NCBI RefSeq assembly: GCF_000153925.1
Contig: NZ_DS264345.1
Span: 124,001-188,000, forward strand
Direction: 5' to 3'
Origin: [Ruminococcus] torques ATCC 27756
GTDB lineage: Bacteria > Bacillota > Clostridia > Lachnospirales > Lachnospiraceae
DNA length: 64,000 nt
The position numbers and the translations under genes are program-made. Shown in pieces: positions 1-64,000 of this stretch. Numbering within the stretch: position 1 is the stretch's first letter; every line of letters begins with the position of its first letter. Below the pieces are notes generated by a model that was not told where the DNA came from, did no database searches, and saw only the letters and a program-made list of their open reading frames with translations.

Positions 1-665
1 CCAATATTATAGCTATGCGCCACCCAAAAGAAGGTGCTCCGCTTCGCGCTTCCATGTTTTCCAAAGTTCCTGTCATAAATGCTGGTGACGGAGGCCATAA
101 TCATCCTACACAAACTTTAATTGATTTGCTGACGATTCGCCAGCGCATGGGACGGTTGGATCATCTGACCGTTGGTTTTTGCGGTGATCTGAAGTTCGGC
201 CGGACAGTGCATTCTTTGGTCAACAATCTTGTTCGTTTTTTAGGAAATCAGTTTTATTTTATCTCGCCAGAGGAACTTCGCATTCCCGAATATTTGAAGG
301 AGGATACATTGCACCCGGCAAATTCCTTATATTGGGAGGTCAGCAGTTTGGAGGACACACTCCCTAAGCTGGATGTGTTATATATGACCAGAGTGCAGAA
401 AGAACGTTTTTTTAATGAGGAAGATTACATTCGGCTAAAGAGCATCTACACGCTTGACCCTGAAAAAATGAAATTGGCTAGGCCGGATATGCCTGTGTTG
501 CATCCACTGCCTCGTGTCGATGAAATTACTCGGACGGTAGATGATGATCCCCGTGCCGCTTATTTTGATCAGGTGCAGAATGGCGTTTATGTTCGCATGG
601 CACTAATTATGGCTCTGTTGGGAATTGCCGATCCTGTGACTGGAGAGAAGGTGTTAAAATGCTGA
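1..665 (+). CDS. pyrB: Aspartate carbamoyltransferase catalytic subunit (5'-truncated by window edge)
   Basis: This is the C-terminal part of the catalytic chain that joins carbamoyl phosphate to aspartate in pyrimidine synthesis in the cytoplasm. The frame is open from base 3, so the true start lies outside the window. About 220 residues are visible, against a usual total of about 305. Visible family motifs are the RHPKEGA segment near the edge, the [10 protein letters not shown] loop that binds substrate, and HPLPRVDEI near the C terminus, all intact. The stop overlaps the start of pyrI by 7 bases, so the two chains are translationally coupled. An adjacent regulatory chain indicates the E. 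coli-like holoenzyme with allosteric control. Confidence 0.97.
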
Positions 666-1084
666 AGGTAGAACCCATTCAAAATGGTGTGGTTATTGAC
701 CATATCCCCGCTGGGCGCGGTATGGAAATTTACCGGCTGCTCCATCTGGAGAGCAAACATCAGGCAGTTGCGCTGCTGCAATCTGTGCGCAGTGAGAAAT
801 ATGGAACAAAAGATCTGATTAAGATCGAAGGTTCAAACCTTCCGGAGCGGCTGGAGATTTTAGGCTATCTGGATCGGCGAATTACACTAATCTATATCAA
901 AGACGGAGTAGTGGAGCGAAAATGTCAGCCTGATATGCCAGAGATATTGCGAAATGTGGTTAAATGCACAAACCCACGATGTATTACCAGTATTGAGGCA
1001 GGATGCGACCATATTTTCAAACTGTCTCCTTCTGGGAAGTACCGCTGCCTTTACTGTAATCAGGAACTGCCGGTACAGAGGTGA
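659..1084 (+). CDS. pyrI: Aspartate carbamoyltransferase regulatory subunit
   Basis: The 141-residue regulatory chain binds nucleotide effectors and holds catalytic trimers together through a zinc domain. The N-terminal half starts with the [13 protein letters not shown] signature and forms the nucleotide-binding domain. The C-terminal half has the four zinc cysteines in two pairs, CTNPRC and CLYC. The length matches the 140-155 usual for the family, although E. coli PyrI is slightly longer. It overlaps the pyrB stop by 7 bases. No regulatory site is visible between the two genes, so control must lie upstream of the window. Confidence 0.97.
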
Positions 1085-1090
1085 TACCAT

Positions 1091-1483
1091 ATGGATTTTT
1101 CTGCATACGAAAAAGGCAATCCTTTTATGTCTTATAACCATATTCAAATATGCAAAGTTGACCCGGATTGCTGTGTGGTAAAGGTAAACTTGGTTGCCGA
1201 ATCTATGAATCTTCATGGACACGTACATGGAGGATTGTTATATGCAATGGCAGATTGCGTGGCGGGAATTTTTGCCAGAATGGATGGTAGAGATTATGTA
1301 ACGCAAAGCGCACATATCAATTTCCTGCATAACGTACAGTCAGGGACAATCTTTGCAAAAGCTGAAATCATAAAGCGCGGTAAGCACATGGCTTACTTTC
1401 ATATCAGCATTACCGATCAAGATGATCATCTTCTTTGTGATGGTATGGTTGATATGTATTGTATTTCAGGATGCCAAACATAG
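1091..1483 (+). CDS. PaaI-like hotdog-fold thioesterase
   Basis: A 130-residue single-domain protein of the hotdog fold, expected to hydrolyse an acyl-CoA or other thioester in the cytoplasm. The segment HGHVHGGLLYAMAD matches the family pattern HGGxxxxxxD, in which the glycine backbone and the acidic residue activate water. It begins 6 bases after pyrI, so it is probably on the same transcript, but nothing in the sequence links it to pyrimidine synthesis. The substrate cannot be predicted. A frame-shifted reading at 954-1181 is a shadow. Confidence 0.85.
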   Translation: MDFSAYEKGNPFMSYNHIQICKVDPDCCVVKVNLVAESMNLHGHVHGGLLYAMADCVAGIFARMDGRDYVTQSAHINFLHNVQSGTIFAKAEIIKRGKHMAYFHISITDQDDHLLCDGMVDMYCISGCQT

Positions 1484-1553
1484 TCAGGCTTCTGCTATTT
1501 TGAGAATACATACATAGAGGTATCTTTAGTTATACATCAAGGAGTGAACACAT

Positions 1554-2339
1554 TTGCATGGAATTATAAAATGCCAGCATCAGGGACAAATGTCCGAATC
1601 TTTCCCAACTGCCGCATTTTTGTCAATATCAGGCGGCCTGCAAGATGCCTATACCTATGTGTTCCGGGGCAAGGTGTTCGCCAATGCTCAGACCGGGAAT
1701 ATCGTATTACTTAGTCAAAACATCTGTGAGCGTAATTGGTTGCAGAGCGCACACTACTTTGTTCCGTTGGCAGCATTTGCAATAGGCATCATTGTTGCAG
1801 AGCAGATACGGGGAAAATATCAGAATGTGCAGAATATCCACTGGAGGCAGATTGTCCTGCTACTGGAAATGATTCTGCTGTTTTTGGTAAGCTTTCTTCC
1901 GCAAAGTCTTGATATGCTGGCTAATGCACTGGTATCTTTTTCCTGCGCTATGCAGGTGCAGACATTCCGAAAGGTGAATGGTTACGCGTTTGCCAGCACC
2001 ATGTGTATCGGAAATATGCGTAGCGGCATGGAAGCACTTTCTGCATACATCAGAACACATGATAGAAATGTTTTAGGGAAAGCTTTGCGCTATTGGGAAA
2101 TCATTTTCCTATTTGCTGTTGGCGCTGGAATCGGCGGTCAATTTGTTGTTCTGTTCGGAGCGCATACGATCTGGTTTTCCTGCCTGCTTCTATTGGTCAG
2201 TTTTTGCCTGATGTTTATCAGAGAAGGGCTTGCTTTTTGTAGTTCAAAGGAGGCACATTGCAAATTGATTATAAGTTCCGAAATGTATAAAAAAGCATAT
2301 ATAATAGTAGAAAATGCACAAGATACATATATTGCCTGA
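1554..2339 (+). CDS. YoaK/DUF1275 family membrane protein
   Basis: A 261-residue polytopic inner-membrane protein of the DUF1275 family, whose function is not established. The typical opening is visible: SISGGLQDAYTYV followed by AQTGNIVLL. Several hydrophobic segments follow at about residues 60-80, 95-115, 175-195 and 200-220. The chosen start is TTG, because AAGGAG at 1539-1544 lies 9 bases before it. An in-frame ATG at 1590 is a weaker alternative without a close ribosome binding site. The last 30 residues are hydrophilic and unlike the rest of the family. The 87-base gap to the next gene separates it from the sialidase. Confidence 0.8.
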   Translation: MHGIIKCQHQGQMSESFPTAAFLSISGGLQDAYTYVFRGKVFANAQTGNIVLLSQNICERNWLQSAHYFVPLAAFAIGIIVAEQIRGKYQNVQNIHWRQIVLLLEMILLFLVSFLPQSLDMLANALVSFSCAMQVQTFRKVNGYAFASTMCIGNMRSGMEALSAYIRTHDRNVLGKALRYWEIIFLFAVGAGIGGQFVVLFGAHTIWFSCLLLLVSFCLMFIREGLAFCSSKEAHCKLIISSEMYKKAYIIVENAQDTYIA

Positions 2340-2426
2340 TGATATAATGGGTGCATAATATACCAAAATAATTCTGAAATACCGGAAAAAATATCTACAA
2401 TTCACAAAAAGAATGGAGGAAAGGAA

Positions 2427-5400
2427 ATGAGGGATTGGAAGCGGTGGACTGCTGTACTTTTGGCAGGCTCTTTAGCGTTTACAGCTGCAGATGATATGAA
2501 ATTGATTGTTCAGGCATATGAAATGCAGAATGAACAAGGACAGGAATCGTATCAGGCGGAAAGCAAAAGTAAATTGGACGATTTAAAAGAAAAAGCAGTT
2601 CTCTTTCAGGAATTTCAGGGCGAAGAACAGAGATTTGACGGAACGCGCGCCGTCGATGTCAGCGATCATGCGGAACAAATACATAAAATAGAGACGGGAA
2701 GCGTAGTGTTCAGATTTAAAGCTTCCAAAAAAGCGGACGGCGTTTTACTGGGAGCGAAAGATAAAACGATCGATCTTCCGACAGATCTTAACAGGGGAAG
2801 CGACTGTACTTCTTTCTTTATAAGGGCGAATGAAAAGTTTCGTATGGTATATAAACATACTGCGGCGGAACATGTAGGACCGGCTTCATTTTCAGATGGG
2901 AATTGGCACACTGTCGTTGTCAGCAGTCAGAATGAGAAGTCGATGCGTCTGACGATCGACGGACAGGAAATGTGGAGTAACACAGACGCAGGGAACAGAG
3001 GTCTTTTTTCAAAGCAGTCGGTTCTGGATCAGGTGACGATCGGAGCGCAGAAAACAAAAGACGGACAGGTTTACAAAGGATTTCAGGGGGAGATTTCTCA
3101 CGTTATCATTACAAGTGAAACGTTGACGGACGCGGACGCGATCGCGATATCGAAACCGGAAACTTCCGGTGAGATCGCAAGCGGTTCGGCAGTGGGCGAG
3201 ATGTTTCAAATTCAGTACGGCGATAACTCATGGGTATTTACAGGAGGAGAAGCCGTACAGGGAGGATTTGCCCAGACAAGAGGGGTAAGAAATTATGTAG
3301 GACAGTTTGAAGAGTATGTGCGGTGGACGAAAGCAGGAAATGAAAACGGGCGGCAGCGTTATACGATCAACACAGGAAAGGCCGGTCAGACTTTAAAAGA
3401 CGTCGTTGACAATTATCAGACTTTAGTGGCGGATTACAGCCCGAAAGCGGCGGCTTATCTCGTCGGGAAAGAGGATTATCAGGCAGGAGAAGCAGGAATT
3501 GCTTCGTTTCAAGATTCATTGCGTCAATTTATCAACCTGTCATTAGGATTAAAAGAAAACGGAAAAGGATTTGCTGTGATCCAAAAGCCATTTGCAGTTA
3601 AAGATGATGCGGTAAATGCAACAATCATGCTGTACTGTAAAGCGGTAGACGAAGTTGTAAAAGAATACGAAGACGAGTCGGAGAAGCTCGATCGGATCGT
3701 TGTAGTCGATCATTTTGCACAGACAAATCAGGATGATTTTAAAAATAATAAATTAAAAGACGGTCAAACGCTGAACGCAGCGGGACATTTTGAGATCGGA
3801 AAACAGTTTTCCGCAGCTACGATCAAGACGACGGACAGTTATCCGGGAAACGGAGTGACTCTGAATCTGAAAGAAGAAGAGCAGCCGGACGTATATTTGA
3901 ACGTTCTTCCGGTTGTGACGGCGGAGAATGCCGGTCTGCATGTACAGATCCCGGAAACAAATGAAACGTCGTGGAGATACGAGTTGAGTATTGGAGATAA
4001 AAAAATAACGGGAAGTGCGGATGGGAATACATTTACGATTACAGGAGCAGAATCGGGAAAAGAGTACCTTTTCAAATGTATTTCATCAGACGGAACGACA
4101 CAGCTTCAAACTGTGACAGGAAAAACGGAAGCAGGCAATGTCGGAATCGCGTATGGGCAGACGCTGGATGAAAAGCAAAAAGCGCTTTCGGAAAAGCTGA
4201 AAGAAAAAGATAAGATGACATGGCTGTTCATGGGAGATTCTATTACACATGCGGCTTTGTGGACAAAAGGTTATGACGGGATCGCTCAGACTTTTGAAAA
4301 ATATTTGAAAGATGAGATGGGAAGAGCTTCAGATACTGTGATCAATACGGCTGTTTCAGGAGCGACGACAACAAGTACGCTGAATAATATTGAACAGAGA
4401 TTGGAAAAATATACTCCTGACGTAGTCTCGATCATGCTTGGAACGAATGATGCGGCAACAGGAGGACTTACGGCGGATATATACAAAAAGAATCTTGAGA
4501 CGATCATAGAGAAGATCAGAAATAAAAATAAAGACGCGGTGATCATTTTAAGAACGCCAACGCCAATGTGGAATACCGGTTCAAGAGAAGCGAATATACC
4601 GCAGTATATTGCAAAAATGAAGCAGGTCGCAGACGAGCAGAACCTGATCTATATCGATCAGTATACGGAACTTCAAAAAGCGTTTAATGATTACGGCTGG
4701 CTGAAAAAAGATACTGTTTTATTCGGAAATAATCTGCATCCGGGCGCAAACGGACACCTTCTTATGACCAGACACTTTTTAAAAGGATGCGGATTGTGGA
4801 AAGAGGACAGCGCGATTGCCAATTTGTTTTATGAGATGCCGATCAATGAGAAAACATCTGAAATCACTCCGGAAGTTATAAAAACGCCGAACCGCATCGG
4901 CGTGTCTTTGGAAAAGCTGAAAGAAGACAGCAAGTCTCAGATAGGGGCGGTGCATCTGAAAGCGGTTTCCAAAGCATCAGGGCAGACATATGAGACAGAT
5001 GCAGAAGCAGGAGAGAAGTTGATTGTTTTAAAAAACCTTCCCGAGAATCAGAAATACGAGGTAGAAGTGTCTGCATGGCTGAAAGACCGGGCGGAAAAAA
5101 CAGTATTTCAAAAACAGGAGATTGAATTAAATAATACGCTTGAGGAAGCATTTGATATTTGTTTGAGTGATGAAAAAGTAGAAAACTTGAATGAAGGAAC
5201 AACGGTGGGAACATTCACAGTTAATGAGATGGCTCCTGAAGGAAACTATGTTTTCTCTCTTTGCACAGGAGAAGGCGACACTCATAATCCATATTTTGCG
5301 ATAGAAAACGGAGTGTTGAAAACAGCAAAGAAACTGGAGGAAGGAAAGACATATACGATCCGGCTGAAAGCAAAAAATGCAGAGGCTGAAAAAGAAAAAA

Positions 5401-8354
5401 TATTTAAAATATACGCGGTAGGCAGAGGATTGGTTTTCAGAAAAGAGGATCAGAAGATCGCAGTAGGATCACCGGTAGAATTAAGTACAAAAGATTACGC
5501 AGAAAAATTGATGAAGCTGGAAGAAGGTACGATTTTAGTACACTATACATCGACAAGCGATCAGGCAATTCAGTCTTTGTTTAGTGTTTCCAATGCAAAA
5601 GCAGGACATGAAAACAGACATTTTCATGTTTATATCAGACCTGAAGGAGTACTTGGCTGCGAAATCAGAAATGAGAGCGCGATGAATTATGGATTTAAAG
5701 CGGCAAATGCAGTGAAGGCAGATTATAAAGGAAAACCTGCAGAAAATATAATTGCGCTTCAGGCAGATAAAGAAAAAGGAACGTATCAGTTGTTTGCAAA
5801 CGGAGAGAAAGTGCTGACGGTAGACGCCGCTGCATTGGGAGGATACCGCTTTATTTCTGAAATTACGGGATTAGATACTGTTTCTCTGGGGGCAACAAAA
5901 AGGGGAGGAATTAATAAATATACTTTCGGAGGAAATATCCATAAGATCGAAGTGTATGAGACTCCTTTAACAGATGAAGAACTGATCGAGGAAACGAAGA
6001 AGACCGCATATCCTGAATTACAGCAGATTTTCCATAAAAATGACGGAACAGGCGCGAACTATTACCGGATTCCGGCGCTTTTGACACTGAAAAGCGGTAC
6101 AGTGATCAGCGCGGCAGACGCAAGGTTTGGCGGTACGCACGATTCACCGAATAATATTGATATTGCAGTGGCAAGAAGCGAAGATGGAGGAAAGAACTGG
6201 AGCAAGCCGGAGCTTCCATTCCACTATGAGGATTATGAAGATAATACATTAGAAATTCCGGTAGGAACGCAGACGAGAGTAAATCAAAGTGCATCATTTA
6301 TCGATCCGGTTCTTTTGCAGGACGAAGAGACAGAACGTGTATTTTTGATATCGGACGCTATGGCGGCTGGATATGGTTCTCCGCAGGCAGTTACAGGAAG
6401 CGGATATAAAGAAATTCAAGGGAAAAAATACTTGAAACTGCAAAAGGCAGGAGAAACAGATTATAATTATACAGTGAGGGAGAATGGTGTTATCTATAAT
6501 GATACAACGAATCAGCCGACAGAGTATTCTCTGAACAGTAATTTTGAAATTTTGAAGGATAATGTATTGCAGACAGTCAAACAAAAATCGTCAAGATTCG
6601 ATCCTACGAACGGTTCGGGACAGCTTGTAACAGATGAGACAGACAAAGACGTTCCGATGAACATTATGTATGCAGATGCAGTATTCAAAGCATTGCCTAC
6701 GACATGGCTGTATATGAAGTACAGTGATGATGACGGAAAAACATGGTCTGATCCGATACTTTTAAACGGAATGGTCAAAGCAGAAGATTCAAGAGTGCTT
6801 GTCACAGGTCCGGGAAGAGGCATGCAGATTAAAAACGGAGAATATAAGGGGCGGTTGATCGTACCGGTTTATGATACGGCACAGTCGGGAATTATTTACA
6901 GCGACGATCATGGAGCAACATGGAATTATGCAAAAGGACCGTCTACGAAGAAAGCGGCGATGTCAGAATCACAGATCGTAGAAATGCCGGATGGAACGCT
7001 TCGTGTTTATGCGAGATCAACAGGTTCTAAGATAGCGGAAGCAGTGAGCCTGGACGGAGGAAAAACATGGACAGAAGCGGCGTATGTACCGGGAATGACC
7101 CAGCCGGGATGGGGATCGCAGTTATCCGTGATCCGCTATGGCGGTCTGATAGAAGGAAAGCCGGCGCTGATCATGTCCACTCCTGCCGGTGTGGGAAATT
7201 ATCGAAGAGACGGAAGAGTCAAGATCGGTTTGATCACAGATACCGGAAAAGAAGGAAGTGAAAAATATAAAATTGATTGGACTTACGATTATTCGGTAGA
7301 CAGTAAGAATGCAGGGTTTGCATATTCCTGCCTGAGCGAACTTCCGAATCACCAAATCGGTCTGATGTATGAAAAGTATGATTCTTACAATCCGGCAGAA
7401 TTACATTCACAGGATATTATGAAATATGAAGAACTGTCCTTATCAGAATTAATGGGAAAAGAAGTTGTGGAAATCATACCGCAGACAGAAGGAAAGGGAA
7501 CTGTTTCCCAAAGAAATACTGTGAAAAAGGGAAGCAAGATTACAATCGAAGCATATCCGGAAGAAGGATATCAATTTGTCCGTTGGGAAGATGAAAAAGG
7601 AAACCCGGTAAGCGAACAGGAAAAATATACGTTTGATGCAAAAGAAAGCGCCGCTTTTACGGCTGTATTTGAACAGGAAAAAGAAGAAGTCGATAAGTCT
7701 CATCTTAAAGAGGCAATCCGGCATGCAGAAGAACAGATGCAAGATGAAAAATATCAGGATGTAATTCCGGTTGTGCGCGAAGAGTATGAGGAAGCGTATA
7801 AAAATGCAAAAGCGATTGATGAGAAGCCGGATGCAACAAGCGAAGAAGTGGAGACAGCGTATAAGACACTGATAGAAGTCGGGAAAAGGCTGACTATGTA
7901 TAAAGGAGATCTTACAGAACTTCAGGCGGCATATGACTTATATGCAGGCAAAGATTTGAGTATTTATACACAAGACAGTAAAACGGTTCTGGAAGAAGCT
8001 TTAAAAGAGGCGGAAAAAGTCTTAAAGCTTGGAGAAAATGCAGTAAAAGAAGATGTGAATGAGGCATTGGAAAAACTGCAAAAAGCGATAGAAGGTCTGG
8101 AAAAATCGGAGCCGAATCCACCGACAGATCCGGAATTCCCGACAGATCCGGATTCCGGTAATACAGATATTGTGAATCCAGATAATTCACTGTCGCCGGA
8201 CGATACACCGTCAACGAATGGAACACCATCGGCAAGCGATGAAAAGGCTGTTGCGACAGGAGATAAGGAAACGCCGGTCGGATGGACGACCTTAGGATTT
8301 GCGGCAATGCTTGCGGCGGCAGGCAGATTCTTAGGCAGAAAGAAAAGGCGGTAA
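2427..8354 (+). CDS. Secreted multidomain sialidase: LamG-like, SGNH esterase, CBM40, GH33, FIVAR, cell-wall sorting signal
   Basis: A 1975-residue surface enzyme that should release sialic acid from host glycans. In order it has a signal peptide (1 to about 31), a LamG-like lectin fold (about 72-238), an SGNH hydrolase (about 590-790; GDSI near 603, GTND near 671, HPGANGH near 770), a small beta domain, CBM40 (about 1000-1190) and GH33 (about 1195-1675). GH33 shows YRIP at about 1212 and Asp-boxes such as SEDGGKNWS, SDDDGKTWS and SLDGGKTWT. An InlB-like repeat, two FIVAR-like helical repeats, a Pro/Asp-rich linker and AVATGD plus a hydrophobic segment and RKKRR follow. The SGNH and GH33 pairing suggests de-O-acetylation followed by sialidase action, which is inference. 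The Asp expected three residues before the SGNH His is Asn. AATGGAGGAAAGG precedes the ATG. Hydrolytic or IT-sialidase mode cannot be decided. Confidence 0.95.
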   Translation: MRDWKRWTAVLLAGSLAFTAADDMKLIVQAYEMQNEQGQESYQAESKSKLDDLKEKAVLFQEFQGEEQRFDGTRAVDVSDHAEQIHKIETGSVVFRFKASKKADGVLLGAKDKTIDLPTDLNRGSDCTSFFIRANEKFRMVYKHTAAEHVGPASFSDGNWHTVVVSSQNEKSMRLTIDGQEMWSNTDAGNRGLFSKQSVLDQVTIGAQKTKDGQVYKGFQGEISHVIITSETLTDADAIAISKPETSGEIASGSAVGEMFQIQYGDNSWVFTGGEAVQGGFAQTRGVRNYVGQFEEYVRWTKAGNENGRQRYTINTGKAGQTLKDVVDNYQTLVADYSPKAAAYLVGKEDYQAGEAGIASFQDSLRQFINLSLGLKENGKGFAVIQKPFAVKDDAVNATIMLYCKAVDEVVKEYEDESEKLDRIVVVDHFAQTNQDDFKNNKLKDGQTLNAAGHFEIGKQFSAATIKTTDSYPGNGVTLNLKEEEQPDVYLNVLPVVTAENAGLHVQIPETNETSWRYELSIGDKKITGSADGNTFTITGAESGKEYLFKCISSDGTTQLQTVTGKTEAGNVGIAYGQTLDEKQKALSEKLKEKDKMTWLFMGDSITHAALWTKGYDGIAQTFEKYLKDEMGRASDTVINTAVSGATTTSTLNNIEQRLEKYTPDVVSIMLGTNDAATGGLTADIYKKNLETIIEKIRNKNKDAVIILRTPTPMWNTGSREANIPQYIAKMKQVADEQNLIYIDQYTELQKAFNDYGWLKKDTVLFGNNLHPGANGHLLMTRHFLKGCGLWKEDSAIANLFYEMPINEKTSEITPEVIKTPNRIGVSLEKLKEDSKSQIGAVHLKAVSKASGQTYETDAEAGEKLIVLKNLPENQKYEVEVSAWLKDRAEKTVFQKQEIELNNTLEEAFDICLSDEKVENLNEGTTVGTFTVNEMAPEGNYVFSLCTGEGDTHNPYFAIENGVLKTAKKLEEGKTYTIRLKAKNAEAEKEKIFKIYAVGRGLVFRKEDQKIAVGSPVELSTKDYAEKLMKLEEGTILVHYTSTSDQAIQSLFSVSNAKAGHENRHFHVYIRPEGVLGCEIRNESAMNYGFKAANAVKADYKGKPAENIIALQADKEKGTYQLFANGEKVLTVDAAALGGYRFISEITGLDTVSLGATKRGGINKYTFGGNIHKIEVYETPLTDEELIEETKKTAYPELQQIFHKNDGTGANYYRIPALLTLKSGTVISAADARFGGTHDSPNNIDIAVARSEDGGKNWSKPELPFHYEDYEDNTLEIPVGTQTRVNQSASFIDPVLLQDEETERVFLISDAMAAGYGSPQAVTGSGYKEIQGKKYLKLQKAGETDYNYTVRENGVIYNDTTNQPTEYSLNSNFEILKDNVLQTVKQKSSRFDPTNGSGQLVTDETDKDVPMNIMYADAVFKALPTTWLYMKYSDDDGKTWSDPILLNGMVKAEDSRVLVTGPGRGMQIKNGEYKGRLIVPVYDTAQSGIIYSDDHGATWNYAKGPSTKKAAMSESQIVEMPDGTLRVYARSTGSKIAEAVSLDGGKTWTEAAYVPGMTQPGWGSQLSVIRYGGLIEGKPALIMSTPAGVGNYRRDGRVKIGLITDTGKEGSEKYKIDWTYDYSVDSKNAGFAYSCLSELPNHQIGLMYEKYDSYNPAELHSQDIMKYEELSLSELMGKEVVEIIPQTEGKGTVSQRNTVKKGSKITIEAYPEEGYQFVRWEDEKGNPVSEQEKYTFDAKESAAFTAVFEQEKEEVDKSHLKEAIRHAEEQMQDEKYQDVIPVVREEYEEAYKNAKAIDEKPDATSEEVETAYKTLIEVGKRLTMYKGDLTELQAAYDLYAGKDLSIYTQDSKTVLEEALKEAEKVLKLGENAVKEDVNEALEKLQKAIEGLEKSEPNPPTDPEFPTDPDSGNTDIVNPDNSLSPDDTPSTNGTPSASDEKAVATGDKETPVGWTTLGFAAMLAAAGRFLGRKKRR

Positions 8355-8379
8355 GCCTGACTGACAGAATAAAAACATA

Positions 8380-8428
8380 ATTTTACCTCCCTGCACTTCT
8401 GATAATAAAGTCGGAAGTGGAAGGAGGA
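8380..8428. repeat. Inverted repeat between convergent genes
   Basis: CCTCC and CACTTC are followed after a short A/T loop by GAAGTG and GGAGG, giving an interrupted hairpin in the 80-base gap between the sialidase stop and the stop of the minus-strand ANTAR gene. Neither side has a clean T tract, so I call it only a possible bidirectional terminator. Confidence 0.35.
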
Positions 8429-8433
8429 GAAGA

Positions 8434-9018
8434 TCAAGTATAAGTCTTGACAATTTCTTCGGCAATGGATCGCTTTGGAATACAGCGATCCATTGCCTGT
8501 TTTTCTATGTAGCGGTGAGCTTCCGGTTCACTCATAGAAAGTTCACTGATCAAAAACCATTTCGCTTTGTTGACCAGACGGATTTCCGCCATTTTTTCCT
8601 CGATGGATAAAGATTTCTTTTCAAGCTGCCTTAAACGCTCGCGGGAACTTTCCATCCAGCTTAACGCCTGAAGGAGGGTCGGTTTTGAAGTTGGCTTTGG
8701 AAGTGTAAACACTCCATATTCGGCAACCTTGTCATGAATATCAGAGTGAATATCCCGTTTTACTAAAAGCAGAACGGCGATCTGTCTGGAGGAACAAAGG
8801 TCGATCGCAAAACGAACGCCGATATCATCAGACAGAGGAGAATTGATAATGACAAAATCGAAAGACTTTTCTTTTAACATTCGTTTCGCTGCGCTGACAC
8901 TTGAAGCCGTAAGAACAGGATAATACCGGATTTCAGGAAGAGAGCCGATAAAGGCAGAGGCAAAACTGTCTGTCGAAGATACAACAAGAATACTGTATGT
9001 ACGCTCTTTTAGACTCAT
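8434..9018 (-). CDS. ANTAR-domain antiterminator with degenerate receiver domain
   Basis: A 194-residue regulator at the end of the glutamate synthase operon. The C-terminal 55 residues match ANTAR, the RNA-binding three-helix domain that prevents premature termination: a basic AKWFLI helix, SMSEPEAHRYIEKQAMD and a final IAEEIV helix. A coiled-coil linker (about 125-145) precedes it. The N-terminal domain has the receiver fold, but the first acidic pair is replaced by SST and the usual phospho-acceptor Asp after the third strand reads IIN, so classical phosphorylation is unlikely. AAAGGAGA lies upstream of the ATG. It follows glnA by 33 bases. By analogy with NasR/NasT/EutV it should act on leader RNA; a nitrogen-gene target is inferred from position. 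Confidence 0.85.
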   Translation of the reverse strand: MSLKERTYSILVVSSTDSFASAFIGSLPEIRYYPVLTASSVSAAKRMLKEKSFDFVIINSPLSDDIGVRFAIDLCSSRQIAVLLLVKRDIHSDIHDKVAEYGVFTLPKPTSKPTLLQALSWMESSRERLRQLEKKSLSIEEKMAEIRLVNKAKWFLISELSMSEPEAHRYIEKQAMDRCIPKRSIAEEIVKTYT

Positions 9019-9051
9019 TTTATGCTCTCCTTTCTTTGGAACTCGTATAAA

Positions 9052-10263
9052 TTACTGTTTGCAATAAATGTTTAAGATCGCGTCAGGTATATATTTCTTG
9101 ATAAAAGAACTGTTTGCGGCAAGAAAACAGGCTGTTTTAAAGTCTTTCGGAAGTTGGCCAAAGCGCGCAAGCGTATCTTTATCAGCCCGATACAGATTGA
9201 TATCGGCAGGAGCGGGGAGCTCTGTTTTATTACGGATTCCGTCGAGGACCGCGTAAATGATCAAGGCAAACGCCAGGTAGGTGTTGGTGGACGGATCAGG
9301 AGAACGAAGCTCTACGCGCTGATATTCGCCCAGCGCCGCGGGAACACGGACGAGCTGGGAACGGTTCTCTTTTGACCAAGAGATGTAGAGCGGCGCTTTA
9401 TTTTGTCCAAAACGTTCATAGGAATTTTCAAGCGGATTCAAAAAAAGAGTCATCTCCGAGATTTTATCCAGAATACCGGCAATTACAGCGTCCATATAAT
9501 TAAATTCGCGATCGGATTTGACGGAAATGTTAATATGAAAACCATTGCCGGGCTGATCACGAAGGGGTTTTGGGGAAAAATCGGCACAGAGACCGTTTCT
9601 TAACGCAACAGCTTTAACTACAGTCTGAAAAGTCAAGGCGTTATCGGCCGCCGTCATAGGGTCGGAGTAGCGAAAATCGATCTCATTTTGCCCCGGTCCT
9701 TGTTCGTGGTGGGAACTTTCGGGATGAATGCCCATTTGTTCAAGAGTCAGACAGATCTCTCGTCTGATATTTTCACCTTTGTCTTCCGGAGCGATATCCA
9801 TATATCCGGCATGATCATATGGGATCATGGTAGGTTCGCCAAAGTCGTCTGACCGGAAAAGATAGAATTCCTGTTCCGTACCAAAAGAAAATTGCAATCC
9901 CTCTTCAGAGGCTGCTTTAATGGCTTTTTCCAGAAGCGCACGGGAATCATACTCAAAAGGCGTGCCGTCTTGATGCGTGATATGACAGAACATCCGAACT
10001 ACACTGCCTTCTTCCGGTCTCCAGGGAAGAGGCATCAAAGTATCCGGTTCTGGATGAAGAAATAGATCTGAATGAGTCTCATCACCAAATCCATCGATGG
10101 CGGACGCGTCAATGGCGATACCGTAAGAAAAGGCTCTTTGAAGCTCATCAGGCATGATGGATATGTTTTTCTGTTTTCCGAAAACGTCGCAGAAAGCCAG
10201 ACGGATAAACTTAACGTCCTCTTCCTGAACATACTGTATAATTTCTTGCTGGGAATATTTCAT
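9052..10263 (-). CDS. glnA: Glutamine synthetase, type I-like, short C terminus
   Basis: A 403-residue GS-I family protein that should make glutamine from glutamate, ammonia and ATP. The catalytic landmarks are present: DASAIDGF and ETHSDLFLHPE in the Asp50-type loop, EQEFYLF, GPGQNEIDFR, GNGFHIN, NPLENSYERF, WSKENRS and ELRSPDPSTNTYLAF. Common GS-I proteins are 440-470 residues; this one stops soon after the ADINLY region and lacks the last 30-40 residues, which carry the helical arm that ties the two hexamer rings in classical enzymes. It follows the GXGXG subunit by 20 bases and has GAGGTGG before the ATG. It may be a functional second enzyme beside GS-III or a specialised paralogue. Confidence 0.9.
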   Translation of the reverse strand: MKYSQQEIIQYVQEEDVKFIRLAFCDVFGKQKNISIMPDELQRAFSYGIAIDASAIDGFGDETHSDLFLHPEPDTLMPLPWRPEEGSVVRMFCHITHQDGTPFEYDSRALLEKAIKAASEEGLQFSFGTEQEFYLFRSDDFGEPTMIPYDHAGYMDIAPEDKGENIRREICLTLEQMGIHPESSHHEQGPGQNEIDFRYSDPMTAADNALTFQTVVKAVALRNGLCADFSPKPLRDQPGNGFHINISVKSDREFNYMDAVIAGILDKISEMTLFLNPLENSYERFGQNKAPLYISWSKENRSQLVRVPAALGEYQRVELRSPDPSTNTYLAFALIIYAVLDGIRNKTELPAPADINLYRADKDTLARFGQLPKDFKTACFLAANSSFIKKYIPDAILNIYCKQ

Positions 10264-10283
10264 AGTCTTCCACCTCTTTCACG

Positions 10284-11006
10284 TTAATTTGCTACATACA
10301 TCTGTTTATACGGATTCTTGCTGTTCGGGGTGACAAGAGTAAAAGGAGAGGAGAGAATGGTTTTCAGGTCATAGTGAAAATCGCTGCAATATTCCTTCAG
10401 ATCATCCATGATTCCCTGCAAGTCTTCAAAAGAAGCAATATCTGCCGTCACCTGCGGAGGAAATTTCAGATTCCTGCAGTCGCCCCGCAGAAACAGCTTT
10501 CCGCCGTGCATACCGGTACAGGGGAAATTGCCGATGATCGGATGATGATCTTCCTGTAATCCTAATACAATCAGAATCCCTCCGGCCTGATATTCCCCCA
10601 GAAAACTGCCGGCGCATCCTCCGATAATCATTATCGGAACTTTCTTTTTATATTCTTTCATATGAATGCCCGCCCGGTAGCCGGCATGGTCGCGAACATA
10701 AATTTTACCGCCTCTCATAGCGTATCCGGCCGCATCTCCGGCGCTGCCATGAATCAAAATCTTTCCTGCGTTCATCGTATCGCCTACGGCGTCCTGCGCA
10801 TTTGCGTTTACGGTAATAGAGGCGTTATTTAGGTAGGCGCCGAGAGCATTGCCGGAAATTCCATTGACGGTAATATTCCGGTCAGACATTCCGGCGCCGA
10901 TAAAGCGCTGTCCGCAGCAGCCTTCGATCACATAATCGTGTTCCGGCTGCCGAAGGACTTCGTTTAAAGTTTTATAATCTAGTGCAGCAGCATCTATCAC
11001 TTTCAT
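10284..11006 (-). CDS. Glutamate synthase GXGXG-domain subunit (GltB C-terminal domain as a separate protein)
   Basis: A 240-residue protein made of the right-handed beta-helix that forms the C-terminal domain of the large glutamate synthase chain. Repeating Gly-rich turns (GAGMSDRN, GNALGAYL, GSAGDAAGYAM, GGCAGSFLGEY) are visible along its length. In single-chain GltB this domain is structural and supports the ammonia tunnel; here it is an independent subunit, as in archaeal-type enzymes. An ATG four codons upstream (11018) touches the AAGGAG itself, so the ATG at 11006 is preferred. It is 36 bases after the FMN subunit and 20 bases before glnA, clearly in one operon. Confidence 0.9.
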   Translation of the reverse strand: MKVIDAAALDYKTLNEVLRQPEHDYVIEGCCGQRFIGAGMSDRNITVNGISGNALGAYLNNASITVNANAQDAVGDTMNAGKILIHGSAGDAAGYAMRGGKIYVRDHAGYRAGIHMKEYKKKVPIMIIGGCAGSFLGEYQAGGILIVLGLQEDHHPIIGNFPCTGMHGGKLFLRGDCRNLKFPPQVTADIASFEDLQGIMDDLKEYCSDFHYDLKTILSSPFTLVTPNSKNPYKQMYVAN

Positions 11007-11042
11007 AGTATAACACATCTCCTTGATAAAATGATATTGTTT

Positions 11043-12548
11043 TTATTCTCCGGCATGGGAAATGCCAAGTATTTCAAGTTCTTTTTCGTTTAGCCCGATT
11101 CCGCGGAGCATAAGACGGTTGCCCCGGAGAGCTTCGATGGAGTTAATTCCCATACCTCCCATAAGTTCTTTGATTTCATGTTTCCAGGCAGTCATCAGAT
11201 TGATAAGCCGACGGCTTCCCGTCTGCGGATCAAGTCTTTCCACAAGTTCAGGATTCTGCGTGGCGATCCCCCAGTTACACTTGCCGCTTTGACACGTGCG
11301 GCAGAGATGACACCCAAGAGCCAGAAGCGCGGCTGTTGCAACATAACAGGCGTCCGCTCCAAGGGCTACTGCTTTTACCACATCGGAAGCGCTGCGGATA
11401 CTGCCGCCTGCTACGAGCGAAACGTGATTTCGGATTCCTTCATCACGAAGCCTCTGATCCACTGCCGCCAGAGCGAGCTCTACAGGGATTCCCACATTGT
11501 CGCGTATTCTGGTAGGAGCGGCGCCGGTGCCTCCGCGGAAGCCGTCGATAGCGATAATGTCCGCGCCGCTGCGTGCAATTCCGCTGGCGATGGCTGCGAT
11601 ATTATGGACAGCCGCCACTTTTACGATAATCGGTTTTTTGTATTCCGTAGCCTCTTTCAGAGAACAGACCAGCTGCCGCAGATCTTCAATAGAATAGATA
11701 TCATGATGAGGCGCGGGGGAGATGGCGTCAGAGCCTTCAGGGATCATTCTGGTGCGGGACACGTCTCCTACAATTTTAGTTCCCGGAAGATGCCCTCCGA
11801 TTCCCGGTTTTGCGCCCTGTCCCATTTTGATCTCAATGCCGGCGCCGGCGTTTAAATATTTTTCATGAACGCCAAAGCGTCCTGACGCTACCTGTACAAT
11901 GGTGTTTTCTCCATAGCAATAAAAATCTTCATGGAGACCACCTTCTCCTGTATTATATAAAATCCCAAGCTCTTTTGCAGCGAGAGCCAGTGATTTGTGC
12001 GCATTATAACTGATAGAGCCATAGCTCATGGCGGAGAACATGACCGGCATAGAGAGTTCCAGCTGCGGGGGAAGCTCACAGTCTAAAGAACCGTCCGCCA
12101 TCCGATGCACTTGTTCCGGTTTCTTTCCAAGATAAATCCGGGTTTCCATAGGCTCTCTTAGAGGGTCGATGGGAGGGTTGGTTACTTGCGAAGCATTGAT
12201 TAAGATGCGATCCCAATAAACGGGAAGAGGATTTGGGTTTCCCATGGAAGAGAGCAGGACTCCGCCGCTGTTTGCCTGTTTATAAATTTCTTTCATCATA
12301 TTTTCCGGCCAGTTGGCATTTTCGCGTAGAGAACAGTCGCTCTTTACGATTTTTAAAGCTCTGGTGGGACAAAAGGAAACACATCTTTGGCAGTTTACAC
12401 AGTTGCTTTCGTCACATACCATCTGTTTGGTTTCACTATTGTAGGAATGTACGCCATTGGCGCATTGCTGCTGGCAGATACGGCAGGTAATGCAGCGGTT
12501 TTCATTTCGGATCACTTCAAACTCAGGGTAGATAAATTCAATGCTCAT
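11043..12548 (-). CDS. Glutamate synthase FMN-binding synthase subunit with N-terminal ferredoxin domain
   Basis: A 501-residue catalytic subunit that should reductively combine 2-oxoglutarate with ammonia from the amidotransferase partner. Residues 15-70 hold two cysteine clusters, CITCRICQQQC and CVNCQRCVSFC, of an 8-Fe ferredoxin module. The rest is the FMN barrel, with GAGAGIEIKMGQGAKPG, GHLPG, DGFRGGTGAAPT and AGGSIRSASDVVKA. A further CHLCRTCQSGKC segment near residue 420 marks the cluster next to FMN. This architecture is the archaeal-type enzyme, which takes electrons from ferredoxin or a small partner rather than a GltD-like flavoprotein; none is encoded nearby. The ATG overlaps the stop of the preceding gene as ATGA. 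Confidence 0.93.
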   Translation of the reverse strand: MSIEFIYPEFEVIRNENRCITCRICQQQCANGVHSYNSETKQMVCDESNCVNCQRCVSFCPTRALKIVKSDCSLRENANWPENMMKEIYKQANSGGVLLSSMGNPNPLPVYWDRILINASQVTNPPIDPLREPMETRIYLGKKPEQVHRMADGSLDCELPPQLELSMPVMFSAMSYGSISYNAHKSLALAAKELGILYNTGEGGLHEDFYCYGENTIVQVASGRFGVHEKYLNAGAGIEIKMGQGAKPGIGGHLPGTKIVGDVSRTRMIPEGSDAISPAPHHDIYSIEDLRQLVCSLKEATEYKKPIIVKVAAVHNIAAIASGIARSGADIIAIDGFRGGTGAAPTRIRDNVGIPVELALAAVDQRLRDEGIRNHVSLVAGGSIRSASDVVKAVALGADACYVATAALLALGCHLCRTCQSGKCNWGIATQNPELVERLDPQTGSRRLINLMTAWKHEIKELMGGMGINSIEALRGNRLMLRGIGLNEKELEILGISHAGE

Positions 12549-13642
12549 AATAAAACACCTTCCTTTACTGTTACGATAACCGGTTCTCCGCCGGCGGGAG
12601 CCCAGATATTTTCGGCATCCGGTTCCATGGCTCGGATGGCTGTTTCTTCACTGGCAATATAAACCATATCTTTTTTTTCTCCTACGACCATGGAGCGGAG
12701 CTTCAGCCGGTCATTGAGCGCCATAAGCCCTCCGTTGAAACCGAAAACAATGGAGAAAGGTCCGGTGATCAGAAGGCTGGGGAACAGAGTTCGTAAGTAA
12801 GTGTGCTTTTTCTGATCTGCAAGATCTGTTTTTGCTGCAATGGTGCTCCAAAAGGGGGCGGCAATTACGCTGGCAGCTTCTCCAAGAGTCAGATTCTGCC
12901 TGCGGAGCAGATAGTCTAAAATATACGTGATGACTTCCGTATCCGTCTGAAGGGTACACTTATATCCAAACATTTCCATAAAACGGCGGTTGGCATCATA
13001 GGAAGAAATTTCACCGTTATGTACAACGGAAGAATCCAGAAGAGCAAAGGGGTGAGCTCCGCCCCACCAGCCCGGAGTATTGGTAGGATAGCGGCCGTGG
13101 GCAGTCCAGGAATATCCCTCGTATTCGTCTAATTTATAGAAAATACCGATGTCTTCCGGGTATCCCACTGCTTTGAAAGTTCCCATGTTTTTGCCGCTGG
13201 AAAAGACATAAGCTCCCGGCATCTCCGTATTGATCTTCATGACTGTACGTACCACATATTCCTTTTCATCCAGCTGCATAGACGTCAGAAGAGACTTCAA
13301 AGGAGCTACAAAGTATCTCCAGATGATAGGCTCATCTGTGATCAGAGGCGTTTTTCTTGTGGGGATAATTTCTGACTGTACGATCTCAAACCGTTCTTTT
13401 AAAAACGCCTCGCATCCTTTTCTGGCAGCTCTGCTGTCAAAAAACATATGAAAGGCATAAAAGTCTTTATATTCCGGATAGATTCCATAACCGGCAAATC
13501 CGCCGCCAAGACCATTGGATCGGTCATGCATGGGTTTCATAGCATTTGTGATCGTTTCCCCGGACATTTTATTCCCGTCTCTGGAAATCATAGCTGCGAT
13601 GGCACATCCTGAAGGAATCCTTACCTGACCTTCTGTTTTCAT
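12545..13642 (-). CDS. Glutamate synthase class II glutamine amidotransferase subunit
   Basis: A 365-residue Ntn-type amidotransferase that should hydrolyse glutamine and pass ammonia to the FMN subunit. Family features are GYGIYPEYKD, GRYPTNTPGWWGGAHPF, HNGEISSYDANRRF and TDTEVITYILD. The candidate nucleophile is Cys13 in PSGCAIAAM rather than Cys2, so either a 12-residue propeptide is removed or the start is misjudged. A TTG reading from 13687 would run through the leader hairpin and is rejected; ATG 13642 with AAAGGA upstream is preferred, ATG 13654 is possible. It is first in the five-gene operon and overlaps the next gene by 4 bases. Confidence 0.9.
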   Translation of the reverse strand: MKTEGQVRIPSGCAIAAMISRDGNKMSGETITNAMKPMHDRSNGLGGGFAGYGIYPEYKDFYAFHMFFDSRAARKGCEAFLKERFEIVQSEIIPTRKTPLITDEPIIWRYFVAPLKSLLTSMQLDEKEYVVRTVMKINTEMPGAYVFSSGKNMGTFKAVGYPEDIGIFYKLDEYEGYSWTAHGRYPTNTPGWWGGAHPFALLDSSVVHNGEISSYDANRRFMEMFGYKCTLQTDTEVITYILDYLLRRQNLTLGEAASVIAAPFWSTIAAKTDLADQKKHTYLRTLFPSLLITGPFSIVFGFNGGLMALNDRLKLRSMVVGEKKDMVYIASEETAIRAMEPDAENIWAPAGGEPVIVTVKEGVLL

Positions 13643-13679
13643 TTTCCATTTCATTCCTTTCTTTTTGATCTTATACAAT

Positions 13680-13738
13680 AAAAACAAAGACGCTCATTTT
13701 GAAAGCAGAAAAATTCTGATTCCTAAATGAACGCCTTT
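13680..13738 (-). terminator. Terminator-like hairpin in the leader of the glutamate synthase operon
   Basis: Read on the minus strand, AAAGGCGTTCATTT pairs with AAATGAGCGTCTTT over 14 positions, with two G-U pairs, followed by GTTTTTA. It begins about 7 bases after the predicted transcript start, so termination here would yield only a roughly 60-base RNA. A small CAGAA/TTCTG hairpin sits in its loop. Its GCGTCTTT arm is also present in the divergent glnN leader. Confidence 0.75.
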
Positions 13739-13751
13739 GCTCATATGCATA

Positions 13752-13780
13752 CTTATACAACGATTAGGAATGTTTGTCAA
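13752..13780 (-). promoter_or_regulatory. Promoter of the glutamate synthase-glnA-ANTAR operon
   Basis: On the minus strand TTGACA (13780-13775) is followed after exactly 17 bases by TATAAG (13757-13752), a near-consensus vegetative promoter. The predicted start near 13745 places the leader hairpin almost at +1. Confidence 0.8.
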
Positions 13781-13912
13781 TCATAATTTGATTGAGTTTT
13801 TGCAGAACGATGCGCGGATTCCTTTATCTTTCTTATTTCATATGTGTTTCCGTAAGTGGTTTTCGCAGGCTGAACGGTTATAATTGTACTTGTAAAAATA
13901 CAAAAAAAGGAA

Positions 13913-13942
13913 TTGACAAAGAGGTTTGTCCGGTGTTATCAT
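13913..13942 (+). promoter_or_regulatory. Promoter of the glnN operon
   Basis: TTGACA at 13913-13918 is followed after 18 bases by TATCAT at 13937-13942. The predicted start near 13949-13951 lies immediately before the first leader hairpin. The 130 bases between this and the divergent promoter are A/T-rich and show no clear operator. Confidence 0.75.
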
Positions 13943-13951
13943 GCAACACGT

Positions 13952-13996
13952 AAAGGCAAGGGCGTCTTTGAGAACACAATCTCAGAGACGCTTTTT
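13952..13996 (+). terminator. First leader hairpin upstream of glnN
   Basis: GCGTCTTTGAGA (13962-13973) pairs with TCTCAGAGACGC (13980-13991) over 12 positions with one G-U pair, closing a six-base loop ACACAA, followed by TTTTT. This has the form of an intrinsic terminator placed about 10 bases after transcription starts. Its 5' flank carries the direct repeat AAAGGCAAGGGCGTCTTT (13952-13969). Confidence 0.75.
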
Positions 13997-14022
13997 CCGT
14001 TGTTGCAAAGAAACAGATAGAA

Positions 14023-14076
14023 AAAGGCAAGGGCGTCTTTCATGTGGATAGCAGGAAAGGCATCCTTGTCTTTTTT
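14023..14076 (+). terminator. Second leader hairpin upstream of glnN
   Basis: A second exact copy of AAAGGCAAGGGCGTCTTT (14023-14040) begins a stem in which 14026-14041 pairs with 14055-14070, with three G-U pairs and one C-A mismatch, followed by TTTTTT. It ends about 20 bases before the glnN ATG. Because both 5' arms are identical, arm 1 can pair with 3' arm 2 and arm 2 with 3' arm 1, so alternative folds are possible. Confidence 0.72.
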
Positions 14077-14096
14077 CGTGCGAAAGGAGTGTCGTT

Positions 14097-16199
14097 ATGA
14101 AGAAGAAAAATGTTTCCAAATATTTTGGCTGTATGGTGTTTGATGACAGGGTTATGAAGGCAAGTTTATCTTCAAAAGTATATCAGTCATTGAGAAAAAC
14201 CATTGATGAAGGTGAACAATTAGACAGCAGCGTAGCAGACGTTGTGGCAGAAGCTATGAAAGAATGGGCTGTATCGAAAGGCGCAACACATTACACACAC
14301 TGGTTTCAGCCGCTGACCGGAATCACAGCAGAAAAACATGACAGCTTTATTTCTCCTTCTCCAAACGGAGGCGTTATCATGGAATTTTCGGGTAAGGAAC
14401 TGATCAAAGGAGAGCCGGATGCCTCTTCCTTCCCTTCCGGAGGTTTAAGAGCTACCTTTGAGGCAAGAGGATATACCACATGGGATCCGACTTCCTATGC
14501 GTTTATTAAAGGAAAAACCTTATGTATTCCCACAGCTTTTTGTTCTTATGGAGGAGAAGCGTTGGACAAGAAAACGCCGCTGCTTCGTTCCATGAAGGCA
14601 TTGAATAAGCAGGCGCTTCGGATTCTCCGTCTGTTCGGCAATGAAAAGGTATCATACGTTATTACTTCTGTAGGACCGGAACAAGAATACTTCCTGATTA
14701 CAAAAGAAATGTATGATCAAAGAAAAGATCTTCAATTTACAGGACGCACTTTATTTGGAGCAAGACCTCCGAAAGGACAGGAGATGGATGACCATTATTT
14801 CGGTGTGATCAAGCCAAGAGTAGAGGCTTACATGGCGGACTTAAATGAGGAACTCTGGAAGCTTGGAATCCTTGCAAAGACACAGCACAATGAAGTGGCT
14901 CCGGCACAGCATGAGCTGGCGCCGATCTACACAACGACCAACATTGCTACGGATCACAACCAGCTGACGATGGAAATCATGCAAAAAGTAGCCGCACGGC
15001 ATGGATTGGTTTGTCTTCTTCATGAGAAACCGTTTGCAGGAGTGAATGGAAGCGGAAAACATAATAACTGGTCCATCTCCACTGATACAGGCGTAAACCT
15101 GCTGTCGCCGGGAGAAACACCTTATGAGAATGCGCAGTTTTTACTGTTTCTGTGCGCAGTGATCAAAGCGGTGGATGATTATCAGGATCTGCTGAGGCTG
15201 TCTGTTGCAACCGCAGGAAACGATCATCGTCTGGGAGCAAATGAAGCGCCGCCGGCTGTTGTGTCCATGTTTCTGGGCGATGAGCTGAACGGAGTCTTAG
15301 AGGCGATTGAAAAAGATATTCCTTATGAAGGAGCGGAAAAAACACAGATGAAGCTGGGTGTGGATGTCCTTCCGAAATTCAATCGGGATACTACGGACAG
15401 AAACCGTACTTCACCTTTTGCTTTCACAGGAAATAAGTTTGAATTCCGTATGTTGGGATCTTCCAACAGTATCGCATGCGCCAACATGATGCTTAACAGC
15501 GCAGTGGCGGAAAGCCTGAAGATCTATGCGGACAGACTGGAAAAAGCAGAGAATTTTGAAGAAACCCTTCATGCCATGATCCGCAAGACGATCAAAGATC
15601 ACAAGAGGATTATTTTCAATGGAAACGGTTATGACGATGCATGGATAAAAGAAGCAACGGAAAAGCGCGGACTGATGAACTATCCGTCAACGCCGGACTG
15701 TATGCCGCATCTGCTGGATGAAAAAAATGTCAGGATGCTTACTTCACATAAAGTATTCTCCAAGGCGGAACTGGAATCAAGATGCGAGATTATGCTGGAA
15801 AACTACTGTAAGACGATCGTAATAGAAGCAAATACTATGGTGGATATGGTTAAAAGAGAGATCATTCCGGCTGTGGAAGCCTACGCAATGGAACTGGCAA
15901 GGACAGCTTCTGCGAAGAAACGTGTCGATGAGACATTGGCATGCCGTTATGAAAGCGGCCTGATAAAAAAACTCTCTACACTTACAGACCAGATGGCAGT
16001 CAGGACGGATGCATTGGAAACAGCTCTGATAGAACTTCAGGACGTGAAGGATATTGTGGCGCAGTCTTATCAGATCCGGGATACAGTATTGACCAGAATG
16101 CAGGAGTTACGAATTGCCTGTGATGAAGCGGAAACCGTTACAGCAAAAAAATACTGGCCGTTCCCAACCTACGGGGATCTGCTTTTCAGCGTAAAATAG
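14097..16199 (+). CDS. glnN: Glutamine synthetase type III
   Basis: A 700-residue GS-III, the large dodecameric glutamine synthetase of Bacteroides and Clostridia. Family signatures include WFQPLTG followed by EKHDSF near residues 80-95, [70 protein letters not shown] and [18 protein letters not shown]. Length matches the usual 690-730. AAAGGAG at 14083-14089 is 7 bases before the ATG. It is the first gene after the double-hairpin leader, and an amt-PII gene follows after 28 bases. Opposite to it lies an operon with a GS-I gene, so the organism has two unrelated glutamine synthetases controlled from one intergenic region. Confidence 0.97.
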
Positions 16200-16227
16200 C
16201 AAAGATAACAAAAAGGGAGGGGTTATC

Positions 16228-17940
16228 ATGTACAGTTCTGTAAATACAATCTGGGTATTATTTGGCACAGCTCTGGTCTTCTTTATGCAGGCAGGTTTTT
16301 CCTTGTGTGAAGCGGGATTTACAAGAGCGAAAAACACCGGAAATATTCTGATGAAAAACCTGATGGATTTCTGCATTGGAACACCGGCATTCTGGCTGGT
16401 AGGATTCGGACTGATGTTTGGAAAAGGTTCCGGAATCATTGGCAGCTTTGACCCGCTGATCCGGGGCGAGTACAGCCAGGCGCTTCCTTCAGGCGTTCCT
16501 CTGTGGGCGTTTGCGATCTTCCAGACTGTCTTTTGTGCGACATCCGCCACGATTGTGTCAGGAGCAATGGCAGAGAGAACAAAATTCAGCGCTTACTGTA
16601 TTTATTCTGCAGCGATCTCACTTCTGATCTATCCGGTTTCTGGCCACTGGATCTGGGGAGGAGGATGGCTTTCCCAGATGGGATTCCATGATTTTGCAGG
16701 ATCTACAGCCGTACATATGGTAGGAGGCATCTGCGCTATGATCGGTGCGAAAATCTTAGGTCCGCGTATTGGAAAATACGATAAAAACGGAAAACCGCAG
16801 GCGATTTTAGGGCATAACCTTACATTTGCAGCGCTTGGCGTCTTTATCCTCTGGTTCTGCTGGTTTGGATTTAACGGAGCTTCTACGGTAGGTATGGACA
16901 GTGATGCCCTGATAGAAACAGCGGGAAGGGTATTCTTTAATACTAACCTGGCAGCTGCTGTCGCCTGCTGCGCGGCTTTGATTTTCACCTGGATACGTTA
17001 CAAGAAACCGGATGTCTCTATGACTTACAATGCAGCATTGGCAGGTCTGGTAGGCATTACAGCGGGCTGCGATGCGGTAGATGCGGTCGGCGCGGCGGTC
17101 ATTGGAGTTGTCTGTGGAATCCTGATTGTACTGGCGATAGAATTTTTTGATAAAATTGCAAAAATAGACGACCCTGTAGGCGCTGTTTCCGTACACTGTG
17201 TCTGCGGCGCTGCAGGAACGGTTCTGACCGGTCTGTTTGCCACAGGGGAGACTACAGAGGCAGGACTTTTCTATGGAGGCGGCGCGCACTTTCTGGGAAT
17301 CCAGGTATTAGGCGTGCTTGCTGTAGCAGCGTATGTTGCGGTGGTTATCACCATTGTATTTTTAGCAATTAAACATACCATCGGGCTGCGTGTAAAACCG
17401 GAAGAAGAGCTTGCCGGATTGGATGTTTCGGAACATGGACTGTTTACCGCATATGCCGGATTTTCTATGCTGCCGGACACCATTGCGGAGGATGTGGACA
17501 CCAATACGGTCTTTGCCATGGGAGATGTGCCGGAAGCTGAAGCTGTACCGGTGAAGACGGTTCCTGCATTTGAAGAAGGAACGCCGAAATTCACGAAGGT
17601 GGAAATTGTCTGCAAGGAATCAAAGCTTGAGGCATTAAAAGCGGCAATGATGAATCTGGGAATTACAGGCATGACCGTATCGCACGTTCTTGGATGCGGC
17701 GTACAGAAAGGAAAACCGGAGTATTACCGCGGCGTACAGATTGAGGCAAACCTGCTTCCGAAAATCCAGGTAGAAATCGTGGTGAGCAAAGTTCCTGTCC
17801 GCAGTGTTATCGAAACGGCTAAGAAAGTGCTTTATACAGGACATATCGGAGACGGTAAGATTTTCGTTTATGATGTGGAAAATGTTGTAAAAATCAGAAC
17901 CGGTGAAGAGGGCTTTGATGCTCTGCAGGATGTAGAATAA
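16228..17940 (+). CDS. amt: Ammonium transporter fused to a C-terminal PII signalling domain
   Basis: A 570-residue fusion. Residues 1 to about 395 are an Amt/MEP channel with eleven predicted membrane segments, EAGFTRAKN, the FNGAST segment and conserved pore histidines (AVHMVGG, VHCVCGA). After an acidic linker of about 55 residues, residues 456-560 form a complete PII domain that starts TKVEIVCKESKLEALK. It carries the T-loop tyrosine motif EYYRG near residue 497, the C-terminal YTGHIGDGKIFVYDVE segment and RTGEEG. PII normally plugs Amt as a separate trimer (AmtB-GlnK); covalent attachment would make the block intrinsic and ligand-controlled. It follows glnN by 28 bases. Confidence 0.95.
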   Translation: MYSSVNTIWVLFGTALVFFMQAGFSLCEAGFTRAKNTGNILMKNLMDFCIGTPAFWLVGFGLMFGKGSGIIGSFDPLIRGEYSQALPSGVPLWAFAIFQTVFCATSATIVSGAMAERTKFSAYCIYSAAISLLIYPVSGHWIWGGGWLSQMGFHDFAGSTAVHMVGGICAMIGAKILGPRIGKYDKNGKPQAILGHNLTFAALGVFILWFCWFGFNGASTVGMDSDALIETAGRVFFNTNLAAAVACCAALIFTWIRYKKPDVSMTYNAALAGLVGITAGCDAVDAVGAAVIGVVCGILIVLAIEFFDKIAKIDDPVGAVSVHCVCGAAGTVLTGLFATGETTEAGLFYGGGAHFLGIQVLGVLAVAAYVAVVITIVFLAIKHTIGLRVKPEEELAGLDVSEHGLFTAYAGFSMLPDTIAEDVDTNTVFAMGDVPEAEAVPVKTVPAFEEGTPKFTKVEIVCKESKLEALKAAMMNLGITGMTVSHVLGCGVQKGKPEYYRGVQIEANLLPKIQVEIVVSKVPVRSVIETAKKVLYTGHIGDGKIFVYDVENVVKIRTGEEGFDALQDVE

Positions 17941-17951
17941 ATTTAAAATAA

Positions 17952-17985
17952 GGGAACTGTTTACAGCGCGCATGGAACAGTTCCC
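17952..17985 (+). repeat. Perfect 10-base-pair hairpin between amt and asnB
   Basis: GGGAACTGTT (17952-17961) and AACAGTTCCC (17976-17985) are perfectly complementary across a 14-base loop. No T tract follows; the asnB ribosome binding site starts 8 bases later. It could be an RNA processing or stability element, or sequester initiation of asnB. Confidence 0.6.
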
Positions 17986-18005
17986 GAAAAATGGAGGTAA
18001 AATGT

Positions 18006-19586
18006 ATGTGTTCGATTATGGGATATTGCGGACCGGTAGTCGATTTAGATAAATTTAAAGAAGGTTTCCAAAGAACCATTTCCAGAGGTCCGGATGACAG
18101 CCGGATCGTTGATACGGGAAATGGTCTTCTTGGATTTCACAGACTGGCCATTATGGGATTAACACCGTCCGGAATGCAGCCTTTCCAATTGGATGGAAGT
18201 TACGTGGTCTGCAACGGAGAAATTTATGGATTTGAAAAGATCAAAGAAGAATTGTCTGACCGATATAGCTTTGCAAGCGATTCAGACTGTGAGATCCTTC
18301 TGCCCTTGTATAAAGAATATGGCACAGATATGTTTGCTATGCTGGATGCAGAATTCGCATGTATTCTCTATGACGGCGATACAGGTGAATATATTGCGGC
18401 AAGAGATCCCATTGGAATCCGTCCTCTCTATTACGGATATGATGAAAAAGGTGTGATCCTGTTTGCAAGTGAAGCGAAAAACCTGGTAGGGCTTACTGAC
18501 AAAATCATGCCTTTTCCTCCGGGATATTATTATAAAAACGGCAGTTTTACCTGCTATTGCGATATAACAAAATCAGAACACATATGCCGGGATGATTTAG
18601 AAACCGTATGCCGGAATATCTACGACCTGCTGATCGAAGGAGTAAAGAAACGGCTTGTAGCGGATGCGAAGGTAGGTTTTCTGCTTTCGGGCGGGCTGGA
18701 TTCCTCGCTCGTCTGTGCGATCGCCGCTAAAGAGAGCCGGAAACCTATCCGTACGTTTGCCATCGGGATGCGTGAAGACGCCATTGATTTAAAGTATGCG
18801 AAGCAGACAGCAGAGTACATCGGAAGCGAACATACGGAAATATATATGACGCCGGAGGAAGTGATCGATACGCTGGAAGAGGTGATTCATGTTCTGGGGA
18901 CTTACGATATTACTACGATACGTGCATCTGTGGGTATGTATCTGGTATGTAGGGCAATTCATGAGCAGACAGATATCCGCGTACTTCTCACCGGTGAAAT
19001 ATCGGATGAATTATTTGGATATAAATATACTGATTTCGCCCCCGGTCCGGAGGCGTTCCAAGAAGAATCCGTGAAAAGAATCCGTGAACTTCATATGTAT
19101 GATGTACTAAGGGCAGACCGCTGTATCTCTTCCAATTCTCTTGAGGCAAGAGTTCCGTTCGGAGATCTGGATTTTGTGACTTACGTTATGGCAGTCGATC
19201 CGGAACTGAAAATGAATCATTACGGAAAAGGGAAATATCTTCTCCGTCATGCATTTCAGGAGGATTCGTACCTTCCGCAAGAAATCCTGTGGAGAGAAAA
19301 AGCAGCGTTTTCAGACGCAGTAGGTCATTCCATGGTGGATTATCTGAAAGAATACGCAGAATCCGTTTACACAGATCAGGAGATGGAAACATTATCAGAA
19401 AAGTATACCTATGCACGTCCGTTTACGAAAGAATCTTTGTTGTACAGGGAAATCTTTGAAAAATATTATCCGGGGCAGGCGGAAATGATCGCCGGATTCT
19501 GGATGCCGAACAAAGAGTGGGAGGGGTGTGACGTCAATGACCCTTCAGCCAGAGTGCTTTCAAACTATGGAGAAAGCGGAAAATAA
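18006..19586 (+). CDS. asnB: Asparagine synthetase (glutamine-hydrolysing)
   Basis: A 526-residue enzyme that uses glutamine, aspartate and ATP to make asparagine. The start at 18006 places the catalytic nucleophile at Cys2 (MCSIMGY); GGAGGT at 17993-17998 is 7 bases upstream. The class II amidotransferase half shows FHRLAIMG, VVCNGEIYG and the DSDCE segment; the synthetase half shows the ATP pyrophosphatase loop LSGGLDSSL near residue 228 and LTGEISDELFGY. An in-frame ATG 15 bases further upstream would move the cysteine off the N terminus and is rejected. It follows the hairpin after amt and precedes pyrG by 21 bases. Confidence 0.96.
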   Translation: MCSIMGYCGPVVDLDKFKEGFQRTISRGPDDSRIVDTGNGLLGFHRLAIMGLTPSGMQPFQLDGSYVVCNGEIYGFEKIKEELSDRYSFASDSDCEILLPLYKEYGTDMFAMLDAEFACILYDGDTGEYIAARDPIGIRPLYYGYDEKGVILFASEAKNLVGLTDKIMPFPPGYYYKNGSFTCYCDITKSEHICRDDLETVCRNIYDLLIEGVKKRLVADAKVGFLLSGGLDSSLVCAIAAKESRKPIRTFAIGMREDAIDLKYAKQTAEYIGSEHTEIYMTPEEVIDTLEEVIHVLGTYDITTIRASVGMYLVCRAIHEQTDIRVLLTGEISDELFGYKYTDFAPGPEAFQEESVKRIRELHMYDVLRADRCISSNSLEARVPFGDLDFVTYVMAVDPELKMNHYGKGKYLLRHAFQEDSYLPQEILWREKAAFSDAVGHSMVDYLKEYAESVYTDQEMETLSEKYTYARPFTKESLLYREIFEKYYPGQAEMIAGFWMPNKEWEGCDVNDPSARVLSNYGESGK

Positions 19587-19601
19587 TAGAAAGAGGAATG
19601 A

Positions 19602-21221
<1,620 letters not shown>

Positions 21222-21227
21222 ACAGAT

Positions 21228-22643
21228 ATGGCGATTCATGAAGAATGCGGCGTGTTCGGAATTTTAAGCAGAAAAAGAGAACGTCTTGGGAAACTGGTTT
21301 ATTATGGACTCTATGCACTTCAGCACAGAGGGCAGGAAAGCTGCGGCATTGTTGTAAATGACGATGGCGTCTTTTCGTCGTATAAGGATTTGGGGCTTGT
21401 AAGCGAAGTATTTTCTGAGGATACTCTGGCACATCTTTCGGAAGGAAATATGGCCGTGGGACATGTGCGGTACGGAACGACAGGAAGAAATAATCGAAAG
21501 AATTGTCAGCCTATAGAGGTGAACCATCAGAAAGGGAAAATGGCGCTGGCACATAATGGAAATTTAAGCAATGCGTTAGAGCTTCGTGATAAATTGGAAT
21601 TATCAGGAGCAATTTTCCATACAACCAGCGATACAGAAACGATTGCGTATATGATTACAAGAGAAAGGCTTACTGCGCCTAGTATCGAGGAGGCGGTAAG
21701 CCGCGCCATGACTTCTTTGGAAGGAGCATATTCTCTTATATTAATGTCTTCTGCTAAAATGATCGCAGTGAGAGATCCGTATGGATTCCGTCCCCTTTGT
21801 TACGGGAAAATGCCGGACGGCTCCTATGTGATTGCCTCGGAAAGCTGCGCCCTGACATCTGTAGGCGCGGAACTGATCAGGGATCTTCTTCCGGGAGAGA
21901 TCCTGGTATTTAGCGAAGAAGGCGTCGAGTCGCGCCGGGAACACTGCGGCACGCAGAAACAGAAGACCTGTATATTTGAATATATTTATTTTGCAAGACC
22001 GGACTCTGTCATTGATAAGATCTCTGTATCAGCAGCAAGAATTCAGGCTGGGAAACTATTAGCACAGACAAAACCGGTCAAGGCGGATATTGTAATCGGC
22101 GTTCCGGACAGCGGTCTGGACGCGGCGCTTGGATTTTCTGAAGTTTCAGGAATTCCTTATGGAATCGGACTTGTCAAGAACAAATACATTGGAAGAACTT
22201 TTATATCTCCCGGTCAAAAAGAACGGATCGATCTGGTGCGGATGAAGTTGAGTCCGATCCCATCGGTTATTCAGGGAAAACGAGTAGTTTTAATTGATGA
22301 TTCCATTGTAAGAGGAACTACAAGCAGACAGCTTGTAAGTCTTTTAAGAGAGGCAGGCGCAAAAGAGATCCATCTAAGAATCTCTGCACCTCCGTTTCTG
22401 CATCCGTGTTATTATGGTACAGACATCGATTCGGAAGAAAATCTTATTGCATCCCACCATGGAGAAAAAGAGGTCGCCACGCTCATCGGGGCGGATTCAC
22501 TTGGCTATCTTCCGTTGGAATGCCTTCATGAACTGACAGGAACGCATTCATATTGTGACGCTTGTTTTAGCGGGAAATACGCGACTGAAATTCCCACAGA
22601 TGTCCGAAAGGACCGATTTGAACAAAAATTATCCGAGAGGTGA
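21228..22643 (+). CDS. purF: Amidophosphoribosyltransferase
   Basis: A 471-residue enzyme for the first step of purine synthesis, PRPP plus glutamine to phosphoribosylamine. The start MAIHEECGVFG puts the Ntn nucleophile at Cys7, so a six-residue propeptide should be removed, as known for the Bacillus-type enzyme. Further motifs are LQHRGQESCG, GHVRYGTTG, HNGNLSN and RDPYGFRPL in the amidotransferase half and the PRPP loop VVLIDDSIVRGTTS in the transferase half. Cysteines near residues 241, 389 and 449 could hold the iron-sulphur cluster of this class. It is away from other pur genes and instead sits among glutamine-using genes. Confidence 0.96.
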   Translation: MAIHEECGVFGILSRKRERLGKLVYYGLYALQHRGQESCGIVVNDDGVFSSYKDLGLVSEVFSEDTLAHLSEGNMAVGHVRYGTTGRNNRKNCQPIEVNHQKGKMALAHNGNLSNALELRDKLELSGAIFHTTSDTETIAYMITRERLTAPSIEEAVSRAMTSLEGAYSLILMSSAKMIAVRDPYGFRPLCYGKMPDGSYVIASESCALTSVGAELIRDLLPGEILVFSEEGVESRREHCGTQKQKTCIFEYIYFARPDSVIDKISVSAARIQAGKLLAQTKPVKADIVIGVPDSGLDAALGFSEVSGIPYGIGLVKNKYIGRTFISPGQKERIDLVRMKLSPIPSVIQGKRVVLIDDSIVRGTTSRQLVSLLREAGAKEIHLRISAPPFLHPCYYGTDIDSEENLIASHHGEKEVATLIGADSLGYLPLECLHELTGTHSYCDACFSGKYATEIPTDVRKDRFEQKLSER

Positions 22644-22648
22644 AACAA

Positions 22649-23749
22649 ATGGAAAAATGGAATAAGAAGCTTCTTCTGGAAGACGGAAGTCAATTTTATG
22701 GCTATGGGTTTGGCAGTCAGGAAGAGAAAATAACGGAAATAGTATTTAATACGGCGCCGGTTGGGTATCAGGAGATCCTTTCTGATCCATCCTACACATA
22801 TCAGACCGTTGTTATGGCATATCCGTTGATCGGAAATTACGGGATTGCAAAAGAAGACTTTGAGACAAAACAACCTTCCATCGGCGGGCTTGCCGTGAGA
22901 GATTATAATGATATTCCTTCCAATTTCCGCAGCGCCGCCACGCTGGACGAGGTGATGAAACAGTATCATATTCCCGGTATTTACGGCATTGATACGAGAA
23001 AACTGGTAAGAAAGATCCGGGATTTCGGAAGTTGTAAGGCGCTGCTTACAGATGCGCAGACATCGCCGGAAGAAGGATTGAAAAAACTGGCAGGATTTGA
23101 GATTCCGAAAGATGCCGTAGAAAAGGTCAGTTCTAAAGAAATAAGATACTGTGCCGCCAAACAGGAAAATTATCTTGTGGCGGCCATTGATTGCGGAATA
23201 AAAGAAAATATTATACGAAGTTTAAATGCAAGAGGCTGCAGCGTCATGGTATATCCATGGAACACTTCTTATGAAGAAATTCAAAAACAAAACCCGGACG
23301 GCGTCTTTTTGTCTAATGGACCGGGCAATCCGAAGGATGTAAAGCCGGTTCTGGAACTGGTACGGAAAATAAGAGGAAACTTTCCATTATTTGGAATATG
23401 CCTTGGACATCAGATGATCGGGCTTGCCTATGGCGCGGGGACTTATAAGTTGAAATTCGGACACCGGGGAGGAAACCATCCGGTAAAAAACTTAAAAACC
23501 GGGAAAATAGAAATCACGTCCCAGAATCATTCTTATGCTGTAGATTATGCCAGTCTGAAAAATACCGATCTGGAGATGACCCATATCAATCTGCTGGATC
23601 ATACAGTAGAAGGAATTGCCTGCAGAAAAGATCATGTTTTCAGCGTCCAGTATCATCCGGAAAGCGCTCCCGGACCTCAGGACAGCGGGTATTTGTTTGA
23701 TCAATTTATACAGATGATGGAGGAAAACAAACATGGCAAAGCGAACTGA
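22649..23749 (+). CDS. carA: Carbamoyl-phosphate synthase small (glutaminase) subunit
   Basis: A 366-residue glutaminase subunit that feeds ammonia to CarB. The first half carries the CarA-specific domain ([44 protein letters not shown]). The class I amidotransferase half carries the nucleophile in GICLGHQ, the supporting QNHSYAV and the His-Glu pair in [16 protein letters not shown] at 22635-22640 is 8 bases before ATG 22649; a GTG at 22640 overlaps that site and is rejected. It overlaps carB by 17 bases. Confidence 0.96.
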
Positions 23750-26700
23750 TATAAAGAAAATACTGGTTATTGGTTCTGGTCCTATTGTAATCGGACAGGC
23801 AGCGGAATTTGATTATGCGGGAACACAGGCATGTCTTGCGCTGAAAGAAGAGGGGTATGAAGTAATCCTGTGCAATTCCAATCCGGCGACTATAATGACA
23901 GACCCTGCCATTGCAGATAAAGTTTATATGGAGCCTCTTACATTGGAATATATGGCAAAAATCGTCCGCCATGAGCGTCCGGACGCCATAGTACCCGGAA
24001 TCGGAGGGCAGACAGGACTGAATCTTGCAATGCAGCTCGAGAAAAAAGGAGTTTTGAAAGAATGTCAGACAGAACTGCTTGGAACTGGAAGTGAAAGCAT
24101 CCGGCAGGCAGAAGACAGAGAACTGTTTAAAGAATTGTGCGAAAAATTAGGAGAACCGGTACTGCCGTCCCTTGTCGCCAATACAGCAGAAGAAGCCCTT
24201 CAGGCGGCAAAGACCATCGGTTATCCGGTAGTTCTGCGTCCGGCTTTTACTCTGGGCGGAACCGGGGGAGGGTTTGCAGACGATGAACAGGAATTTCTGG
24301 GGCTTATTCATAATGCGCTTGCCTTGTCGCCGGTTCATCAGGTATTGGTTGAAAAAAGCATTAAAGGTTTTAAAGAAATTGAATATGAAGTCATTCGTGA
24401 TTCTAATGATACGGCAATTACGGTGTGCAACATGGAAAATCTGGATCCGGTAGGAATCCATACAGGAGATTCGATCGTAGTCTGCCCATCCCAAACCTTG
24501 ACGAATAAGGAATACCAGATGCTGCGAGACAGTGCGCTAAGGCTGATCCGGGCTCTTAGGGTGGAAGGGGGATGCAATGTACAGTTCGCACTGGATCCTC
24601 ATTCTTTCCGGTACTACGTTATCGAAGTGAACCCACGTGTTTCCCGTTCTTCTGCACTGGCGTCAAAAGCAAGCGGATATCCCATTGCCAGAGTGTCTGC
24701 AAAAATCAGCGTAGGTATGACTCTGGACGAGATCCCCCTTGTAAACACCCCTGCTTCCTTTGAGCCTGCCTTAGATTATGTAGTAACGAAAATGCCTCGT
24801 TTTCCGTTTGATAAGTTTGCAGATGCCAATCAAAAGTTAGGCACGCAGATGAAAGCGACCGGAGAGGTGATGAGCATTGGACGAACATTTGAAGAAAGTC
24901 TGTTAAAGGCGATCCGTTCCCTGGAAACGGGAGTATTTCATCTATATATGGAGAAATTCGATGAAAAGACAAGGGAAGAGCTTCTTTCCTATATAAAAGC
25001 AGGAACGGACGACAGGATCTTTGCCGTTGCACAATTATTAAGACTTGGCTGCAATGTTCAGCAAATTGCTTTTGAAACAAAGATTGACGGCTTTTTCCTG
25101 GAAAAAATGAAGAAAATCATAGAAATGGAAAATATGTTAAAAGCAAATCCATGGAACAGGGACGTCCTGCATGAGGCAAAAAGAGGAGGATTTTCCGATC
25201 GCGCTGTGGCATGGCTCTGGAATACAGACGAAGATACTGTCTTTCGCATTAGAAAAGAAATGCATCTGTTCCCGGTTTATAAAATGATCGACACCTGCGC
25301 TTCTGAATTTGACAGTTATGTCCCTTATTTTTATTCTACTTACGAAGAAGAAAACGAATCGATAGCAGAGGACAGAAAAAAAATTCTGGTGCTTGGATCA
25401 GGTCCTATCCGAATCGGTCAGGGCGTAGAGTTTGATTATTCGACAGTTCATGCCGTAAAAACAATACGCAATGCCGGATATGAGGCCATTGTGATCAACA
25501 ATAATCCGGAAACAGTTTCTACGGATTATACGACTTCCGATAAGCTGTATTTTGAACCTCTCTGTGTCGAAGACGTGATGAACGTAATTGAACTGGAGCG
25601 GCCGGATGGCGTAATCGCCTCGCTGGGAGGGCAGACTGCCGTGAATCTGGCAGAGCCTCTGGAATCCAGAGGCGTAACGATCATCGGAACAGACTGCGAG
25701 GCGATCGAAAAGGCAGAGAACAGGGAGTCCTTTGAGAAGCTTTTGGCCGCGCTTTCTATTCCGCAGCCCAAAGGTCAGGCTGTAACGAATATTGAAGATG
25801 GTGTAAAGGCGGCAGCTGCAATAGGCTATCCTGTGCTGGTACGTCCGAGCTTTGTATTAGGCGGAAGAGCCATGCAGATCGTGGCAAAAGAAGAACAACT
25901 GCGGCAATATCTGAAAACGGCGGTGGAGATCAATGAAGAAAAACCGGTATTAGTGGATCATTATATCAGAGGAAAAGAAGTGGAGATCGACGGAATCTGC
26001 GACGGTCAGGATGTATTTGTGCCCGGCATCATGGAACTGGTGGAGAGAACCGGCGTACATTCCGGCGATTCCATCAGTGTGTATCCGAGTTACAGCATTT
26101 CAGACCATGTAAAAGAAGTGATTCTGGATTATACAAGAAGATTAGGTCTTGGAATCGGAATCAGAGGATTGTTTAATATTCAGTTTATTGTGGATCAGGA
26201 GGAAAACGTGTATATTATAGAAGTAAATCCACGCTCATCCAGAACCGTTCCGTTTTTATCAAAAGCCACAGGTTATTCTCTGGCGGATATTGCGACAAGA
26301 GTGATTCTTGGCATCAGCCTGAAAGAGCAGGGCATCGACACATGTTATCCGGAAGAAAAGAGTTTCTGGTATGTAAAAGCGCCCGCGTTTTCTTTTGCTA
26401 AGTTAAATGGAATGGATGCGTATCTGTCCCCTGAGATGAAATCAACAGGAGAAGCCATAGGATACGATCGAAAATTTCCTCGAGCCATGTATAAAGCCTT
26501 AATCGCTTCCGGTGTGAAAATGCAGAACTACGGAACGGTCATGGTAACTCTGGCTGATGAAGATAAAGAAGAGGCGCTGCCTCTTATTCGACGGTTTTAT
26601 GAAATGGGATTCAATATAGAGGCAACAGTCGGAACCGGAGAGTTTCTGAAAGCGCATGGGATTCGCACTCGTATCCGCAGAAAGCTTAGTGAAAACAGCA

Positions 26701-26912
26701 CCGAAATTCTGGAAGCGATAAGATCCGGCTATGTAAGCTATGTCATTAACACAAGAGCCATTTTATCCGGCGTTCATTATGAAGACGGACTGGCGATCAG
26801 AAGGACAGCCATCGAAAACAACGTAACGATGTTTACCTCTTTGGATACCGTAAAGGTACTTCTGGACGTGCTGGAAGAAATTACCATAGGTGTTTCGCCT
26901 CTTTACGCATAA
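23733..26912 (+). CDS. carB: Carbamoyl-phosphate synthase large subunit
   Basis: A 1059-residue enzyme that makes carbamoyl phosphate for pyrimidine and arginine synthesis. It has the two homologous halves expected: [18 protein letters not shown] at the start and [18 protein letters not shown] near residue 553, each followed by an ATP-grasp domain ([12 protein letters not shown] and [11 protein letters not shown]) and IEVNPR motifs. The C-terminal 140 residues form the MGS-like allosteric domain. The start overlaps carA by 17 bases. dapL follows after 24 bases. The length is typical of Gram-positive CarB. Confidence 0.97.
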
Positions 26913-26936
26913 AAACAAAAAAAGGAGAACTGCAGA

Positions 26937-28127
26937 ATGATACCAAATATGAATTATCAAAATTTAAAAGAATCTTATTTGTTTTATAATATCGCCCAGA
27001 AAACAAAAGCTTATCTGGAAGCACATCCGGGAGCGCATCTCTATAGAATGGGAATTGGCGACGTTTCTCTGCCGCTTTGCGATGCCGTTATCCAAAAACT
27101 TCATGAGGCAGTAGAAGATCAGGCTCATAAAACAACCTTTCATGGATATATGCCGGAATGCGGAGATACGGAACTTCGGACAACCATTGCGGCATACTAT
27201 CAAAAAAGAGGAGTAAAATTAAGCCATGAGGAAGTCTTTGTCTCCAGCGGGGCAAGTGATGAGCTGGGAGATATTTTGGATTTGTTCGGAAAAGAAAAGA
27301 CAGTGCTGATCATGGAACCGGCTTATCCTGCTTATGTGGATGCGAACGTGATTGCCGGAAACACGATTATCCATATTCCGGCGGGAGAAGAGAACGGATT
27401 TGTTCCTGTGCCGGATCCGGACATTGCGGCAGACGTGATCTACATCTGCTCTCCGAATAATCCAACCGGCGCTGTATTTGACCGGGAGGCATTACAGGCA
27501 TGGGTGGATTATGCCAACAAAATGAATGCCATCATCCTGTTTGATGCCGCATATGAGGCATTTATTGAAGAAGATGACATCCCCCACAGTATTTTTGAAA
27601 TCCCGGAAGCGAGAACCTGTGCCATTGAAATTTGCTCTTTGTCTAAGACCGCGGGCTTTACAGGAACACGCTGCGGATATACAGTCATTCCAAAAGAACT
27701 GTTTCGCGGCGGAATGAGTCTGAACCAGATGTGGGTAAGAAACCGGACGACGAAAACAAACGGTGTATCTTATCTTATCCAAAAAGGAGCTTCGGCTGTA
27801 TTTACGGAAGAAGGACAGCGGCAGATTCGGGAGGGGATTCAAATCTATAAAAAGAATGGAAGATGTCTGACGGAAGTACTGGATCGGCTCGGCATCTGGT
27901 ACTGCGGAGGGAAAAACGCTCCTTATATTTGGATGAAATGCCCGAATGGAATGGGAAGCTGGGAGTTTTTTGATTACCTGCTTAATGAAATCCAGGTAGT
28001 GGGAACGCCCGGAGAAGGGTTTGGAGCGTGCGGCGAGGGATATTTCCGTTTCTCTACTTTCGGGTCGCCGGAAGATACGAAAGAGGCGGCTGGAAGGCTG
28101 GAACTGCTTCTTCAGAAACTGCTTTGA
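26937..28127 (+). CDS. dapL: LL-diaminopimelate aminotransferase-like PLP enzyme
   Basis: A 396-residue class I/II aminotransferase. LYRMGIGDVSLPL and the PLP-lysine segment SLSKTAGFTGTRCGY closely resemble DapL, which transfers an amino group from glutamate to tetrahydrodipicolinate to give LL-diaminopimelate for lysine and peptidoglycan. CSPNNPTGAVFDR is the usual cofactor-site segment. It follows carB by 24 bases with AAAGGAG upstream, so it is probably the last gene of the glutamine operon, consistent with glutamate as donor. The assignment among close aminotransferase families is good but not certain. Confidence 0.88.
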   Translation: MIPNMNYQNLKESYLFYNIAQKTKAYLEAHPGAHLYRMGIGDVSLPLCDAVIQKLHEAVEDQAHKTTFHGYMPECGDTELRTTIAAYYQKRGVKLSHEEVFVSSGASDELGDILDLFGKEKTVLIMEPAYPAYVDANVIAGNTIIHIPAGEENGFVPVPDPDIAADVIYICSPNNPTGAVFDREALQAWVDYANKMNAIILFDAAYEAFIEEDDIPHSIFEIPEARTCAIEICSLSKTAGFTGTRCGYTVIPKELFRGGMSLNQMWVRNRTTKTNGVSYLIQKGASAVFTEEGQRQIREGIQIYKKNGRCLTEVLDRLGIWYCGGKNAPYIWMKCPNGMGSWEFFDYLLNEIQVVGTPGEGFGACGEGYFRFSTFGSPEDTKEAAGRLELLLQKLL

Positions 28128-28339
28128 TTTCGGGCCGTCATGAACCTGCCTGTAAGGGAGCGCGGTTTTAATCTTATAAATTTTACTTTGATTTAACAAT
28201 GAAGCGCTAGTCGATTTTACATGTTTTTTATACAATGATATCACAGCGGTAAAATGTAATGTTGTGAAAATGAAGAAAAGATGATATGCCGTACATCCGG
28301 TATTTACAATGAGATGAGGAAATTTTGCCTAAAACGTAG

Positions 28340-28581
28340 GACGAGCGGACATCGGCTCTCTTTTCGGTCTTCATATCAAAGACTGAAGAGCTTGCGATGG
28401 AGCTGAAAAAAGATTATACTATTGCCATAGTTACATATAATATGCAGCAGGCAGTGCGCATGTCTGCCAATACGGCGTTTTTCCTTCTCGGAGAAGTGTG
28501 GAATGCAACAATACAGAAAAACTGTTTTCAATACCGTCAGATAAAAGAACGGAAGACTATATCACAGGGAGGTTTGGTTAA
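28340..28581 (+). pseudogene. pstB: Remnant of pstB (phosphate ABC transporter ATPase), C-terminal third
   Basis: The translation from 28340 reads DERTSALF, then [18 protein letters not shown] and TAFFLLGEV, which aligns with the Walker B/switch region of PstB (DEPTSALDP, then KDYTxVIVTHNMQQA). The codon before it is TAG. Near 28500 the homology moves by one frame and continues as [22 protein letters not shown], the exact PstB C terminus, ending at TAA 28579-28581. The Walker B proline, the D-loop and the switch histidine (Tyr here) are lost. The first two thirds are missing, apart from possible traces at 28265-28339. It is 3 bases upstream of phoU, the normal pst-phoU arrangement, so the transporter operon has been deleted down to this scar. 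Confidence 0.88.
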
Positions 28582-28584
28582 GCT

Positions 28585-29253
28585 ATGCGTAACAGATTTG
28601 ACAGACAGCTTCATTTATTGGACGAGCAGCTTACCCATATGGGCGAGTTGTGCGAGACTGCGATTGCAAAAGCAACGCAGGCATTGAAGGACGGAAGCAT
28701 TGAACAGGCAAAAGTGATCATTGCCGAGGATGAGGAGATTGATCAGATTGAAAAAGATATTGAACGTCTCTGTCTGAAACTTCTCCTTCAGCAGCAGCCC
28801 GTGGCAAAGGATCTTCGCAGGATTTCTGCGGCTCTGAAAATGATCACAGATATGGAACGTATCGGAGATCAGACATCGGATATTGCAGAGATCATTTTGT
28901 CGTCAAAAGGAGTTGCGGCTACAGATGAGATCCATGTAATCGGTACGATGGCATCTGAGGTGAGCAAGATGGTCCGCACCAGCGTCACGGCATATGTTGA
29001 GAAAGATTTAGAGCTTGCACGCAGCGTGATGAAGGCGGACGATGAGATCGATCAGTATTTCGAGGAAGTGCGGGATGAGATGATCGAGTTTATAAGAGAA
29101 GAAAAAGGCGAGAACGGGAAACGCATTTTTGATCTGATCATGGTGACAAAATATCTGGAACGTATCGGAGATCATGCGACGAATATTGCCGAATGGGTAG
29201 AATTTTCCATTACGGGAGTGCATAAGGATCATGCGATCATACATGCGGAATAA
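28585..29253 (+). CDS. phoU: Phosphate signalling regulator PhoU
   Basis: A 222-residue all-helical protein with two three-helix PhoU repeats. The repeats are visible from [19 protein letters not shown] and from a second block near residue 120 with [13 protein letters not shown] close to the end. The [12 protein letters not shown] motif in repeat 1 and [12 protein letters not shown] in repeat 2 are the metal-binding Asp/Glu clusters. PhoU normally conveys the state of the Pst transporter to the PhoR kinase; here pstB next to it is a remnant, so it either works with another transporter or only with the kinase downstream. GGGAGG lies 12 bases before the ATG, inside the pseudogene end. Confidence 0.95.
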
Positions 29254-29284
29254 TGAACAAAACAAGTAAAGGAGAACTGGAAGA

Positions 29285-29959
29285 ATGATATATTGCGTGG
29301 AAGATGACGACAATATCAGAGAACTGGTCATATATACATTGGAGACAACGGGGCTTAAAGCCAGAGGGTTTGCGGATGGTTCGGCCTTTACGGAGGCTCT
29401 GGCGTTTGAAACGCCGGAGCTTATTTTGCTTGATATCATGCTTCCGGGAGAAGACGGTCTGGAGATATTAAAAAAATTAAAATGTTCGTCCAAGACGAAA
29501 AGTATTCCGGTGATTATGGTAACTGCAAAAGGATCGGAATATGATAAAGTGATCGGTCTGGATTCGGGAGCGGACGATTATGTGACAAAACCGTTTGGGA
29601 TGATGGAGCTTGTTTCCCGCATCAAGGCGGTTCTTCGCAGAAGCAAAGGATCGCAGGAAAGGGAAAATCCGGAAATACAAGGAGTTCATATTGATGTGAA
29701 GAAACATGAAGTGACCGTAGATGGACGGACAGTACCTCTTACATTAAAAGAATTTGAACTGCTTGAAAAGCTGATGAGAAACGAAGGAATTGTTTTGACA
29801 AGAGATCAGTTGCTTACAGAAATATGGGGATATGATTTTGACGGAGAAACAAGAACTGTTGATGTACATATCAGGACGCTTAGACAAAAGCTGGGTGAAA
29901 AGGGAGAAATCATTCAGACAGTACGCGGAGTCGGGTATCGCATAGGAGGAAGCGCATGA
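29285..29959 (+). CDS. OmpR/PhoB-family response regulator
   Basis: A 224-residue regulator with an intact receiver (EDDDN acidic pair, phospho-acceptor Asp in LLDIMLPG at about residue 52, TAK switch residues, Lys in YVTKPF) and a C-terminal winged-helix domain ending RTVDVHIRTLRQKLG and VRGVGYRIG. Its position after phoU and before a kinase suggests control of the phosphate response, as for PhoP/PhoB. The stop overlaps the kinase start by 4 bases. GGAGAACTGGAAGA is the ribosome binding region. Confidence 0.93.
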   Translation: MIYCVEDDDNIRELVIYTLETTGLKARGFADGSAFTEALAFETPELILLDIMLPGEDGLEILKKLKCSSKTKSIPVIMVTAKGSEYDKVIGLDSGADDYVTKPFGMMELVSRIKAVLRRSKGSQERENPEIQGVHIDVKKHEVTVDGRTVPLTLKEFELLEKLMRNEGIVLTRDQLLTEIWGYDFDGETRTVDVHIRTLRQKLGEKGEIIQTVRGVGYRIGGSA

Positions 29960-31290
29960 GTATAAAGAAAAAAATCCAGCAAAGCATGACTGTGATTTTG
30001 ACGGTAACTCTTGTGCTTGCTTATGTGATCCTTTCGGTTATCCTTTATAATCGGAATATGAATCTGCTTCAGACAGAAGTAAAACAGGAAGCGGCATATA
30101 TTCGTGAAGCGATCAATTTGTCTGACAGCGATTATATGAAACAGATGGATAATGTTGTGGAAAGCACAAGGGTGACGCAGATCAAAGCAGACGGAACGGT
30201 TCTCTATGATTCACGCAGAGATGCAGACATCCTTAAAAACCACGGAAACCGAAAAGAAGTCAGAGAAGCTCTTTCTAAAGGAGAAGGGGCAGACGTAAGA
30301 AAGTCAGAAACGGTAGGGAAGGATATGTATTATTATGCTCTTCTTCTCAACGACGGAACGGTGCTGCGCGTATCCAAGTCGATTGATAATCTGGCAAGTA
30401 CCGCAGTCAGTCTAATGCCGGTGATGGGAATTCTTGCCGTACTGACAATATTGTTCGCTTTCGCTTTGGCAAGATGGCAGACAAATCGATTGATCAAACC
30501 GATCAATGAACTTGATCTGGAACGTCCATTGGACAGTGATATTTATGAGGAATTAAGTCCTTTGCTGGAGGCGATGGACCGGCAGAACAGAGAAAAAGAA
30601 GCGGTTGCGAATATGAGGAAAGAGTTTTCCGCAAATGTATCTCACGAACTGAAAACGCCGCTTACGTCGATTTCCGGCTATGCGGAAATCATGAAAAACG
30701 GATTGGTCCGTCCGGAAGATATTTCCGGTTTTTCGGAACGCATCTACAAAGAGGCGCGCAGACTGATCACCCTGATCGAAGATATTATTAAATTATCAAA
30801 GCTTGATGAAGAATCTGTGGAATTGGAAAAAGAAGATGTGGATCTGTATGAACTGACGAGGGAGATTGTCAGTCGTCTTTCGCCGCAGGCGGCACAGAAA
30901 AATATTCGGATCGAACTTTCGGGAGAATCTGTTCATTATCATGGAATCCGGCAGATATTAGATGAAATGGTTTATAATGTCTGCGAAAATGCAGTAAAAT
31001 ATAACTATGAAAACGGAAAAGTTTCGGTTTGGGCGGGAAATACGTTGAATGGACCGAAAATCAGTGTGTCAGATACAGGTATAGGAATTCCGAAAGAACA
31101 TCAGGAACGCATATTTGAGCGGTTTTACCGAGTCGATAAAAGTCATTCAAAAGAGCGCGGAGGAACGGGACTCGGACTTTCGATCGTCAAGCACGGAGCG
31201 CTTCTGCATGGGGCGAAGGTCAGTGTGGAAAGTGAAGAAGGAAGAGGAACGAAGATCAGTATGCAGTTTCCGCGAATTTGTCAGAAATAA
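29956..31290 (+). CDS. PhoR-like membrane sensor histidine kinase
   Basis: A 444-residue kinase with a transmembrane segment at about 12-34, an extracytoplasmic domain of about 110 residues, a second segment at about 153-172, the H-box FSANVSHELKTPLTS near residue 227, an N-box in YNVCENAVKY, and G boxes in SDTGIGIPKEHQ and GGTGLGLSIVKHG. It is the partner of the preceding regulator, overlapping it by 4 bases. The context with phoU supports phosphate sensing, but the sensor domain itself does not identify the signal. Confidence 0.93.
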   Translation: MSIKKKIQQSMTVILTVTLVLAYVILSVILYNRNMNLLQTEVKQEAAYIREAINLSDSDYMKQMDNVVESTRVTQIKADGTVLYDSRRDADILKNHGNRKEVREALSKGEGADVRKSETVGKDMYYYALLLNDGTVLRVSKSIDNLASTAVSLMPVMGILAVLTILFAFALARWQTNRLIKPINELDLERPLDSDIYEELSPLLEAMDRQNREKEAVANMRKEFSANVSHELKTPLTSISGYAEIMKNGLVRPEDISGFSERIYKEARRLITLIEDIIKLSKLDEESVELEKEDVDLYELTREIVSRLSPQAAQKNIRIELSGESVHYHGIRQILDEMVYNVCENAVKYNYENGKVSVWAGNTLNGPKISVSDTGIGIPKEHQERIFERFYRVDKSHSKERGGTGLGLSIVKHGALLHGAKVSVESEEGRGTKISMQFPRICQK

Positions 31291-31313
31291 ATAGGAACAC
31301 CGATAAAACATAA

Positions 31314-31338
31314 AGGGTCTGGTATCAGGCTCTTTTTT
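31314..31338 (+). terminator. Intrinsic terminator after the phoU-kinase operon
   Basis: AGGGTCTG (31314-31321) pairs with CAGGCTCT (31326-31333) with two G-U pairs around a four-base loop, followed by TTTTTTGTTCT. Confidence 0.8.
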
Positions 31339-31388
31339 GTTCTCTTAAGAAGCTTGAAAAATCCATCAGAAAAAGTTTAATTAAAAGT

Positions 31389-31416
31389 TTGAAAAATTAT
31401 AAGATTGTGCTATTAT
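31389..31416 (+). promoter_or_regulatory. Promoter upstream of the GntR-clpC genes
   Basis: TTGAAA at 31389-31394 is followed after 16 bases by TATTAT at 31411-31416, 30 bases before the GntR ATG. No CtsR-like heptad repeat was seen here. Confidence 0.55.
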
Positions 31417-31446
31417 ACATATAACAAATTCCGAAAGGAGAAAGAT

Positions 31447-31815
31447 ATGATCATAGAAGTTGATTTTAACAGTGATGAAGCGATTTATATTCAGCTTTGT
31501 AATCAGATCATCATGGGGATCGCTACATCGGTCATTCATGAAGGAGATTCACTTCCGTCGGTGCGGCGTCTTGCGGATACGATCGGCGTCAACATGCACA
31601 CGGTAAACAAAGCATATAGTGTACTGAAGCGGGAAGGCTATATCAGTCTTGACAAGCGAAGAGGAGCTGTAATTTCTCTTGATATTGATAAGTTAGAGGA
31701 ACTGCAGGTGATGAAAAGACAGCTTCAGATCGTTCTTGCAAGAGGCTGTTGTAAAAATATTTCGAGGCAGGAAGTGCATGAACTGGTAGATGAGATATTC
31801 GATGATTATGAATAA
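31447..31815 (+). CDS. Short GntR-family transcriptional regulator (YtrA type)
   Basis: A 122-residue regulator with an N-terminal winged helix (AIYIQLCNQI, then DSLPSVRRLADTIGVNMHTVNKAYSVLKREGYI) and only a short C-terminal helical tail of about 45 residues, as in the YtrA subfamily, which lacks a ligand-binding domain. The ATG at 31447 has AAAGGAG 7 bases upstream; a longer reading from 31405 overlaps the promoter and is rejected. It precedes clpC by 46 bases with no terminator between, so it probably shares the transcript and could regulate it. CtsR usually occupies this position in Firmicutes. Confidence 0.88.
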   Translation: MIIEVDFNSDEAIYIQLCNQIIMGIATSVIHEGDSLPSVRRLADTIGVNMHTVNKAYSVLKREGYISLDKRRGAVISLDIDKLEELQVMKRQLQIVLARGCCKNISRQEVHELVDEIFDDYE

Positions 31816-31861
31816 TTTGTTTTAGCAGATTTGAAAGCAAAATAACCGACAGGAGGAACTT

Positions 31862-34306
31862 ATGCATATTTCATATACAAAACAGGCGGCAAATGCAGTC
31901 AGATATGCTGCGAAGAAAGCAAAGGAGATGAAGCATCCTTACATAGGTACGGAACATCTGCTTCTCGGACTGCGGGAGGAGTTTTCGGGGGTTGCGGGAC
32001 AGGTGCTTGCGCAAAACGGCGTTGAGACAGAAAAGATCATGCAGCTTATGGATGAACTGATCGCTCCCCGGGAGGAGATGCCCGCATCGCAGAAACCGAA
32101 AGAAAGTCCAAGGCTTCGCTATATCCTCGCGAACAGTGAGAAGGAAGCGCATCGTCTCCGTACAGCCGAGGTCGGAACGGAGCACTTGCTTTTGTCGATG
32201 ATACGGGATGTGGACTGCGTCGCCGCAAGAATTTTGATCACGCTGAATATCAGCCTTCAAAAACTTTTAAAAGATATTTTAAATGCATCGGGAGTCGATC
32301 CGAAAGATTATCAGGATGAACTTCAGGACGAGTCGAGAGGAAGCGGCTCTGTGATCGAGCAGTATTGTACAGATATGACGGCTCGGGCAGAGGAGGGAAA
32401 ACAAGATCCCGTTGTAGGCAGGGAAGAGGAGATGTATCGCCTTATGCAGGTGTTAAGCCGCAGGACGAAAAACAATCCCTGTCTGATCGGAGAGCCGGGA
32501 GTAGGAAAAACGGCGGTTGTGGAAGGTCTGGCGCAGCGTATCGCGGCAGGCGTTGTTCCGGAAAAAATGAAAGATAAGCGGATTTATACGCTTGATCTTC
32601 CGGGAATGATCGCAGGGTCTAAATACCGGGGTGAATTTGAAGAACGTATGAAAGGTCTGATCTCGGAAGTAGAGTCCAACGGAAATATTATTTTGTTTCT
32701 TGACGAGATCCACACAATGATCGGAGCGGGAGGAGCAGAAGGGGCGATCGATGCATCCGGCATCTTAAAACCGTCTCTTGCAAGAGGGGAACTTCAGTTG
32801 ATCGGAGCGACGACGATCACGGAATACCGGAAATATATCGAGAAAGATGCGGCTCTGGAGCGGCGTTTTCAGCCGGTATCGGTAGAAGAACCTTCGAAAG
32901 AACAGTGTCTTGAGATATTGAAAGGGTTGAAAGGAAGATACGAATCGCATCATAAGGTGCTGATTAGAGACGAGGCGCTGGAAGCGGCAGTTTCGATGTC
33001 CGAGCGGTACATTACGGATCGTAACCTTCCCGATAAAGCAATAGATGTGCTTGACGAGTCATGTTCAAAAGTCAGTCTGAAAGGATATAAAGTACCGGAA
33101 AACCTGACGGCTTTGGATCTTCGCCTGAAAGAACTGGAAAAGCAAAAAGAAGAGAGTATTAAAAACGGTTGTTTTGAAGAGGCTTCGCTTTTACAGAAAG
33201 AGCAGGAGGAGGCAGAGAAAAAATCGGAGCAGCTAAAAAAACGTTTTCAGAAAAAAACATCTTCTTCTCAGCCGGAAGTGACAGAAGAAGATATAGCGGA
33301 AGTTGTTTCCGCATGGACAAAGATCCCGGTTCAAAAACTTGCGGAAAGCGATACGGATCGTCTTAAGAAACTGGAAAGTGTCCTCCACCAGAGGGTCATC
33401 GGTCAGGAGGAAGCTGTGAAAGCAGTTGCCCGTGCGGTAAAGAGGGGGCGTGTAGGATTGAAAGACCCGAAACGCCCGATCGGTTCGTTTCTGTTTTTAG
33501 GACCTACAGGCGTCGGAAAAACAGAGTTGTCGAAAGCGCTTGCCGAAGCGATGTTCGGCAATGAAGAATCGATGATCCGTGTTGATATGTCCGAATATAT
33601 GGAGAAACATTCCGTCTCTAAAATGATCGGATCTCCGCCGGGATATGTCGGACATGAAGAAGGCGGTCAGCTCAGCGATCAGGTGCGTACACATCCTTAT
33701 TCGGTACTTTTGTTTGATGAGATCGAAAAGGCGCATCCCGATGTGTTTAATATTCTTTTGCAAGTATTGGACGACGGACATATTACGGACTCCAAAGGGC
33801 GGAAGATAGATTTTTCCAATACCGTTATCATTATGACATCAAACGCGGGAGCAAAAGCGATCATAGAACCTAAGAAGCTTGGATTTGCGGCAAAAGATGA
33901 TCCTGCAGGCGATTATAAGCGTATGAAACAAAACGTGATGGATGAAGTAAAACAGATCTTTAGACCGGAGTTTTTAAACCGTATTGATGAGATCATCGTA
34001 TTCCATGCTCTCGAGAAAACGCATATGAAAAAGATTGTTACGCTTATGTGCCGGGATTTTACAAAAAGGATCGAAGATCAGATGGATATCCGCCTGACTT
34101 TACGGGAGTCGGCAAAAGCGCTTATTGCGGAAAAAGGAACGGATGCAAAATATGGCGCAAGACCTCTTCGCCGCGCTCTGCAGACAGAATTGGAAGACAA
34201 ACTTGCGGAAGCGATCCTGAACGGAGAAGTGAAGCGGGGAGACTGCATTGAGGCGGGAACTGTGAAAAAAGAGATTCGCTTCATTCGGAAAGAAGATCGT
34301 TTATAG
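31862..34306 (+). CDS. clpC: ClpC-type AAA+ unfoldase of the Clp protease
   Basis: An 814-residue two-ring AAA+ unfoldase that feeds proteins to ClpP. Two Clp N-repeats (residues 1-145), first ATPase ring with GEPGVGKTAVVEG and DEIHTMIGAG, a middle domain with a UVR-like segment (QKEESIKNGCFEEASLLQKEQ cut short here as KEESIKNGCFEEASLL), and second ring with GPTGVGKTELSKA. An arginine-finger RPEFLNRIDE and a C-terminal degradation domain complete the protein. AGGAGG is 7 bases before the ATG. The mcsA-mcsB genes usual in this neighbourhood are missing. radA lies two genes downstream, a conserved linkage. Confidence 0.94.
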   Translation: MHISYTKQAANAVRYAAKKAKEMKHPYIGTEHLLLGLREEFSGVAGQVLAQNGVETEKIMQLMDELIAPREEMPASQKPKESPRLRYILANSEKEAHRLRTAEVGTEHLLLSMIRDVDCVAARILITLNISLQKLLKDILNASGVDPKDYQDELQDESRGSGSVIEQYCTDMTARAEEGKQDPVVGREEEMYRLMQVLSRRTKNNPCLIGEPGVGKTAVVEGLAQRIAAGVVPEKMKDKRIYTLDLPGMIAGSKYRGEFEERMKGLISEVESNGNIILFLDEIHTMIGAGGAEGAIDASGILKPSLARGELQLIGATTITEYRKYIEKDAALERRFQPVSVEEPSKEQCLEILKGLKGRYESHHKVLIRDEALEAAVSMSERYITDRNLPDKAIDVLDESCSKVSLKGYKVPENLTALDLRLKELEKQKEESIKNGCFEEASLLQKEQEEAEKKSEQLKKRFQKKTSSSQPEVTEEDIAEVVSAWTKIPVQKLAESDTDRLKKLESVLHQRVIGQEEAVKAVARAVKRGRVGLKDPKRPIGSFLFLGPTGVGKTELSKALAEAMFGNEESMIRVDMSEYMEKHSVSKMIGSPPGYVGHEEGGQLSDQVRTHPYSVLLFDEIEKAHPDVFNILLQVLDDGHITDSKGRKIDFSNTVIIMTSNAGAKAIIEPKKLGFAAKDDPAGDYKRMKQNVMDEVKQIFRPEFLNRIDEIIVFHALEKTHMKKIVTLMCRDFTKRIEDQMDIRLTLRESAKALIAEKGTDAKYGARPLRRALQTELEDKLAEAILNGEVKRGDCIEAGTVKKEIRFIRKEDRL

Positions 34307-34428
34307 GAGTAGAAAAATCAAATATTTTATATTATAATGGTACAAAGGTCAAAGGAATGCGAAAGACAATGATTTACACAAAACATATCCTGTGATCACA
34401 TTGTGAAATACTTAGGAGGAAAATGAAG

Positions 34429-34842
34429 ATGGCAGCAGTGAAGGAATTATTGCGCGCGGAGAATGACGGAAGTCTCAGTTTCGGAGACTACACTCTTTCG
34501 GAAAAAACGAAGAAAGATAATTATGAATTTGAAGGTGATATTTATAAAGTAAAAACCTTTTCGGAAATTACAAAACTTGAGAGGAACGGAATGTTCGTTT
34601 ATGAATCTGTTCCGGGAAGCGCAGTGGAAGGTTTTAAAGAGACGGATTCAGAAGTTGCGTTTTCTGTTTCCGCAAAGGGAGACGTTCAGTTTACTTTGGA
34701 ATTAGAGCCGGAATGTGAGTATGAAGTATTTATTGACGGCGAGTCCGCAGGAAAGATGCGTACGAATTTAAGTGGAAAACTCAGTGTCAGCGTGGAACTT
34801 TCAGAAGGACAGGAAGCGACAATGAGAGTTGTAAAATGTTAA
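34429..34842 (+). CDS. Conserved hypothetical protein, beta-rich
   Basis: A 137-residue cytoplasmic protein that I do not recognise with confidence. It has no signal peptide or membrane segment. It begins with a helix (AAVKELLRAENDGSLSFGDY) and continues with alternating beta strands, ending with a Gly-rich pair of strands like a carbohydrate-binding or immunoglobulin-like sandwich. AGGAGG at 34414-34419 is 9 bases before this ATG; an ATG at 34423 is too close to it. It is between clpC and radA and is followed by a strong terminator. Similar proteins in Lachnospiraceae are annotated loosely as endosialidase-like, which the sequence does not support. Confidence 0.75.
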   Translation: MAAVKELLRAENDGSLSFGDYTLSEKTKKDNYEFEGDIYKVKTFSEITKLERNGMFVYESVPGSAVEGFKETDSEVAFSVSAKGDVQFTLELEPECEYEVFIDGESAGKMRTNLSGKLSVSVELSEGQEATMRVVKC

Positions 34843-34881
34843 TATATTAACTGAAAAGTTTACAAATACTTAAATTGATTT

Positions 34882-34910
34882 CGGGGTGGATGCTATATCC
34901 ACCCCGTTTG
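34882..34910 (+). terminator. Intrinsic terminator after the clpC operon
   Basis: CGGGGTGGAT (34882-34891) and ATCCACCCCG (34897-34906) form a perfect 10-base-pair stem with a five-base loop, followed by TTTG. Confidence 0.85.
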
Positions 34911-35015
34911 TCTGTAGGCAGATCTTATGCTGAGAGGCGTTTAGAATCTGTCTTTTAAGATGGATGTGTCAAATCTGATTGTTTAATGAGTGTTTGATTT
35001 TGAGAAGGAGAATGA

Positions 35016-36392
35016 ATGGCAAAAGGAAAGAAAAGTGTGTTTTTCTGTCAGAATTGCGGGCATGAAGAGGCAAAATGGCTCGGTCAGTGTCCGGGATGCG
35101 GGGAGTGGAATACATTTGTAGAGGAAAAGATCGGCAGCGGTGTGACGAAAGGCAGTACACAGGGAGCAAAAGCTGTTCGCGAGCTTGTCAGAGAAGCGAA
35201 AGTGATCCCGCTTAACGATGTAACGGCTGAAGATGACGTGCGGTGCGCTACAGGCATCAAAGAATTAGACCGCGTGCTCGGAGGAGGGATCGTTCCGGGA
35301 TCGCTTGTGCTTGTCGGCGGCGATCCCGGTATCGGAAAGTCTACTTTGCTGCTTCAAGTGTGCAGGATTCTGGCCGATAAAAAGAAAGTTTTATACATTT
35401 CGGGAGAAGAATCGCAGACGCAGATCAAACTAAGGGCAAACCGTATGGGAAACTTTGCGGACGGATTGTTTCTTTTATGTGAGACGAATCTGGAGATCAT
35501 AAGAGGAATTCTTGAAAAAGAGCGTCCCGAACTTGTTGTCATTGACTCTATTCAGACGATGTACAGCGAAGAAGTTTCATCCGCTCCCGGAAGTGTGTCG
35601 CAAGTAAGAGAATCGACGAATGTATTTATGCAGCTTGCAAAAGGATTATGTATTCCGATTTTCATTGTCGGACATGTGACGAAAGAAGGAACGGTAGCAG
35701 GTCCGCGTGTCTTGGAACATATGGTTGATACAGTGCTTTATTTTGAAGGAGACAGACACGCTTCTTACAGAATTTTACGCGCTGTGAAGAATCGTTTCGG
35801 ATCGACGAATGAGATCGGCGTGTTTGAGATGCGGCAGAGCGGACTTGAGGAAGTGGAAAATCCTTCGGAATATATGTTGAGCGGCAGACCGGAACAGTCT
35901 GCGGGATCGGTCGTTGCATGTTCTATGGAAGGAACTCGGCCTATTTTGATCGAGATACAGGCGCTTGTATGCAGGAGTAATTTCGGGATGCCGAGGCGTA
36001 CGGCTGCCGGAACGGATTATAACAGAGTGAATCTTCTTATGGCAGTGTTGGAAAAACGTCTCGGAATGGCGCTGTCTAATTCGGATGCGTATGTCAATAT
36101 CGCCGGAGGAATCAGAATGAACGAGCCGGCGATCGATCTTGGTATTGTTATGGCGCTTGTTTCAAGTTACAGAAACCGCCCGGTTGATGAAAAGACGATC
36201 GTGTTCGGGGAAGTCGGACTAAGCGGAGAAGTCCGCGCGGTCAATATGCCCGAACAAAGAGTCGCAGAGGCGAAAAAGCTGGGATTCGAGACGTGTATTC
36301 TTCCGCAGGTGTGCATGAAAATGGTAAAAGATATCAAAGGAATTCGACTCATCGGGGTAAAAAGCGTAAACGAGGCGGTCGGGATGATATAA
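35016..36392 (+). CDS. radA: DNA repair protein RadA/Sms
   Basis: A 458-residue recombination ATPase that promotes branch migration. The N-terminal zinc finger has CQNCG and CPGCG; the RecA-like core has Walker A GGDPGIGKST near residue 98, the RadA-specific KNRFGSTNEIGVFEM motif, and a C-terminal Lon-protease-like domain with NIAGGIRMNEPAIDL lacking protease residues. Length is typical. The upstream terminator at 34882-34910 suggests a separate transcript. A palindromic repeat begins 6 bases after its stop. Confidence 0.96.
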   Translation: MAKGKKSVFFCQNCGHEEAKWLGQCPGCGEWNTFVEEKIGSGVTKGSTQGAKAVRELVREAKVIPLNDVTAEDDVRCATGIKELDRVLGGGIVPGSLVLVGGDPGIGKSTLLLQVCRILADKKKVLYISGEESQTQIKLRANRMGNFADGLFLLCETNLEIIRGILEKERPELVVIDSIQTMYSEEVSSAPGSVSQVRESTNVFMQLAKGLCIPIFIVGHVTKEGTVAGPRVLEHMVDTVLYFEGDRHASYRILRAVKNRFGSTNEIGVFEMRQSGLEEVENPSEYMLSGRPEQSAGSVVACSMEGTRPILIEIQALVCRSNFGMPRRTAAGTDYNRVNLLMAVLEKRLGMALSNSDAYVNIAGGIRMNEPAIDLGIVMALVSSYRNRPVDEKTIVFGEVGLSGEVRAVNMPEQRVAEAKKLGFETCILPQVCMKMVKDIKGIRLIGVKSVNEAVGMI

Positions 36393-36397
36393 GCGCC

Positions 36398-36476
36398 TGT
36401 TCATGAGTAAACCGCTGACGTTAGCTGCGATAAGCACGCAGCGCGGTTTTAGGAATGGCGCGGGCTGAACTGTTAT
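36398..36476 (-). repeat. Dispersed palindromic intergenic repeat A, copy 1
   Basis: About 80 bases whose reverse complement aligns without gaps to 40222-40303 at roughly 80% identity (my count is 16 differences in 82). Each copy folds on itself: in this one TGTTCA/TGAAC at the ends, AAACCGC/GCGGTTT inside, and GCTGCG/CGCAGC at the tip. Both copies begin within a few bases of a stop codon, radA here. Confidence 0.8.
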
Positions 36477-36509
36477 GGCCTGAATTTTTTGAATGGAAAA
36501 AATATGCGG

Positions 36510-36538
36510 TTGTAAAAATAGTATAAGTAGAGTATAAT
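36510..36538 (+). promoter_or_regulatory. Promoter of the 6S RNA
   Basis: TTGTAA at 36510-36515, a 17-base spacer, and consensus TATAAT at 36533-36538. The start is expected near 36545, matching the 5' side of the 6S closing stem. Confidence 0.8.
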
Positions 36539-36544
36539 AGCAGT

Positions 36545-36774
36545 AAGTTAAAAGAGAAATAACCTGAGATGTGCGATAACCTTGTTATTTTGAACCTACA
36601 TTAGTTTAAACGGGATTCCTATATTTCTGTAATATGTCAGGCCTCCGACAGCAGTGGACGACAGAAAAGCAGATGCGGTTGCCCACCTAGCCGTGGCTAG
36701 GACTCAAAATACAGGGAACGGCATTTTGGGGAGTTACAAAAGATAAAGGCGGCCGTCCTGTACGACCGCTTTTT
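36545..36774 (+). ncRNA. ssrS: 6S RNA
   Basis: A non-coding transcript that mimics an open promoter and sequesters vegetative RNA polymerase. The 5' side has CCTGAGATGTGCG, close to the E. coli 6S 5' segment CTGAGATGTTCG, and pairs over nine positions (36563-36571 with 36722-36730, wobbles included). Inner blocks resemble the Clostridia 6S consensus as I remember it: CCTTGTTATTTTGAACC, GTCAGGCCTCC, GGACGACAGAAAAGC, GCCCACCT and GGGAACGGCAT. It has its own near-consensus promoter and terminator, and no open reading frame spans it. The exact 5' and 3' ends are inferred; the mature RNA may stop near 36735. Confidence 0.8.
36748..36774 (+). terminator. Intrinsic terminator of the 6S RNA gene
   Basis: GCGGCCGT (36749-36756) pairs with ACGACCGC (36762-36769) with one mismatch, followed by TTTTT. 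Confidence 0.75.
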
Positions 36775-36779
36775 GCAAT

Positions 36780-36832
36780 GGCGATAAGTCGAAGTTTGGG
36801 TTTGCCCCGGAGCTTGGCAGCCGTTTACAATC
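36780..36832 (+). repeat. Intergenic repeat B, copy 1 (post-terminator)
   Basis: A roughly 50-base block beginning GCGATAAGTCGAAG and containing TTGCC, GGAGCTTGGC, CCG and TTTACAATC. It resembles 60362-60410, allowing a one-base gap, at about 70% identity by eye. Both copies directly follow a terminator T tract and each contains a short near-palindrome around AGCTTGGC or AGATCTTGGC. Confidence 0.5.
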
Positions 36833-36895
36833 CCGGTACGAGCCTTTGGTGATTCCGGTGATTCAAATGAAATTAAATGGAATTATGATGTGAAT

Positions 36896-37773
36896 ATGAA
36901 AAAAAGTGGGAAAAGATAAAAAGTCAGATATTTAAAGTTATTATAACGATAAATTCTCATCACACAGGCGCTTATGCAGCACAGGCGGCTTATTTTTTTG
37001 TGCTGTCTTTGATCCCCATATTTTTGCTTCTCTTGACGATGGTTCGCTTTACGCCGATAACGATGAGCGAAGTTATGACAGCGGTTTTGAAAGTATTTCC
37101 GGAAAGTGTTGCGCCCATGATACGTTCGATCGTATCTCAAGTATATTTTCAGTCAGGAACGATCGTTCCGGTTACGATTGTTGTAGCGCTTTGGTCAGCG
37201 GGGAAAGGCGTTCTGTCTGTCACATCGGGATTAAACAGCATCTGTGAGAATATGGAGACGCGTAATTATTTTTATCTGAGGATAAGAGCATCGTTTTATA
37301 CAGTTATATTCCTATTGGCTATCGTAAGCTCCCTTGTATTATCTGTATTCGGAAACAGGATCAGCGTGATGATATATGAGCACATTCCGTTTTTAAGCAA
37401 AGTTGTCGAATTTATTATTCGGATCAGGACGTTTGTTACATTTGTCGTGTTGACTGTTTTTTGGGATCTTGTGTACCGTTTTCTTCCGAACAGGAGAAAT
37501 ATGGCAAAGACAACTCTTCGCAAACAGCTTCCGGGAGCGGTGTTTACGGCATGCGGATGGCTGCTTTTGTCGTTCTTTTTTTCGGTATACCTTGATGTGT
37601 TTAAAGGCTTTACAAGTATGTACGGAAGTTTGACGACGATTATTTTGATCATGCTTTGGCTGTATGGATGTATGTACATTATATTGCTGGGCGGAGAGAT
37701 CAATGCGCTTCTGGAAAAATTTTTGCAGAAACGGGCAGGCAATTTGAAAAAGAAGAAAGAGAAAGAAGTATAA
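36896..37773 (+). CDS. BrkB/YihY family membrane protein with out-of-frame start
   Basis: A polytopic membrane protein of about 290 residues. The in-frame homology begins far upstream of the first usual start codon: from 36907 the translation reads WEKIKSQIFKVIITINSHHTG and then AYAAQAAYFFVLSLIPI, the typical N terminus. In that frame there is a TGA just upstream and no ATG, GTG or TTG before 37000. The nearest ATG (36896) is followed by seven A residues and is one base out of frame; eight A residues would give MKKKWEKIK and restore it. Five or six membrane segments follow, then GGEINALLEKF and a basic tail. Membrane role is unknown; the RNase BN name is a misannotation. Confidence 0.78.
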
Positions 37774-37819
37774 TCCCTCGGGCAAAAGCATAGTCTTTTG
37801 TTACGGGGGTGATTTATTA

Positions 37820-38977
37820 TTGATCTATGTTGTGGAAAAAGGAGATACGTTGTCCGGCATTGCGGTAAAATTTGGCGTGCCCGTTTGGAAGATCGTTTAT
37901 GATAATCAGCTAAAAGACAAAAATCAGATCGTGCCCGGGCAGGCGCTTCTTTTGTTGGAAGTTGATGAGGGGCAGGCAGAGGAAAGTACACAGCCTGAAT
38001 TGGCAAAAGGGAAAACGATCGGCGGATATGCTTATCCTTTTATAGATAAAGAAATTTTAGAACAGTCGTTTCCTGCGTTAAAAGAACTTCTTGTATTTTC
38101 TTATGGTTTTACATTTGAAGGGAATCTGGTTCCGCCTTTGCAAGACGATCTTTGGATGATAGAGACCGCATGGCGTCACGGAGCAAAACCGATCATGGTT
38201 CTTACGCCGTTTTCGGAAGGAGCTTTTAATAATCAGCTTGTAAAAGTGCTTACGGAAAATGTCGAGGTACAGGAAAGGCTTTTGGAACAGTTGACTGCTG
38301 AAGTAAGAAGGCGGGGCTTTGCGGGAGTCAATATTGATTTTGAATATGTTTTGCCTGAAAATAAAGTTCAGTATGCTGCGTTTATCGGGAAAATGAGAGA
38401 ACTTTTAAGACCGGAAGGATATACGGTATCTGTGGCAGTTCCGCCGAAGGTGTCAAACGAACAGAGAGGGCTTCTTGTAGAAGGGGCGGATTACAGACTG
38501 ATCGGGGAGAACGCGGATTACGTTTTTTTAATGACTTACGAGTGGGGGTATACGTACGGACCTCCGATGGCTGTCGCACCGCTTGATAAAGTACGTCAAG
38601 TTGTCGAGTATGCTCTTAGCCAGATCCCGGCGGAAAAATTGATTTTGGGGATACCAAACTATGGATATGACTGGCAGCTTCCTTATGAGAGAGGAGTTAC
38701 AAGGGCTCAGACGATCGGAAATGTGCAGGCAGTGGATCTTGCTGTTGAAAACGGCGCGTTGATCCGGTATGCGCAGACTGCCCAAAGTCCGTGGTTTACA
38801 TATAAGAAAAGCGGCATGGATCATGTTGTCTGGTTTGAAGACGTCAGAAGTATTCAGGCAAAATGGAAACTCGTTCAAGAGTTAGATCTGGCAGGAGCCT
38901 GGTATTGGAATTTGATGAGGAAATTTCGGGGCAACTGGCTGATGTTAGAGTCCCCGGATGCAGGAAGAAACACTTGA
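37820..38977 (+). CDS. LysM-domain GH18 enzyme, SleL/YaaH-like
   Basis: A 385-residue protein with one N-terminal LysM module (YVVEKGDTLSGIAVKFGV to about residue 45) and a GH18 barrel (about 65-375). The catalytic segment FAGVNIDFEYV carries the acidic Glu; LMTYEWGY and ILGIPNYGYDW are typical of spore cortex N-acetylglucosaminidases such as SleL/YaaH. There is no signal peptide, as in spore-coat-located members. The TTG start is supported by GGGGGTGAT at 37805-37813, near-perfect to the 16S 3' end. It suggests, but does not prove, that the organism sporulates. Confidence 0.87.
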   Translation: MIYVVEKGDTLSGIAVKFGVPVWKIVYDNQLKDKNQIVPGQALLLLEVDEGQAEESTQPELAKGKTIGGYAYPFIDKEILEQSFPALKELLVFSYGFTFEGNLVPPLQDDLWMIETAWRHGAKPIMVLTPFSEGAFNNQLVKVLTENVEVQERLLEQLTAEVRRRGFAGVNIDFEYVLPENKVQYAAFIGKMRELLRPEGYTVSVAVPPKVSNEQRGLLVEGADYRLIGENADYVFLMTYEWGYTYGPPMAVAPLDKVRQVVEYALSQIPAEKLILGIPNYGYDWQLPYERGVTRAQTIGNVQAVDLAVENGALIRYAQTAQSPWFTYKKSGMDHVVWFEDVRSIQAKWKLVQELDLAGAWYWNLMRKFRGNWLMLESPDAGRNT

Positions 38978-39048
38978 CATGAAGCAGGGGGAAAGGAGTA
39001 TGATATCAAGAGAAGATAATGAGATAAATGAAAAGGAGACGATGTGAT

Positions 39049-40221
39049 ATGAACGGAAATTTTGTTTACTGCAATCCTACGAAGCTTTATTTCGGAGAAG
39101 ATTCCCTTGATTTTTTGAATGAGGAGCTTCCTAAATACGGGAAAAATGTTGTACTTGTTTACGGTGCGGGTTCTATTAAAGAAAACGGAATCTATGATAA
39201 AGTAATAAATATATTAAAAAAGAATGAAAAAAATATCGCTGAGATTGCCGGGGTTATGCCGAATCCGACTTTGGCAAAATTATATGAAGGAATTAAGATT
39301 GCCAGAAATCATAATGCAGATCTGCTGCTTGCGGTAGGCGGCGGATCGGTATGTGATTATTCTAAGGCGGTGTCTGTATCAGTGAACTGCACGGAAGATC
39401 CGTGGGAGAAATATTTTGTGCGGTTTGATGAGCCTGATTGTGAGATCGTTCCGGTCGGCTGTGTTCTGACTATGGTTGGAACAGGATCGGAGATGAATGC
39501 GGGATCGGTTATTACGAACGAAAAGACGAAGCAGAAGATCGGGCATGTGTTTGAAGATGAGAAGATTATGCCCAGATTTTCGATTTTGAATCCACGTTTT
39601 ACAATGACACTGCCACATTATCAGATGACTGCCGGAATTTATGATATTTTTAATCATATTTGCGAACAATATTTTTCAGATACAGATGATAATACGAGCG
39701 ATTATATCAGTGAAGGCTTGATGCGTTCTCTGATTCATTCAAGTAAGATCGCAAATAAAGACCCGCAGGATTATGAAGCGAGAAGCAATATTATGTGGAC
39801 GGCAACATGGGCGCTTAACACGCTTGTCGCATGCGGAAAATCGACAGACTGGATGGTTCATATGCTCGGACAGGCAGTAGGCGGATATACAAACGCGACG
39901 CATGGGATGACATTGGCGGCAGTTTCACTTCCGTATTATCGTCATATTATGCCGTATGGTCTTGAAAAATTCAAACGGTTTGCGGTAAATGTATGGGGCG
40001 TGGATGCTTCGGAAAAAGAAGATCGGGAAATTGCGGAAGAAGGTCTGGCAGCTATGGAAAGCTGGATGAAAGAGCTGGGGCTTGTTATGAATCTGTCAGA
40101 ACTTGGGGTGACAGAAGAGATGATAGAAGGGATTGCGGATGTGACGATCGTATTCGATACCGGGTACAAGAAACTGGATCGAACAGAAATTATCGATATT
40201 TTCAGGGAAAGTCTCATATAG
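39049..40221 (+). CDS. Iron-containing alcohol dehydrogenase (BDH type)
   Basis: A 390-residue group III alcohol dehydrogenase, likely NAD(P)H-dependent reduction of butyraldehyde or a related aldehyde. VGGGSVCDYSKAVS binds the cofactor; TMVGTGSEMNAGSVIT and the metal-ligand histidines in GIYDIFNHICEQY and THGMTLAAVSLPYY are present. The start at 39049 gives the normal N terminus NGNFVYCNPTKLYFG; AAGGAG lies 11 bases upstream. A longer reading from 39028 adds only basic residues encoded by the ribosome binding site. A palindromic repeat starts right after the stop. Confidence 0.92.
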   Translation: MNGNFVYCNPTKLYFGEDSLDFLNEELPKYGKNVVLVYGAGSIKENGIYDKVINILKKNEKNIAEIAGVMPNPTLAKLYEGIKIARNHNADLLLAVGGGSVCDYSKAVSVSVNCTEDPWEKYFVRFDEPDCEIVPVGCVLTMVGTGSEMNAGSVITNEKTKQKIGHVFEDEKIMPRFSILNPRFTMTLPHYQMTAGIYDIFNHICEQYFSDTDDNTSDYISEGLMRSLIHSSKIANKDPQDYEARSNIMWTATWALNTLVACGKSTDWMVHMLGQAVGGYTNATHGMTLAAVSLPYYRHIMPYGLEKFKRFAVNVWGVDASEKEDREIAEEGLAAMESWMKELGLVMNLSELGVTEEMIEGIADVTIVFDTGYKKLDRTEIIDIFRESLI

Positions 40222-40303
40222 TAACAGTTCAGTCTGCGTCATTCGTAAAACCGCACTGCATGCTTATGGCGGCTGATGCCACTGTTTTACTCATAAACGG
40301 GCG
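40222..40303 (+). repeat. Dispersed palindromic intergenic repeat A, copy 2
   Basis: Inverted relative to copy 1 at 36398-36476 and about 80% identical to its reverse complement. Shared blocks are TAACAGTTCAG, TAAAACCGC, TGCTTAT and TTTACTCAT. It starts directly after the dehydrogenase stop codon. The inner stem here is TAAAAC/GTTTTA. Confidence 0.8.
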
Positions 40304-40345
40304 GCCATCTGTATGGCTGAACTTGTTACCTTATATAACGAGAAG

Positions 40346-40375
40346 TTGAACAGTCTGTTCCGATTATGCTATACT
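40346..40375 (+). promoter_or_regulatory. Possible promoter of cbiG
   Basis: TTGAAC at 40346-40351 and TATACT at 40370-40375 are 18 bases apart. A TGCCGAA/TTCGGCA hairpin (40387-40403) follows at the start of the transcript. No cobalamin riboswitch consensus was recognised in the 80-base leader. Confidence 0.5.
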
Positions 40376-40456
40376 TGACAGAGAGCTGCCGAAAGGTTCG
40401 GCAAAGAATCATCTGTACTATTTTATAAAAGTCAGGCAGAAGATCGGGAGGTTGTG

Positions 40457-41551
40457 ATGACGGGCGGTATTGCGAAAGTAGTCATATTCAGTTTTACAGA
40501 AAGAGGAACGAAGCAGAATCGATACATATATAGGAAATTAAAGATGCAGGGGTATATCTGTGAAGGATATGCCCCTGCAAAGTATGTTATGGGAGAAGAA
40601 GGCGGGGTGAAGCAACTTCCGAAAAAAAAGGAAGATTTGATTCGGGAACGCTGGGGAAAGTGGGCATTTTTATTTATCGGTGCGGCAGGGATCGCAGTTC
40701 GGTATATTGCGCCTTATGTGAAAGATAAATTTACGGATTCGGCTGTCGTCGTGGCGGATGAAGCCGGGCAGTATGTGATCCCTTTGTTGTCCGGTCATGT
40801 GGGAGGAGCGGCAGAGCTCGCGGATCAGATAGCAAATCTGCTAGGCGCTGTCAGTGTGCATACGACTGCTACAGATGTGAGAAAAAAGTTTGCGGCTGAT
40901 GTATTTGCAAAAAAAAATGCATTGTATATTACGGACAGAGAGGCGGCAAAAAGAATTTCCGCAGCGGTGCTTGACGGCGAATTGATCGGAATTTATGCGC
41001 AAGGCGATCATGCAGAAAATGCCGTAAAAAATTCAAAAGAGATGTTTTCGGATGAAGTTTGCATATGTAATACGATAGAAGAAGTAATGAAGTATCGGTA
41101 TCGGGTCATTCTTGCAGATTCGTTTCCTGCGATAGATGAAAATACACTTCTTTTAAAGCCGAAAAATATTATTGTCGGACTTGGATGCAGGAAAGGAATT
41201 TCAGAAGAACTTTTAGAAAAAGGTCTTTTAGAAATTTTGAAAAAGAATCATCTGGATATGAATCAGATTGAAGCGCTTGTAAGTATTGATCTAAAGAAAG
41301 AAGAACCTGCCGTTGTTTCGCTGGCGGAAAAGTATAAAGTTCCGTTTTTGACATATTCGGCGGAAATGCTCAACGAGGTGGAAGAAGTCTCATCTGCATC
41401 TTCTTTTGTCAAAAAAATAACAGGAATAGATAATGTGTGCGAGCGTGCTGCGGTGACATATTGTAAGAAACACTGCGAGTATTTTGAACTGATTGCCGGG
41501 AAAAGCATCGAGACAGCGATGACTGCGGCAATCGCAAGACGAAATATATAA
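40457..41551 (+). CDS. cbiG: Cobalt-precorrin-5A hydrolase CbiG
   Basis: A 364-residue enzyme of anaerobic cobalamin synthesis that opens the lactone ring of cobalt-precorrin-5A. The N-terminal domain has FIGAAGIAVRYIAPYVKDK and VIPLLSGHVGGAAELA; the C-terminal domain has IIVGLGCRKGIS and CERAA. No other cob/cbi gene is in the window, so it is displaced from its pathway. GGGAGG at 40446-40451 favours the ATG at 40457 over the adjacent GTG. A PAP2 gene follows after 42 bases. Confidence 0.92.
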   Translation: MTGGIAKVVIFSFTERGTKQNRYIYRKLKMQGYICEGYAPAKYVMGEEGGVKQLPKKKEDLIRERWGKWAFLFIGAAGIAVRYIAPYVKDKFTDSAVVVADEAGQYVIPLLSGHVGGAAELADQIANLLGAVSVHTTATDVRKKFAADVFAKKNALYITDREAAKRISAAVLDGELIGIYAQGDHAENAVKNSKEMFSDEVCICNTIEEVMKYRYRVILADSFPAIDENTLLLKPKNIIVGLGCRKGISEELLEKGLLEILKKNHLDMNQIEALVSIDLKKEEPAVVSLAEKYKVPFLTYSAEMLNEVEEVSSASSFVKKITGIDNVCERAAVTYCKKHCEYFELIAGKSIETAMTAAIARRNI

Positions 41552-41593
41552 AGACAGAAGAGTGAAAGGAAAAAGGCACGGAGGAAGAAACAA

Positions 41594-42127
41594 ATGGTAT
41601 TTGAATTACAATTTTTAGATTGGCTGCAGACGCTGCAGACGCCGATTTTAAACGAAATTATGAAAGCGGTCACACATCTTGGAGACGCGGGCGCTCTGTG
41701 GATTATACTGGCGGCTGTTCTGCTGGCATTTCCGAAGACGAGAAAAAGCGGGGCGATCGTTGCGGCTGCGCTTATTGTCGATCTTGTGTTATGCAACGGG
41801 ATCTTGAAAAATATATTTGCCCGCACGCGCCCGTTTGATGTAAAAGAAGGGATTTCGCTGCTGATCACGGCGCCGAAAGATTTTTCTTTTCCTTCGGGAC
41901 ATACGGCGGCATCGTTTACAGCGGTTGCGGCGCTGTATTTTGCAGGAGAGAAGAAACTTTGGAAAATAAGCTGTGCTGTGGCTGTTTTGATTGCGTTTTC
42001 CAGAATGTATCTGTACGTTCATTATCCGACGGATATTTTGGGCGGGATCATCGTCGGAATCGTATCAGGGCTTGTCGGGGCGTATATAATAAAACGGGTA
42101 CAGAAAAGAGGCGTAGTTCCGAATTAG
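41594..42127 (+). CDS. PAP2-superfamily membrane phosphatase
   Basis: A 177-residue membrane phosphatase with the three PAP2 motifs: KNIFARTRP (motif 1), FPSGHTAAS (motif 2) and SRMYLYVHYPTDILGG (motif 3), with catalytic histidines in the second and third. About five hydrophobic segments surround them. Likely substrates are undecaprenyl pyrophosphate or phosphatidylglycerophosphate; the sequence does not decide. It follows cbiG by 42 bases, but a functional link is not apparent. Confidence 0.9.
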   Translation: MVFELQFLDWLQTLQTPILNEIMKAVTHLGDAGALWIILAAVLLAFPKTRKSGAIVAAALIVDLVLCNGILKNIFARTRPFDVKEGISLLITAPKDFSFPSGHTAASFTAVAALYFAGEKKLWKISCAVAVLIAFSRMYLYVHYPTDILGGIIVGIVSGLVGAYIIKRVQKRGVVPN

Positions 42128-42225
42128 ATAAAAAGACTTGATGAATATGCAAAAATGAACGAGAAGAAATAACAGGGAATTGTTATGATAATTTAAAGCT
42201 GTTCATTTGCAGGGAGACAGACATT

Positions 42226-43008
42226 ATGAAAAATGAAAATCAGCATTTCTCAGCAGACAGACGGAAATTCGGCAGACATTTTTGGATCGGCGCGGCAGTG
42301 GCCGGAGCGCTTTCGGCGGCGGTTATATTTACGGCGGCGAGTGCGGTTTACCGAAAGAATCGTTTCGATCTGAAAATCGGAGAAGAAAAAGTTGGATCAA
42401 AGGAATATCAGCTTTGTATGGATCTTGTAAAATATGATGTGAAGATGGAGATCCAAAAGCGGTATGACGCTTTGTACGGTGAAGATTTTTGGGAGCAAAG
42501 CTATGAAGGACAATATGGATATGAGATTTTAGCGGATCACACGGTGGAAAAGATCAAGTATATTCATGCGGTGTATGATCTGGCGGAAGAATACGGCGAT
42601 GTATCCGACGGAAGCTTTGCGGCGATTGAAAAACGGTGGAAGCAGGAAAATGCAAAAAGGCAGAAAAAGGTAGAAGACGGAGAAGTCATCTACGGTCTGA
42701 AAGAATACACGTTTGACCTTTATATGCAGTATGAGATCAGTATGTATAAAGAAATTTACTGTAATGATACTGACAGAAAAGGAATGGATCTGACCGAAGA
42801 AGAAGTAGCCGAATATTACAGTCAGGGAGAATGGGTTTTTCAAGACGACGGGGAAAAGGCTGATTTGGAAACTGCGCGCATTGCGGTTGAGAGAGAACTG
42901 CGTGAGAAAAAATATGATGCCATGATCGCTCAGATGACAGAAGATTTAGAAGTAAGCGGTGATTTGGAAGCAGTTGATCGTTTTACTTTGGATCATTTAA
43001 AACGATAA
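42226..43008 (+). CDS. Membrane-anchored SurA/PrsA-like protein without a recognisable PPIase domain
   Basis: A 260-residue protein with a cytoplasmic basic start, one transmembrane segment (about 22-45) and an extracytoplasmic helical region. GSKEYQLCMDLVKYDV followed by a long charged helix array resembles the N-terminal chaperone part of SurA/PrsA/trigger-factor-like foldases. The central parvulin domain is absent; the C-terminal ETARIAVERELREKKYDAMIA helix is the usual closing segment. Its stop is 79 bases before a giant surface protein, so a role in folding or exporting that protein is plausible but inferred. Confidence 0.7.
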   Translation: MKNENQHFSADRRKFGRHFWIGAAVAGALSAAVIFTAASAVYRKNRFDLKIGEEKVGSKEYQLCMDLVKYDVKMEIQKRYDALYGEDFWEQSYEGQYGYEILADHTVEKIKYIHAVYDLAEEYGDVSDGSFAAIEKRWKQENAKRQKKVEDGEVIYGLKEYTFDLYMQYEISMYKEIYCNDTDRKGMDLTEEEVAEYYSQGEWVFQDDGEKADLETARIAVERELREKKYDAMIAQMTEDLEVSGDLEAVDRFTLDHLKR

Positions 43009-43087
43009 CAGTCAAGGCGGCGCCGGCATATGACCGGGAATATAAAGAGGCGCTTTGGAGATTGTATCAGGTGGGAAGGAGAAAAGT

Positions 43088-46000
43088 ATGAAGAAGAAAT
43101 GGGTGAGCGGAATGCTCGCGCTCTTGCTTGTCGGAACGACTGTCGGATCGATGATGCCGACAGAGGCGGTGCAGGCAGAAGAAAACAGTCAGGGAAAGAC
43201 GTATTATGTCGATTCTGAAAACGGAAAAGATACAAACGACGGACTTTCTGAAGGAAAAGCATTTCAGACACTGAACAAAGTAAATGATCTTACGCTCGGA
43301 GCGGGAGACCGAGTTCTTTTGAAAAACGGATCGGTGTTTGAGGATCAGGCGCTTCATATTAAAGGAAGCGGAAGTGAAAACGCTCCTATTAAAATTTCTA
43401 CATATGGGGATGAGAAAGACGGACGTCCTCAGATCAATACAAACGGTCATGGACAATGGGAATTAAATTACGGGCACAAACTTGACAATCAGAACCATAA
43501 GTGGCACGGAACAGTATCTTCGTCTATTTTGCTGAAAGATGTAGAATATATCGAAATCGAAGGACTGGAGATTACAAATGACCGGGATTCCGCAACAGAT
43601 GCAGAGAAAGATAAAAATTATAAATACAATGACGCGGAATGCATGGACAGGACAGGCGTTGCCGGAGTTGCAAAAAACAAAGGAACGGTTGACCATATCG
43701 TATTGAACGATCTGTATATCCATGATGTGACAGGCAATGTTTACAATAAACATATGACAAACGGCGGTATTTATTTTATTGTTGAAAAGCCGGAGAACGA
43801 GAGCGCGACGGGAATTGCCAGATATAATGATGTGACGATACAAAACTGCTATCTTGATACGGTAAACCGTTGGGGAATTGCGGTCGGATATACATATGAA
43901 TGGGCAAAATTCAACGGCGGCGCTTTAAGTGATGAGACGATGAAAACATACGCGTCCTCAGACGTTGTGATCCAGAACAATTATTTGAATAATGTCGGCG
44001 GAGACGCGATCACGACAATGTATATCGACAGACCGGTCATCCAGTATAATGTATCGGAAAATGCGGCGGCTCAGATTAATACGACAGATTATACAGATCC
44101 GCAGCCACAGCTTGACGCAAACGGAAATCCAAACGGAAAGACGCATACAGGAGGAAGAGTCGCGGCAGGTATCTGGCCGTGGAAATGTAAAAATGCGGTG
44201 TTCCAATATAATGAATGTTTTAAGACGTTAAATGCCTCAAAAGGAAACGGAGACGGACAGCCGTGGGATGCAGATTATGGAGACGGTACAAATTATCAAT
44301 ATAATTACAGCCACGGAAATACGGCAAGTACGATTATGTTCTGCGGAGGCGAATCGATCAATAATACGTTCCGTTATAACATCAGCGTACATGAAGATAT
44401 GGGACCGCTTGATCCGGCAGGAAACGCAGGAAATACACAGGTGTACAATAACACATTTGTGATCAAAGAAGGAATCCGGTCGATCTGGTACAGAGATTCC
44501 GGCCCGGTTACGATGGAAAACAATATTTTCTATTTTGACGGAGAGCAGCCGGCGCAGATTACAAACTGGAATCCGCGTAATAATAAAGTTTATTCCAACA
44601 ATCTGTTTTATAATGTAAGTTCTTATCCGGATGATAAGGCTGCTGTGAAAGTGGAAAAAGGAACTCCGGTTCTTGCAGACGCAGCGTCAGGTCCGGTAAA
44701 AGCTGCAGAAAACAAACAGGCAAGACGGCATGAAGATCCGACGGAAATAACCGTTTTTGATGGATTTAAACTGGCGGAAAATTCGCCGGCGATCAATAAA
44801 GGAAAAGTAGTGATTGACCGTAACGGTTATTCAATCGATCACGATTTCTTCGGACATGCAGTTACGGCGACGCCGGAAATCGGAGCTGCGGAAAGCGATG
44901 TGATCGGAGATCTCGTTCTTCGTTCCGTAGTTTATCAAATCGATCAGGAATCAAAGACGATCAGCGATATACCGAAAAATACAACAGTAGAACAGTTTTG
45001 CAAAGATTCGATTGTAGATACGGGAGTGACGATCACTGTTAAGTCAAAAGACGGCAAGCCGTTGGAAAATGCAGATATCATTAAAGGCGGCATGACAGTA
45101 ACCGTTTCCTGTGAAGGAAAAGAGGCTGTTGTATATACGGTAGTTGCAAGTTCGGATAATAAACTGAAGTCTGCATATTATGAAGTGAAAGACAAAACGA
45201 TCTATGTGCCGTTTACAGAGAAGAATCCGACAACGGCAGGCGAGCTGAAAGGAAATGTTCAAGCGGCTGAAACAGCGGAAGTATCTGTAGTAAGCGGTGA
45301 AAAAACGTTGAAAGATCAGGAAAATATCGCAGATGCCATGACAATGAGGATCACGGCGGAAGACGGTAAGACGAACGATTACACGATCAAGCAGAAAAAT
45401 ACATATAACTGGGCGTTGGATTATGCAGGACCGCAGCAGGGAAATGTATGGTTTGGTCAGAAGAAAGCGGCATCAGGAGAGTGGACGGAGATAAAAGAGT
45501 ATGACAGTCAGTATCCGAACTGGATGGTAAATACATACTACGGTCCGGGAATCGACGAGCAAAGCCATTCCGCAAAACCGACAGAAGCAACGCACGGTCT
45601 TCTTTCCGCTCCACCGAGCACAGGAATTTCTACTGCTATGGCGTATAGAGTGCCGAAAGACGGAATGGTATCATTCCATGTAAAAGATGACGAGCCGTAT
45701 TTGAGACAAAACGGAAACAGCGGCGGAACAGTAACATTAAAACTGTTAGTAAATGATGAAGAAAAGCAAAGTGTTATTCTTGAACAGAGCAAAGTTCAGG
45801 CAAAAGACTGGAAAGCGTTTGATAAGATTGAAGTGAAACGCGGAGATTATATCCGTGTTGCGGCAATTTCAAACGGAAATCCTACAAAGCCGTCTGTTCA
45901 TGTGACACCGATCATTACTTATCTTAACGAAGGCGGAACACCTGCACCTGAACCGACTCCGGAATTGAAAGCTCCGGTTGACGTGAAAGTTTCGGAAGTT

Positions 46001-46903
46001 ACCGAGACAAGCGCAAAAGTATCATGGAAGAATGCGGCGGACGGAAAAGAAGCGGCAGGATACAACGTATATGTTGACGGAACAAAAGTGAATGAAGAAC
46101 TTATTGCAGAGACAACATATAACGTAAGCAGCTTGAAAGACGGAACGACTTACTCTGTAGAAGTGACGGCGGTAGACGCAGCCGGAGAAGAGTCGGCAAA
46201 ATCAGAAAAAGTTGAATTTACAACAGTAAAGAAAGTTGTTGTTGACAAAGAAGCGCTGAAGGCGAATATTGAAAGAGCATCCGCTCTTTTGAACGAGACA
46301 GACAAGTATACGGAAGAGTCTTTAAAAGCGCTTGAAGAAGCTTTGGCAGCCGCACAGAAAGTAAACAGTGATCCGAAAGCAGATCAGACAAAAGTAAATG
46401 ATGCGAACACAGCGCTTGAAAAAGCAATCAAAGACTTGAAAGAGCAGGAGAAACCGGATCCCGAACCGACTCCGGAATTGAAAGCTCCGGTCGACGTAAA
46501 AGTTTCGGAAATTACCGAGACAAGCGCAAAAGCATCATGGAAGAACGCGGCGGACGGAAAAGAAGCGGCAGGATACAACGTATATGTTGACGGTGTAAAA
46601 TTGAACAAAGAACTTCTTACAGAAGCATCTTGCGGATTGACAAATCTGAAAGCAGAGACTACATATTTTGTAGAAGTGACGGCGGTAGACGCAGCCGGAA
46701 ATGAATCTGTTAAATCAGAAAAAGTGACGTTTAAGACATTGAAAGCTGAAGAACAGAAGGAAGACTCGACACTGGAAAATAATGAAAAACCGGGTGCGGT
46801 ACAGACGGGAGATCATGTAAACGTATTTGTATGGATGATCGGGCTTCTTATATCAGCGTCGGCGGCTGTGGCTGTAATGTTCAAAAGGAATAAAAATCGT
46901 TAA
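43088..46903 (+). CDS. Large beta-helix surface protein with FN3, FIVAR and TGD sorting signal
   Basis: A 1271-residue secreted protein: signal peptide to about residue 33 (VQAEE), right-handed beta-helix (about 38-605) opening YYVDSENGKDTNDGLSEGKA, paired Ig-like domains (about 610-775), a beta-sandwich (about 776-950), FN3, FIVAR, and a second FN3. AVQTGD, a hydrophobic segment and KRNKNR end it. Such beta-helices are found in polysaccharide lyases and some glycosidases; the many Asn and Asp turns suggest a glycan-active enzyme, but I cannot identify the catalytic residues or substrate. GGAAGGAG is upstream of ATG 43088; the longer reading from 43055 lacks one. The 5' neighbour is a foldase-like protein, and an AraC regulator lies convergently downstream. 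Confidence 0.85.
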   Translation: MKKKWVSGMLALLLVGTTVGSMMPTEAVQAEENSQGKTYYVDSENGKDTNDGLSEGKAFQTLNKVNDLTLGAGDRVLLKNGSVFEDQALHIKGSGSENAPIKISTYGDEKDGRPQINTNGHGQWELNYGHKLDNQNHKWHGTVSSSILLKDVEYIEIEGLEITNDRDSATDAEKDKNYKYNDAECMDRTGVAGVAKNKGTVDHIVLNDLYIHDVTGNVYNKHMTNGGIYFIVEKPENESATGIARYNDVTIQNCYLDTVNRWGIAVGYTYEWAKFNGGALSDETMKTYASSDVVIQNNYLNNVGGDAITTMYIDRPVIQYNVSENAAAQINTTDYTDPQPQLDANGNPNGKTHTGGRVAAGIWPWKCKNAVFQYNECFKTLNASKGNGDGQPWDADYGDGTNYQYNYSHGNTASTIMFCGGESINNTFRYNISVHEDMGPLDPAGNAGNTQVYNNTFVIKEGIRSIWYRDSGPVTMENNIFYFDGEQPAQITNWNPRNNKVYSNNLFYNVSSYPDDKAAVKVEKGTPVLADAASGPVKAAENKQARRHEDPTEITVFDGFKLAENSPAINKGKVVIDRNGYSIDHDFFGHAVTATPEIGAAESDVIGDLVLRSVVYQIDQESKTISDIPKNTTVEQFCKDSIVDTGVTITVKSKDGKPLENADIIKGGMTVTVSCEGKEAVVYTVVASSDNKLKSAYYEVKDKTIYVPFTEKNPTTAGELKGNVQAAETAEVSVVSGEKTLKDQENIADAMTMRITAEDGKTNDYTIKQKNTYNWALDYAGPQQGNVWFGQKKAASGEWTEIKEYDSQYPNWMVNTYYGPGIDEQSHSAKPTEATHGLLSAPPSTGISTAMAYRVPKDGMVSFHVKDDEPYLRQNGNSGGTVTLKLLVNDEEKQSVILEQSKVQAKDWKAFDKIEVKRGDYIRVAAISNGNPTKPSVHVTPIITYLNEGGTPAPEPTPELKAPVDVKVSEVTETSAKVSWKNAADGKEAAGYNVYVDGTKVNEELIAETTYNVSSLKDGTTYSVEVTAVDAAGEESAKSEKVEFTTVKKVVVDKEALKANIERASALLNETDKYTEESLKALEEALAAAQKVNSDPKADQTKVNDANTALEKAIKDLKEQEKPDPEPTPELKAPVDVKVSEITETSAKASWKNAADGKEAAGYNVYVDGVKLNKELLTEASCGLTNLKAETTYFVEVTAVDAAGNESVKSEKVTFKTLKAEEQKEDSTLENNEKPGAVQTGDHVNVFVWMIGLLISASAAVAVMFKRNKNR
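45950..46718 (+). repeat. Recent direct duplication of FN3-coding DNA
   Basis: 45950-46205 and 46463-46718 are direct copies 513 bases apart. The first 130 bases differ at only a handful of positions, including AAAGCTCCGGT, TTTCGGAA and ACCGAGACAAGCGC blocks; identity falls toward the 3' end. The FIVAR-coding DNA lies between them. Confidence 0.88.
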
Positions 46904-46931
46904 AAAGATATCATATTTATAATATGAATGC

Positions 46932-46966
46932 AGGGAGCGGTCAAAAATGAACCACTCCCTGTTTTG
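46932..46966. terminator. Terminator between the surface protein and the convergent AraC gene
   Basis: AGGGAGCGGT (46932-46941) pairs with ACCACTCCCT (46951-46960) with one mismatch, followed on the plus strand by GTTTTG. Confidence 0.7.
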
Positions 46967-47000
46967 TATTTCAAAACATGCCTTTTGGGCATATGAGGAT

Positions 47001-47873
47001 CTATATAGACTTGCGATATTGTGACGGCGTTGTATTTACACAGTCACGAAATACTTTAGAATAGTGCTGGGAATTTGTAAATCCGGACTGCAGCGCTATT
47101 TCGGTCAGTGACAGTTTTGTATTTTGCATCAGGCTGATCGAATGATTGATTCGGTATACGTTAATATAGCTGGAGAGAGTGATTCCGATATGCGCCTTGA
47201 ACAGTTTGCTTAAATAGCGAACAGAAATATGAAGCTGTGACGCAATATCTTCCTGTATGATCTTCTCGGTATAATGCTCCGCAATATAATTCAGCGTGTA
47301 AGCAACATAACTGTTCTGGAGCTGCGGGTTTGAAAAATGATGGGCCGGTTTTGTGTGATCCAATATGTACAGCATTAAGTTGATCAGAGAAATGTTAATA
47401 TTGGCTGCCGGAAACAGACCGTCAGAGTCGGTATAAAGGCTGATCAGCTTGTCTAATGTACTGTCGATTACGTCGTCTGCCGAGAAACGGTAATAAAAAT
47501 GCGAAGAAAATAAAACTGCATGCATTAATGTGATCGGATAAACGCCTTCGTTTTCTAAAATAATATTTGAAAACATGTTGGGATCAAAGTGGACGTGTTT
47601 AAACGTACAGTCAGATTTTTTGTTCAGATAAAAAGAGTGAACGATATTCGGCAGTATCATAATAAAATCGCCTTTTGTGCAGTGAAGTGTTTCCGACTGG
47701 ACATCCATAAGACATTCGCCTGATATGATACGATAAATCTCTATTGTAGAGTGCAGATGATGCGGAAATGTGTATCCTGCCGGCTGTGATGTGATAGTTG
47801 CGCCTGATAAGATCGAATCGGACAAAGACAGTGATCCGATCGAATCGGTATTGTTTTTTTTGTATGTTTTCAT
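47001..47873 (-). CDS. AraC-family transcriptional regulator with N-terminal cupin
   Basis: A 290-residue regulator. The N-terminal cupin-like domain (about 25-105; HHLHSTIEIYRIISGE, LHCTKGDFIMILPNIVH) is the sugar-sensing fold; the C-terminal 100 residues have two helix-turn-helix units (IQEDIASQLHISVRYLSKLFKA and SLTEIALQSGFTNSQHYSKVFRD). It points toward the surface protein gene in convergent orientation and is divergent from feoAB. Members of this family often control nearby carbohydrate-use genes; that role is inferred. Confidence 0.9.
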   Translation of the reverse strand: MKTYKKNNTDSIGSLSLSDSILSGATITSQPAGYTFPHHLHSTIEIYRIISGECLMDVQSETLHCTKGDFIMILPNIVHSFYLNKKSDCTFKHVHFDPNMFSNIILENEGVYPITLMHAVLFSSHFYYRFSADDVIDSTLDKLISLYTDSDGLFPAANINISLINLMLYILDHTKPAHHFSNPQLQNSYVAYTLNYIAEHYTEKIIQEDIASQLHISVRYLSKLFKAHIGITLSSYINVYRINHSISLMQNTKLSLTEIALQSGFTNSQHYSKVFRDCVNTTPSQYRKSI

Positions 47874-48053
47874 GAAACGTTCCTCTTGATCATTGCATAA
47901 ACTTATATGTTGGTTATATACGGTTATATATAGATTAATTATACCAGAAGTTTATTAAAAAGTGACAAAAAATATAAAAATATGTAGATAAAATGAGAAC
48001 TTATTCCGAATTATATAATTTGAAAAAAATCTCGCAATTTAAGGTTTTTCTGT

Positions 48054-48078
48054 TATAATGTTAGTTGACGCTTACTAA
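48054..48078 (+). promoter_or_regulatory. feoAB -10 element and adjacent DtxR-like inverted repeat
   Basis: TATAAT at 48054-48059 is immediately followed by TTAGTTGACGCTTACTAA (48061-48078), a palindrome with TTAGT/ACTAA arms. It would cover the transcription start and resembles the outline of DtxR/IdeR operators (TTAGGTTAG and its mirror). No good -35 was found 16-18 bases upstream. Confidence 0.5.
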
Positions 48079-48097
48079 AAGATGAGGAGTGAAGATT

Positions 48098-50434
48098 ATG
48101 ACATTGAAAGAACTTGGCATCGGACAGAAAGGAATTATCTTATCTGTCGGAGGAAGCGGAGCACTCAGACAACATTTTCTGGATATGGGATTGATACGGG
48201 GCGCAGAAGTGACAGTCGTAAAATATGCGCCTATGGGCGATCCGATCGAGTTGAAAATACATGGGTATGAGCTGACGATCCGTTTGGATGATGCAGAGAA
48301 AATAGAAGTAAAAGAAATAAAGTCAGAAGAAAAAGAGAAAGAAAGACGGAACAAGGTGAAACGTTCTGCACATCCCGGATACGGTGAAGGCGGAAAGTAC
48401 CATAAGAAAGAAACAGAAAATCCGCTTAAGGATGATGAGACGTTGACGTTTGCCCTGGTAGGAAACCAAAATTGCGGAAAGACGACGTTGTTTAATCAGT
48501 TGACAGGGGCTTCGCAGCATGTCGGAAATTTTCCGGGCGTTACCGTAGACCGCAAGGACGGCGTGATCAAAGGGTACAAAAATACATTAATCACAGACCT
48601 TCCGGGAATTTATTCTATGTCTCCTTACAGCAGTGAGGAGATTGTTACACGAGAATTTTTGTTAAATGAAAAGCCGAAAGGAATCATTAATATCGTCGAT
48701 GCGACGAATATGGAGAGGAATCTCTATTTAACGATGCAGTTGATGGAGTTAGATATGCCTATGGTCGTTGCATTGAACATGATGGATGAATTGAGGGAAA
48801 ACGGGGGAAGCGTTCATGTAAATGAAATGGAAGAGTTTCTCGGTGTTCCGGTTGTACCGATCTCCGCTGCCAAAGGAGAGGGAATCGAAGAGCTTGTGAA
48901 ACATGCGGTGCATGTGGCAAAGTATCAGGAAAGTCCTCAAAAACAGGATTTTTGTGCGGATACGGAAAGCGGGATCCACAGAGGACTTCATGCAGTCATG
49001 CATTTGATCGATGATCACGCACAAAAAGCCGGAATCCCTCTTCGGTTTGCGGCAAGCAAGATCATGGAAGGCGATAAAAAGATTACCGAGAAATTGGATT
49101 TAAGCCGGAATGAAAAAGAAATGCTCGAGCACATCGTTGTTCAGACGGAAGAGGAGAGCGGTTTTGACAGAGCTTCAGCCGTTGCCGATATGCGATTCTC
49201 TTACATAACGGAAGTGTGTGAGACGGCGGTTGTAAAACCGCATGAGAGTAAAGAGCGTCTCAGGAGTAAACGGATCGACCGCATACTGACGGGAAAATAT
49301 ACGGGAATCCCGGCCTTTATCGCGATTATGGGAATTGTATTCTGGCTGACATTTAACGTGATCGGAGCGGGATTACAGTCGCTTTTGGAAACGGGAATCG
49401 GATACTTGACAGAAATCACAGATCAGGCGATGACATCCGCGGGAGTCAATACGGCGGTTCATTCCCTCGTTATTGACGGGATTTTTAACGGTGTGGGAGG
49501 AGTCCTTAGTTTCCTGCCGATCATCGTTACATTGTTTTTCTTCTTATCTTTGCTGGAAGACAGCGGATATATGGCAAGAGTAGCTTTTATTATGGATAAG
49601 CTGCTTCGTAAGCTTGGATTGTCGGGAAGAAGTATCGTGCCGATGCTGGTCGGGTTCGGATGTACCGTTCCCGGGGTGATGGCGAGCAGAACGCTTCCGT
49701 CGGAAAGAGACAGGAAAATGACGATTTTGCTGACTCCGTTTATGAGCTGTACGGCAAAGCTTCCGATCTATGCATTCTTTTCGGCTGTATTTTTTCCGGA
49801 CTATGCCGCGCTTGTGATGATCGGATTGTATGTTCTTGGTATTGTTATGGGAATTATCATGGCCCTTTTGTTTAAAGGAACGATGTTTAAAGGGGAGCCT
49901 GTTCCGTTTGTTATGGAACTTCCGAATTACCGTCTTCCGGGAATGAAAAATGTCGGACAGTTATTGTGGGAAAAAGCGAAAGATTTTCTTCAGAGAGCTT
50001 TTACGGTTATTTTCGCGGCGACGATCGTGATCTGGTTCTTGCAAAGCTTTGATACAAGCCTGAATATGGTGACAGATTCAAAGGACAGTATTTTGGCAAT
50101 GATCGCGGGAGCTCTTTCACCGGTTTTCGCACCGCTTGGGTTTGGGGACTGGCGTATATCGACGGCGCTTGTAACCGGATTTATGGCAAAAGAAAGTGTT
50201 GTCTCGACGCTGACGGTGTTGTTCGGCACTACGGAAGCGCTTCTTGGAACGATCACGGCGGCAGGAGCTGCGGCGCTTCTCGTATTTTGCCTGTTGTATA
50301 CTCCCTGTGTGGCTGCGGTTGCATCGATCAAGCGGGAGCTTGGCGGAAAATGGGCGTTTTTTGTTGTCATCGGCCAATGTGTGATCGCATGGCTTGCGGC
50401 ATTCGCAGTTCATACAGTTGCGATGCTTTTTTAA
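48098..50434 (+). CDS. feoB: Ferrous iron transporter, FeoA-FeoB fusion
   Basis: A 778-residue fusion. Residues 1-73 are the SH3-like FeoA domain (LRQHFLDMGLIRGAEV, MGDPIELKIHGYELTIR). A basic linker leads to the FeoB G protein: G1 GNQNCGKTTLFN near 129, VGNFPGVTVDRK, G3 DLPGIYSM and G4 NMMDE. The membrane part has two Gate motifs, MLVGFGCTVPGVMASRTL and the second LVTGFMAKESVVSTL segment. It imports Fe2+ under anaerobic conditions. The ATG at 48098 is supported by GAGGAG about 9 bases upstream; a GTG at 48089 is closer to it. A terminator follows at 50485. Confidence 0.96.
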   Translation: MTLKELGIGQKGIILSVGGSGALRQHFLDMGLIRGAEVTVVKYAPMGDPIELKIHGYELTIRLDDAEKIEVKEIKSEEKEKERRNKVKRSAHPGYGEGGKYHKKETENPLKDDETLTFALVGNQNCGKTTLFNQLTGASQHVGNFPGVTVDRKDGVIKGYKNTLITDLPGIYSMSPYSSEEIVTREFLLNEKPKGIINIVDATNMERNLYLTMQLMELDMPMVVALNMMDELRENGGSVHVNEMEEFLGVPVVPISAAKGEGIEELVKHAVHVAKYQESPQKQDFCADTESGIHRGLHAVMHLIDDHAQKAGIPLRFAASKIMEGDKKITEKLDLSRNEKEMLEHIVVQTEEESGFDRASAVADMRFSYITEVCETAVVKPHESKERLRSKRIDRILTGKYTGIPAFIAIMGIVFWLTFNVIGAGLQSLLETGIGYLTEITDQAMTSAGVNTAVHSLVIDGIFNGVGGVLSFLPIIVTLFFFLSLLEDSGYMARVAFIMDKLLRKLGLSGRSIVPMLVGFGCTVPGVMASRTLPSERDRKMTILLTPFMSCTAKLPIYAFFSAVFFPDYAALVMIGLYVLGIVMGIIMALLFKGTMFKGEPVPFVMELPNYRLPGMKNVGQLLWEKAKDFLQRAFTVIFAATIVIWFLQSFDTSLNMVTDSKDSILAMIAGALSPVFAPLGFGDWRISTALVTGFMAKESVVSTLTVLFGTTEALLGTITAAGAAALLVFCLLYTPCVAAVASIKRELGGKWAFFVVIGQCVIAWLAAFAVHTVAMLF

Positions 50435-50484
50435 ACCTGCTTGGACCCGGCAGAGGGAACGGAACATGAATCGGGATAGGTAAT

Positions 50485-50542
50485 GGAGTGGAGGAGAAGT
50501 CCTGCCGGATTGCAGCGTACTTCTTTATCCACTCCCTTTTTT
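50485..50542. terminator. Terminator after feoAB
   Basis: GGAGTGGA (50485-50492) and TCCACTCC (50528-50535) pair perfectly, with AAGT/ACTT adding to the stem inside, followed by TTTTTT. It overlaps the 3' end of the convergent truA-like gene, whose stop is at 50525. Confidence 0.75.
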
Positions 50543-51190
50543 ATTGAGAAATTCAATGATGTGCTCCGGCATCAGGTACAGAAAATCATTTGCACAGATT
50601 TTGATCGTAAGAAGCGAAAAGCTGTCGTTTTCGGTTTCTTTGGAGTGGGAAACGGAAATGTCAAATATTTCTTTGACTGTTCCTTTTTTCTTTTTTACTC
50701 CTGAAAGGGAACGAAAATCATGGACTCCGACGAGAGAATCAGCCGCCTTTCTTATGGCGGCAACTTCTGATTCCGAGATGATTTCCGGTATATTTGCCGT
50801 GTAGGCTCTTGTGAATATGTTTTGGACAGGGGCGGTACAGATGCGGTACAAATAAGTTCTGGAGACTGCGTTTAAATCTGATCGGAAACGATCAGAAACA
50901 ATTTCGGAACTTAAGATGTGAATATCTTTCGGAAGATATTCGTTAAGCTTTGATAAAAAATATGTATCGGAAAAAGGAGACTCTGTGTGAAAGTTGACTG
51001 TCTGACAGAGTGCGTGGACTCCGGGCGCTGTTTTAGCGCCGGCAAAAAGAGTGATGTCTTCACCGGTCATTTTCTGTAAAACAGAAGAAATGCGATATGA
51101 AATCGTTTTCGCGTATCCGTCTGCGGCAGGACGTGTCCATCCTAAATAGCGTGTTCCGTCGTATTGAAGGGTTAGTTTTATGTTGGGCAT
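50525..51190 (-). CDS. TruA-like protein lacking the catalytic aspartate
   Basis: A 221-residue homologue of tRNA pseudouridine synthase A, which modifies U38-40. The fold motifs are present: LQYDGTRYLGW, FRSDLNAVSRTYLYRI, VGVHDFRSLSG and FLYLMPEHIIEFL. The active-site loop, GRTDAGVHA in TruA, reads GAKTAPGVHA: the catalytic Asp is Ala and the neighbouring Arg is Lys. The protein also stops after GSG, about 25-30 residues short of the normal C terminus. The reading frame is otherwise intact with no stops, so it is either a retained non-catalytic RNA-binding paralogue or a gene in early decay. Its RBS region is AAAGGAGTACCTTATGCCC. Confidence 0.82.
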   Translation of the reverse strand: MPNIKLTLQYDGTRYLGWTRPAADGYAKTISYRISSVLQKMTGEDITLFAGAKTAPGVHALCQTVNFHTESPFSDTYFLSKLNEYLPKDIHILSSEIVSDRFRSDLNAVSRTYLYRICTAPVQNIFTRAYTANIPEIISESEVAAIRKAADSLVGVHDFRSLSGVKKKKGTVKEIFDISVSHSKETENDSFSLLTIKICANDFLYLMPEHIIEFLNKKGSG

Positions 51191-51423
51191 AAGGTACTCC
51201 TTTGTGCGGTTATTTGTATATCATATGTCTGTATAATAGTGTATCGGGTATCGGATGTCAAACGGAATATACAGGGGTGATTTTCTAAAATGATTATGAT
51301 ATACTGGCTACGTGAAATCAGAGTAAATAAGAAAAACAGTTTAAGATTCATTTTGTTGCACAATGAAAAAAGCAATAAAAAAATATAAAAGAAAACAAAA
51401 AAGTGTAAAAGAAGGAGAAAAGG

Positions 51424-51900
51424 ATGATAGAAGAAAAAAGAGTAGAAGATTCCAGAGTGGAGACGGTTCACATTATCAGACCAAATCATCTCAATGCAGC
51501 CGGCCGGCTTTTCGGCGGGATGTTAATGCAGTGGCTTGATGAAGTAGCGGGAATGGTGGCAAAGAGACATACGAGAGCGAACGTCATAACTGCGTCAGTA
51601 GATAATCTTCGGTTTATCCATGGCGCATATAAAGGCGAGATGGTTGTTATAGTCGGAAAAGTAACATATGTCGGCACGACATCTATGGAAGTGCGTGTAG
51701 ATACTTATGTGGAACATATGGAAGATGGGATGCGCCGTCCCATCAACCGCGCGTATTTTACGATGGTTGCGTTAGATGAAGACGACAAACCAAAGCAAGT
51801 GCCCCGTCTGATTTTAGAGACAGAAGCGCAGCGCGCGGAATGGAAAGCGGCAGAGAAACGGCGTGAGATGAGGATGAGACGAAAAGAAGAAGGTTTTTAA
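51424..51900 (+). CDS. Acyl-CoA thioesterase (YciA/BACH hotdog family)
   Basis: A 158-residue hotdog thioesterase. RPNHLNAAGRLFGGMLMQWLDEVAGMVAKRH is the family signature in shortened form: the Asn-x-Gly-x-x-x-Gly-Gly-x-x-x-x-x-x-Asp pattern supplies catalytic Asp. ASVDNLRFIHGAYKG and VEHMEDG follow. A charged RRKEEGF tail ends it. It should hydrolyse short to medium acyl-CoA. AAGGAG lies upstream of the ATG. It is divergent from the TruA-like gene across a 230-base A-rich gap. Confidence 0.9.
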   Translation: MIEEKRVEDSRVETVHIIRPNHLNAAGRLFGGMLMQWLDEVAGMVAKRHTRANVITASVDNLRFIHGAYKGEMVVIVGKVTYVGTTSMEVRVDTYVEHMEDGMRRPINRAYFTMVALDEDDKPKQVPRLILETEAQRAEWKAAEKRREMRMRRKEEGF

Positions 51901-51913
51901 TAAAATATAGAGT

Positions 51914-52201
51914 CTACTTTCCGTTGTGTTTTCGGAAGAGCGAGGAGGTCATATTGATCGTTCGATCGATCTGCTCCCGCTCTTCTTTGCTTTTTCCGTC
52001 TTTTAAAATGTCAAGGATCAAGGTCATTTCCTCCGGTGTAAAACGGATTCCCTGTTTGTTAGCTCCGCTGATGAGAGCCATCATAATAGGAGCCAACTCT
52101 TTTCCGGATTTTCCGGAAGTTTTGGAGGCGGCTGTTTTGATCAGTTCTAATTTTATAGGGTCGATATTTTTCATTGCGGGATTATTCATCCAGTCGTTCA
52201 T
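51914..52201 (-). CDS. Small conserved hypothetical protein
   Basis: A 95-residue soluble protein, mostly helical, rich in Lys and Met, beginning NDWMNNPAMKNIDPIKL. I do not recognise a named family. It lies 38 bases after another hypothetical gene on the same strand and is probably co-transcribed with it. It is a full frame with a good ribosome binding site, AAAGGAATTACC before the ATG. Confidence 0.75.
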   Translation of the reverse strand: MNDWMNNPAMKNIDPIKLELIKTAASKTSGKSGKELAPIMMALISGANKQGIRFTPEEMTLILDILKDGKSKEEREQIDRTINMTSSLFRKHNGK

Positions 52202-52239
52202 ATTGGTAATTCCTTTCTATAAATGATTTTAAATATTTT

Positions 52240-52749
52240 TTAAAGTTCGTTTTCTTTCTTTTGCTGTGCATCTGTCTCATCGTGCTCTTGATTTTGCGAA
52301 ACGGATGAAAACAGGTCGCTGTACATATGGAACTGTTCTTGAAGATCTGCGGGAAATATGCCCGAGAACAGGTCGGCAGGATTAAAAGAATCGTTTCCCT
52401 GACCGTCTTGCGGCTGCATCATTTCCATAAAAGACATCATTTCTTTTAATTGAATCAAAGTATCGAGCATTTCGGCATCTTTTTTGTTCAGATAAGGCCG
52501 GAAACTGTCAATAAGATCGAAAGGAGAACTTATGTTTTGATCGCTGTTTCCGGTGGAAAAAGGATCTGCCAGGCTGCGTTGTCCGAAAAGCCGGATCGTT
52601 CTTTGAAGTTCAATAAACTTGATAAATGAGGCGAGCATCCGGCGTCCGGAAAATGGGGTGTAAGGGATGAGAAGCTTCATGATCTGAAGTGTAGGCGATG
52701 TGACAAGTTCATCAAAAGGCGTCATTCGTTCCGTTTGGTCTTGATCCAT
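52240..52749 (-). CDS. Hypothetical protein, helical, acidic C terminus
   Basis: A 169-residue soluble protein starting at DQDQTERMTPFDEL. A longer frame to 52998 would add a hydrophobic stretch read through the A/T-rich intergenic DNA; GTGGAG 10 bases before the ATG at 52749 supports the shorter form. It has hydrophobic helices (about 20-60), Met-rich LKEMMSFMEMMQPQ, and a C terminus rich in Gln, Glu and Asp. No family recognised; with the downstream 95-residue gene it forms a two-gene unit that looks conserved and may act together. Confidence 0.7.
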   Translation of the reverse strand: MDQDQTERMTPFDELVTSPTLQIMKLLIPYTPFSGRRMLASFIKFIELQRTIRLFGQRSLADPFSTGNSDQNISSPFDLIDSFRPYLNKKDAEMLDTLIQLKEMMSFMEMMQPQDGQGNDSFNPADLFSGIFPADLQEQFHMYSDLFSSVSQNQEHDETDAQQKKENEL

Positions 52750-52882
52750 TTCCAAAATGCTCCACTGTATAGAGTTGTAAATATATATGTGACTTTGTAT
52801 AGAAATATGTATTTTGGGAATGTTACTTTTTAGAAAATATTTCATAAAATAGTAAAGAATGGGTACAAGAAAGGAAATGAAT

Positions 52883-53035
52883 ATGTCAAGAAAATTAATT
52901 ATCGATGGGGATGCAGTGTATGAGATTGATGAACAGTGTATGTTGAGACGAAAATTGGAAGAAAATGCCGAGGCGACAAAAGGCAGCAGTGAGAACAAAA
53001 AAGGGACGGCAAATAAAGATATGAAAAAGGATTAA
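52883..53035 (+). CDS. 50-residue charged hypothetical protein
   Basis: A short frame starting ATGTCAAGAAAATTA with AAAGGA 7 bases upstream, ending at TAA 53033-53035. The protein begins SRKLIIDGDAVYEIDEQC and continues with a Lys/Glu-rich tail ending KKD. It is divergent from 52240-52749 and followed after 25 bases by a strong terminator, which supports expression. Function unknown. Confidence 0.62.
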   Translation: MSRKLIIDGDAVYEIDEQCMLRRKLEENAEATKGSSENKKGTANKDMKKD

Positions 53036-53060
53036 ATAAAATATAAACAGAAACAGGAAA

Positions 53061-53090
53061 AGATGCGCGGAAGAGACCGCGCATCTTTTT
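53061..53090. terminator. Bidirectional intrinsic terminator
   Basis: AGATGCGCGG (53061-53070) and CCGCGCATCT (53077-53086) form a perfect 10-base-pair stem with a six-base loop, flanked by A residues 5' and TTTT 3', so it serves both the 50-residue gene and the convergent Cys-rich gene. Confidence 0.85.
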
Positions 53091-53111
53091 GAGACAGAGG
53101 TGGAATTCAGA

Positions 53112-53348
53112 TTAGCATCCGCATCCGCAGTTGGATCCGCATCCGCCGCCGAAGCTGTTGCCGCCGCAGAAGAGAAGAAGAAGGATGATCCAAAGACAAC
53201 TGTCATTGCCGCATCCGTTTCCGCATCCGCTGTTCATATTGCCGCATCCGCCGCAGCAGGCGAGAAGAAGGATGATCCAAAGGCAAGAAGACATTCCGTT
53301 TCCGTTTTCGCAACCGCATCCGCAGTTAGTAGCTGTTAAATCACTCAT
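53112..53348 (-). CDS. Cys/Gly-rich tandem-repeat mini-protein (chorion-like, high cysteine)
   Basis: A 78-residue protein with 15 cysteines and many glycines. It contains two copies of a unit, SSCLWIILLLACCGG and DSCLWIILLLLFCGG, each a short hydrophobic core flanked by Cys/Gly turns, with ends CGCGC and NCGCGC. It resembles small YjcZ-like sporulation or membrane proteins and Clostridia proteins labelled chorion class high-cysteine. Whether it is membrane-embedded, metal-binding, cross-linked in the spore coat or a peptide precursor is open. The start is ATG 53348 with GGAGGATT upstream. A subtilase gene lies divergently 117 bases away. Confidence 0.75.
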   Translation of the reverse strand: MSDLTATNCGCGCENGNGMSSCLWIILLLACCGGCGNMNSGCGNGCGNDSCLWIILLLLFCGGNSFGGGCGSNCGCGC

Positions 53349-53465
53349 GTTAAATCCTCCGAATTGATTATTGTTTACAGTTTTATATTATGCCGGCAGA
53401 TGAAAAGTGTTCCTTAGGGGCAAAAGTTTCGTGTCGGGAATATTCTGAATAAAAAAGGATTTCTT

Positions 53466-54395
53466 ATGAAATGGGTAAAACAATCAGTCGGATACTGGTG
53501 TGATGACATAAAACAGGGAAGATGCATAGGGCAGGGAGTGTGCGTGGCGCTGTTGGATACCGGGATAGCAAGACATCCTGATCTGAAAGGCAGCGTAGTG
53601 AAGTTTTGCGATTTTACAAAAGAAGGTAGCCTGCCGGGAGAGAAATGTTATGACGACAGCGGACATGGAACGCACGTGGCTGGGATTTTGTGCGGAAGCG
53701 GAAAAGTGTCAGCGGGAGCATACGCAGGCATGGCGCCGAAAGCAAAGCTTGTTGTCGGAAAAGTACTTGATAAAGACGGAAACGGGGATGTTTCTCATGT
53801 GATGAAAGGGATTGAGTGGATTTTAAAGGAAAGAAAGAAGTATGGGATCCGAATTGTGAATATTTCTGTCGGTACGAATCCCGGACTTGCAAAAAAACAA
53901 AAAGAACTGCTGCTTGATGCAGTGGAACTGCTCTGGGATACCGGTCTTACCGTTGTTGTCTCTGCCGGAAACTACGGACCGGAGGAGGGAACGGTGGCAG
54001 TTCCGGGAAACAGCAGAAAAGTGATTACGGTAGGCGTGCCTGACAGCAATCTTCCGTATTCGAGAAAAAGCAGGAAGAGTCTGAATTATTCGGGAAGAGG
54101 ACCGACGGGAGAATGCGTTGTAAAACCGGATGTTTTTGCACCTGGAACAGGAGTTGTAAGCTGTAACAGTATGTATGGAATGTCGGGAGAACATCCTTAT
54201 ATAATGAAGACGGGAACGTCTATGGCGGCTCCGGTTGTCTCGGGAGCCGCTGCCTGTCTGTTGTCAAAGTACCCTGATATGACAAATGTGGAAATAAAAT
54301 TAAAGTTAAGAGAGTCATGTGTGAAAATGAAAGGGACAGAATCAGGATGGGGAATGCTTCATGTAGGGAGATTGTTAGGCTGTGATAAAGTGTAA
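53466..54395 (+). CDS. Leaderless subtilisin-like serine protease
   Basis: A 309-residue S8 peptidase with complete catalytic triad: Asp in VALLDTGIARHPD, His in DDSGHGTHVAG and Ser in MKTGTSMAAPVVSG, plus the oxyanion Asn in SAGNYGPEEGT. There is no signal peptide and only a very short N-terminal extension instead of a propeptide, as in intracellular subtilisins (ISP). Cytoplasmic protein turnover, or processing of a nearby substrate such as the Cys-rich mini-protein, are possible roles. Length is typical of ISP. It has its own transcription unit; the next gene has a strong promoter. Confidence 0.92.
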   Translation: MKWVKQSVGYWCDDIKQGRCIGQGVCVALLDTGIARHPDLKGSVVKFCDFTKEGSLPGEKCYDDSGHGTHVAGILCGSGKVSAGAYAGMAPKAKLVVGKVLDKDGNGDVSHVMKGIEWILKERKKYGIRIVNISVGTNPGLAKKQKELLLDAVELLWDTGLTVVVSAGNYGPEEGTVAVPGNSRKVITVGVPDSNLPYSRKSRKSLNYSGRGPTGECVVKPDVFAPGTGVVSCNSMYGMSGEHPYIMKTGTSMAAPVVSGAAACLLSKYPDMTNVEIKLKLRESCVKMKGTESGWGMLHVGRLLGCDKV

Positions 54396-54406
54396 AGAAA
54401 AAACAC

Positions 54407-54435
54407 TTGACACCTGAATCTGTTTCGTGTATGAT
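54407..54435 (+). promoter_or_regulatory. Promoter of the ylxM-ffh-rpsP operon
   Basis: TTGACA (54407-54412), a 17-base spacer and TATGAT (54430-54435). The transcript would start near 54442, at the ylxM ribosome binding site, so the leader is very short. Confidence 0.82.
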
Positions 54436-54451
54436 GGCATAGGTGACAAGA

Positions 54452-54802
54452 ATGGATAAGATTTTAGAGCAGGCATTATTATATGATTTTTACGGTGAAC
54501 TTTTGACCGCGCATCAGAAAGAAATTTACGAACAGTTTGTATTAGACGATCTTTCGCTTGGGGAGATCGCGGCAGATGCGGGCATCAGCCGTCAGGGCGT
54601 CCACGATATTGTGAAGCGCTGTGCAAGATCACTGGAAGAATATGAACGAAAACTTCATCTTGTAGAAAAATTTCTTGCTGTAAAGGAGAAGGTTTCCTGC
54701 ATCGATGAGATATTGCAAGAATGGGAAGAAGAGAAAGAAAACCCCGAAGAAATTATAGAGCGTCTCCGTAAATTGTCGGCAACGATCATCGAAGAATTGT
54801 AA
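54452..54802 (+). CDS. ylxM: YlxM family helix-turn-helix protein of the SRP operon
   Basis: A 116-residue DNA-binding-like protein of the YlxM/p13 family, often encoded before ffh and suspected of modulating the signal recognition particle. ALLYDFYGELLTAHQKEIYEQF and the sigma-factor-like helix-turn-helix SLGEIAADAGISRQGVHDIVKR are clear. The C-terminal 45 residues are a charged coiled-coil. AGGTGA before ATG 54452 supports this start; GTG 54443 is an alternative. Confidence 0.93.
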   Translation: MDKILEQALLYDFYGELLTAHQKEIYEQFVLDDLSLGEIAADAGISRQGVHDIVKRCARSLEEYERKLHLVEKFLAVKEKVSCIDEILQEWEEEKENPEEIIERLRKLSATIIEEL

Positions 54803-54876
54803 ATATAGTTGTTTATGATGGCAAGAAAAAAGATGATCATGGCAGATGCAAAAGTAAAATGTAGAGGAGTCAGACA

Positions 54877-56238
54877 ATGGCATTTGACAGCTTAACAGAG
54901 AAATTACAAAATGTATTCAGAAACCTTCGCAGTAAAGGCCGTCTTACAGAAGACGATGTGAAGGCTGCGCTTAGGGAAGTTAAGATGGCGCTTCTTGAGG
55001 CGGATGTCAATTTTAAAGTCGTAAAAAAATTCGTAAAAGATGTTCAGGAAAGAGCAGTCGGTCAGGATGTTATGAACGGACTGAATCCGGGACAGATGGT
55101 TATCAAGATCGTAAATGAAGAACTTGTAAAGCTGATGGGATCTGAGACTACAGAGATCAAACTTCAGCCGGGAAGCGCGATCACAGTGATCATGATGGCA
55201 GGTCTTCAGGGAGCAGGTAAGACGACAACGACGGCAAAACTGGCAGGAAAATACAAATTAAAAGGAAAGAAACCTCTTCTTGTTGCGTGTGATGTTTACC
55301 GTCCGGCAGCGATCAAGCAGCTTCAGATCAACGGTGAAAAGCAGGGCGTGGAAGTTTTTTCAATGGGAGATAAAAACCGTCCTGCGGATATTGCGAAAGC
55401 GGCTCTTGCTCACGCACAGAAAAACGGAAATAATATCGTGATCCTTGACACGGCGGGACGACTTCATATTGATGAAGATATGATGGCAGAACTTCAGCAG
55501 ATCAAGGAGGCAGTAGAAGTTCATCAGACGATTTTGGTCGTAGATGCAATGACAGGTCAGGATGCGGTTAATGTGGCTGAATCCTTTCATAATAAAATAG
55601 GAATAGACGGTGTGATCGTCACAAAATTAGACGGTGATACAAGAGGCGGTGCGGCGCTGTCGATCAAGGCGGTAACAGGAAGACCGATTCTCTATGTCGG
55701 TATGGGTGAGAAGCTTTCTGATCTGGAACAGTTTTATCCGGACAGGATGGCATCCCGTATTCTCGGAATGGGAGACGTACTGACACTGATCGAGAAAGCC
55801 GGAGCGGAGCTTGACGAAGAGAAAGCGATGCAGATGGCAGATAAGATGAAAAAAGCTCAGTTCGACTTTGAAGATTATCTGATGAGTATGGAACAGATGC
55901 GTAAGATGGGCGGTCTGTCAAGCATTATGAGCATGATGCCCGGATTAGGCGGATTAGGCGGGAAAAATAAACTGCCGGATCTTGATTCTCCGGAAAATGA
56001 CAAGAAGATGGCTCGCATGGAAGCGATCATATATTCGATGACTCCGGAGGAAAGAAAAAATCCGGATCTGTTAAATCCTTCCAGAAAACATCGTATCGCA
56101 AAAGGTGCGGGAGTGGATATTTCCGAAGTGAACCGCATGGTAAAACAGTTCAACGAGTCGCGGAAGATGATGAAAAAACTTCCGGGTATGATGGGCGGTA
56201 AAGGTGGTAAGAAGGGCAGATTCAGACTTCCCTTTTAA
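54877..56238 (+). CDS. ffh: Signal recognition particle GTPase Ffh
   Basis: A 453-residue SRP54 protein that targets nascent membrane and secreted proteins. N domain to about residue 90, G domain with GLQGAGKTTTTAKLA near 108, DTAGRL and TKLDGDTRGGAALS, then the Met-rich M domain that binds SRP RNA and signal sequences (DYLMSMEQMRKMGGLSSIMSMMPGLGG). The end is Gly/Lys-rich. ylxM is 74 bases upstream and rpsP 46 bases downstream. Confidence 0.97.
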   Translation: MAFDSLTEKLQNVFRNLRSKGRLTEDDVKAALREVKMALLEADVNFKVVKKFVKDVQERAVGQDVMNGLNPGQMVIKIVNEELVKLMGSETTEIKLQPGSAITVIMMAGLQGAGKTTTTAKLAGKYKLKGKKPLLVACDVYRPAAIKQLQINGEKQGVEVFSMGDKNRPADIAKAALAHAQKNGNNIVILDTAGRLHIDEDMMAELQQIKEAVEVHQTILVVDAMTGQDAVNVAESFHNKIGIDGVIVTKLDGDTRGGAALSIKAVTGRPILYVGMGEKLSDLEQFYPDRMASRILGMGDVLTLIEKAGAELDEEKAMQMADKMKKAQFDFEDYLMSMEQMRKMGGLSSIMSMMPGLGGLGGKNKLPDLDSPENDKKMARMEAIIYSMTPEERKNPDLLNPSRKHRIAKGAGVDISEVNRMVKQFNESRKMMKKLPGMMGGKGGKKGRFRLPF

Positions 56239-56284
56239 CACATAGATAACAAAACAAATTAAAAGAAAAACAGAGGTGGAAAAA

Positions 56285-56530
56285 ATGGCAGTAAAGATCA
56301 GATTAAGAAGAATGGGACAGAAGAAAGCTCCTTTTTATAGAATCGTGGTAGCTGATTCAAGATCCCCGAGAGACGGAAGATTTATCGAGGAGATCGGAAC
56401 ATATGATCCGACAAAAGATCCGAGCGAGTTTAAAGTAGATGAAGAACTTGCTAAAAAATGGCTTAACAACGGAGCACAGCCGACAGAAGTAGTAGGAAAG
56501 ATCTTCAAAGCGGCAGGTATTGAGAAATAA
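56285..56530 (+). CDS. rpsP: 30S ribosomal protein S16
   Basis: An 81-residue S16 protein with [25 protein letters not shown] and GTYDPTKDP. The ATG at 56285 gives the standard N terminus; a GTG nine bases upstream is part of the AGAGGTGG ribosome binding site. Confidence 0.97.
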
Positions 56531-56553
56531 GATGTCCGCGGAGGTGCGTACAG

Positions 56554-56781
56554 ATGAAAGAATTAGTTGAAGTCATAGCAAAAGCGCTTGTAGATCATCC
56601 GGAAGAAGTTTCTGTTAATGAAAAAAATGAAGGACGTACGATAGTGCTTGAGCTTCATGTCGCAGAAGGCGATATGGGAAAAGTGATCGGCAAACAAGGC
56701 CGTATCGCAAAAGCAATCCGTTCTGTTGTGAAAGCGGCAGCGGCAAAAGAAGACAAAAAAGTAGTTGTCGATATTATGTAA
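56554..56781 (+). CDS. khpA: KH-domain RNA-binding protein KhpA
   Basis: A 75-residue single KH-domain protein that binds RNA and works with KhpB in cell division and elongation in Gram-positives. The GKVIGKQGRIAKAIRSVVKAAA segment holds the KH GxxG-type loop (GKQG). It sits between rpsP and rimM, its usual position. Confidence 0.95.
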   Translation: MKELVEVIAKALVDHPEEVSVNEKNEGRTIVLELHVAEGDMGKVIGKQGRIAKAIRSVVKAAAAKEDKKVVVDIM

Positions 56782-56797
56782 TATATAATAAGAAAGT

Positions 56798-56836
56798 AAG
56801 GGGGACAGCGTTCGGTAAGAACAGCCTGCCCCTTTT
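56798..56836 (+). terminator. Hairpin with T tract between khpA and rimM
   Basis: AAGGGG (56798-56803) pairs with CCCCTT (56829-56834), and GTTC/GAAC pairs inside, followed by TTCTT. It may be a partial terminator that reduces expression of rimM-trmD relative to rpsP. Confidence 0.55.
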
Positions 56837-56915
56837 CTTATGCAACAGTCTGATTTTGCAGAATCGATACGATGGCAGAAAGAGAGAAAATTGATTGGAA
56901 CAAGGGAGAAGTGGA

Positions 56916-57422
56916 ATGGAACAGTTTTTGCAGGTAGGAGCGATTACTTCCACGCACGGAATTCGGGGAGAAGTAAAAGTATTTCCGACGACAGACGATC
57001 CGGCGCGGTTTAAAAAGCTGAAAAAAGTGATTTTGGATACAGGAAAACGTCAGATCGATATGGAGATTCAATCGGTTCGTTTTTTTAAACAGTTTGTGAT
57101 TGTTAAATTTAAAGGAATCGATAATATTAACGATGTAGAACAATATAAAGGAAGTTCCCTTTTTGTTTCAAGGGAAAACGCGGTAAGTCTGGAAGAAAAT
57201 GAATATTATATTGCCGATCTGATCGGCATGGAAGTGTTTACAGAGGAAGGACATTTCGGAATTGTAAAAGATGTGATGGAGACCGGTGCGAACGAAGTAT
57301 ATATTATAGATTCGGACGTTCATGGGGAAGTGCTCGTTCCGGCGATCAAGCAATGTATTGAAAATGTAGACGTAGAAAACGGAAAAATGCAGATCCGTCT
57401 GTTAGAGGGTCTGATCGGATAG
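56916..57422 (+). CDS. rimM: 16S rRNA processing protein RimM
   Basis: A 168-residue 30S maturation factor. The RimM N domain (LQVGAITSTHGIRGEVKVFPTTDDP) and the PRC-barrel (ENEYYIADLIGMEVFTEEGHFGIVKDV, then VHGEVLVPAIKQCIENVD) are present. ATG 56916 with AGGGAGAAGTGGA upstream is preferred over the frame start at 56895. trmD begins 27 bases later. Confidence 0.95.
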   Translation: MEQFLQVGAITSTHGIRGEVKVFPTTDDPARFKKLKKVILDTGKRQIDMEIQSVRFFKQFVIVKFKGIDNINDVEQYKGSSLFVSRENAVSLEENEYYIADLIGMEVFTEEGHFGIVKDVMETGANEVYIIDSDVHGEVLVPAIKQCIENVDVENGKMQIRLLEGLIG

Positions 57423-57449
57423 ATTTTAATGTTAGGAGAAGCAAAAAGA

Positions 57450-58334
57450 ATGAACTTTCATATACTTACGTTGTTTCCCGAAATGGTTGAAAACGGACTG
57501 AAAACAAGTATTATCGGGAGAGCGGTCGCCGGGGGACTGCTTTCGATCGAGGCTGTCAATATACGGGATTTTGCATTTAACAAGCATCAAAGTGTAGATG
57601 ATTATCCGTATGGAGGAGGAGCGGGAATGCTGATGCAGGCTGAGCCTGTGTATTTGGCATATAAAGATATCGAGGAACGGATCCAAAAGCGGATACAGAA
57701 TGCAAAAATGCAGAATGCAGAAACGGAAGAACAAGATGCGGAAGTGAAAGTGCAGAATGCAGGGATACAAGATGCAGAAACTGTAAGTCCGGATAAAAAA
57801 CTCCGTGTTGTCTATCTTTCTCCTCAGGGGAAGACTTTTGACCAGAAAATGGCAGAAGAACTGGCAGAGGAAGAAGATCTTGTTTTGCTGTGCGGGCATT
57901 ATGAAGGGATTGATGAACGTGTTTTGGAGGAGATCGTGACGGATTACGTCTCTATAGGAGACTATGTGCTCACAGGAGGGGAACTTCCGGCTATGGTCAT
58001 GGTAGATACGATCTCAAGGCTTGTGCCGGGCGTACTGCACAATGACGTCTCGGCAGAGTTTGAATCATTTCAGGATAATCTGCTGGAATATCCTCAGTAT
58101 TCCAGACCGGAAGAGTGGCACGGGAAAAAAGTTCCGCCGGTGCTTTTGTCGGGACATCATGCAAACATAGAAAAATGGAGAAGAGAACAGTCGATTCTGC
58201 GGACTTACGAGAGAAGACCGGATCTTCTTGAAAAAAGCTCGTTAACGTGGAAAGAAAAAAAGTGGCTGGAAGAGACGGTTAAGGAAAAAACAGTTCACGA
58301 AGAGCCGGAAGATGTGACAGAGTGCACGAATTGA
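57450..58334 (+). CDS. trmD: tRNA (guanine37-N1)-methyltransferase TrmD with a repetitive insertion
   Basis: A 294-residue SPOUT methyltransferase that makes m1G37. Core motifs are [53 protein letters not shown] and [15 protein letters not shown]. Between the first and second halves (about residues 81-115) is an extra segment of short repeats, [16 protein letters not shown] and [10 protein letters not shown], absent from the usual 230-250-residue enzyme. The DNA shows a repeated CAGAATGCA unit. The C terminus is also extended by charged residues. AGGAG lies 13 bases before ATG 57450. Confidence 0.95.
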
Positions 58335-58479
58335 CATTATTACACTTTTTAGCTTGAATTTCCCGAAAACTTGAAAGTATAAGAATAAAAGGAGTAGAAT
58401 ATTTCGTTGGAGAGGTTGCCGGATATGGGAATCTCTTTATCAAATATATCTTTTATATAATAATAGGGAGGAAGAGAAA

Positions 58480-59847
58480 ATGAAGAAAAACATTTTCAAA
58501 AAAGCTGGCAGAGTGTTTACATCACTGGCTCTTGCAGTGTCTATTTGTCTGACGATGTCGGTTTCTGTTTTCGCTAAAAACGGTAACGACTTGGAAAACA
58601 AAAACATCAATTATCGCGATTATCTTTATTTTGTGATCGATGGAAAAGATTACAAGATGACAGATCTTACAACAGAGCCGGGCGTAGATCTTTCGGGAAG
58701 CAATGTGTCTGCCGAAGTTTACGCAAAAGTTGATATGGATGGTTTGAATGCGGCGATGAAGGCGTCAGGTTCCAAAGATACATTTGTCCTGCACAAGAAT
58801 ACATATATGTCACGTTATGAAAAATCGACAGAGCCGATTGTGTATAATTTCCAGGATGCCGGAAACGGTACATATGCGATCGTAGATAAGTCGGGAGCAC
58901 ATATGACATTGGATAACCTTGCGCATGTAGCTACTGTGGGATTGTATATCGGAAAAACAGCGGACAGCTCCAGCTATTATTTCGGTATGGACGCAGTTGT
59001 AACAAATCTTTTCAAACTGAATATTCTTGGAAAAGTGACAGCGAAGGCAACTGTAAACTATAAAAACGCAGAAGGAACGATTTTAAAACAGCTCGAGTAT
59101 GAGACGGAAACAACAGGATATTGGGGCGAGAATGTTCTTGTAGAATATGCGAATCTTCCGTTGATCGGAACATCTTATAATCTTGCGGGAGATACAACAG
59201 GCGCATGGATCAGTTACGGATATGAAAATGAGATCAACGTAACAGTTGAAAGAATTGAGCCGGTCTTTACTGGTCTGGAAACTAAAGTTGCAGAAGTAGA
59301 GGAGTTCCTTAACAAAACAGAAGACAAATACACAGAAGAATCAATGACGGCTCTTACAAACGCACTTGAAGCGGCAAAAAATATTCTTGCAAACAAAGAC
59401 AATGCAATCCAGGCAGATGTGGATGACGCTTTGACGGTGTTGACAGATGCGAAAGACAAGCTTGTTTTGGTTCAGGAAGAAACAGTTAATCTGAAGGCGT
59501 TGCAAGACAAAGTTGCAGAAGTAGAAAAATTCCTTGCAGAGACAAAGACAGAATATACAAAAGAGTCTATGAAAGCTTTGAAAGACGCGCTCGCAGATGC
59601 AAAAGCAATTCTTGCAGATCCGAAAAATGCAAAACAGGCGGATGTAGATAACGCGTTGAAAACTTTGACAAAAGCAAAAGAAGGTCTTGTACCGGTAACA
59701 AGCGACTCGAAAGGAACGGAAGCTGCAAAGCAGGAAGCAAAAGCTCCGGTTACAGGAGATCATTCGTTTGCGGGAATCACGCTTTTGGCATCTATGCTTT
59801 GTCTTGCGGCAGGAACGATCGTGTTTGTAAAGAGAAAACACATTTAG
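58480..59847 (+). CDS. Surface protein with MucBP-like and FIVAR repeats and TGD sorting signal
   Basis: A 455-residue secreted protein: signal peptide about 1-32 (ending SVFAKN), a novel N-terminal domain (about 35-180), a MucBP-like beta domain (about 188-262; ATVNYKNAEGTILKQ), two FIVAR helical repeats (about 268-345 and 348-420) that are similar in sequence, then KAPVTGD, a hydrophobic segment and KRKHI. A cell-wall anchored adhesin or lectin is likely; ligand unknown. It stands between trmD and rplS, which are normally adjacent. A 145-base gap with GGGAGG before it gives its own ribosome binding site. Confidence 0.85.
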   Translation: MKKNIFKKAGRVFTSLALAVSICLTMSVSVFAKNGNDLENKNINYRDYLYFVIDGKDYKMTDLTTEPGVDLSGSNVSAEVYAKVDMDGLNAAMKASGSKDTFVLHKNTYMSRYEKSTEPIVYNFQDAGNGTYAIVDKSGAHMTLDNLAHVATVGLYIGKTADSSSYYFGMDAVVTNLFKLNILGKVTAKATVNYKNAEGTILKQLEYETETTGYWGENVLVEYANLPLIGTSYNLAGDTTGAWISYGYENEINVTVERIEPVFTGLETKVAEVEEFLNKTEDKYTEESMTALTNALEAAKNILANKDNAIQADVDDALTVLTDAKDKLVLVQEETVNLKALQDKVAEVEKFLAETKTEYTKESMKALKDALADAKAILADPKNAKQADVDNALKTLTKAKEGLVPVTSDSKGTEAAKQEAKAPVTGDHSFAGITLLASMLCLAAGTIVFVKRKHI

Positions 59848-59850
59848 GAC

Positions 59851-59960
59851 TTGTCAATCGGCACAAAATATGATAGACTACAGAAGTTGTGAAAAGAAGA
59901 GCGATGGTCCTCTGACACATTTTTAGTGTTAAGAACGTCAAATATGAAGGAGGTCACACA
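59851..59960 (+). promoter_or_regulatory. rplS promoter and leader (candidate L19 autoregulatory leader)
   Basis: TTGTCA (59851-59856) is 17 bases from TAGACT (59874-59879), so rplS has its own promoter after the surface gene. The leader contains GACAC-ATTTTTA-GTGTT around 59920 and ends in AAGGAGG. Its placement and size fit the known L19 leader, but I could not verify the consensus. Confidence 0.45.
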
Positions 59961-59962
59961 AA

Positions 59963-60310
59963 ATGAACGATATCATTAAGAAAATCGAAGCAGAACAGTT
60001 GAAAGAAAACGCACCGGAATTTAATGTCGGCGATACAGTAAAAGTATACGCGAAGATTAAAGAGGGAAACCGCGAAAGAATCCAGGTTTTTGAAGGAACA
60101 GTTCTGAAAAGACAGGGCGGCGGAGCAAGAGAGACTTTCACAGTAAGAAAGACATCTAACGGAATCGGAGTTGAGAAGACATGGCCGATCCACTCGCCAC
60201 ATGTTGAAAAAGTAGAAGTTATCCGCAGAGGTAAAGTAAGAAGAGCGAAACTGAACTACTTGAGAAAACGTGTAGGAAAAGCTGCAAAAGTAAAAGAATT
60301 AGTAAAATAG
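59963..60310 (+). CDS. rplS: 50S ribosomal protein L19
   Basis: A 115-residue L19 protein: [46 protein letters not shown] and [34 protein letters not shown] 12 bases before the ATG. It is followed by a strong terminator at 60322. Confidence 0.98.
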
Positions 60311-60321
60311 TAACCAGTGAG

Positions 60322-60357
60322 AGGGACAATTACAGATTTGTATATTGTCCCTTTTTT
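60322..60357 (+). terminator. Intrinsic terminator after rplS
   Basis: AGGGACAAT (60322-60330) and ATTGTCCCT (60344-60352) form a perfect nine-base-pair stem, then TTTTT. Confidence 0.85.
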
Positions 60358-60361
60358 GTAA

Positions 60362-60410
60362 TTGCGGCGAGCGAAAGCCCGGGCTTGCCGAGATCTTGGC
60401 GTCCGCTTAC
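60362..60410 (+). repeat. Intergenic repeat B, copy 2
   Basis: GCGGCGAGCGAAAG, TTGCCGAGATCTTGGC and CCGCTTACGATC resemble 36780-36832 and directly follow the rplS terminator, as copy 1 follows the 6S terminator. The centre GCCGAGATCTTGGC is a near-palindrome. Confidence 0.5.
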
Positions 60411-60489
60411 GATCTTAAATTTTCCGGAAGAGGGAAAAGAAAGATGGCAGAGGCGGGCAGTCGGCAGAAGCGATTAGAGCGGAGGGGTT

Positions 60490-60651
60490 ATGGGAGAGTT
60501 AGACTTTCGGAAGAAACGTAAAAATACAAACATACGGGGCACGGCAAGAAAGCAGGGAAAGAATTCCAGACAACGCGAACTGAGATTTGAAAACGAAAAA
60601 AGAGAGAAACGGTCTTCCGGTAAACGCTGGGGAAAAAATAAAAAAAAATAA
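60490..60651 (+). CDS. 53-residue highly basic hypothetical protein before lepB
   Basis: A short frame, GELDFRKKRKNTNIRG to KRWGKNKKK, about 40% Lys and Arg, with no hydrophobic residues to speak of. GGAGGGG precedes the ATG at 60490. Its stop is 14 bases before the lepB start, so translation is probably coupled. It may bind nucleic acid or the membrane; no family recognised. It is too regular and too well placed to be noise, but it could be a leader peptide. Confidence 0.6.
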   Translation: MGELDFRKKRKNTNIRGTARKQGKNSRQRELRFENEKREKRSSGKRWGKNKKK

Positions 60652-60665
60652 CAAAAGGGATCGTT

Positions 60666-61166
60666 TTGTGGGCAGTGGAACTTTTGCTCGTATGTATGAC
60701 GGCGGTTTTTCTCGTAGCAGCTTTCGGACAGAGAGTGAATGTTATCGGAGATTCGATGTCGCCTGTTTTAAAAAACGGAAATGTTGTGATGATAAATCAC
60801 TTTATTTATAATATAAAAGATCCTTCGAGAGGAGATATAGCGGCGTTTCAAAAAGACGGAGACGAGCGGTATTTTGTAAAACGGATCGTAGGACTCCCGG
60901 GAGAGACGGTGCAGATCAAAGAAGGAAAACTGCTTATCGACGGAAAACCGCTGAAAGCAGAGTATGTGTCGGATATCGGATATGCGGGAACAGCGTCCGA
61001 ACCGGTCCATCTGGGAAAAGATGAATATTTCCTTTTGGGAGATAATGAGACTGCCAGTGATGACAGTCGTGAAGAAAAAATCGGCAATATTAAGAAAAAA
61101 GAGATTTATGGTGAAGTTTGGTTTGTTATAAAACCGTGGTCAGACATCGGTTTTGTTTCAGACTGA
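60666..61166 (+). CDS. lepB: Signal peptidase I (first copy)
   Basis: A 166-residue type I signal peptidase with one N-terminal membrane anchor. Box motifs: GDSMSPVLKNG with catalytic Ser near residue 36, RYFVKRIVGLPGETV with catalytic Lys, and GDNETASDDSREE. In the frame, no ATG precedes this region; the TTG at 60666 has AAAGGGA 5 bases upstream and is the best start. The last box is less canonical than in the second copy. It is translated with the 53-residue gene and precedes rbgA by 17 bases. Confidence 0.9.
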   Translation: MWAVELLLVCMTAVFLVAAFGQRVNVIGDSMSPVLKNGNVVMINHFIYNIKDPSRGDIAAFQKDGDERYFVKRIVGLPGETVQIKEGKLLIDGKPLKAEYVSDIGYAGTASEPVHLGKDEYFLLGDNETASDDSREEKIGNIKKKEIYGEVWFVIKPWSDIGFVSD

Positions 61167-61183
61167 TTTTAGGAGGGAGATTC

Positions 61184-62026
61184 ATGCACTTTCAATGGTA
61201 TCCCGGGCATATGACGAAAGCCCGCAGAATGATGCAGGAAAATATAAAACTGATCGATCTGATCATAGAGCTTGTAGATGCGCGCGTTCCGCTTAGCAGC
61301 CGTAATCCTGATATTGATGAGCTCGGGAAAAATAAGGCGCGTCTGATCCTGCTGAACAAATCAGATCTTGCAGAGGAACGGATCAATGACGAATGGATCG
61401 ACTACTTTAAAGACAGAGGATATTCTGCCGTAAAGGTGAACTCAAAAAAAGGCGGCGGTATGAATCAGATCCGTTCTGCGATTCAGGAGGCGTGTAAGGA
61501 AAAAACAGAGCGCGACCGTAAAAGAGGAATTTTAAATCGCCCTGTCCGCGCGATGGTTGTCGGCATTCCGAATGTCGGGAAGTCTACGTTTATCAATTCC
61601 CTCGCGGGGAAGGCATGTGCGAAGACTGGGAATAAGCCGGGCGTTACAAAAGGGAAACAGTGGATCCGGCTTAATAAAAATGTAGAATTACTTGACACCC
61701 CGGGAATTCTCTGGCCGAAGTTTGAAGATCAGGAAGTCGGAAAAAAACTGGCGTTTATCGGTTCAATCAAAGATGAGATTCTTCAGACAGAAGAACTTTC
61801 CACAGAACTGATCAAGTTTTTAAATGCAGAATATGCGGGAGTGCTGGAAGAAAAATACAGTATCGAACATTTGGAAGATGTATATGAATGTCTTACGGAG
61901 ATTGCAAAAAGCAGACATTGCATCGTGCGCGGAAGCGAACTTGACACGGAAAAAGCCGCAGCGATCCTTCTTGATGATTTTCGCAGCGGAAAGCTGGGGA
62001 GAATCTCATTGGAACGTCCACAGTAA
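61184..62026 (+). CDS. rbgA: Ribosome biogenesis GTPase RbgA (YlqF)
   Basis: A 280-residue circularly permuted GTPase for late 50S assembly. FQWYPGHMTKARR at the N terminus, G4 motif LLNKSDLAEE, G1 VVGIPNVGKSTFIN, G3 DTPGILWPKFED and the RNA-binding C-terminal helical domain. AGGAGG sits 7-8 bases before ATG 61184; the longer reading from 61118 runs through the lepB 3' end. It follows rplS-lepB as in many Firmicutes. Confidence 0.96.
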   Translation: MHFQWYPGHMTKARRMMQENIKLIDLIIELVDARVPLSSRNPDIDELGKNKARLILLNKSDLAEERINDEWIDYFKDRGYSAVKVNSKKGGGMNQIRSAIQEACKEKTERDRKRGILNRPVRAMVVGIPNVGKSTFINSLAGKACAKTGNKPGVTKGKQWIRLNKNVELLDTPGILWPKFEDQEVGKKLAFIGSIKDEILQTEELSTELIKFLNAEYAGVLEEKYSIEHLEDVYECLTEIAKSRHCIVRGSELDTEKAAAILLDDFRSGKLGRISLERPQ

Positions 62027-62174
62027 TTATAAAAAGAAATTCACAAAGCGGGAAGAGAAGATCGTGAACGTCAGATAGAAAAAAAGACTGCGGGCGGAAA
62101 ATGTGAAGAAAAAGAGCAGAAGCAGCAAAAAGAATGACTGCAAAAAGATGTGCATATAGCAGAGGTTGACTTGA

Positions 62175-62711
62175 ATGAAAGATGTAATAAAAGAACTTGT
62201 AGGATGGATCGTATCGATTCTGCTGATCGTGGCGGTATCTTATCTGATCGTTACATTTGTCGGACAGAGAACGCAGGTAAGCGGTTCATCTATGGAGACA
62301 ACTTTGTCGGACGGAGATCACCTTATCGTAGATAAGATTTCGTACCGGTTCCGGGAGCCGCAGCGTTACGAGATCGTTGTATTTCCGTACCGATATGAAA
62401 AAAATACTTACTATATTAAACGGATCATCGGACTTCCGGGGGAAACGGTTCAGATTGTAGACGGATATATTTATATAAACGGAAAACAGCTTGATGAGCA
62501 TTACGGAAATGAAATAATAGAAGAAGCGGGAATGGCGGCAGAACCGGTTACTCTCGGAGAAGACGAGTATTTTGTGATGGGAGATAATCGAAATAACAGT
62601 CAGGACAGCAGGGTGTCCGATGTGGGCGCGATCCATAGAGATGAATTGATGGGGCGCGCGTGGATACGGATCTGGCCGCTTGATCAGTTCGGGGTGATAA
62701 AACATGAGTAA
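62175..62711 (+). CDS. lepB: Signal peptidase I (second copy)
   Basis: A 178-residue signal peptidase with a membrane anchor at about 10-30, catalytic Ser in SGSSMETTLSDGD, catalytic Lys in YYIKRIIGLPGETV and the GDNRNNSQDSR box. It is 148 bases after rbgA and its stop overlaps the rnhB start by 8 bases. With the first copy it flanks rbgA; two signal peptidases are consistent with the number of large secreted proteins encoded here. Confidence 0.93.
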   Translation: MKDVIKELVGWIVSILLIVAVSYLIVTFVGQRTQVSGSSMETTLSDGDHLIVDKISYRFREPQRYEIVVFPYRYEKNTYYIKRIIGLPGETVQIVDGYIYINGKQLDEHYGNEIIEEAGMAAEPVTLGEDEYFVMGDNRNNSQDSRVSDVGAIHRDELMGRAWIRIWPLDQFGVIKHE

Positions 62712-63471
62712 AAGTATTGCACAGATCAAAGAAGAATTCGGAAAAGCGGATGAGAAGGAACGAGAAGCGCTGTACAGTATGTATGATGCTGATGCCCGCA
62801 GCGGCGTTCAGAAACTGATCGCTTCCTACCGAAAAAAAGAAGAGGCGCTTCGCTTAGAGCGGGAGCGCCTTTCTCTCATGAAAAGTTATGAGAGAAAATA
62901 CAAAGATGCAGAAATGATATGCGGAATCGATGAAGCGGGAAGAGGACCGCTGGCAGGGCCGGTTGTGGCAGGCGCGGTTATTTTGCCGAAAGATTGTGAA
63001 ATCTTATATCTGAACGATTCTAAGAAGCTTTCGGCATCGAGAAGAGAAGCGCTCTACGATGAAATTATGGAGAAAGCAGTTGCTGTCGGCGTCGGAATGG
63101 CAAGTCCCGCAAGGATAGACGAGATCAATATTCTGCAGGCTACATATGAGGCGATGCGTAAAGCGGTAGAGCAGCTTTCGGTTGTACCGGATCTTCTTTT
63201 AAACGATGCGGTTACGATTCCGGAGATGCCCTATCGTCAAGTGCCGATCGTGAAAGGAGATGCAAAAAGTGTTTCCATTGCGGCGGCAAGCGTTATCGCG
63301 AAAGTGACAAGAGACAGACTGATGATGCAGTATGATAAGATCCTTCCGGAGTATGGATTTGCACAAAATAAAGGGTACGGGTCGCAAAGTCATATTGAAG
63401 CGTTGAAACGTGTCGGAGCAAGTCCGATCCACAGACGTTCGTTTATCAAAAATTTTATTTCAGAAGAATAA
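62704..63471 (+). CDS. rnhB: Ribonuclease HII
   Basis: A 255-residue RNase that removes ribonucleotides from DNA. After an N-terminal helical extension (about 70 residues) it has CGIDEAGRGPLAGPVVAGAVIL with the first catalytic Asp and Glu, LNDSKKLSASRRE, and KGDAKSVSIAAASVIAKVTRDR. It overlaps lepB by 8 bases and keeps the conserved rbgA-rnhB-yraN order. Confidence 0.96.
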   Translation: MSKSIAQIKEEFGKADEKEREALYSMYDADARSGVQKLIASYRKKEEALRLERERLSLMKSYERKYKDAEMICGIDEAGRGPLAGPVVAGAVILPKDCEILYLNDSKKLSASRREALYDEIMEKAVAVGVGMASPARIDEINILQATYEAMRKAVEQLSVVPDLLLNDAVTIPEMPYRQVPIVKGDAKSVSIAAASVIAKVTRDRLMMQYDKILPEYGFAQNKGYGSQSHIEALKRVGASPIHRRSFIKNFISEE

Positions 63472-63528
63472 AGACAGAAAAAACATTTAAAACAGAATTT
63501 CAAAAATTATGAAAAAGAATGTGGTAAA

Positions 63529-63891
63529 ATGAAGCGAAACGTAAAGCAAAACAACAGATCTGTCGGAGCTGTATACGAGCAGGCGGCAGGATATTATCTG
63601 GAACAAAACGGTTATGAACTGATCGAGTATAATTACAGATGCCGTGACGGCGAGATTGATATTATTGCAAAAGACGGAGACTGTTATGTGTTTTGCGAAG
63701 TGAAATATCGTTCCGGCAGACAGGCGGGCAATCCGCTGGAGGCGGTCGATCAAAGAAAGCAAAAAAAGATTTTTCGGTGTGCGCTGTACTATACGGTACA
63801 GCATGGAATTGAAGATGCGCAGTGCCGCTTTGATGTGATCGGGGTGGAAGGTACAGAGATTACGCATATAAAGAATGCATTTGTGGGGTGA
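63529..63891 (+). CDS. YraN/UPF0102 family nuclease-fold protein
   Basis: A 120-residue protein with a restriction-endonuclease-like core: RDGEIDIIAKDGDCYVFCEVKYR supplies the E, D and ExK residues of the nuclease motif. Family function is not settled; a Holliday-junction or DNA-processing role has been proposed. It follows rnhB by 57 bases and precedes the pgeF-like gene by 4. Confidence 0.9.
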   Translation: MKRNVKQNNRSVGAVYEQAAGYYLEQNGYELIEYNYRCRDGEIDIIAKDGDCYVFCEVKYRSGRQAGNPLEAVDQRKQKKIFRCALYYTVQHGIEDAQCRFDVIGVEGTEITHIKNAFVG

Positions 63892-63895
63892 CGGT

Positions 63896-64000
63896 ATGAG
63901 TTTAGGGTTAGTTTATAAAAATGGAGAACATATTTTTGACGAAGTGTGCGGAGAAGTTCCGTTTTTGACATATCCGCTATTTGAAAAGACGGGAGTTGTA
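63896..64000 (+). CDS. PgeF/YfiH multicopper-oxidase-like family protein, 3'-truncated by window edge
   Basis: Only the first 35 residues are visible (SLGLVYKNGEHIFDEVC, then VPFLTYPLFEKTGVV). The PFLTYPLFEKTG segment resembles the start of the YfiH/PgeF family, which is followed by HGFSTR. The ATG is 4 bases after the preceding stop. The rest of the gene is outside the window. Confidence 0.65.
   Translation, partial: MSLGLVYKNGEHIFDEVCGEVPFLTYPLFEKTGVV

Follow-up and report, generated by a model that had tools for sequence, protein, structure and literature searches.

Analysis of a 64,000-nucleotide stretch of the [Ruminococcus] torques ATCC 27756 genome (the window) revealed a hub of 13 genes in two divergent operons, which very probably form a complete ANTAR antitermination regulon for glutamine supply and demand, with a GlnA-family protein as the probable source of the signal. 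The genes, their leaders, three outstanding hexaloop sites, the conservation of these sites, their spread to the same genes in relatives, a pseudo-receiver, and the linkage of glnA with the ANTAR gene (antar) are all read from sequence. The features are listed in Table 1.

Table 1. Genes and leader elements of the glutamine hub (window positions)
Feature	Position	Strand	Support
Receiver-ANTAR protein gene	8434..9018	-	Pfam ANTAR, 54.9 bits
GlnA-family (GS-I) gene	9052..10263	-	short protein, 403 aa; NKAP, Lys at the Glu-flap position
Glutamate synthase GXGXG chain	10284..11018	-	PF01493
Glutamate synthase FMN core chain with 4Fe-4S ferredoxin domain	11043..12548	-	PF01645, Fer4
Glutamate synthase class-II glutamine amidotransferase chain	12545..13687	-	PF00310; conserved RIPSGCAIAA
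gltB-leader intrinsic terminator	13683..13741	-	-28.8 kcal/mol for 13683-13746; excludes hexaloop by predicted pairing
gltB-leader ANTAR hexaloop hairpin ATGAGC[AAAGGC]GTTCAT, single	13727..13744	-	E 3.7e-5; -4.3 kcal/mol
gltB promoter TTGACA-17-TATAAG	13752..13780	-	by eye
glnN promoter TTGACA-18-TATCAT, extended -10	13913..13942	+	11/12 matches, top of 24 in scan
glnN-leader hexaloop hairpin 1, TAAAGGC[AAGGGC]GTCTTTG	13951..13970	+	E 6.0e-6
glnN-leader intrinsic terminator 1	13961..13996	+	-20.3 kcal/mol
glnN-leader intrinsic terminator 2	14022..14076	+	-26.7 kcal/mol
glnN-leader hexaloop hairpin 2, AAAGGC[AAGGGC]GTCTTT	14023..14040	+	E 5.5e-6
glnN, type III glutamine synthetase	14097..16199	+	GSIII_N, 272.9 bits
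Amt-PII fusion (ammonium transporter and PII)	16228..17940	+	Ammonium_transp and P-II domains
asnB, glutamine-hydrolysing asparagine synthetase	17991..19586	+	NF006949
pyrG, CTP synthase	19608..21221	+	family match
purF	21228..22643	+	family match
carA	22640..23749	+	family match
carB	23733..26912	+	family match
dapL, LL-diaminopimelate aminotransferase (glutamate-using)	26937..28127	+	family match

The open reading frames and family assignments all agreed with the two-operon hub outlined in the initial annotation, and the glutamine-site Cys motifs were found in AsnB, PurF, PyrG and CarA, four of the enzymes it had described as glutamine-using. AsnB is likely to start at about 18006, as judged from its N-terminal Cys, and translation of the class-II glutamine amidotransferase chain more probably begins at an ATG close to 13642 or 13654 than at the TTG at 13687. 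Several details had to be corrected. The plus-operon gaps, given as 3-66 bases, measured 28, 50, 21, 6, -4, -17, and 24, two of them being overlaps; the pair called both glutamine synthetases belongs to a genome with three such genes, the third, a GSIII, being located on another contig. The minus operon does contain a split glutamate synthase and an ANTAR protein; its "GS-I" is possibly no ordinary glutamine synthetase. Pattern scans from the end of dapL to position 29394 revealed no plus-strand terminator, and 6S RNA was the sole Rfam match at the gathering threshold.

ANTAR-type hexaloops overlap the intrinsic terminators of both leaders, one ahead of gltB and a tandem pair ahead of glnN. 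As in known ANTAR systems, all three have A at loop position 1 and G at position 4, and the hairpin overlaps the terminator and, by predicted pairing, excludes it; the 3' arm of the hexaloop is part of the terminator, and the 5' arm of glnN hexaloop 1 lies outside the terminator stem. The gltB promoter was missed by the pattern scan, as the scan rule demands a final T. The dual hexaloop (P1 and P2 with a linker of 5-12 nt) was not found, and a single hexaloop stands at the predicted 5' end of the transcript. The sequence GACAA[AGAGGT]TTGTC at 13915, considered as a P1 candidate, overlaps the -35 element and thus falls outside the predicted transcript. P1-like hairpins within 40 nt upstream accompanied 8/113 hexaloops versus 18/113, 7/111, and 2/108 shifted control positions, i.e., without excess.

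For genome-wide comparison the model R1 was built from 75 of 81 distinct hexaloop sequences, five doubtful ones (one resembling a ribosome-binding site) being left out, and one more by oversight. In a scan that scored 150 of 1256 first-look candidates, the three window sites reached 31.0, 30.9, and 28.6 bits (E-values in Table 1), and the next-best match 18.8 bits (E 0.0875). The window sites are themselves part of R1, their scores shifting by just 0.2-0.3 bits on leaving them out. These were the only strong sites detected in the genome, and all lie within the divergent glnN/gltB intergenic region. None of 16 weaker matches precedes a hub-type gene save one (L135), antisense within the same leader; terminator-like sequence is present at two others (L125 and L133), whose genes are unassigned. 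At the third glutamine synthetase gene, checked on both strands, one hexaloop with an all-A/T stem, unlike the motif, was seen and no R1 site was listed.

In relatives, the hexaloop with its terminator was detected in 52/69 glnN leaders and 31/42 gltB1 leaders (48/64 and 30/40 without near-duplicate loci), and went undetected in 17/69 and 11/42, respectively. Loci L198-L257 were selected by an R1 match and L009-L119, many truncated, for AsnB alone; two of the latter (L011 and L082) are one contig and further loci share long identical stretches, hence the recounts. Because hexaloop sites were selected by one rule on the stem and another on A2/C closing, pair counts and the loop consensus are biased towards the motif. 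In an unfiltered test on 74 leaders whose promoter could be recognised, 64 showed a hairpin with a 6-nt loop and a stem of at least 5 pairs, no further than 45 nt from the -10 element, and 43 of these 64 had A1 and G4, versus 1.3 per shuffled set. Stem covariation gave 64 double-changed cells versus 17.6 in shuffles, at sites preselected for stems; counted by pairs with a double change (4 versus 3.8 in shuffles) there was no excess. A terminator lay downstream of 220/265 hexaloop sites (203/247 with near-duplicates removed) versus 39/3000 random positions.

The same hexaloop-terminator occurs in other Clostridia directly ahead of glnN, gltB, gdhA, amt, glnA, and dapL, as well as asnB, pyrG, purF, purC, purA, guaA, carA, and a gatD-like gene, which points to a conserved regulon. 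In a class-wide test by motif only (at least 22 bits), 14 of the 17 sites with a terminator preceded known nitrogen genes and two a gatD-like gene, one site having no open reading frame in range; of 17 sites without a terminator, none was assigned save for one weak glnQ-like match. Names for the downstream genes came from blastp against references taken from the window and the loci, ten of them being checked with NCBIfam. The terminator rule is an imperfect filter, as 10/13 sites without a detected terminator in the AsnB-chosen loci still precede hub-type genes. R1 matches are present in the R1-selected loci of three ANTAR-less genomes (G020, G087, and G129), none with a terminator score of at least 18. 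Matches to R1 at E<=0.1 in 126/150 family genomes reflect a loose threshold and are not counted as evidence.

The gene order is partly kept in relatives. Among 111 loci picked for AsnB, many of them truncated, the retrieved flank had glnN upstream of AsnB in the same orientation in 65 and amt in 61, and pyrG, purF, and carA lay downstream in 62, 50, and 37, respectively; all three of the latter were present in 27. With near-duplicates removed (n=104) the counts were 60, 55, 58, 47, 36, and 26. Absence of the order from all close relatives, which would have spoken against joint control, was thus not observed in these loci. The initial suggestion that glutamine supply and demand are controlled jointly gains support at the sequence level, as the same hexaloop-terminator precedes supply genes and, in relatives, demand genes, though by a mechanism outside that first account.

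A single ANTAR gene (8434-9018) was detected genome-wide, and it closes the minus operon. Its product has Asn59 where the phospho-Asp is expected and is thus a pseudo-receiver, lacking the phosphorylatable Asp of EutV/EutW-type receivers and agreeing, by sequence, with those of the AmiC-AmiR and NasS-NasT type. The closest solved chains are 1s8n ("putative antiterminator"), 1qo0 (AmiR), and 6wsh ("Response regulator"). An ANTAR gene is present in 131/150 family genomes (one per genus), with a second match in three. Ninety ANTAR loci were fetched in descending score from 134 listed matches, a few near contig ends being skipped, and three were dropped for want of a full ANTAR open reading frame; the phospho-site Asp was found in 0/87 of the remaining proteins and in 1/109 once homologues from the AsnB loci joined the alignment.

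The glnA gene adjoins the ANTAR gene in 86/87 sampled loci and in 20/20 distant cases; at one locus (L067) antar occurs without a glnA match. The class-wide GlnA sample comprised the 30 best places and 20 of those at 43-50% identity. The window GlnA scores 324 bits against the 429-bit NCBIfam cut-off for GlnA, 227 bits with the type III ligase model and 174 bits with the gamma-glutamylputrescine model, and has Lys in place of the Glu-flap glutamate (E327 in Salmonella numbering), departing from a catalytically normal GS-I. The flap glutamate is lost in 35/86 ANTAR-linked GlnA proteins, replaced variously by D, K, R, G, T, N and others with most metal and ATP residues remaining, and kept in 51/86; it is kept in 30/30 class controls, which are best matches to canonical GlnA and so lean canonical. 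The window protein may therefore be no ordinary glutamine synthetase, and since the flap and every other checked residue are intact in 38/86, ANTAR-linked GlnA may still be an enzyme. GSIII is present in 148/150 family genomes. Its copy number was associated with flap loss (18/33 versus 20/15, Fisher p 0.05; p 0.002 under a stricter loop rule picked afterwards), both values ignoring relatedness; the association carries no weight in our conclusions.

We infer RNA binding, antitermination, the partnership with GlnA and the sign of the response as follows. Both promoters would be active, with RNA polymerase soon reaching an intrinsic terminator whose 5' arm has an alternative fold, the small A1/G4 hexaloop hairpin. 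Free ANTAR protein would bind the hexaloop emerging at the 5' end of the transcript, stabilise the hairpin and block the terminator, so that the gltB operon and the glnN-amt-asnB-pyrG-purF-carAB-dapL operon are read through jointly. The glnN leader would act as two locks in series, and the presence of glnA and antar in the gltB operon would create a positive loop. As the usual receiver Asp is absent, precluding phosphorylation there, the neighbouring GlnA-family protein is probably what supplies the signal, as a putative sensor partner by analogy with AmiC for AmiR: with ample glutamine it would keep the ANTAR protein from RNA, and under glutamine scarcity release it. An increase of demand enzymes under glutamine shortage is not obviously adaptive, and the response may have the opposite sign.

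ANTAR antitermination could also receive a signal that bypasses GlnA, the pseudo-receiver sensing a small molecule or having PII or Amt-PII as its partner, and glnA and antar being co-transcribed merely because the regulator governs the operon of its own enzyme. We regard this as a tentative but serious possibility: the plus operon encodes an Amt-PII fusion, the flap glutamate is retained in the 51 proteins mentioned, and the locus with antar but no glnA match weakens the adjacency argument. However, adjacency holds in 86/87 sampled loci, persisting where GlnA lacks the flap or further catalytic residues, and is also seen at loci in which no gltB chain separates glnA from the promoter side (L044, L061, L100, L101, L109, and L116). 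Lost-flap GlnA could instead be a gamma-glutamylamide synthetase for another amine, working with a three-chain glutamate synthase-like complex. Enzymes of this kind are used in N-methylglutamate and polyamine pathways, and the three separate GltB chains with a GlnA-like protein resemble the mgsABC-gmaS arrangement, which counts for this reading, as do the remaining metal and ATP residues. It is nevertheless unlikely, since the GlnA model outscores the type III ligase and gamma-glutamylputrescine models, family searches revealed no amine-using gene in the operon, and the varied flap changes suggest relaxed constraint rather than a single new substrate.

A reading of the leaders as ordinary attenuators or terminators, with the hexaloop a mere by-product of terminator sequence, is highly improbable. 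The 3' arm does lie within the terminator, so its conservation is partly shared, but the 5' arm of glnN hexaloop 1 is outside the terminator stem, A1 and G4 occur in 43/64 hairpins versus 1.3 per shuffled set, and the motif with a terminator goes with nitrogen genes class-wide. Least probable of all is that the genes came together by chance as operons evolved in one lineage, without joint regulation; the order does vary, with purC, purA, and gdhA interposed in relatives, yet hub genes standing first in a row elsewhere bear the same control element.

In the described antitermination mechanism (PMC3369931, PMC3369936, PMC8934654), the hub resembles the EutV type (Enterococcus faecalis eut; Ramesh 2012, Walshe 2022) in its ANTAR protein, A1/G4 hexaloop, terminator-exclusive hairpin and several leaders per regulator. 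It differs in that one hexaloop at the predicted transcript start replaces the dual P1-P2 motif, a pseudo-receiver with no kinase among the hub genes takes the place of a phosphorylated receiver, and the targets are those of glutamine supply and demand. Deletion of P1 abolished in vivo induction by EutV and a lone stem-loop bound less well (PMC3369931), which counts against single-hexaloop control here; Walshe 2022 redefined the minimal ANTAR motif as one hexaloop, leaving open the degree to which single hexaloops act in ANTAR function (PMC8934654). The AmiC-AmiR and NasS-NasT systems likewise place an ANTAR regulator under a ligand-binding partner, in the hub a proposed one: AmiR has a non-phosphorylated pseudo-receiver (PMC3369936), and NasS frees NasT upon nitrate or nitrite. 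In the GS-GlnR circuit of Gram-positives (PMC9249791) the regulator gene also shares an operon with glutamine synthetase, which signals glutamine status; GlnR is a DNA-binding repressor, whereas the hub regulator is a predicted RNA-binding antiterminator and its GS homologue is partly degenerate.

The closest known systems also include the Clostridium thermocellum cluster Clo1313_2030-2036, where an ANTAR gene adjoins type I glnA and split GOGAT with similar expression, along with C. acetobutylicum nitR, an antiterminator; an ammonia-sensitive antiterminator role has already been suggested (PMC4676874, PMC9888227). The hexaloop target, the pseudo-receiver, the GS-ANTAR partnership and the demand genes are not described in the parts of these accounts drawn on here. 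At pH 6.12 the C. thermocellum GOGAT genes fell while type I glnA did not change significantly (PMC5887222), which counts against the proposed regulon; deletion of type I glnA in this species reportedly "deregulates nitrogen metabolism". By sequence, the hub departs from known ANTAR systems in its single 5'-end hexaloop and in a pseudo-receiver beside a glnA-family gene. AmiC and NasS are derived from binding proteins; the partner proposed for the hub is a glutamine synthetase homologue.

Members of the Lachnospiraceae abound in the gut, and their nitrogen control is, to our knowledge, poorly known. We give about even chances to the broader proposal that, in this family and numerous further Clostridia, a homologue of glutamine synthetase has turned, partly or wholly, from an enzyme into a sensor that binds the ANTAR pseudo-receiver protein and withholds it, according to glutamine, from 5'-end single-hexaloop switches on the transcripts of glutamine supply and of the main glutamine-spending pathways, providing family-wide nitrogen control by antitermination. 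The regulon would name a likely global regulator for the family, together with its RNA code and its targets, which take in purine, pyrimidine, asparagine and cell-wall entry enzymes. If true, it would be a natural class of single-hexaloop ANTAR targets, bearing on the question raised by Walshe 2022 (PMC8934654). The pair of a glutamine synthetase homologue and an ANTAR protein is proposed as a new type of sensor, and may offer a reading of the nitrogen deregulation reported after type I glnA deletion in C. thermocellum.

All thirteen hub genes lie at the coordinates and on the strands assigned to them in the initial annotation (ORF check of the window), and profile and protein searches of the window agreed with their family assignments. 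The glutamine amidotransferase cysteine is intact in AsnB, PurF, PyrG and CarA (motif check). GS-I does belong to the glnA family, as assigned, but it is short (403 aa) and scores below the NCBIfam GlnA cut-off. Among the intervals between plus-operon genes described as gaps, two are overlaps and the others are true gaps. The hub was also said to hold both glutamine synthetases; a search of the genome (2.7 Mb, 41 contigs) yielded a third gene, a second type III glutamine synthetase (GSIII, the glnN product), on a different contig. In the class-II amidotransferase chain (12545-13687), the conserved cysteine is within RIPSGCAIAA, about 12 residues past the likely ATG start; of 37 chains in the alignment, at least 90% have it there. 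This points to a propeptide or to a nucleophile in an unusual place. Between dapL and phoU-phoB-phoR, the translation of 28397-28584 matches PstB at its C-terminal end alone (41 bits, 50 residues), as if it were a remnant left after loss of upstream pst genes. A 6S RNA was found at 36558-36736 (Rfam RF00013, 52.7 bits).

The two operons are separated by a divergent intergenic region of 409 bases, in which two promoters and three terminators were recognized. The window gltB leader has one hexaloop only, against two for glnN; these two may cooperate. All three hairpins have a 6-base loop with A at position 1 and G at position 4, given as the signature of ANTAR targets in excerpts of two studies, in whose known systems binding of the hairpin by the ANTAR protein excludes the terminator (PMC3369936; PMC3369931).

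Promoters and hexaloops of the divergent leaders (loop in square brackets)
Feature	Sequence	Strand	Remark
glnN promoter	TTGACA-18-TATCAT	+	pattern scan
first glnN hexaloop	TAAAGGC[AAGGGC]GTCTTTG	+	overlaps terminator of -20.3 kcal/mol
second glnN hexaloop	AAAGGC[AAGGGC]GTCTTT	+	overlaps terminator of -26.7 kcal/mol
gltB promoter	TTGACA-17-TATAAG	-	read by eye
gltB hexaloop	ATGAGC[AAAGGC]GTTCAT	-	overlaps terminator of -28.8 kcal/mol

Loci of relatives were picked by AsnB alone (111 loci, 31 from the Lachnospiraceae genome set and 80 named, with Mediterraneibacter among the named close matches; many end at a contig edge). On the asnB strand, glnN is upstream in 65 and amt in 61; pyrG, purF, carA, carB and dapL are downstream in 62, 50, 37, 28 and 23, respectively, with pyrG, purF and carA together in 27; divergent gltB1 and antar occur in 32 and 22. 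Removal of seven near-duplicates left 104 loci, with glnN in 60, amt in 55, pyrG in 58, purF in 47, carA in 36, carB in 28, dapL in 22, divergent gltB1 in 30, divergent antar in 21 and the pyrG, purF and carA combination in 26. As AsnB matches at E<=1e-50 were found in 36 of the 150 family genomes (one per genus), the full hub is probably limited to a minority of the family. Four loci (L060, L064, L066, L092) have a different one-strand order, glnA-amt-asnB-gltB1-gltB2-gltB3-purF; their glnA, about 40% identical to that of the window, has between one and three hexaloop sites in front of it. L074, L085 and L094 resemble this order in shorter form. Such differences suggest that the hub gene set was assembled on more than one occasion.

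A hexaloop with a terminator is present in 52/69 glnN and 31/42 gltB1 leaders, window included, and 23 glnN leaders have tandem hexaloops (48/64, 30/40 and 21 without near-duplicates); leader and locus counts alike span related genomes and carry no tree-based correction. Some misses are gltB1 genes inside a one-strand row (L060 and the like); in others the site precedes gdhA instead (L087, L107). In L063, L096 and L111, gdhA stands before glnN and each has its own hexaloop-terminator, so that ANTAR sites also occur within a gene row, not just at its start. In an unfiltered test, 74/111 leaders had a TTGAC-16..18-TAnnnT promoter; 64 of these showed a six-base-loop hairpin (stem of 5 or more) within 45 nt past the -10 box, with A1 and G4 in 43, against 1.3 per set in shuffled segments. 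The stem differs by gene, being AAAGGC/GTCTTT before glnN, AAATGAGC/GTTCATTT before gltB1 and AAAGC/GCTTT in other lineages. Among sites preselected for stems, pairing is kept despite this change (64 double-changed cells vs. 17.6 in shuffles), while the number of pairs with a double change shows no excess (4 vs. 3.8).

The hairpin was represented by a covariance model of 22 columns (R1), built from 75 sequences, of which 3 are window ones. Run against the window and 171 fetched loci, R1 gave 265 sites of at least 18 bits, 220 of which are followed by a terminator (39 of 3000 random positions). In the AsnB-picked loci and the window, which are enriched in hub-type genes from the outset, 175 terminator-bearing sites of at least 20 bits precede glnN (74), gltB1 (33), gdhA (14), asnB (11), glnA (11), purC (10), purA (5), pyrG (3), purF (2), full-length gltB (2), dapL (1) and dapF (1), and 8 have no gene assignment, 5 of them without an ORF in range; 13 further sites with no terminator detected comprise 10 before hub-type genes and 3 unassigned. 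In motif-picked loci, 38 terminator-bearing sites precede glnN (15), gltB (7), gdhA, amt, glnA and asnB (2 each), and pyrG, purF, carA, guaA, dapL and a glnQ-type ATPase (1 each; the ATPase has GlnQ as its best NCBIfam match, below cut-off), with 2 unassigned; of 27 sites without a terminator, 25 are unassigned, one precedes glnA and one a glnQ-like gene. NCBIfam confirmed example identities for gdhA, purC, purA, guaA, dapF, gltB, carA, dapL and pyrG. The cleanest regulon test is class-wide and picked by the motif alone (37/148 genomes at E<=0.001; 29 loci scanned, at least 22 bits). Its 17 terminator-bearing sites, three of them in additional Lachnospiraceae genomes, precede glnN (6), gltB1 (2), gdhA (2), purC, asnB, amt and full gltB (1 each) and, twice, one gatD-like gene (NCBIfam GatD, 210.8 bits; cut-off 450); one has no ORF in range. 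The 17 class-wide sites without a terminator have no assigned gene behind them, with one glnQ-like exception (matching glnQ at 30% across 96 residues), whose site falls just below the terminator cut-off.

Known ANTAR targets consist of two hexaloops with 5-12 nt between them, and loss of the upstream one (P1) abolishes EutV induction, according to parts of one study (PMC3369931). The predicted hub regulon differs, having one hexaloop at predicted transcript starts: P1-like hairpins within 40 nt upstream accompany 8/113 sites, with no excess over shifted positions (18/113, 7/111, 2/108), and in 56 of the 64 hairpin-bearing leaders the hairpin begins 6-16 nt past the -10 box, which leaves no room for P1. 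Excerpts of a later study conclude that EutV makes contact with hexaloops singly, reduce the minimal motif to a lone hexaloop and call for more work on the role of single hexaloops (PMC8934654). The hub-type regulon is a candidate for a natural single-hexaloop case.

The minus operon ends with antar, the sole ANTAR gene detected in the genome. The nearest solved relatives of its product are 1s8n ("putative antiterminator", which we take to be Rv1626), 1qo0 (AmiR) and 6wsh ("Response regulator", presumably EutV). In the alignment its receiver has Asn at the phospho-Asp position. From 134 listed ANTAR matches in 131/150 family genomes, 90 were taken and 87 had a full ANTAR ORF; none of these has Asp in this column, which is Gly in 60, Asn in 16, Ser in 8 and another residue in three. 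Asp occurs in one of 109 once AsnB-locus homologues join the sample. In L067, a gltB-type hexaloop (13973, reverse strand coordinate), with no terminator detected, directly precedes antar, which has no glnA match beside it; direct antar autoregulation is possible there.

A glnA-family gene is directly upstream of antar on the same strand in 86 of the 87 family loci. Of these 86 GlnA proteins, 35 have lost the Glu-flap glutamate; also changed are R339 (21), E212 (7), E357 (6), E129 (4), H269 (2) and E220 (1), whereas E131, R321 and R359 are invariant, and 38 keep the flap and all other checked residues (presumed Salmonella numbering, placed by motif). Thirty class GlnA, best matches to canonical GlnA, all have the flap glutamate, 14 with ANTAR within 1.5 kb; 20 more distant ones all adjoin an ANTAR gene, with the glutamate kept in 13, lost in 6 and unreadable in 1. 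Since GSIII is present in 148/150 family genomes, glutamine can be made without GlnA, and persistence of the pair while the enzyme decays suggests, from sequence comparison, that GlnA protein is retained for the ANTAR regulator, as its partner. Precedents, each seen in excerpts, are AmiC-AmiR (PMC3369936) and NasS-NasT for a partner-governed ANTAR protein and GS-GlnR for a glutamine synthetase as regulator partner (PMC9249791). GlnA would restrain the ANTAR protein; the sign of the regulon's response to glutamine is one that we infer. Possible independent support comes from C. thermocellum, where deletion of type I glnA is reported to deregulate nitrogen metabolism, with higher transcript levels of nitrogen-assimilation genes even though glutamine was abundant, an outcome that restraint of ANTAR by GlnA would predict.

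Nitrogen genes under ANTAR control are known, including glutamate synthase in Desulfotomaculum (excerpts of PMC3369931), and, by comparison with nitR, the C. thermocellum ANTAR protein was proposed as an antiterminator that responds to ammonia (excerpts of PMC4676874). The single-hexaloop regulon, its nucleotide-synthesis targets and the GlnA-ANTAR pair were undescribed in the top-ranked titles and abstracts of the open-licence literature.

Genome-wide, with 150 of 1256 first-look candidates scored, R1 found three strong sites, all in the divergent intergenic region (E 5.5e-6, 6.0e-6 and 3.7e-5; 31.0, 30.9 and 28.6 bits), and a next-best one at E 0.0875 (18.8 bits); scores of the window sites fall by 0.2-0.3 bits when R1 is rebuilt without them. 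With only one ANTAR gene detected and every strong site in a single bidirectional control region, regulator and target region are paired one to one, and the hub would be the protein's whole predicted regulon in this genome. The products of gatD, guaA, purF, pyrG, carA and asnB use glutamine amide, and the predicted hexaloop-terminator precedes hub-type genes, amide-using ones among them, elsewhere too; the grouping by shared substrate proposed initially would thus hold at the level of regulation.
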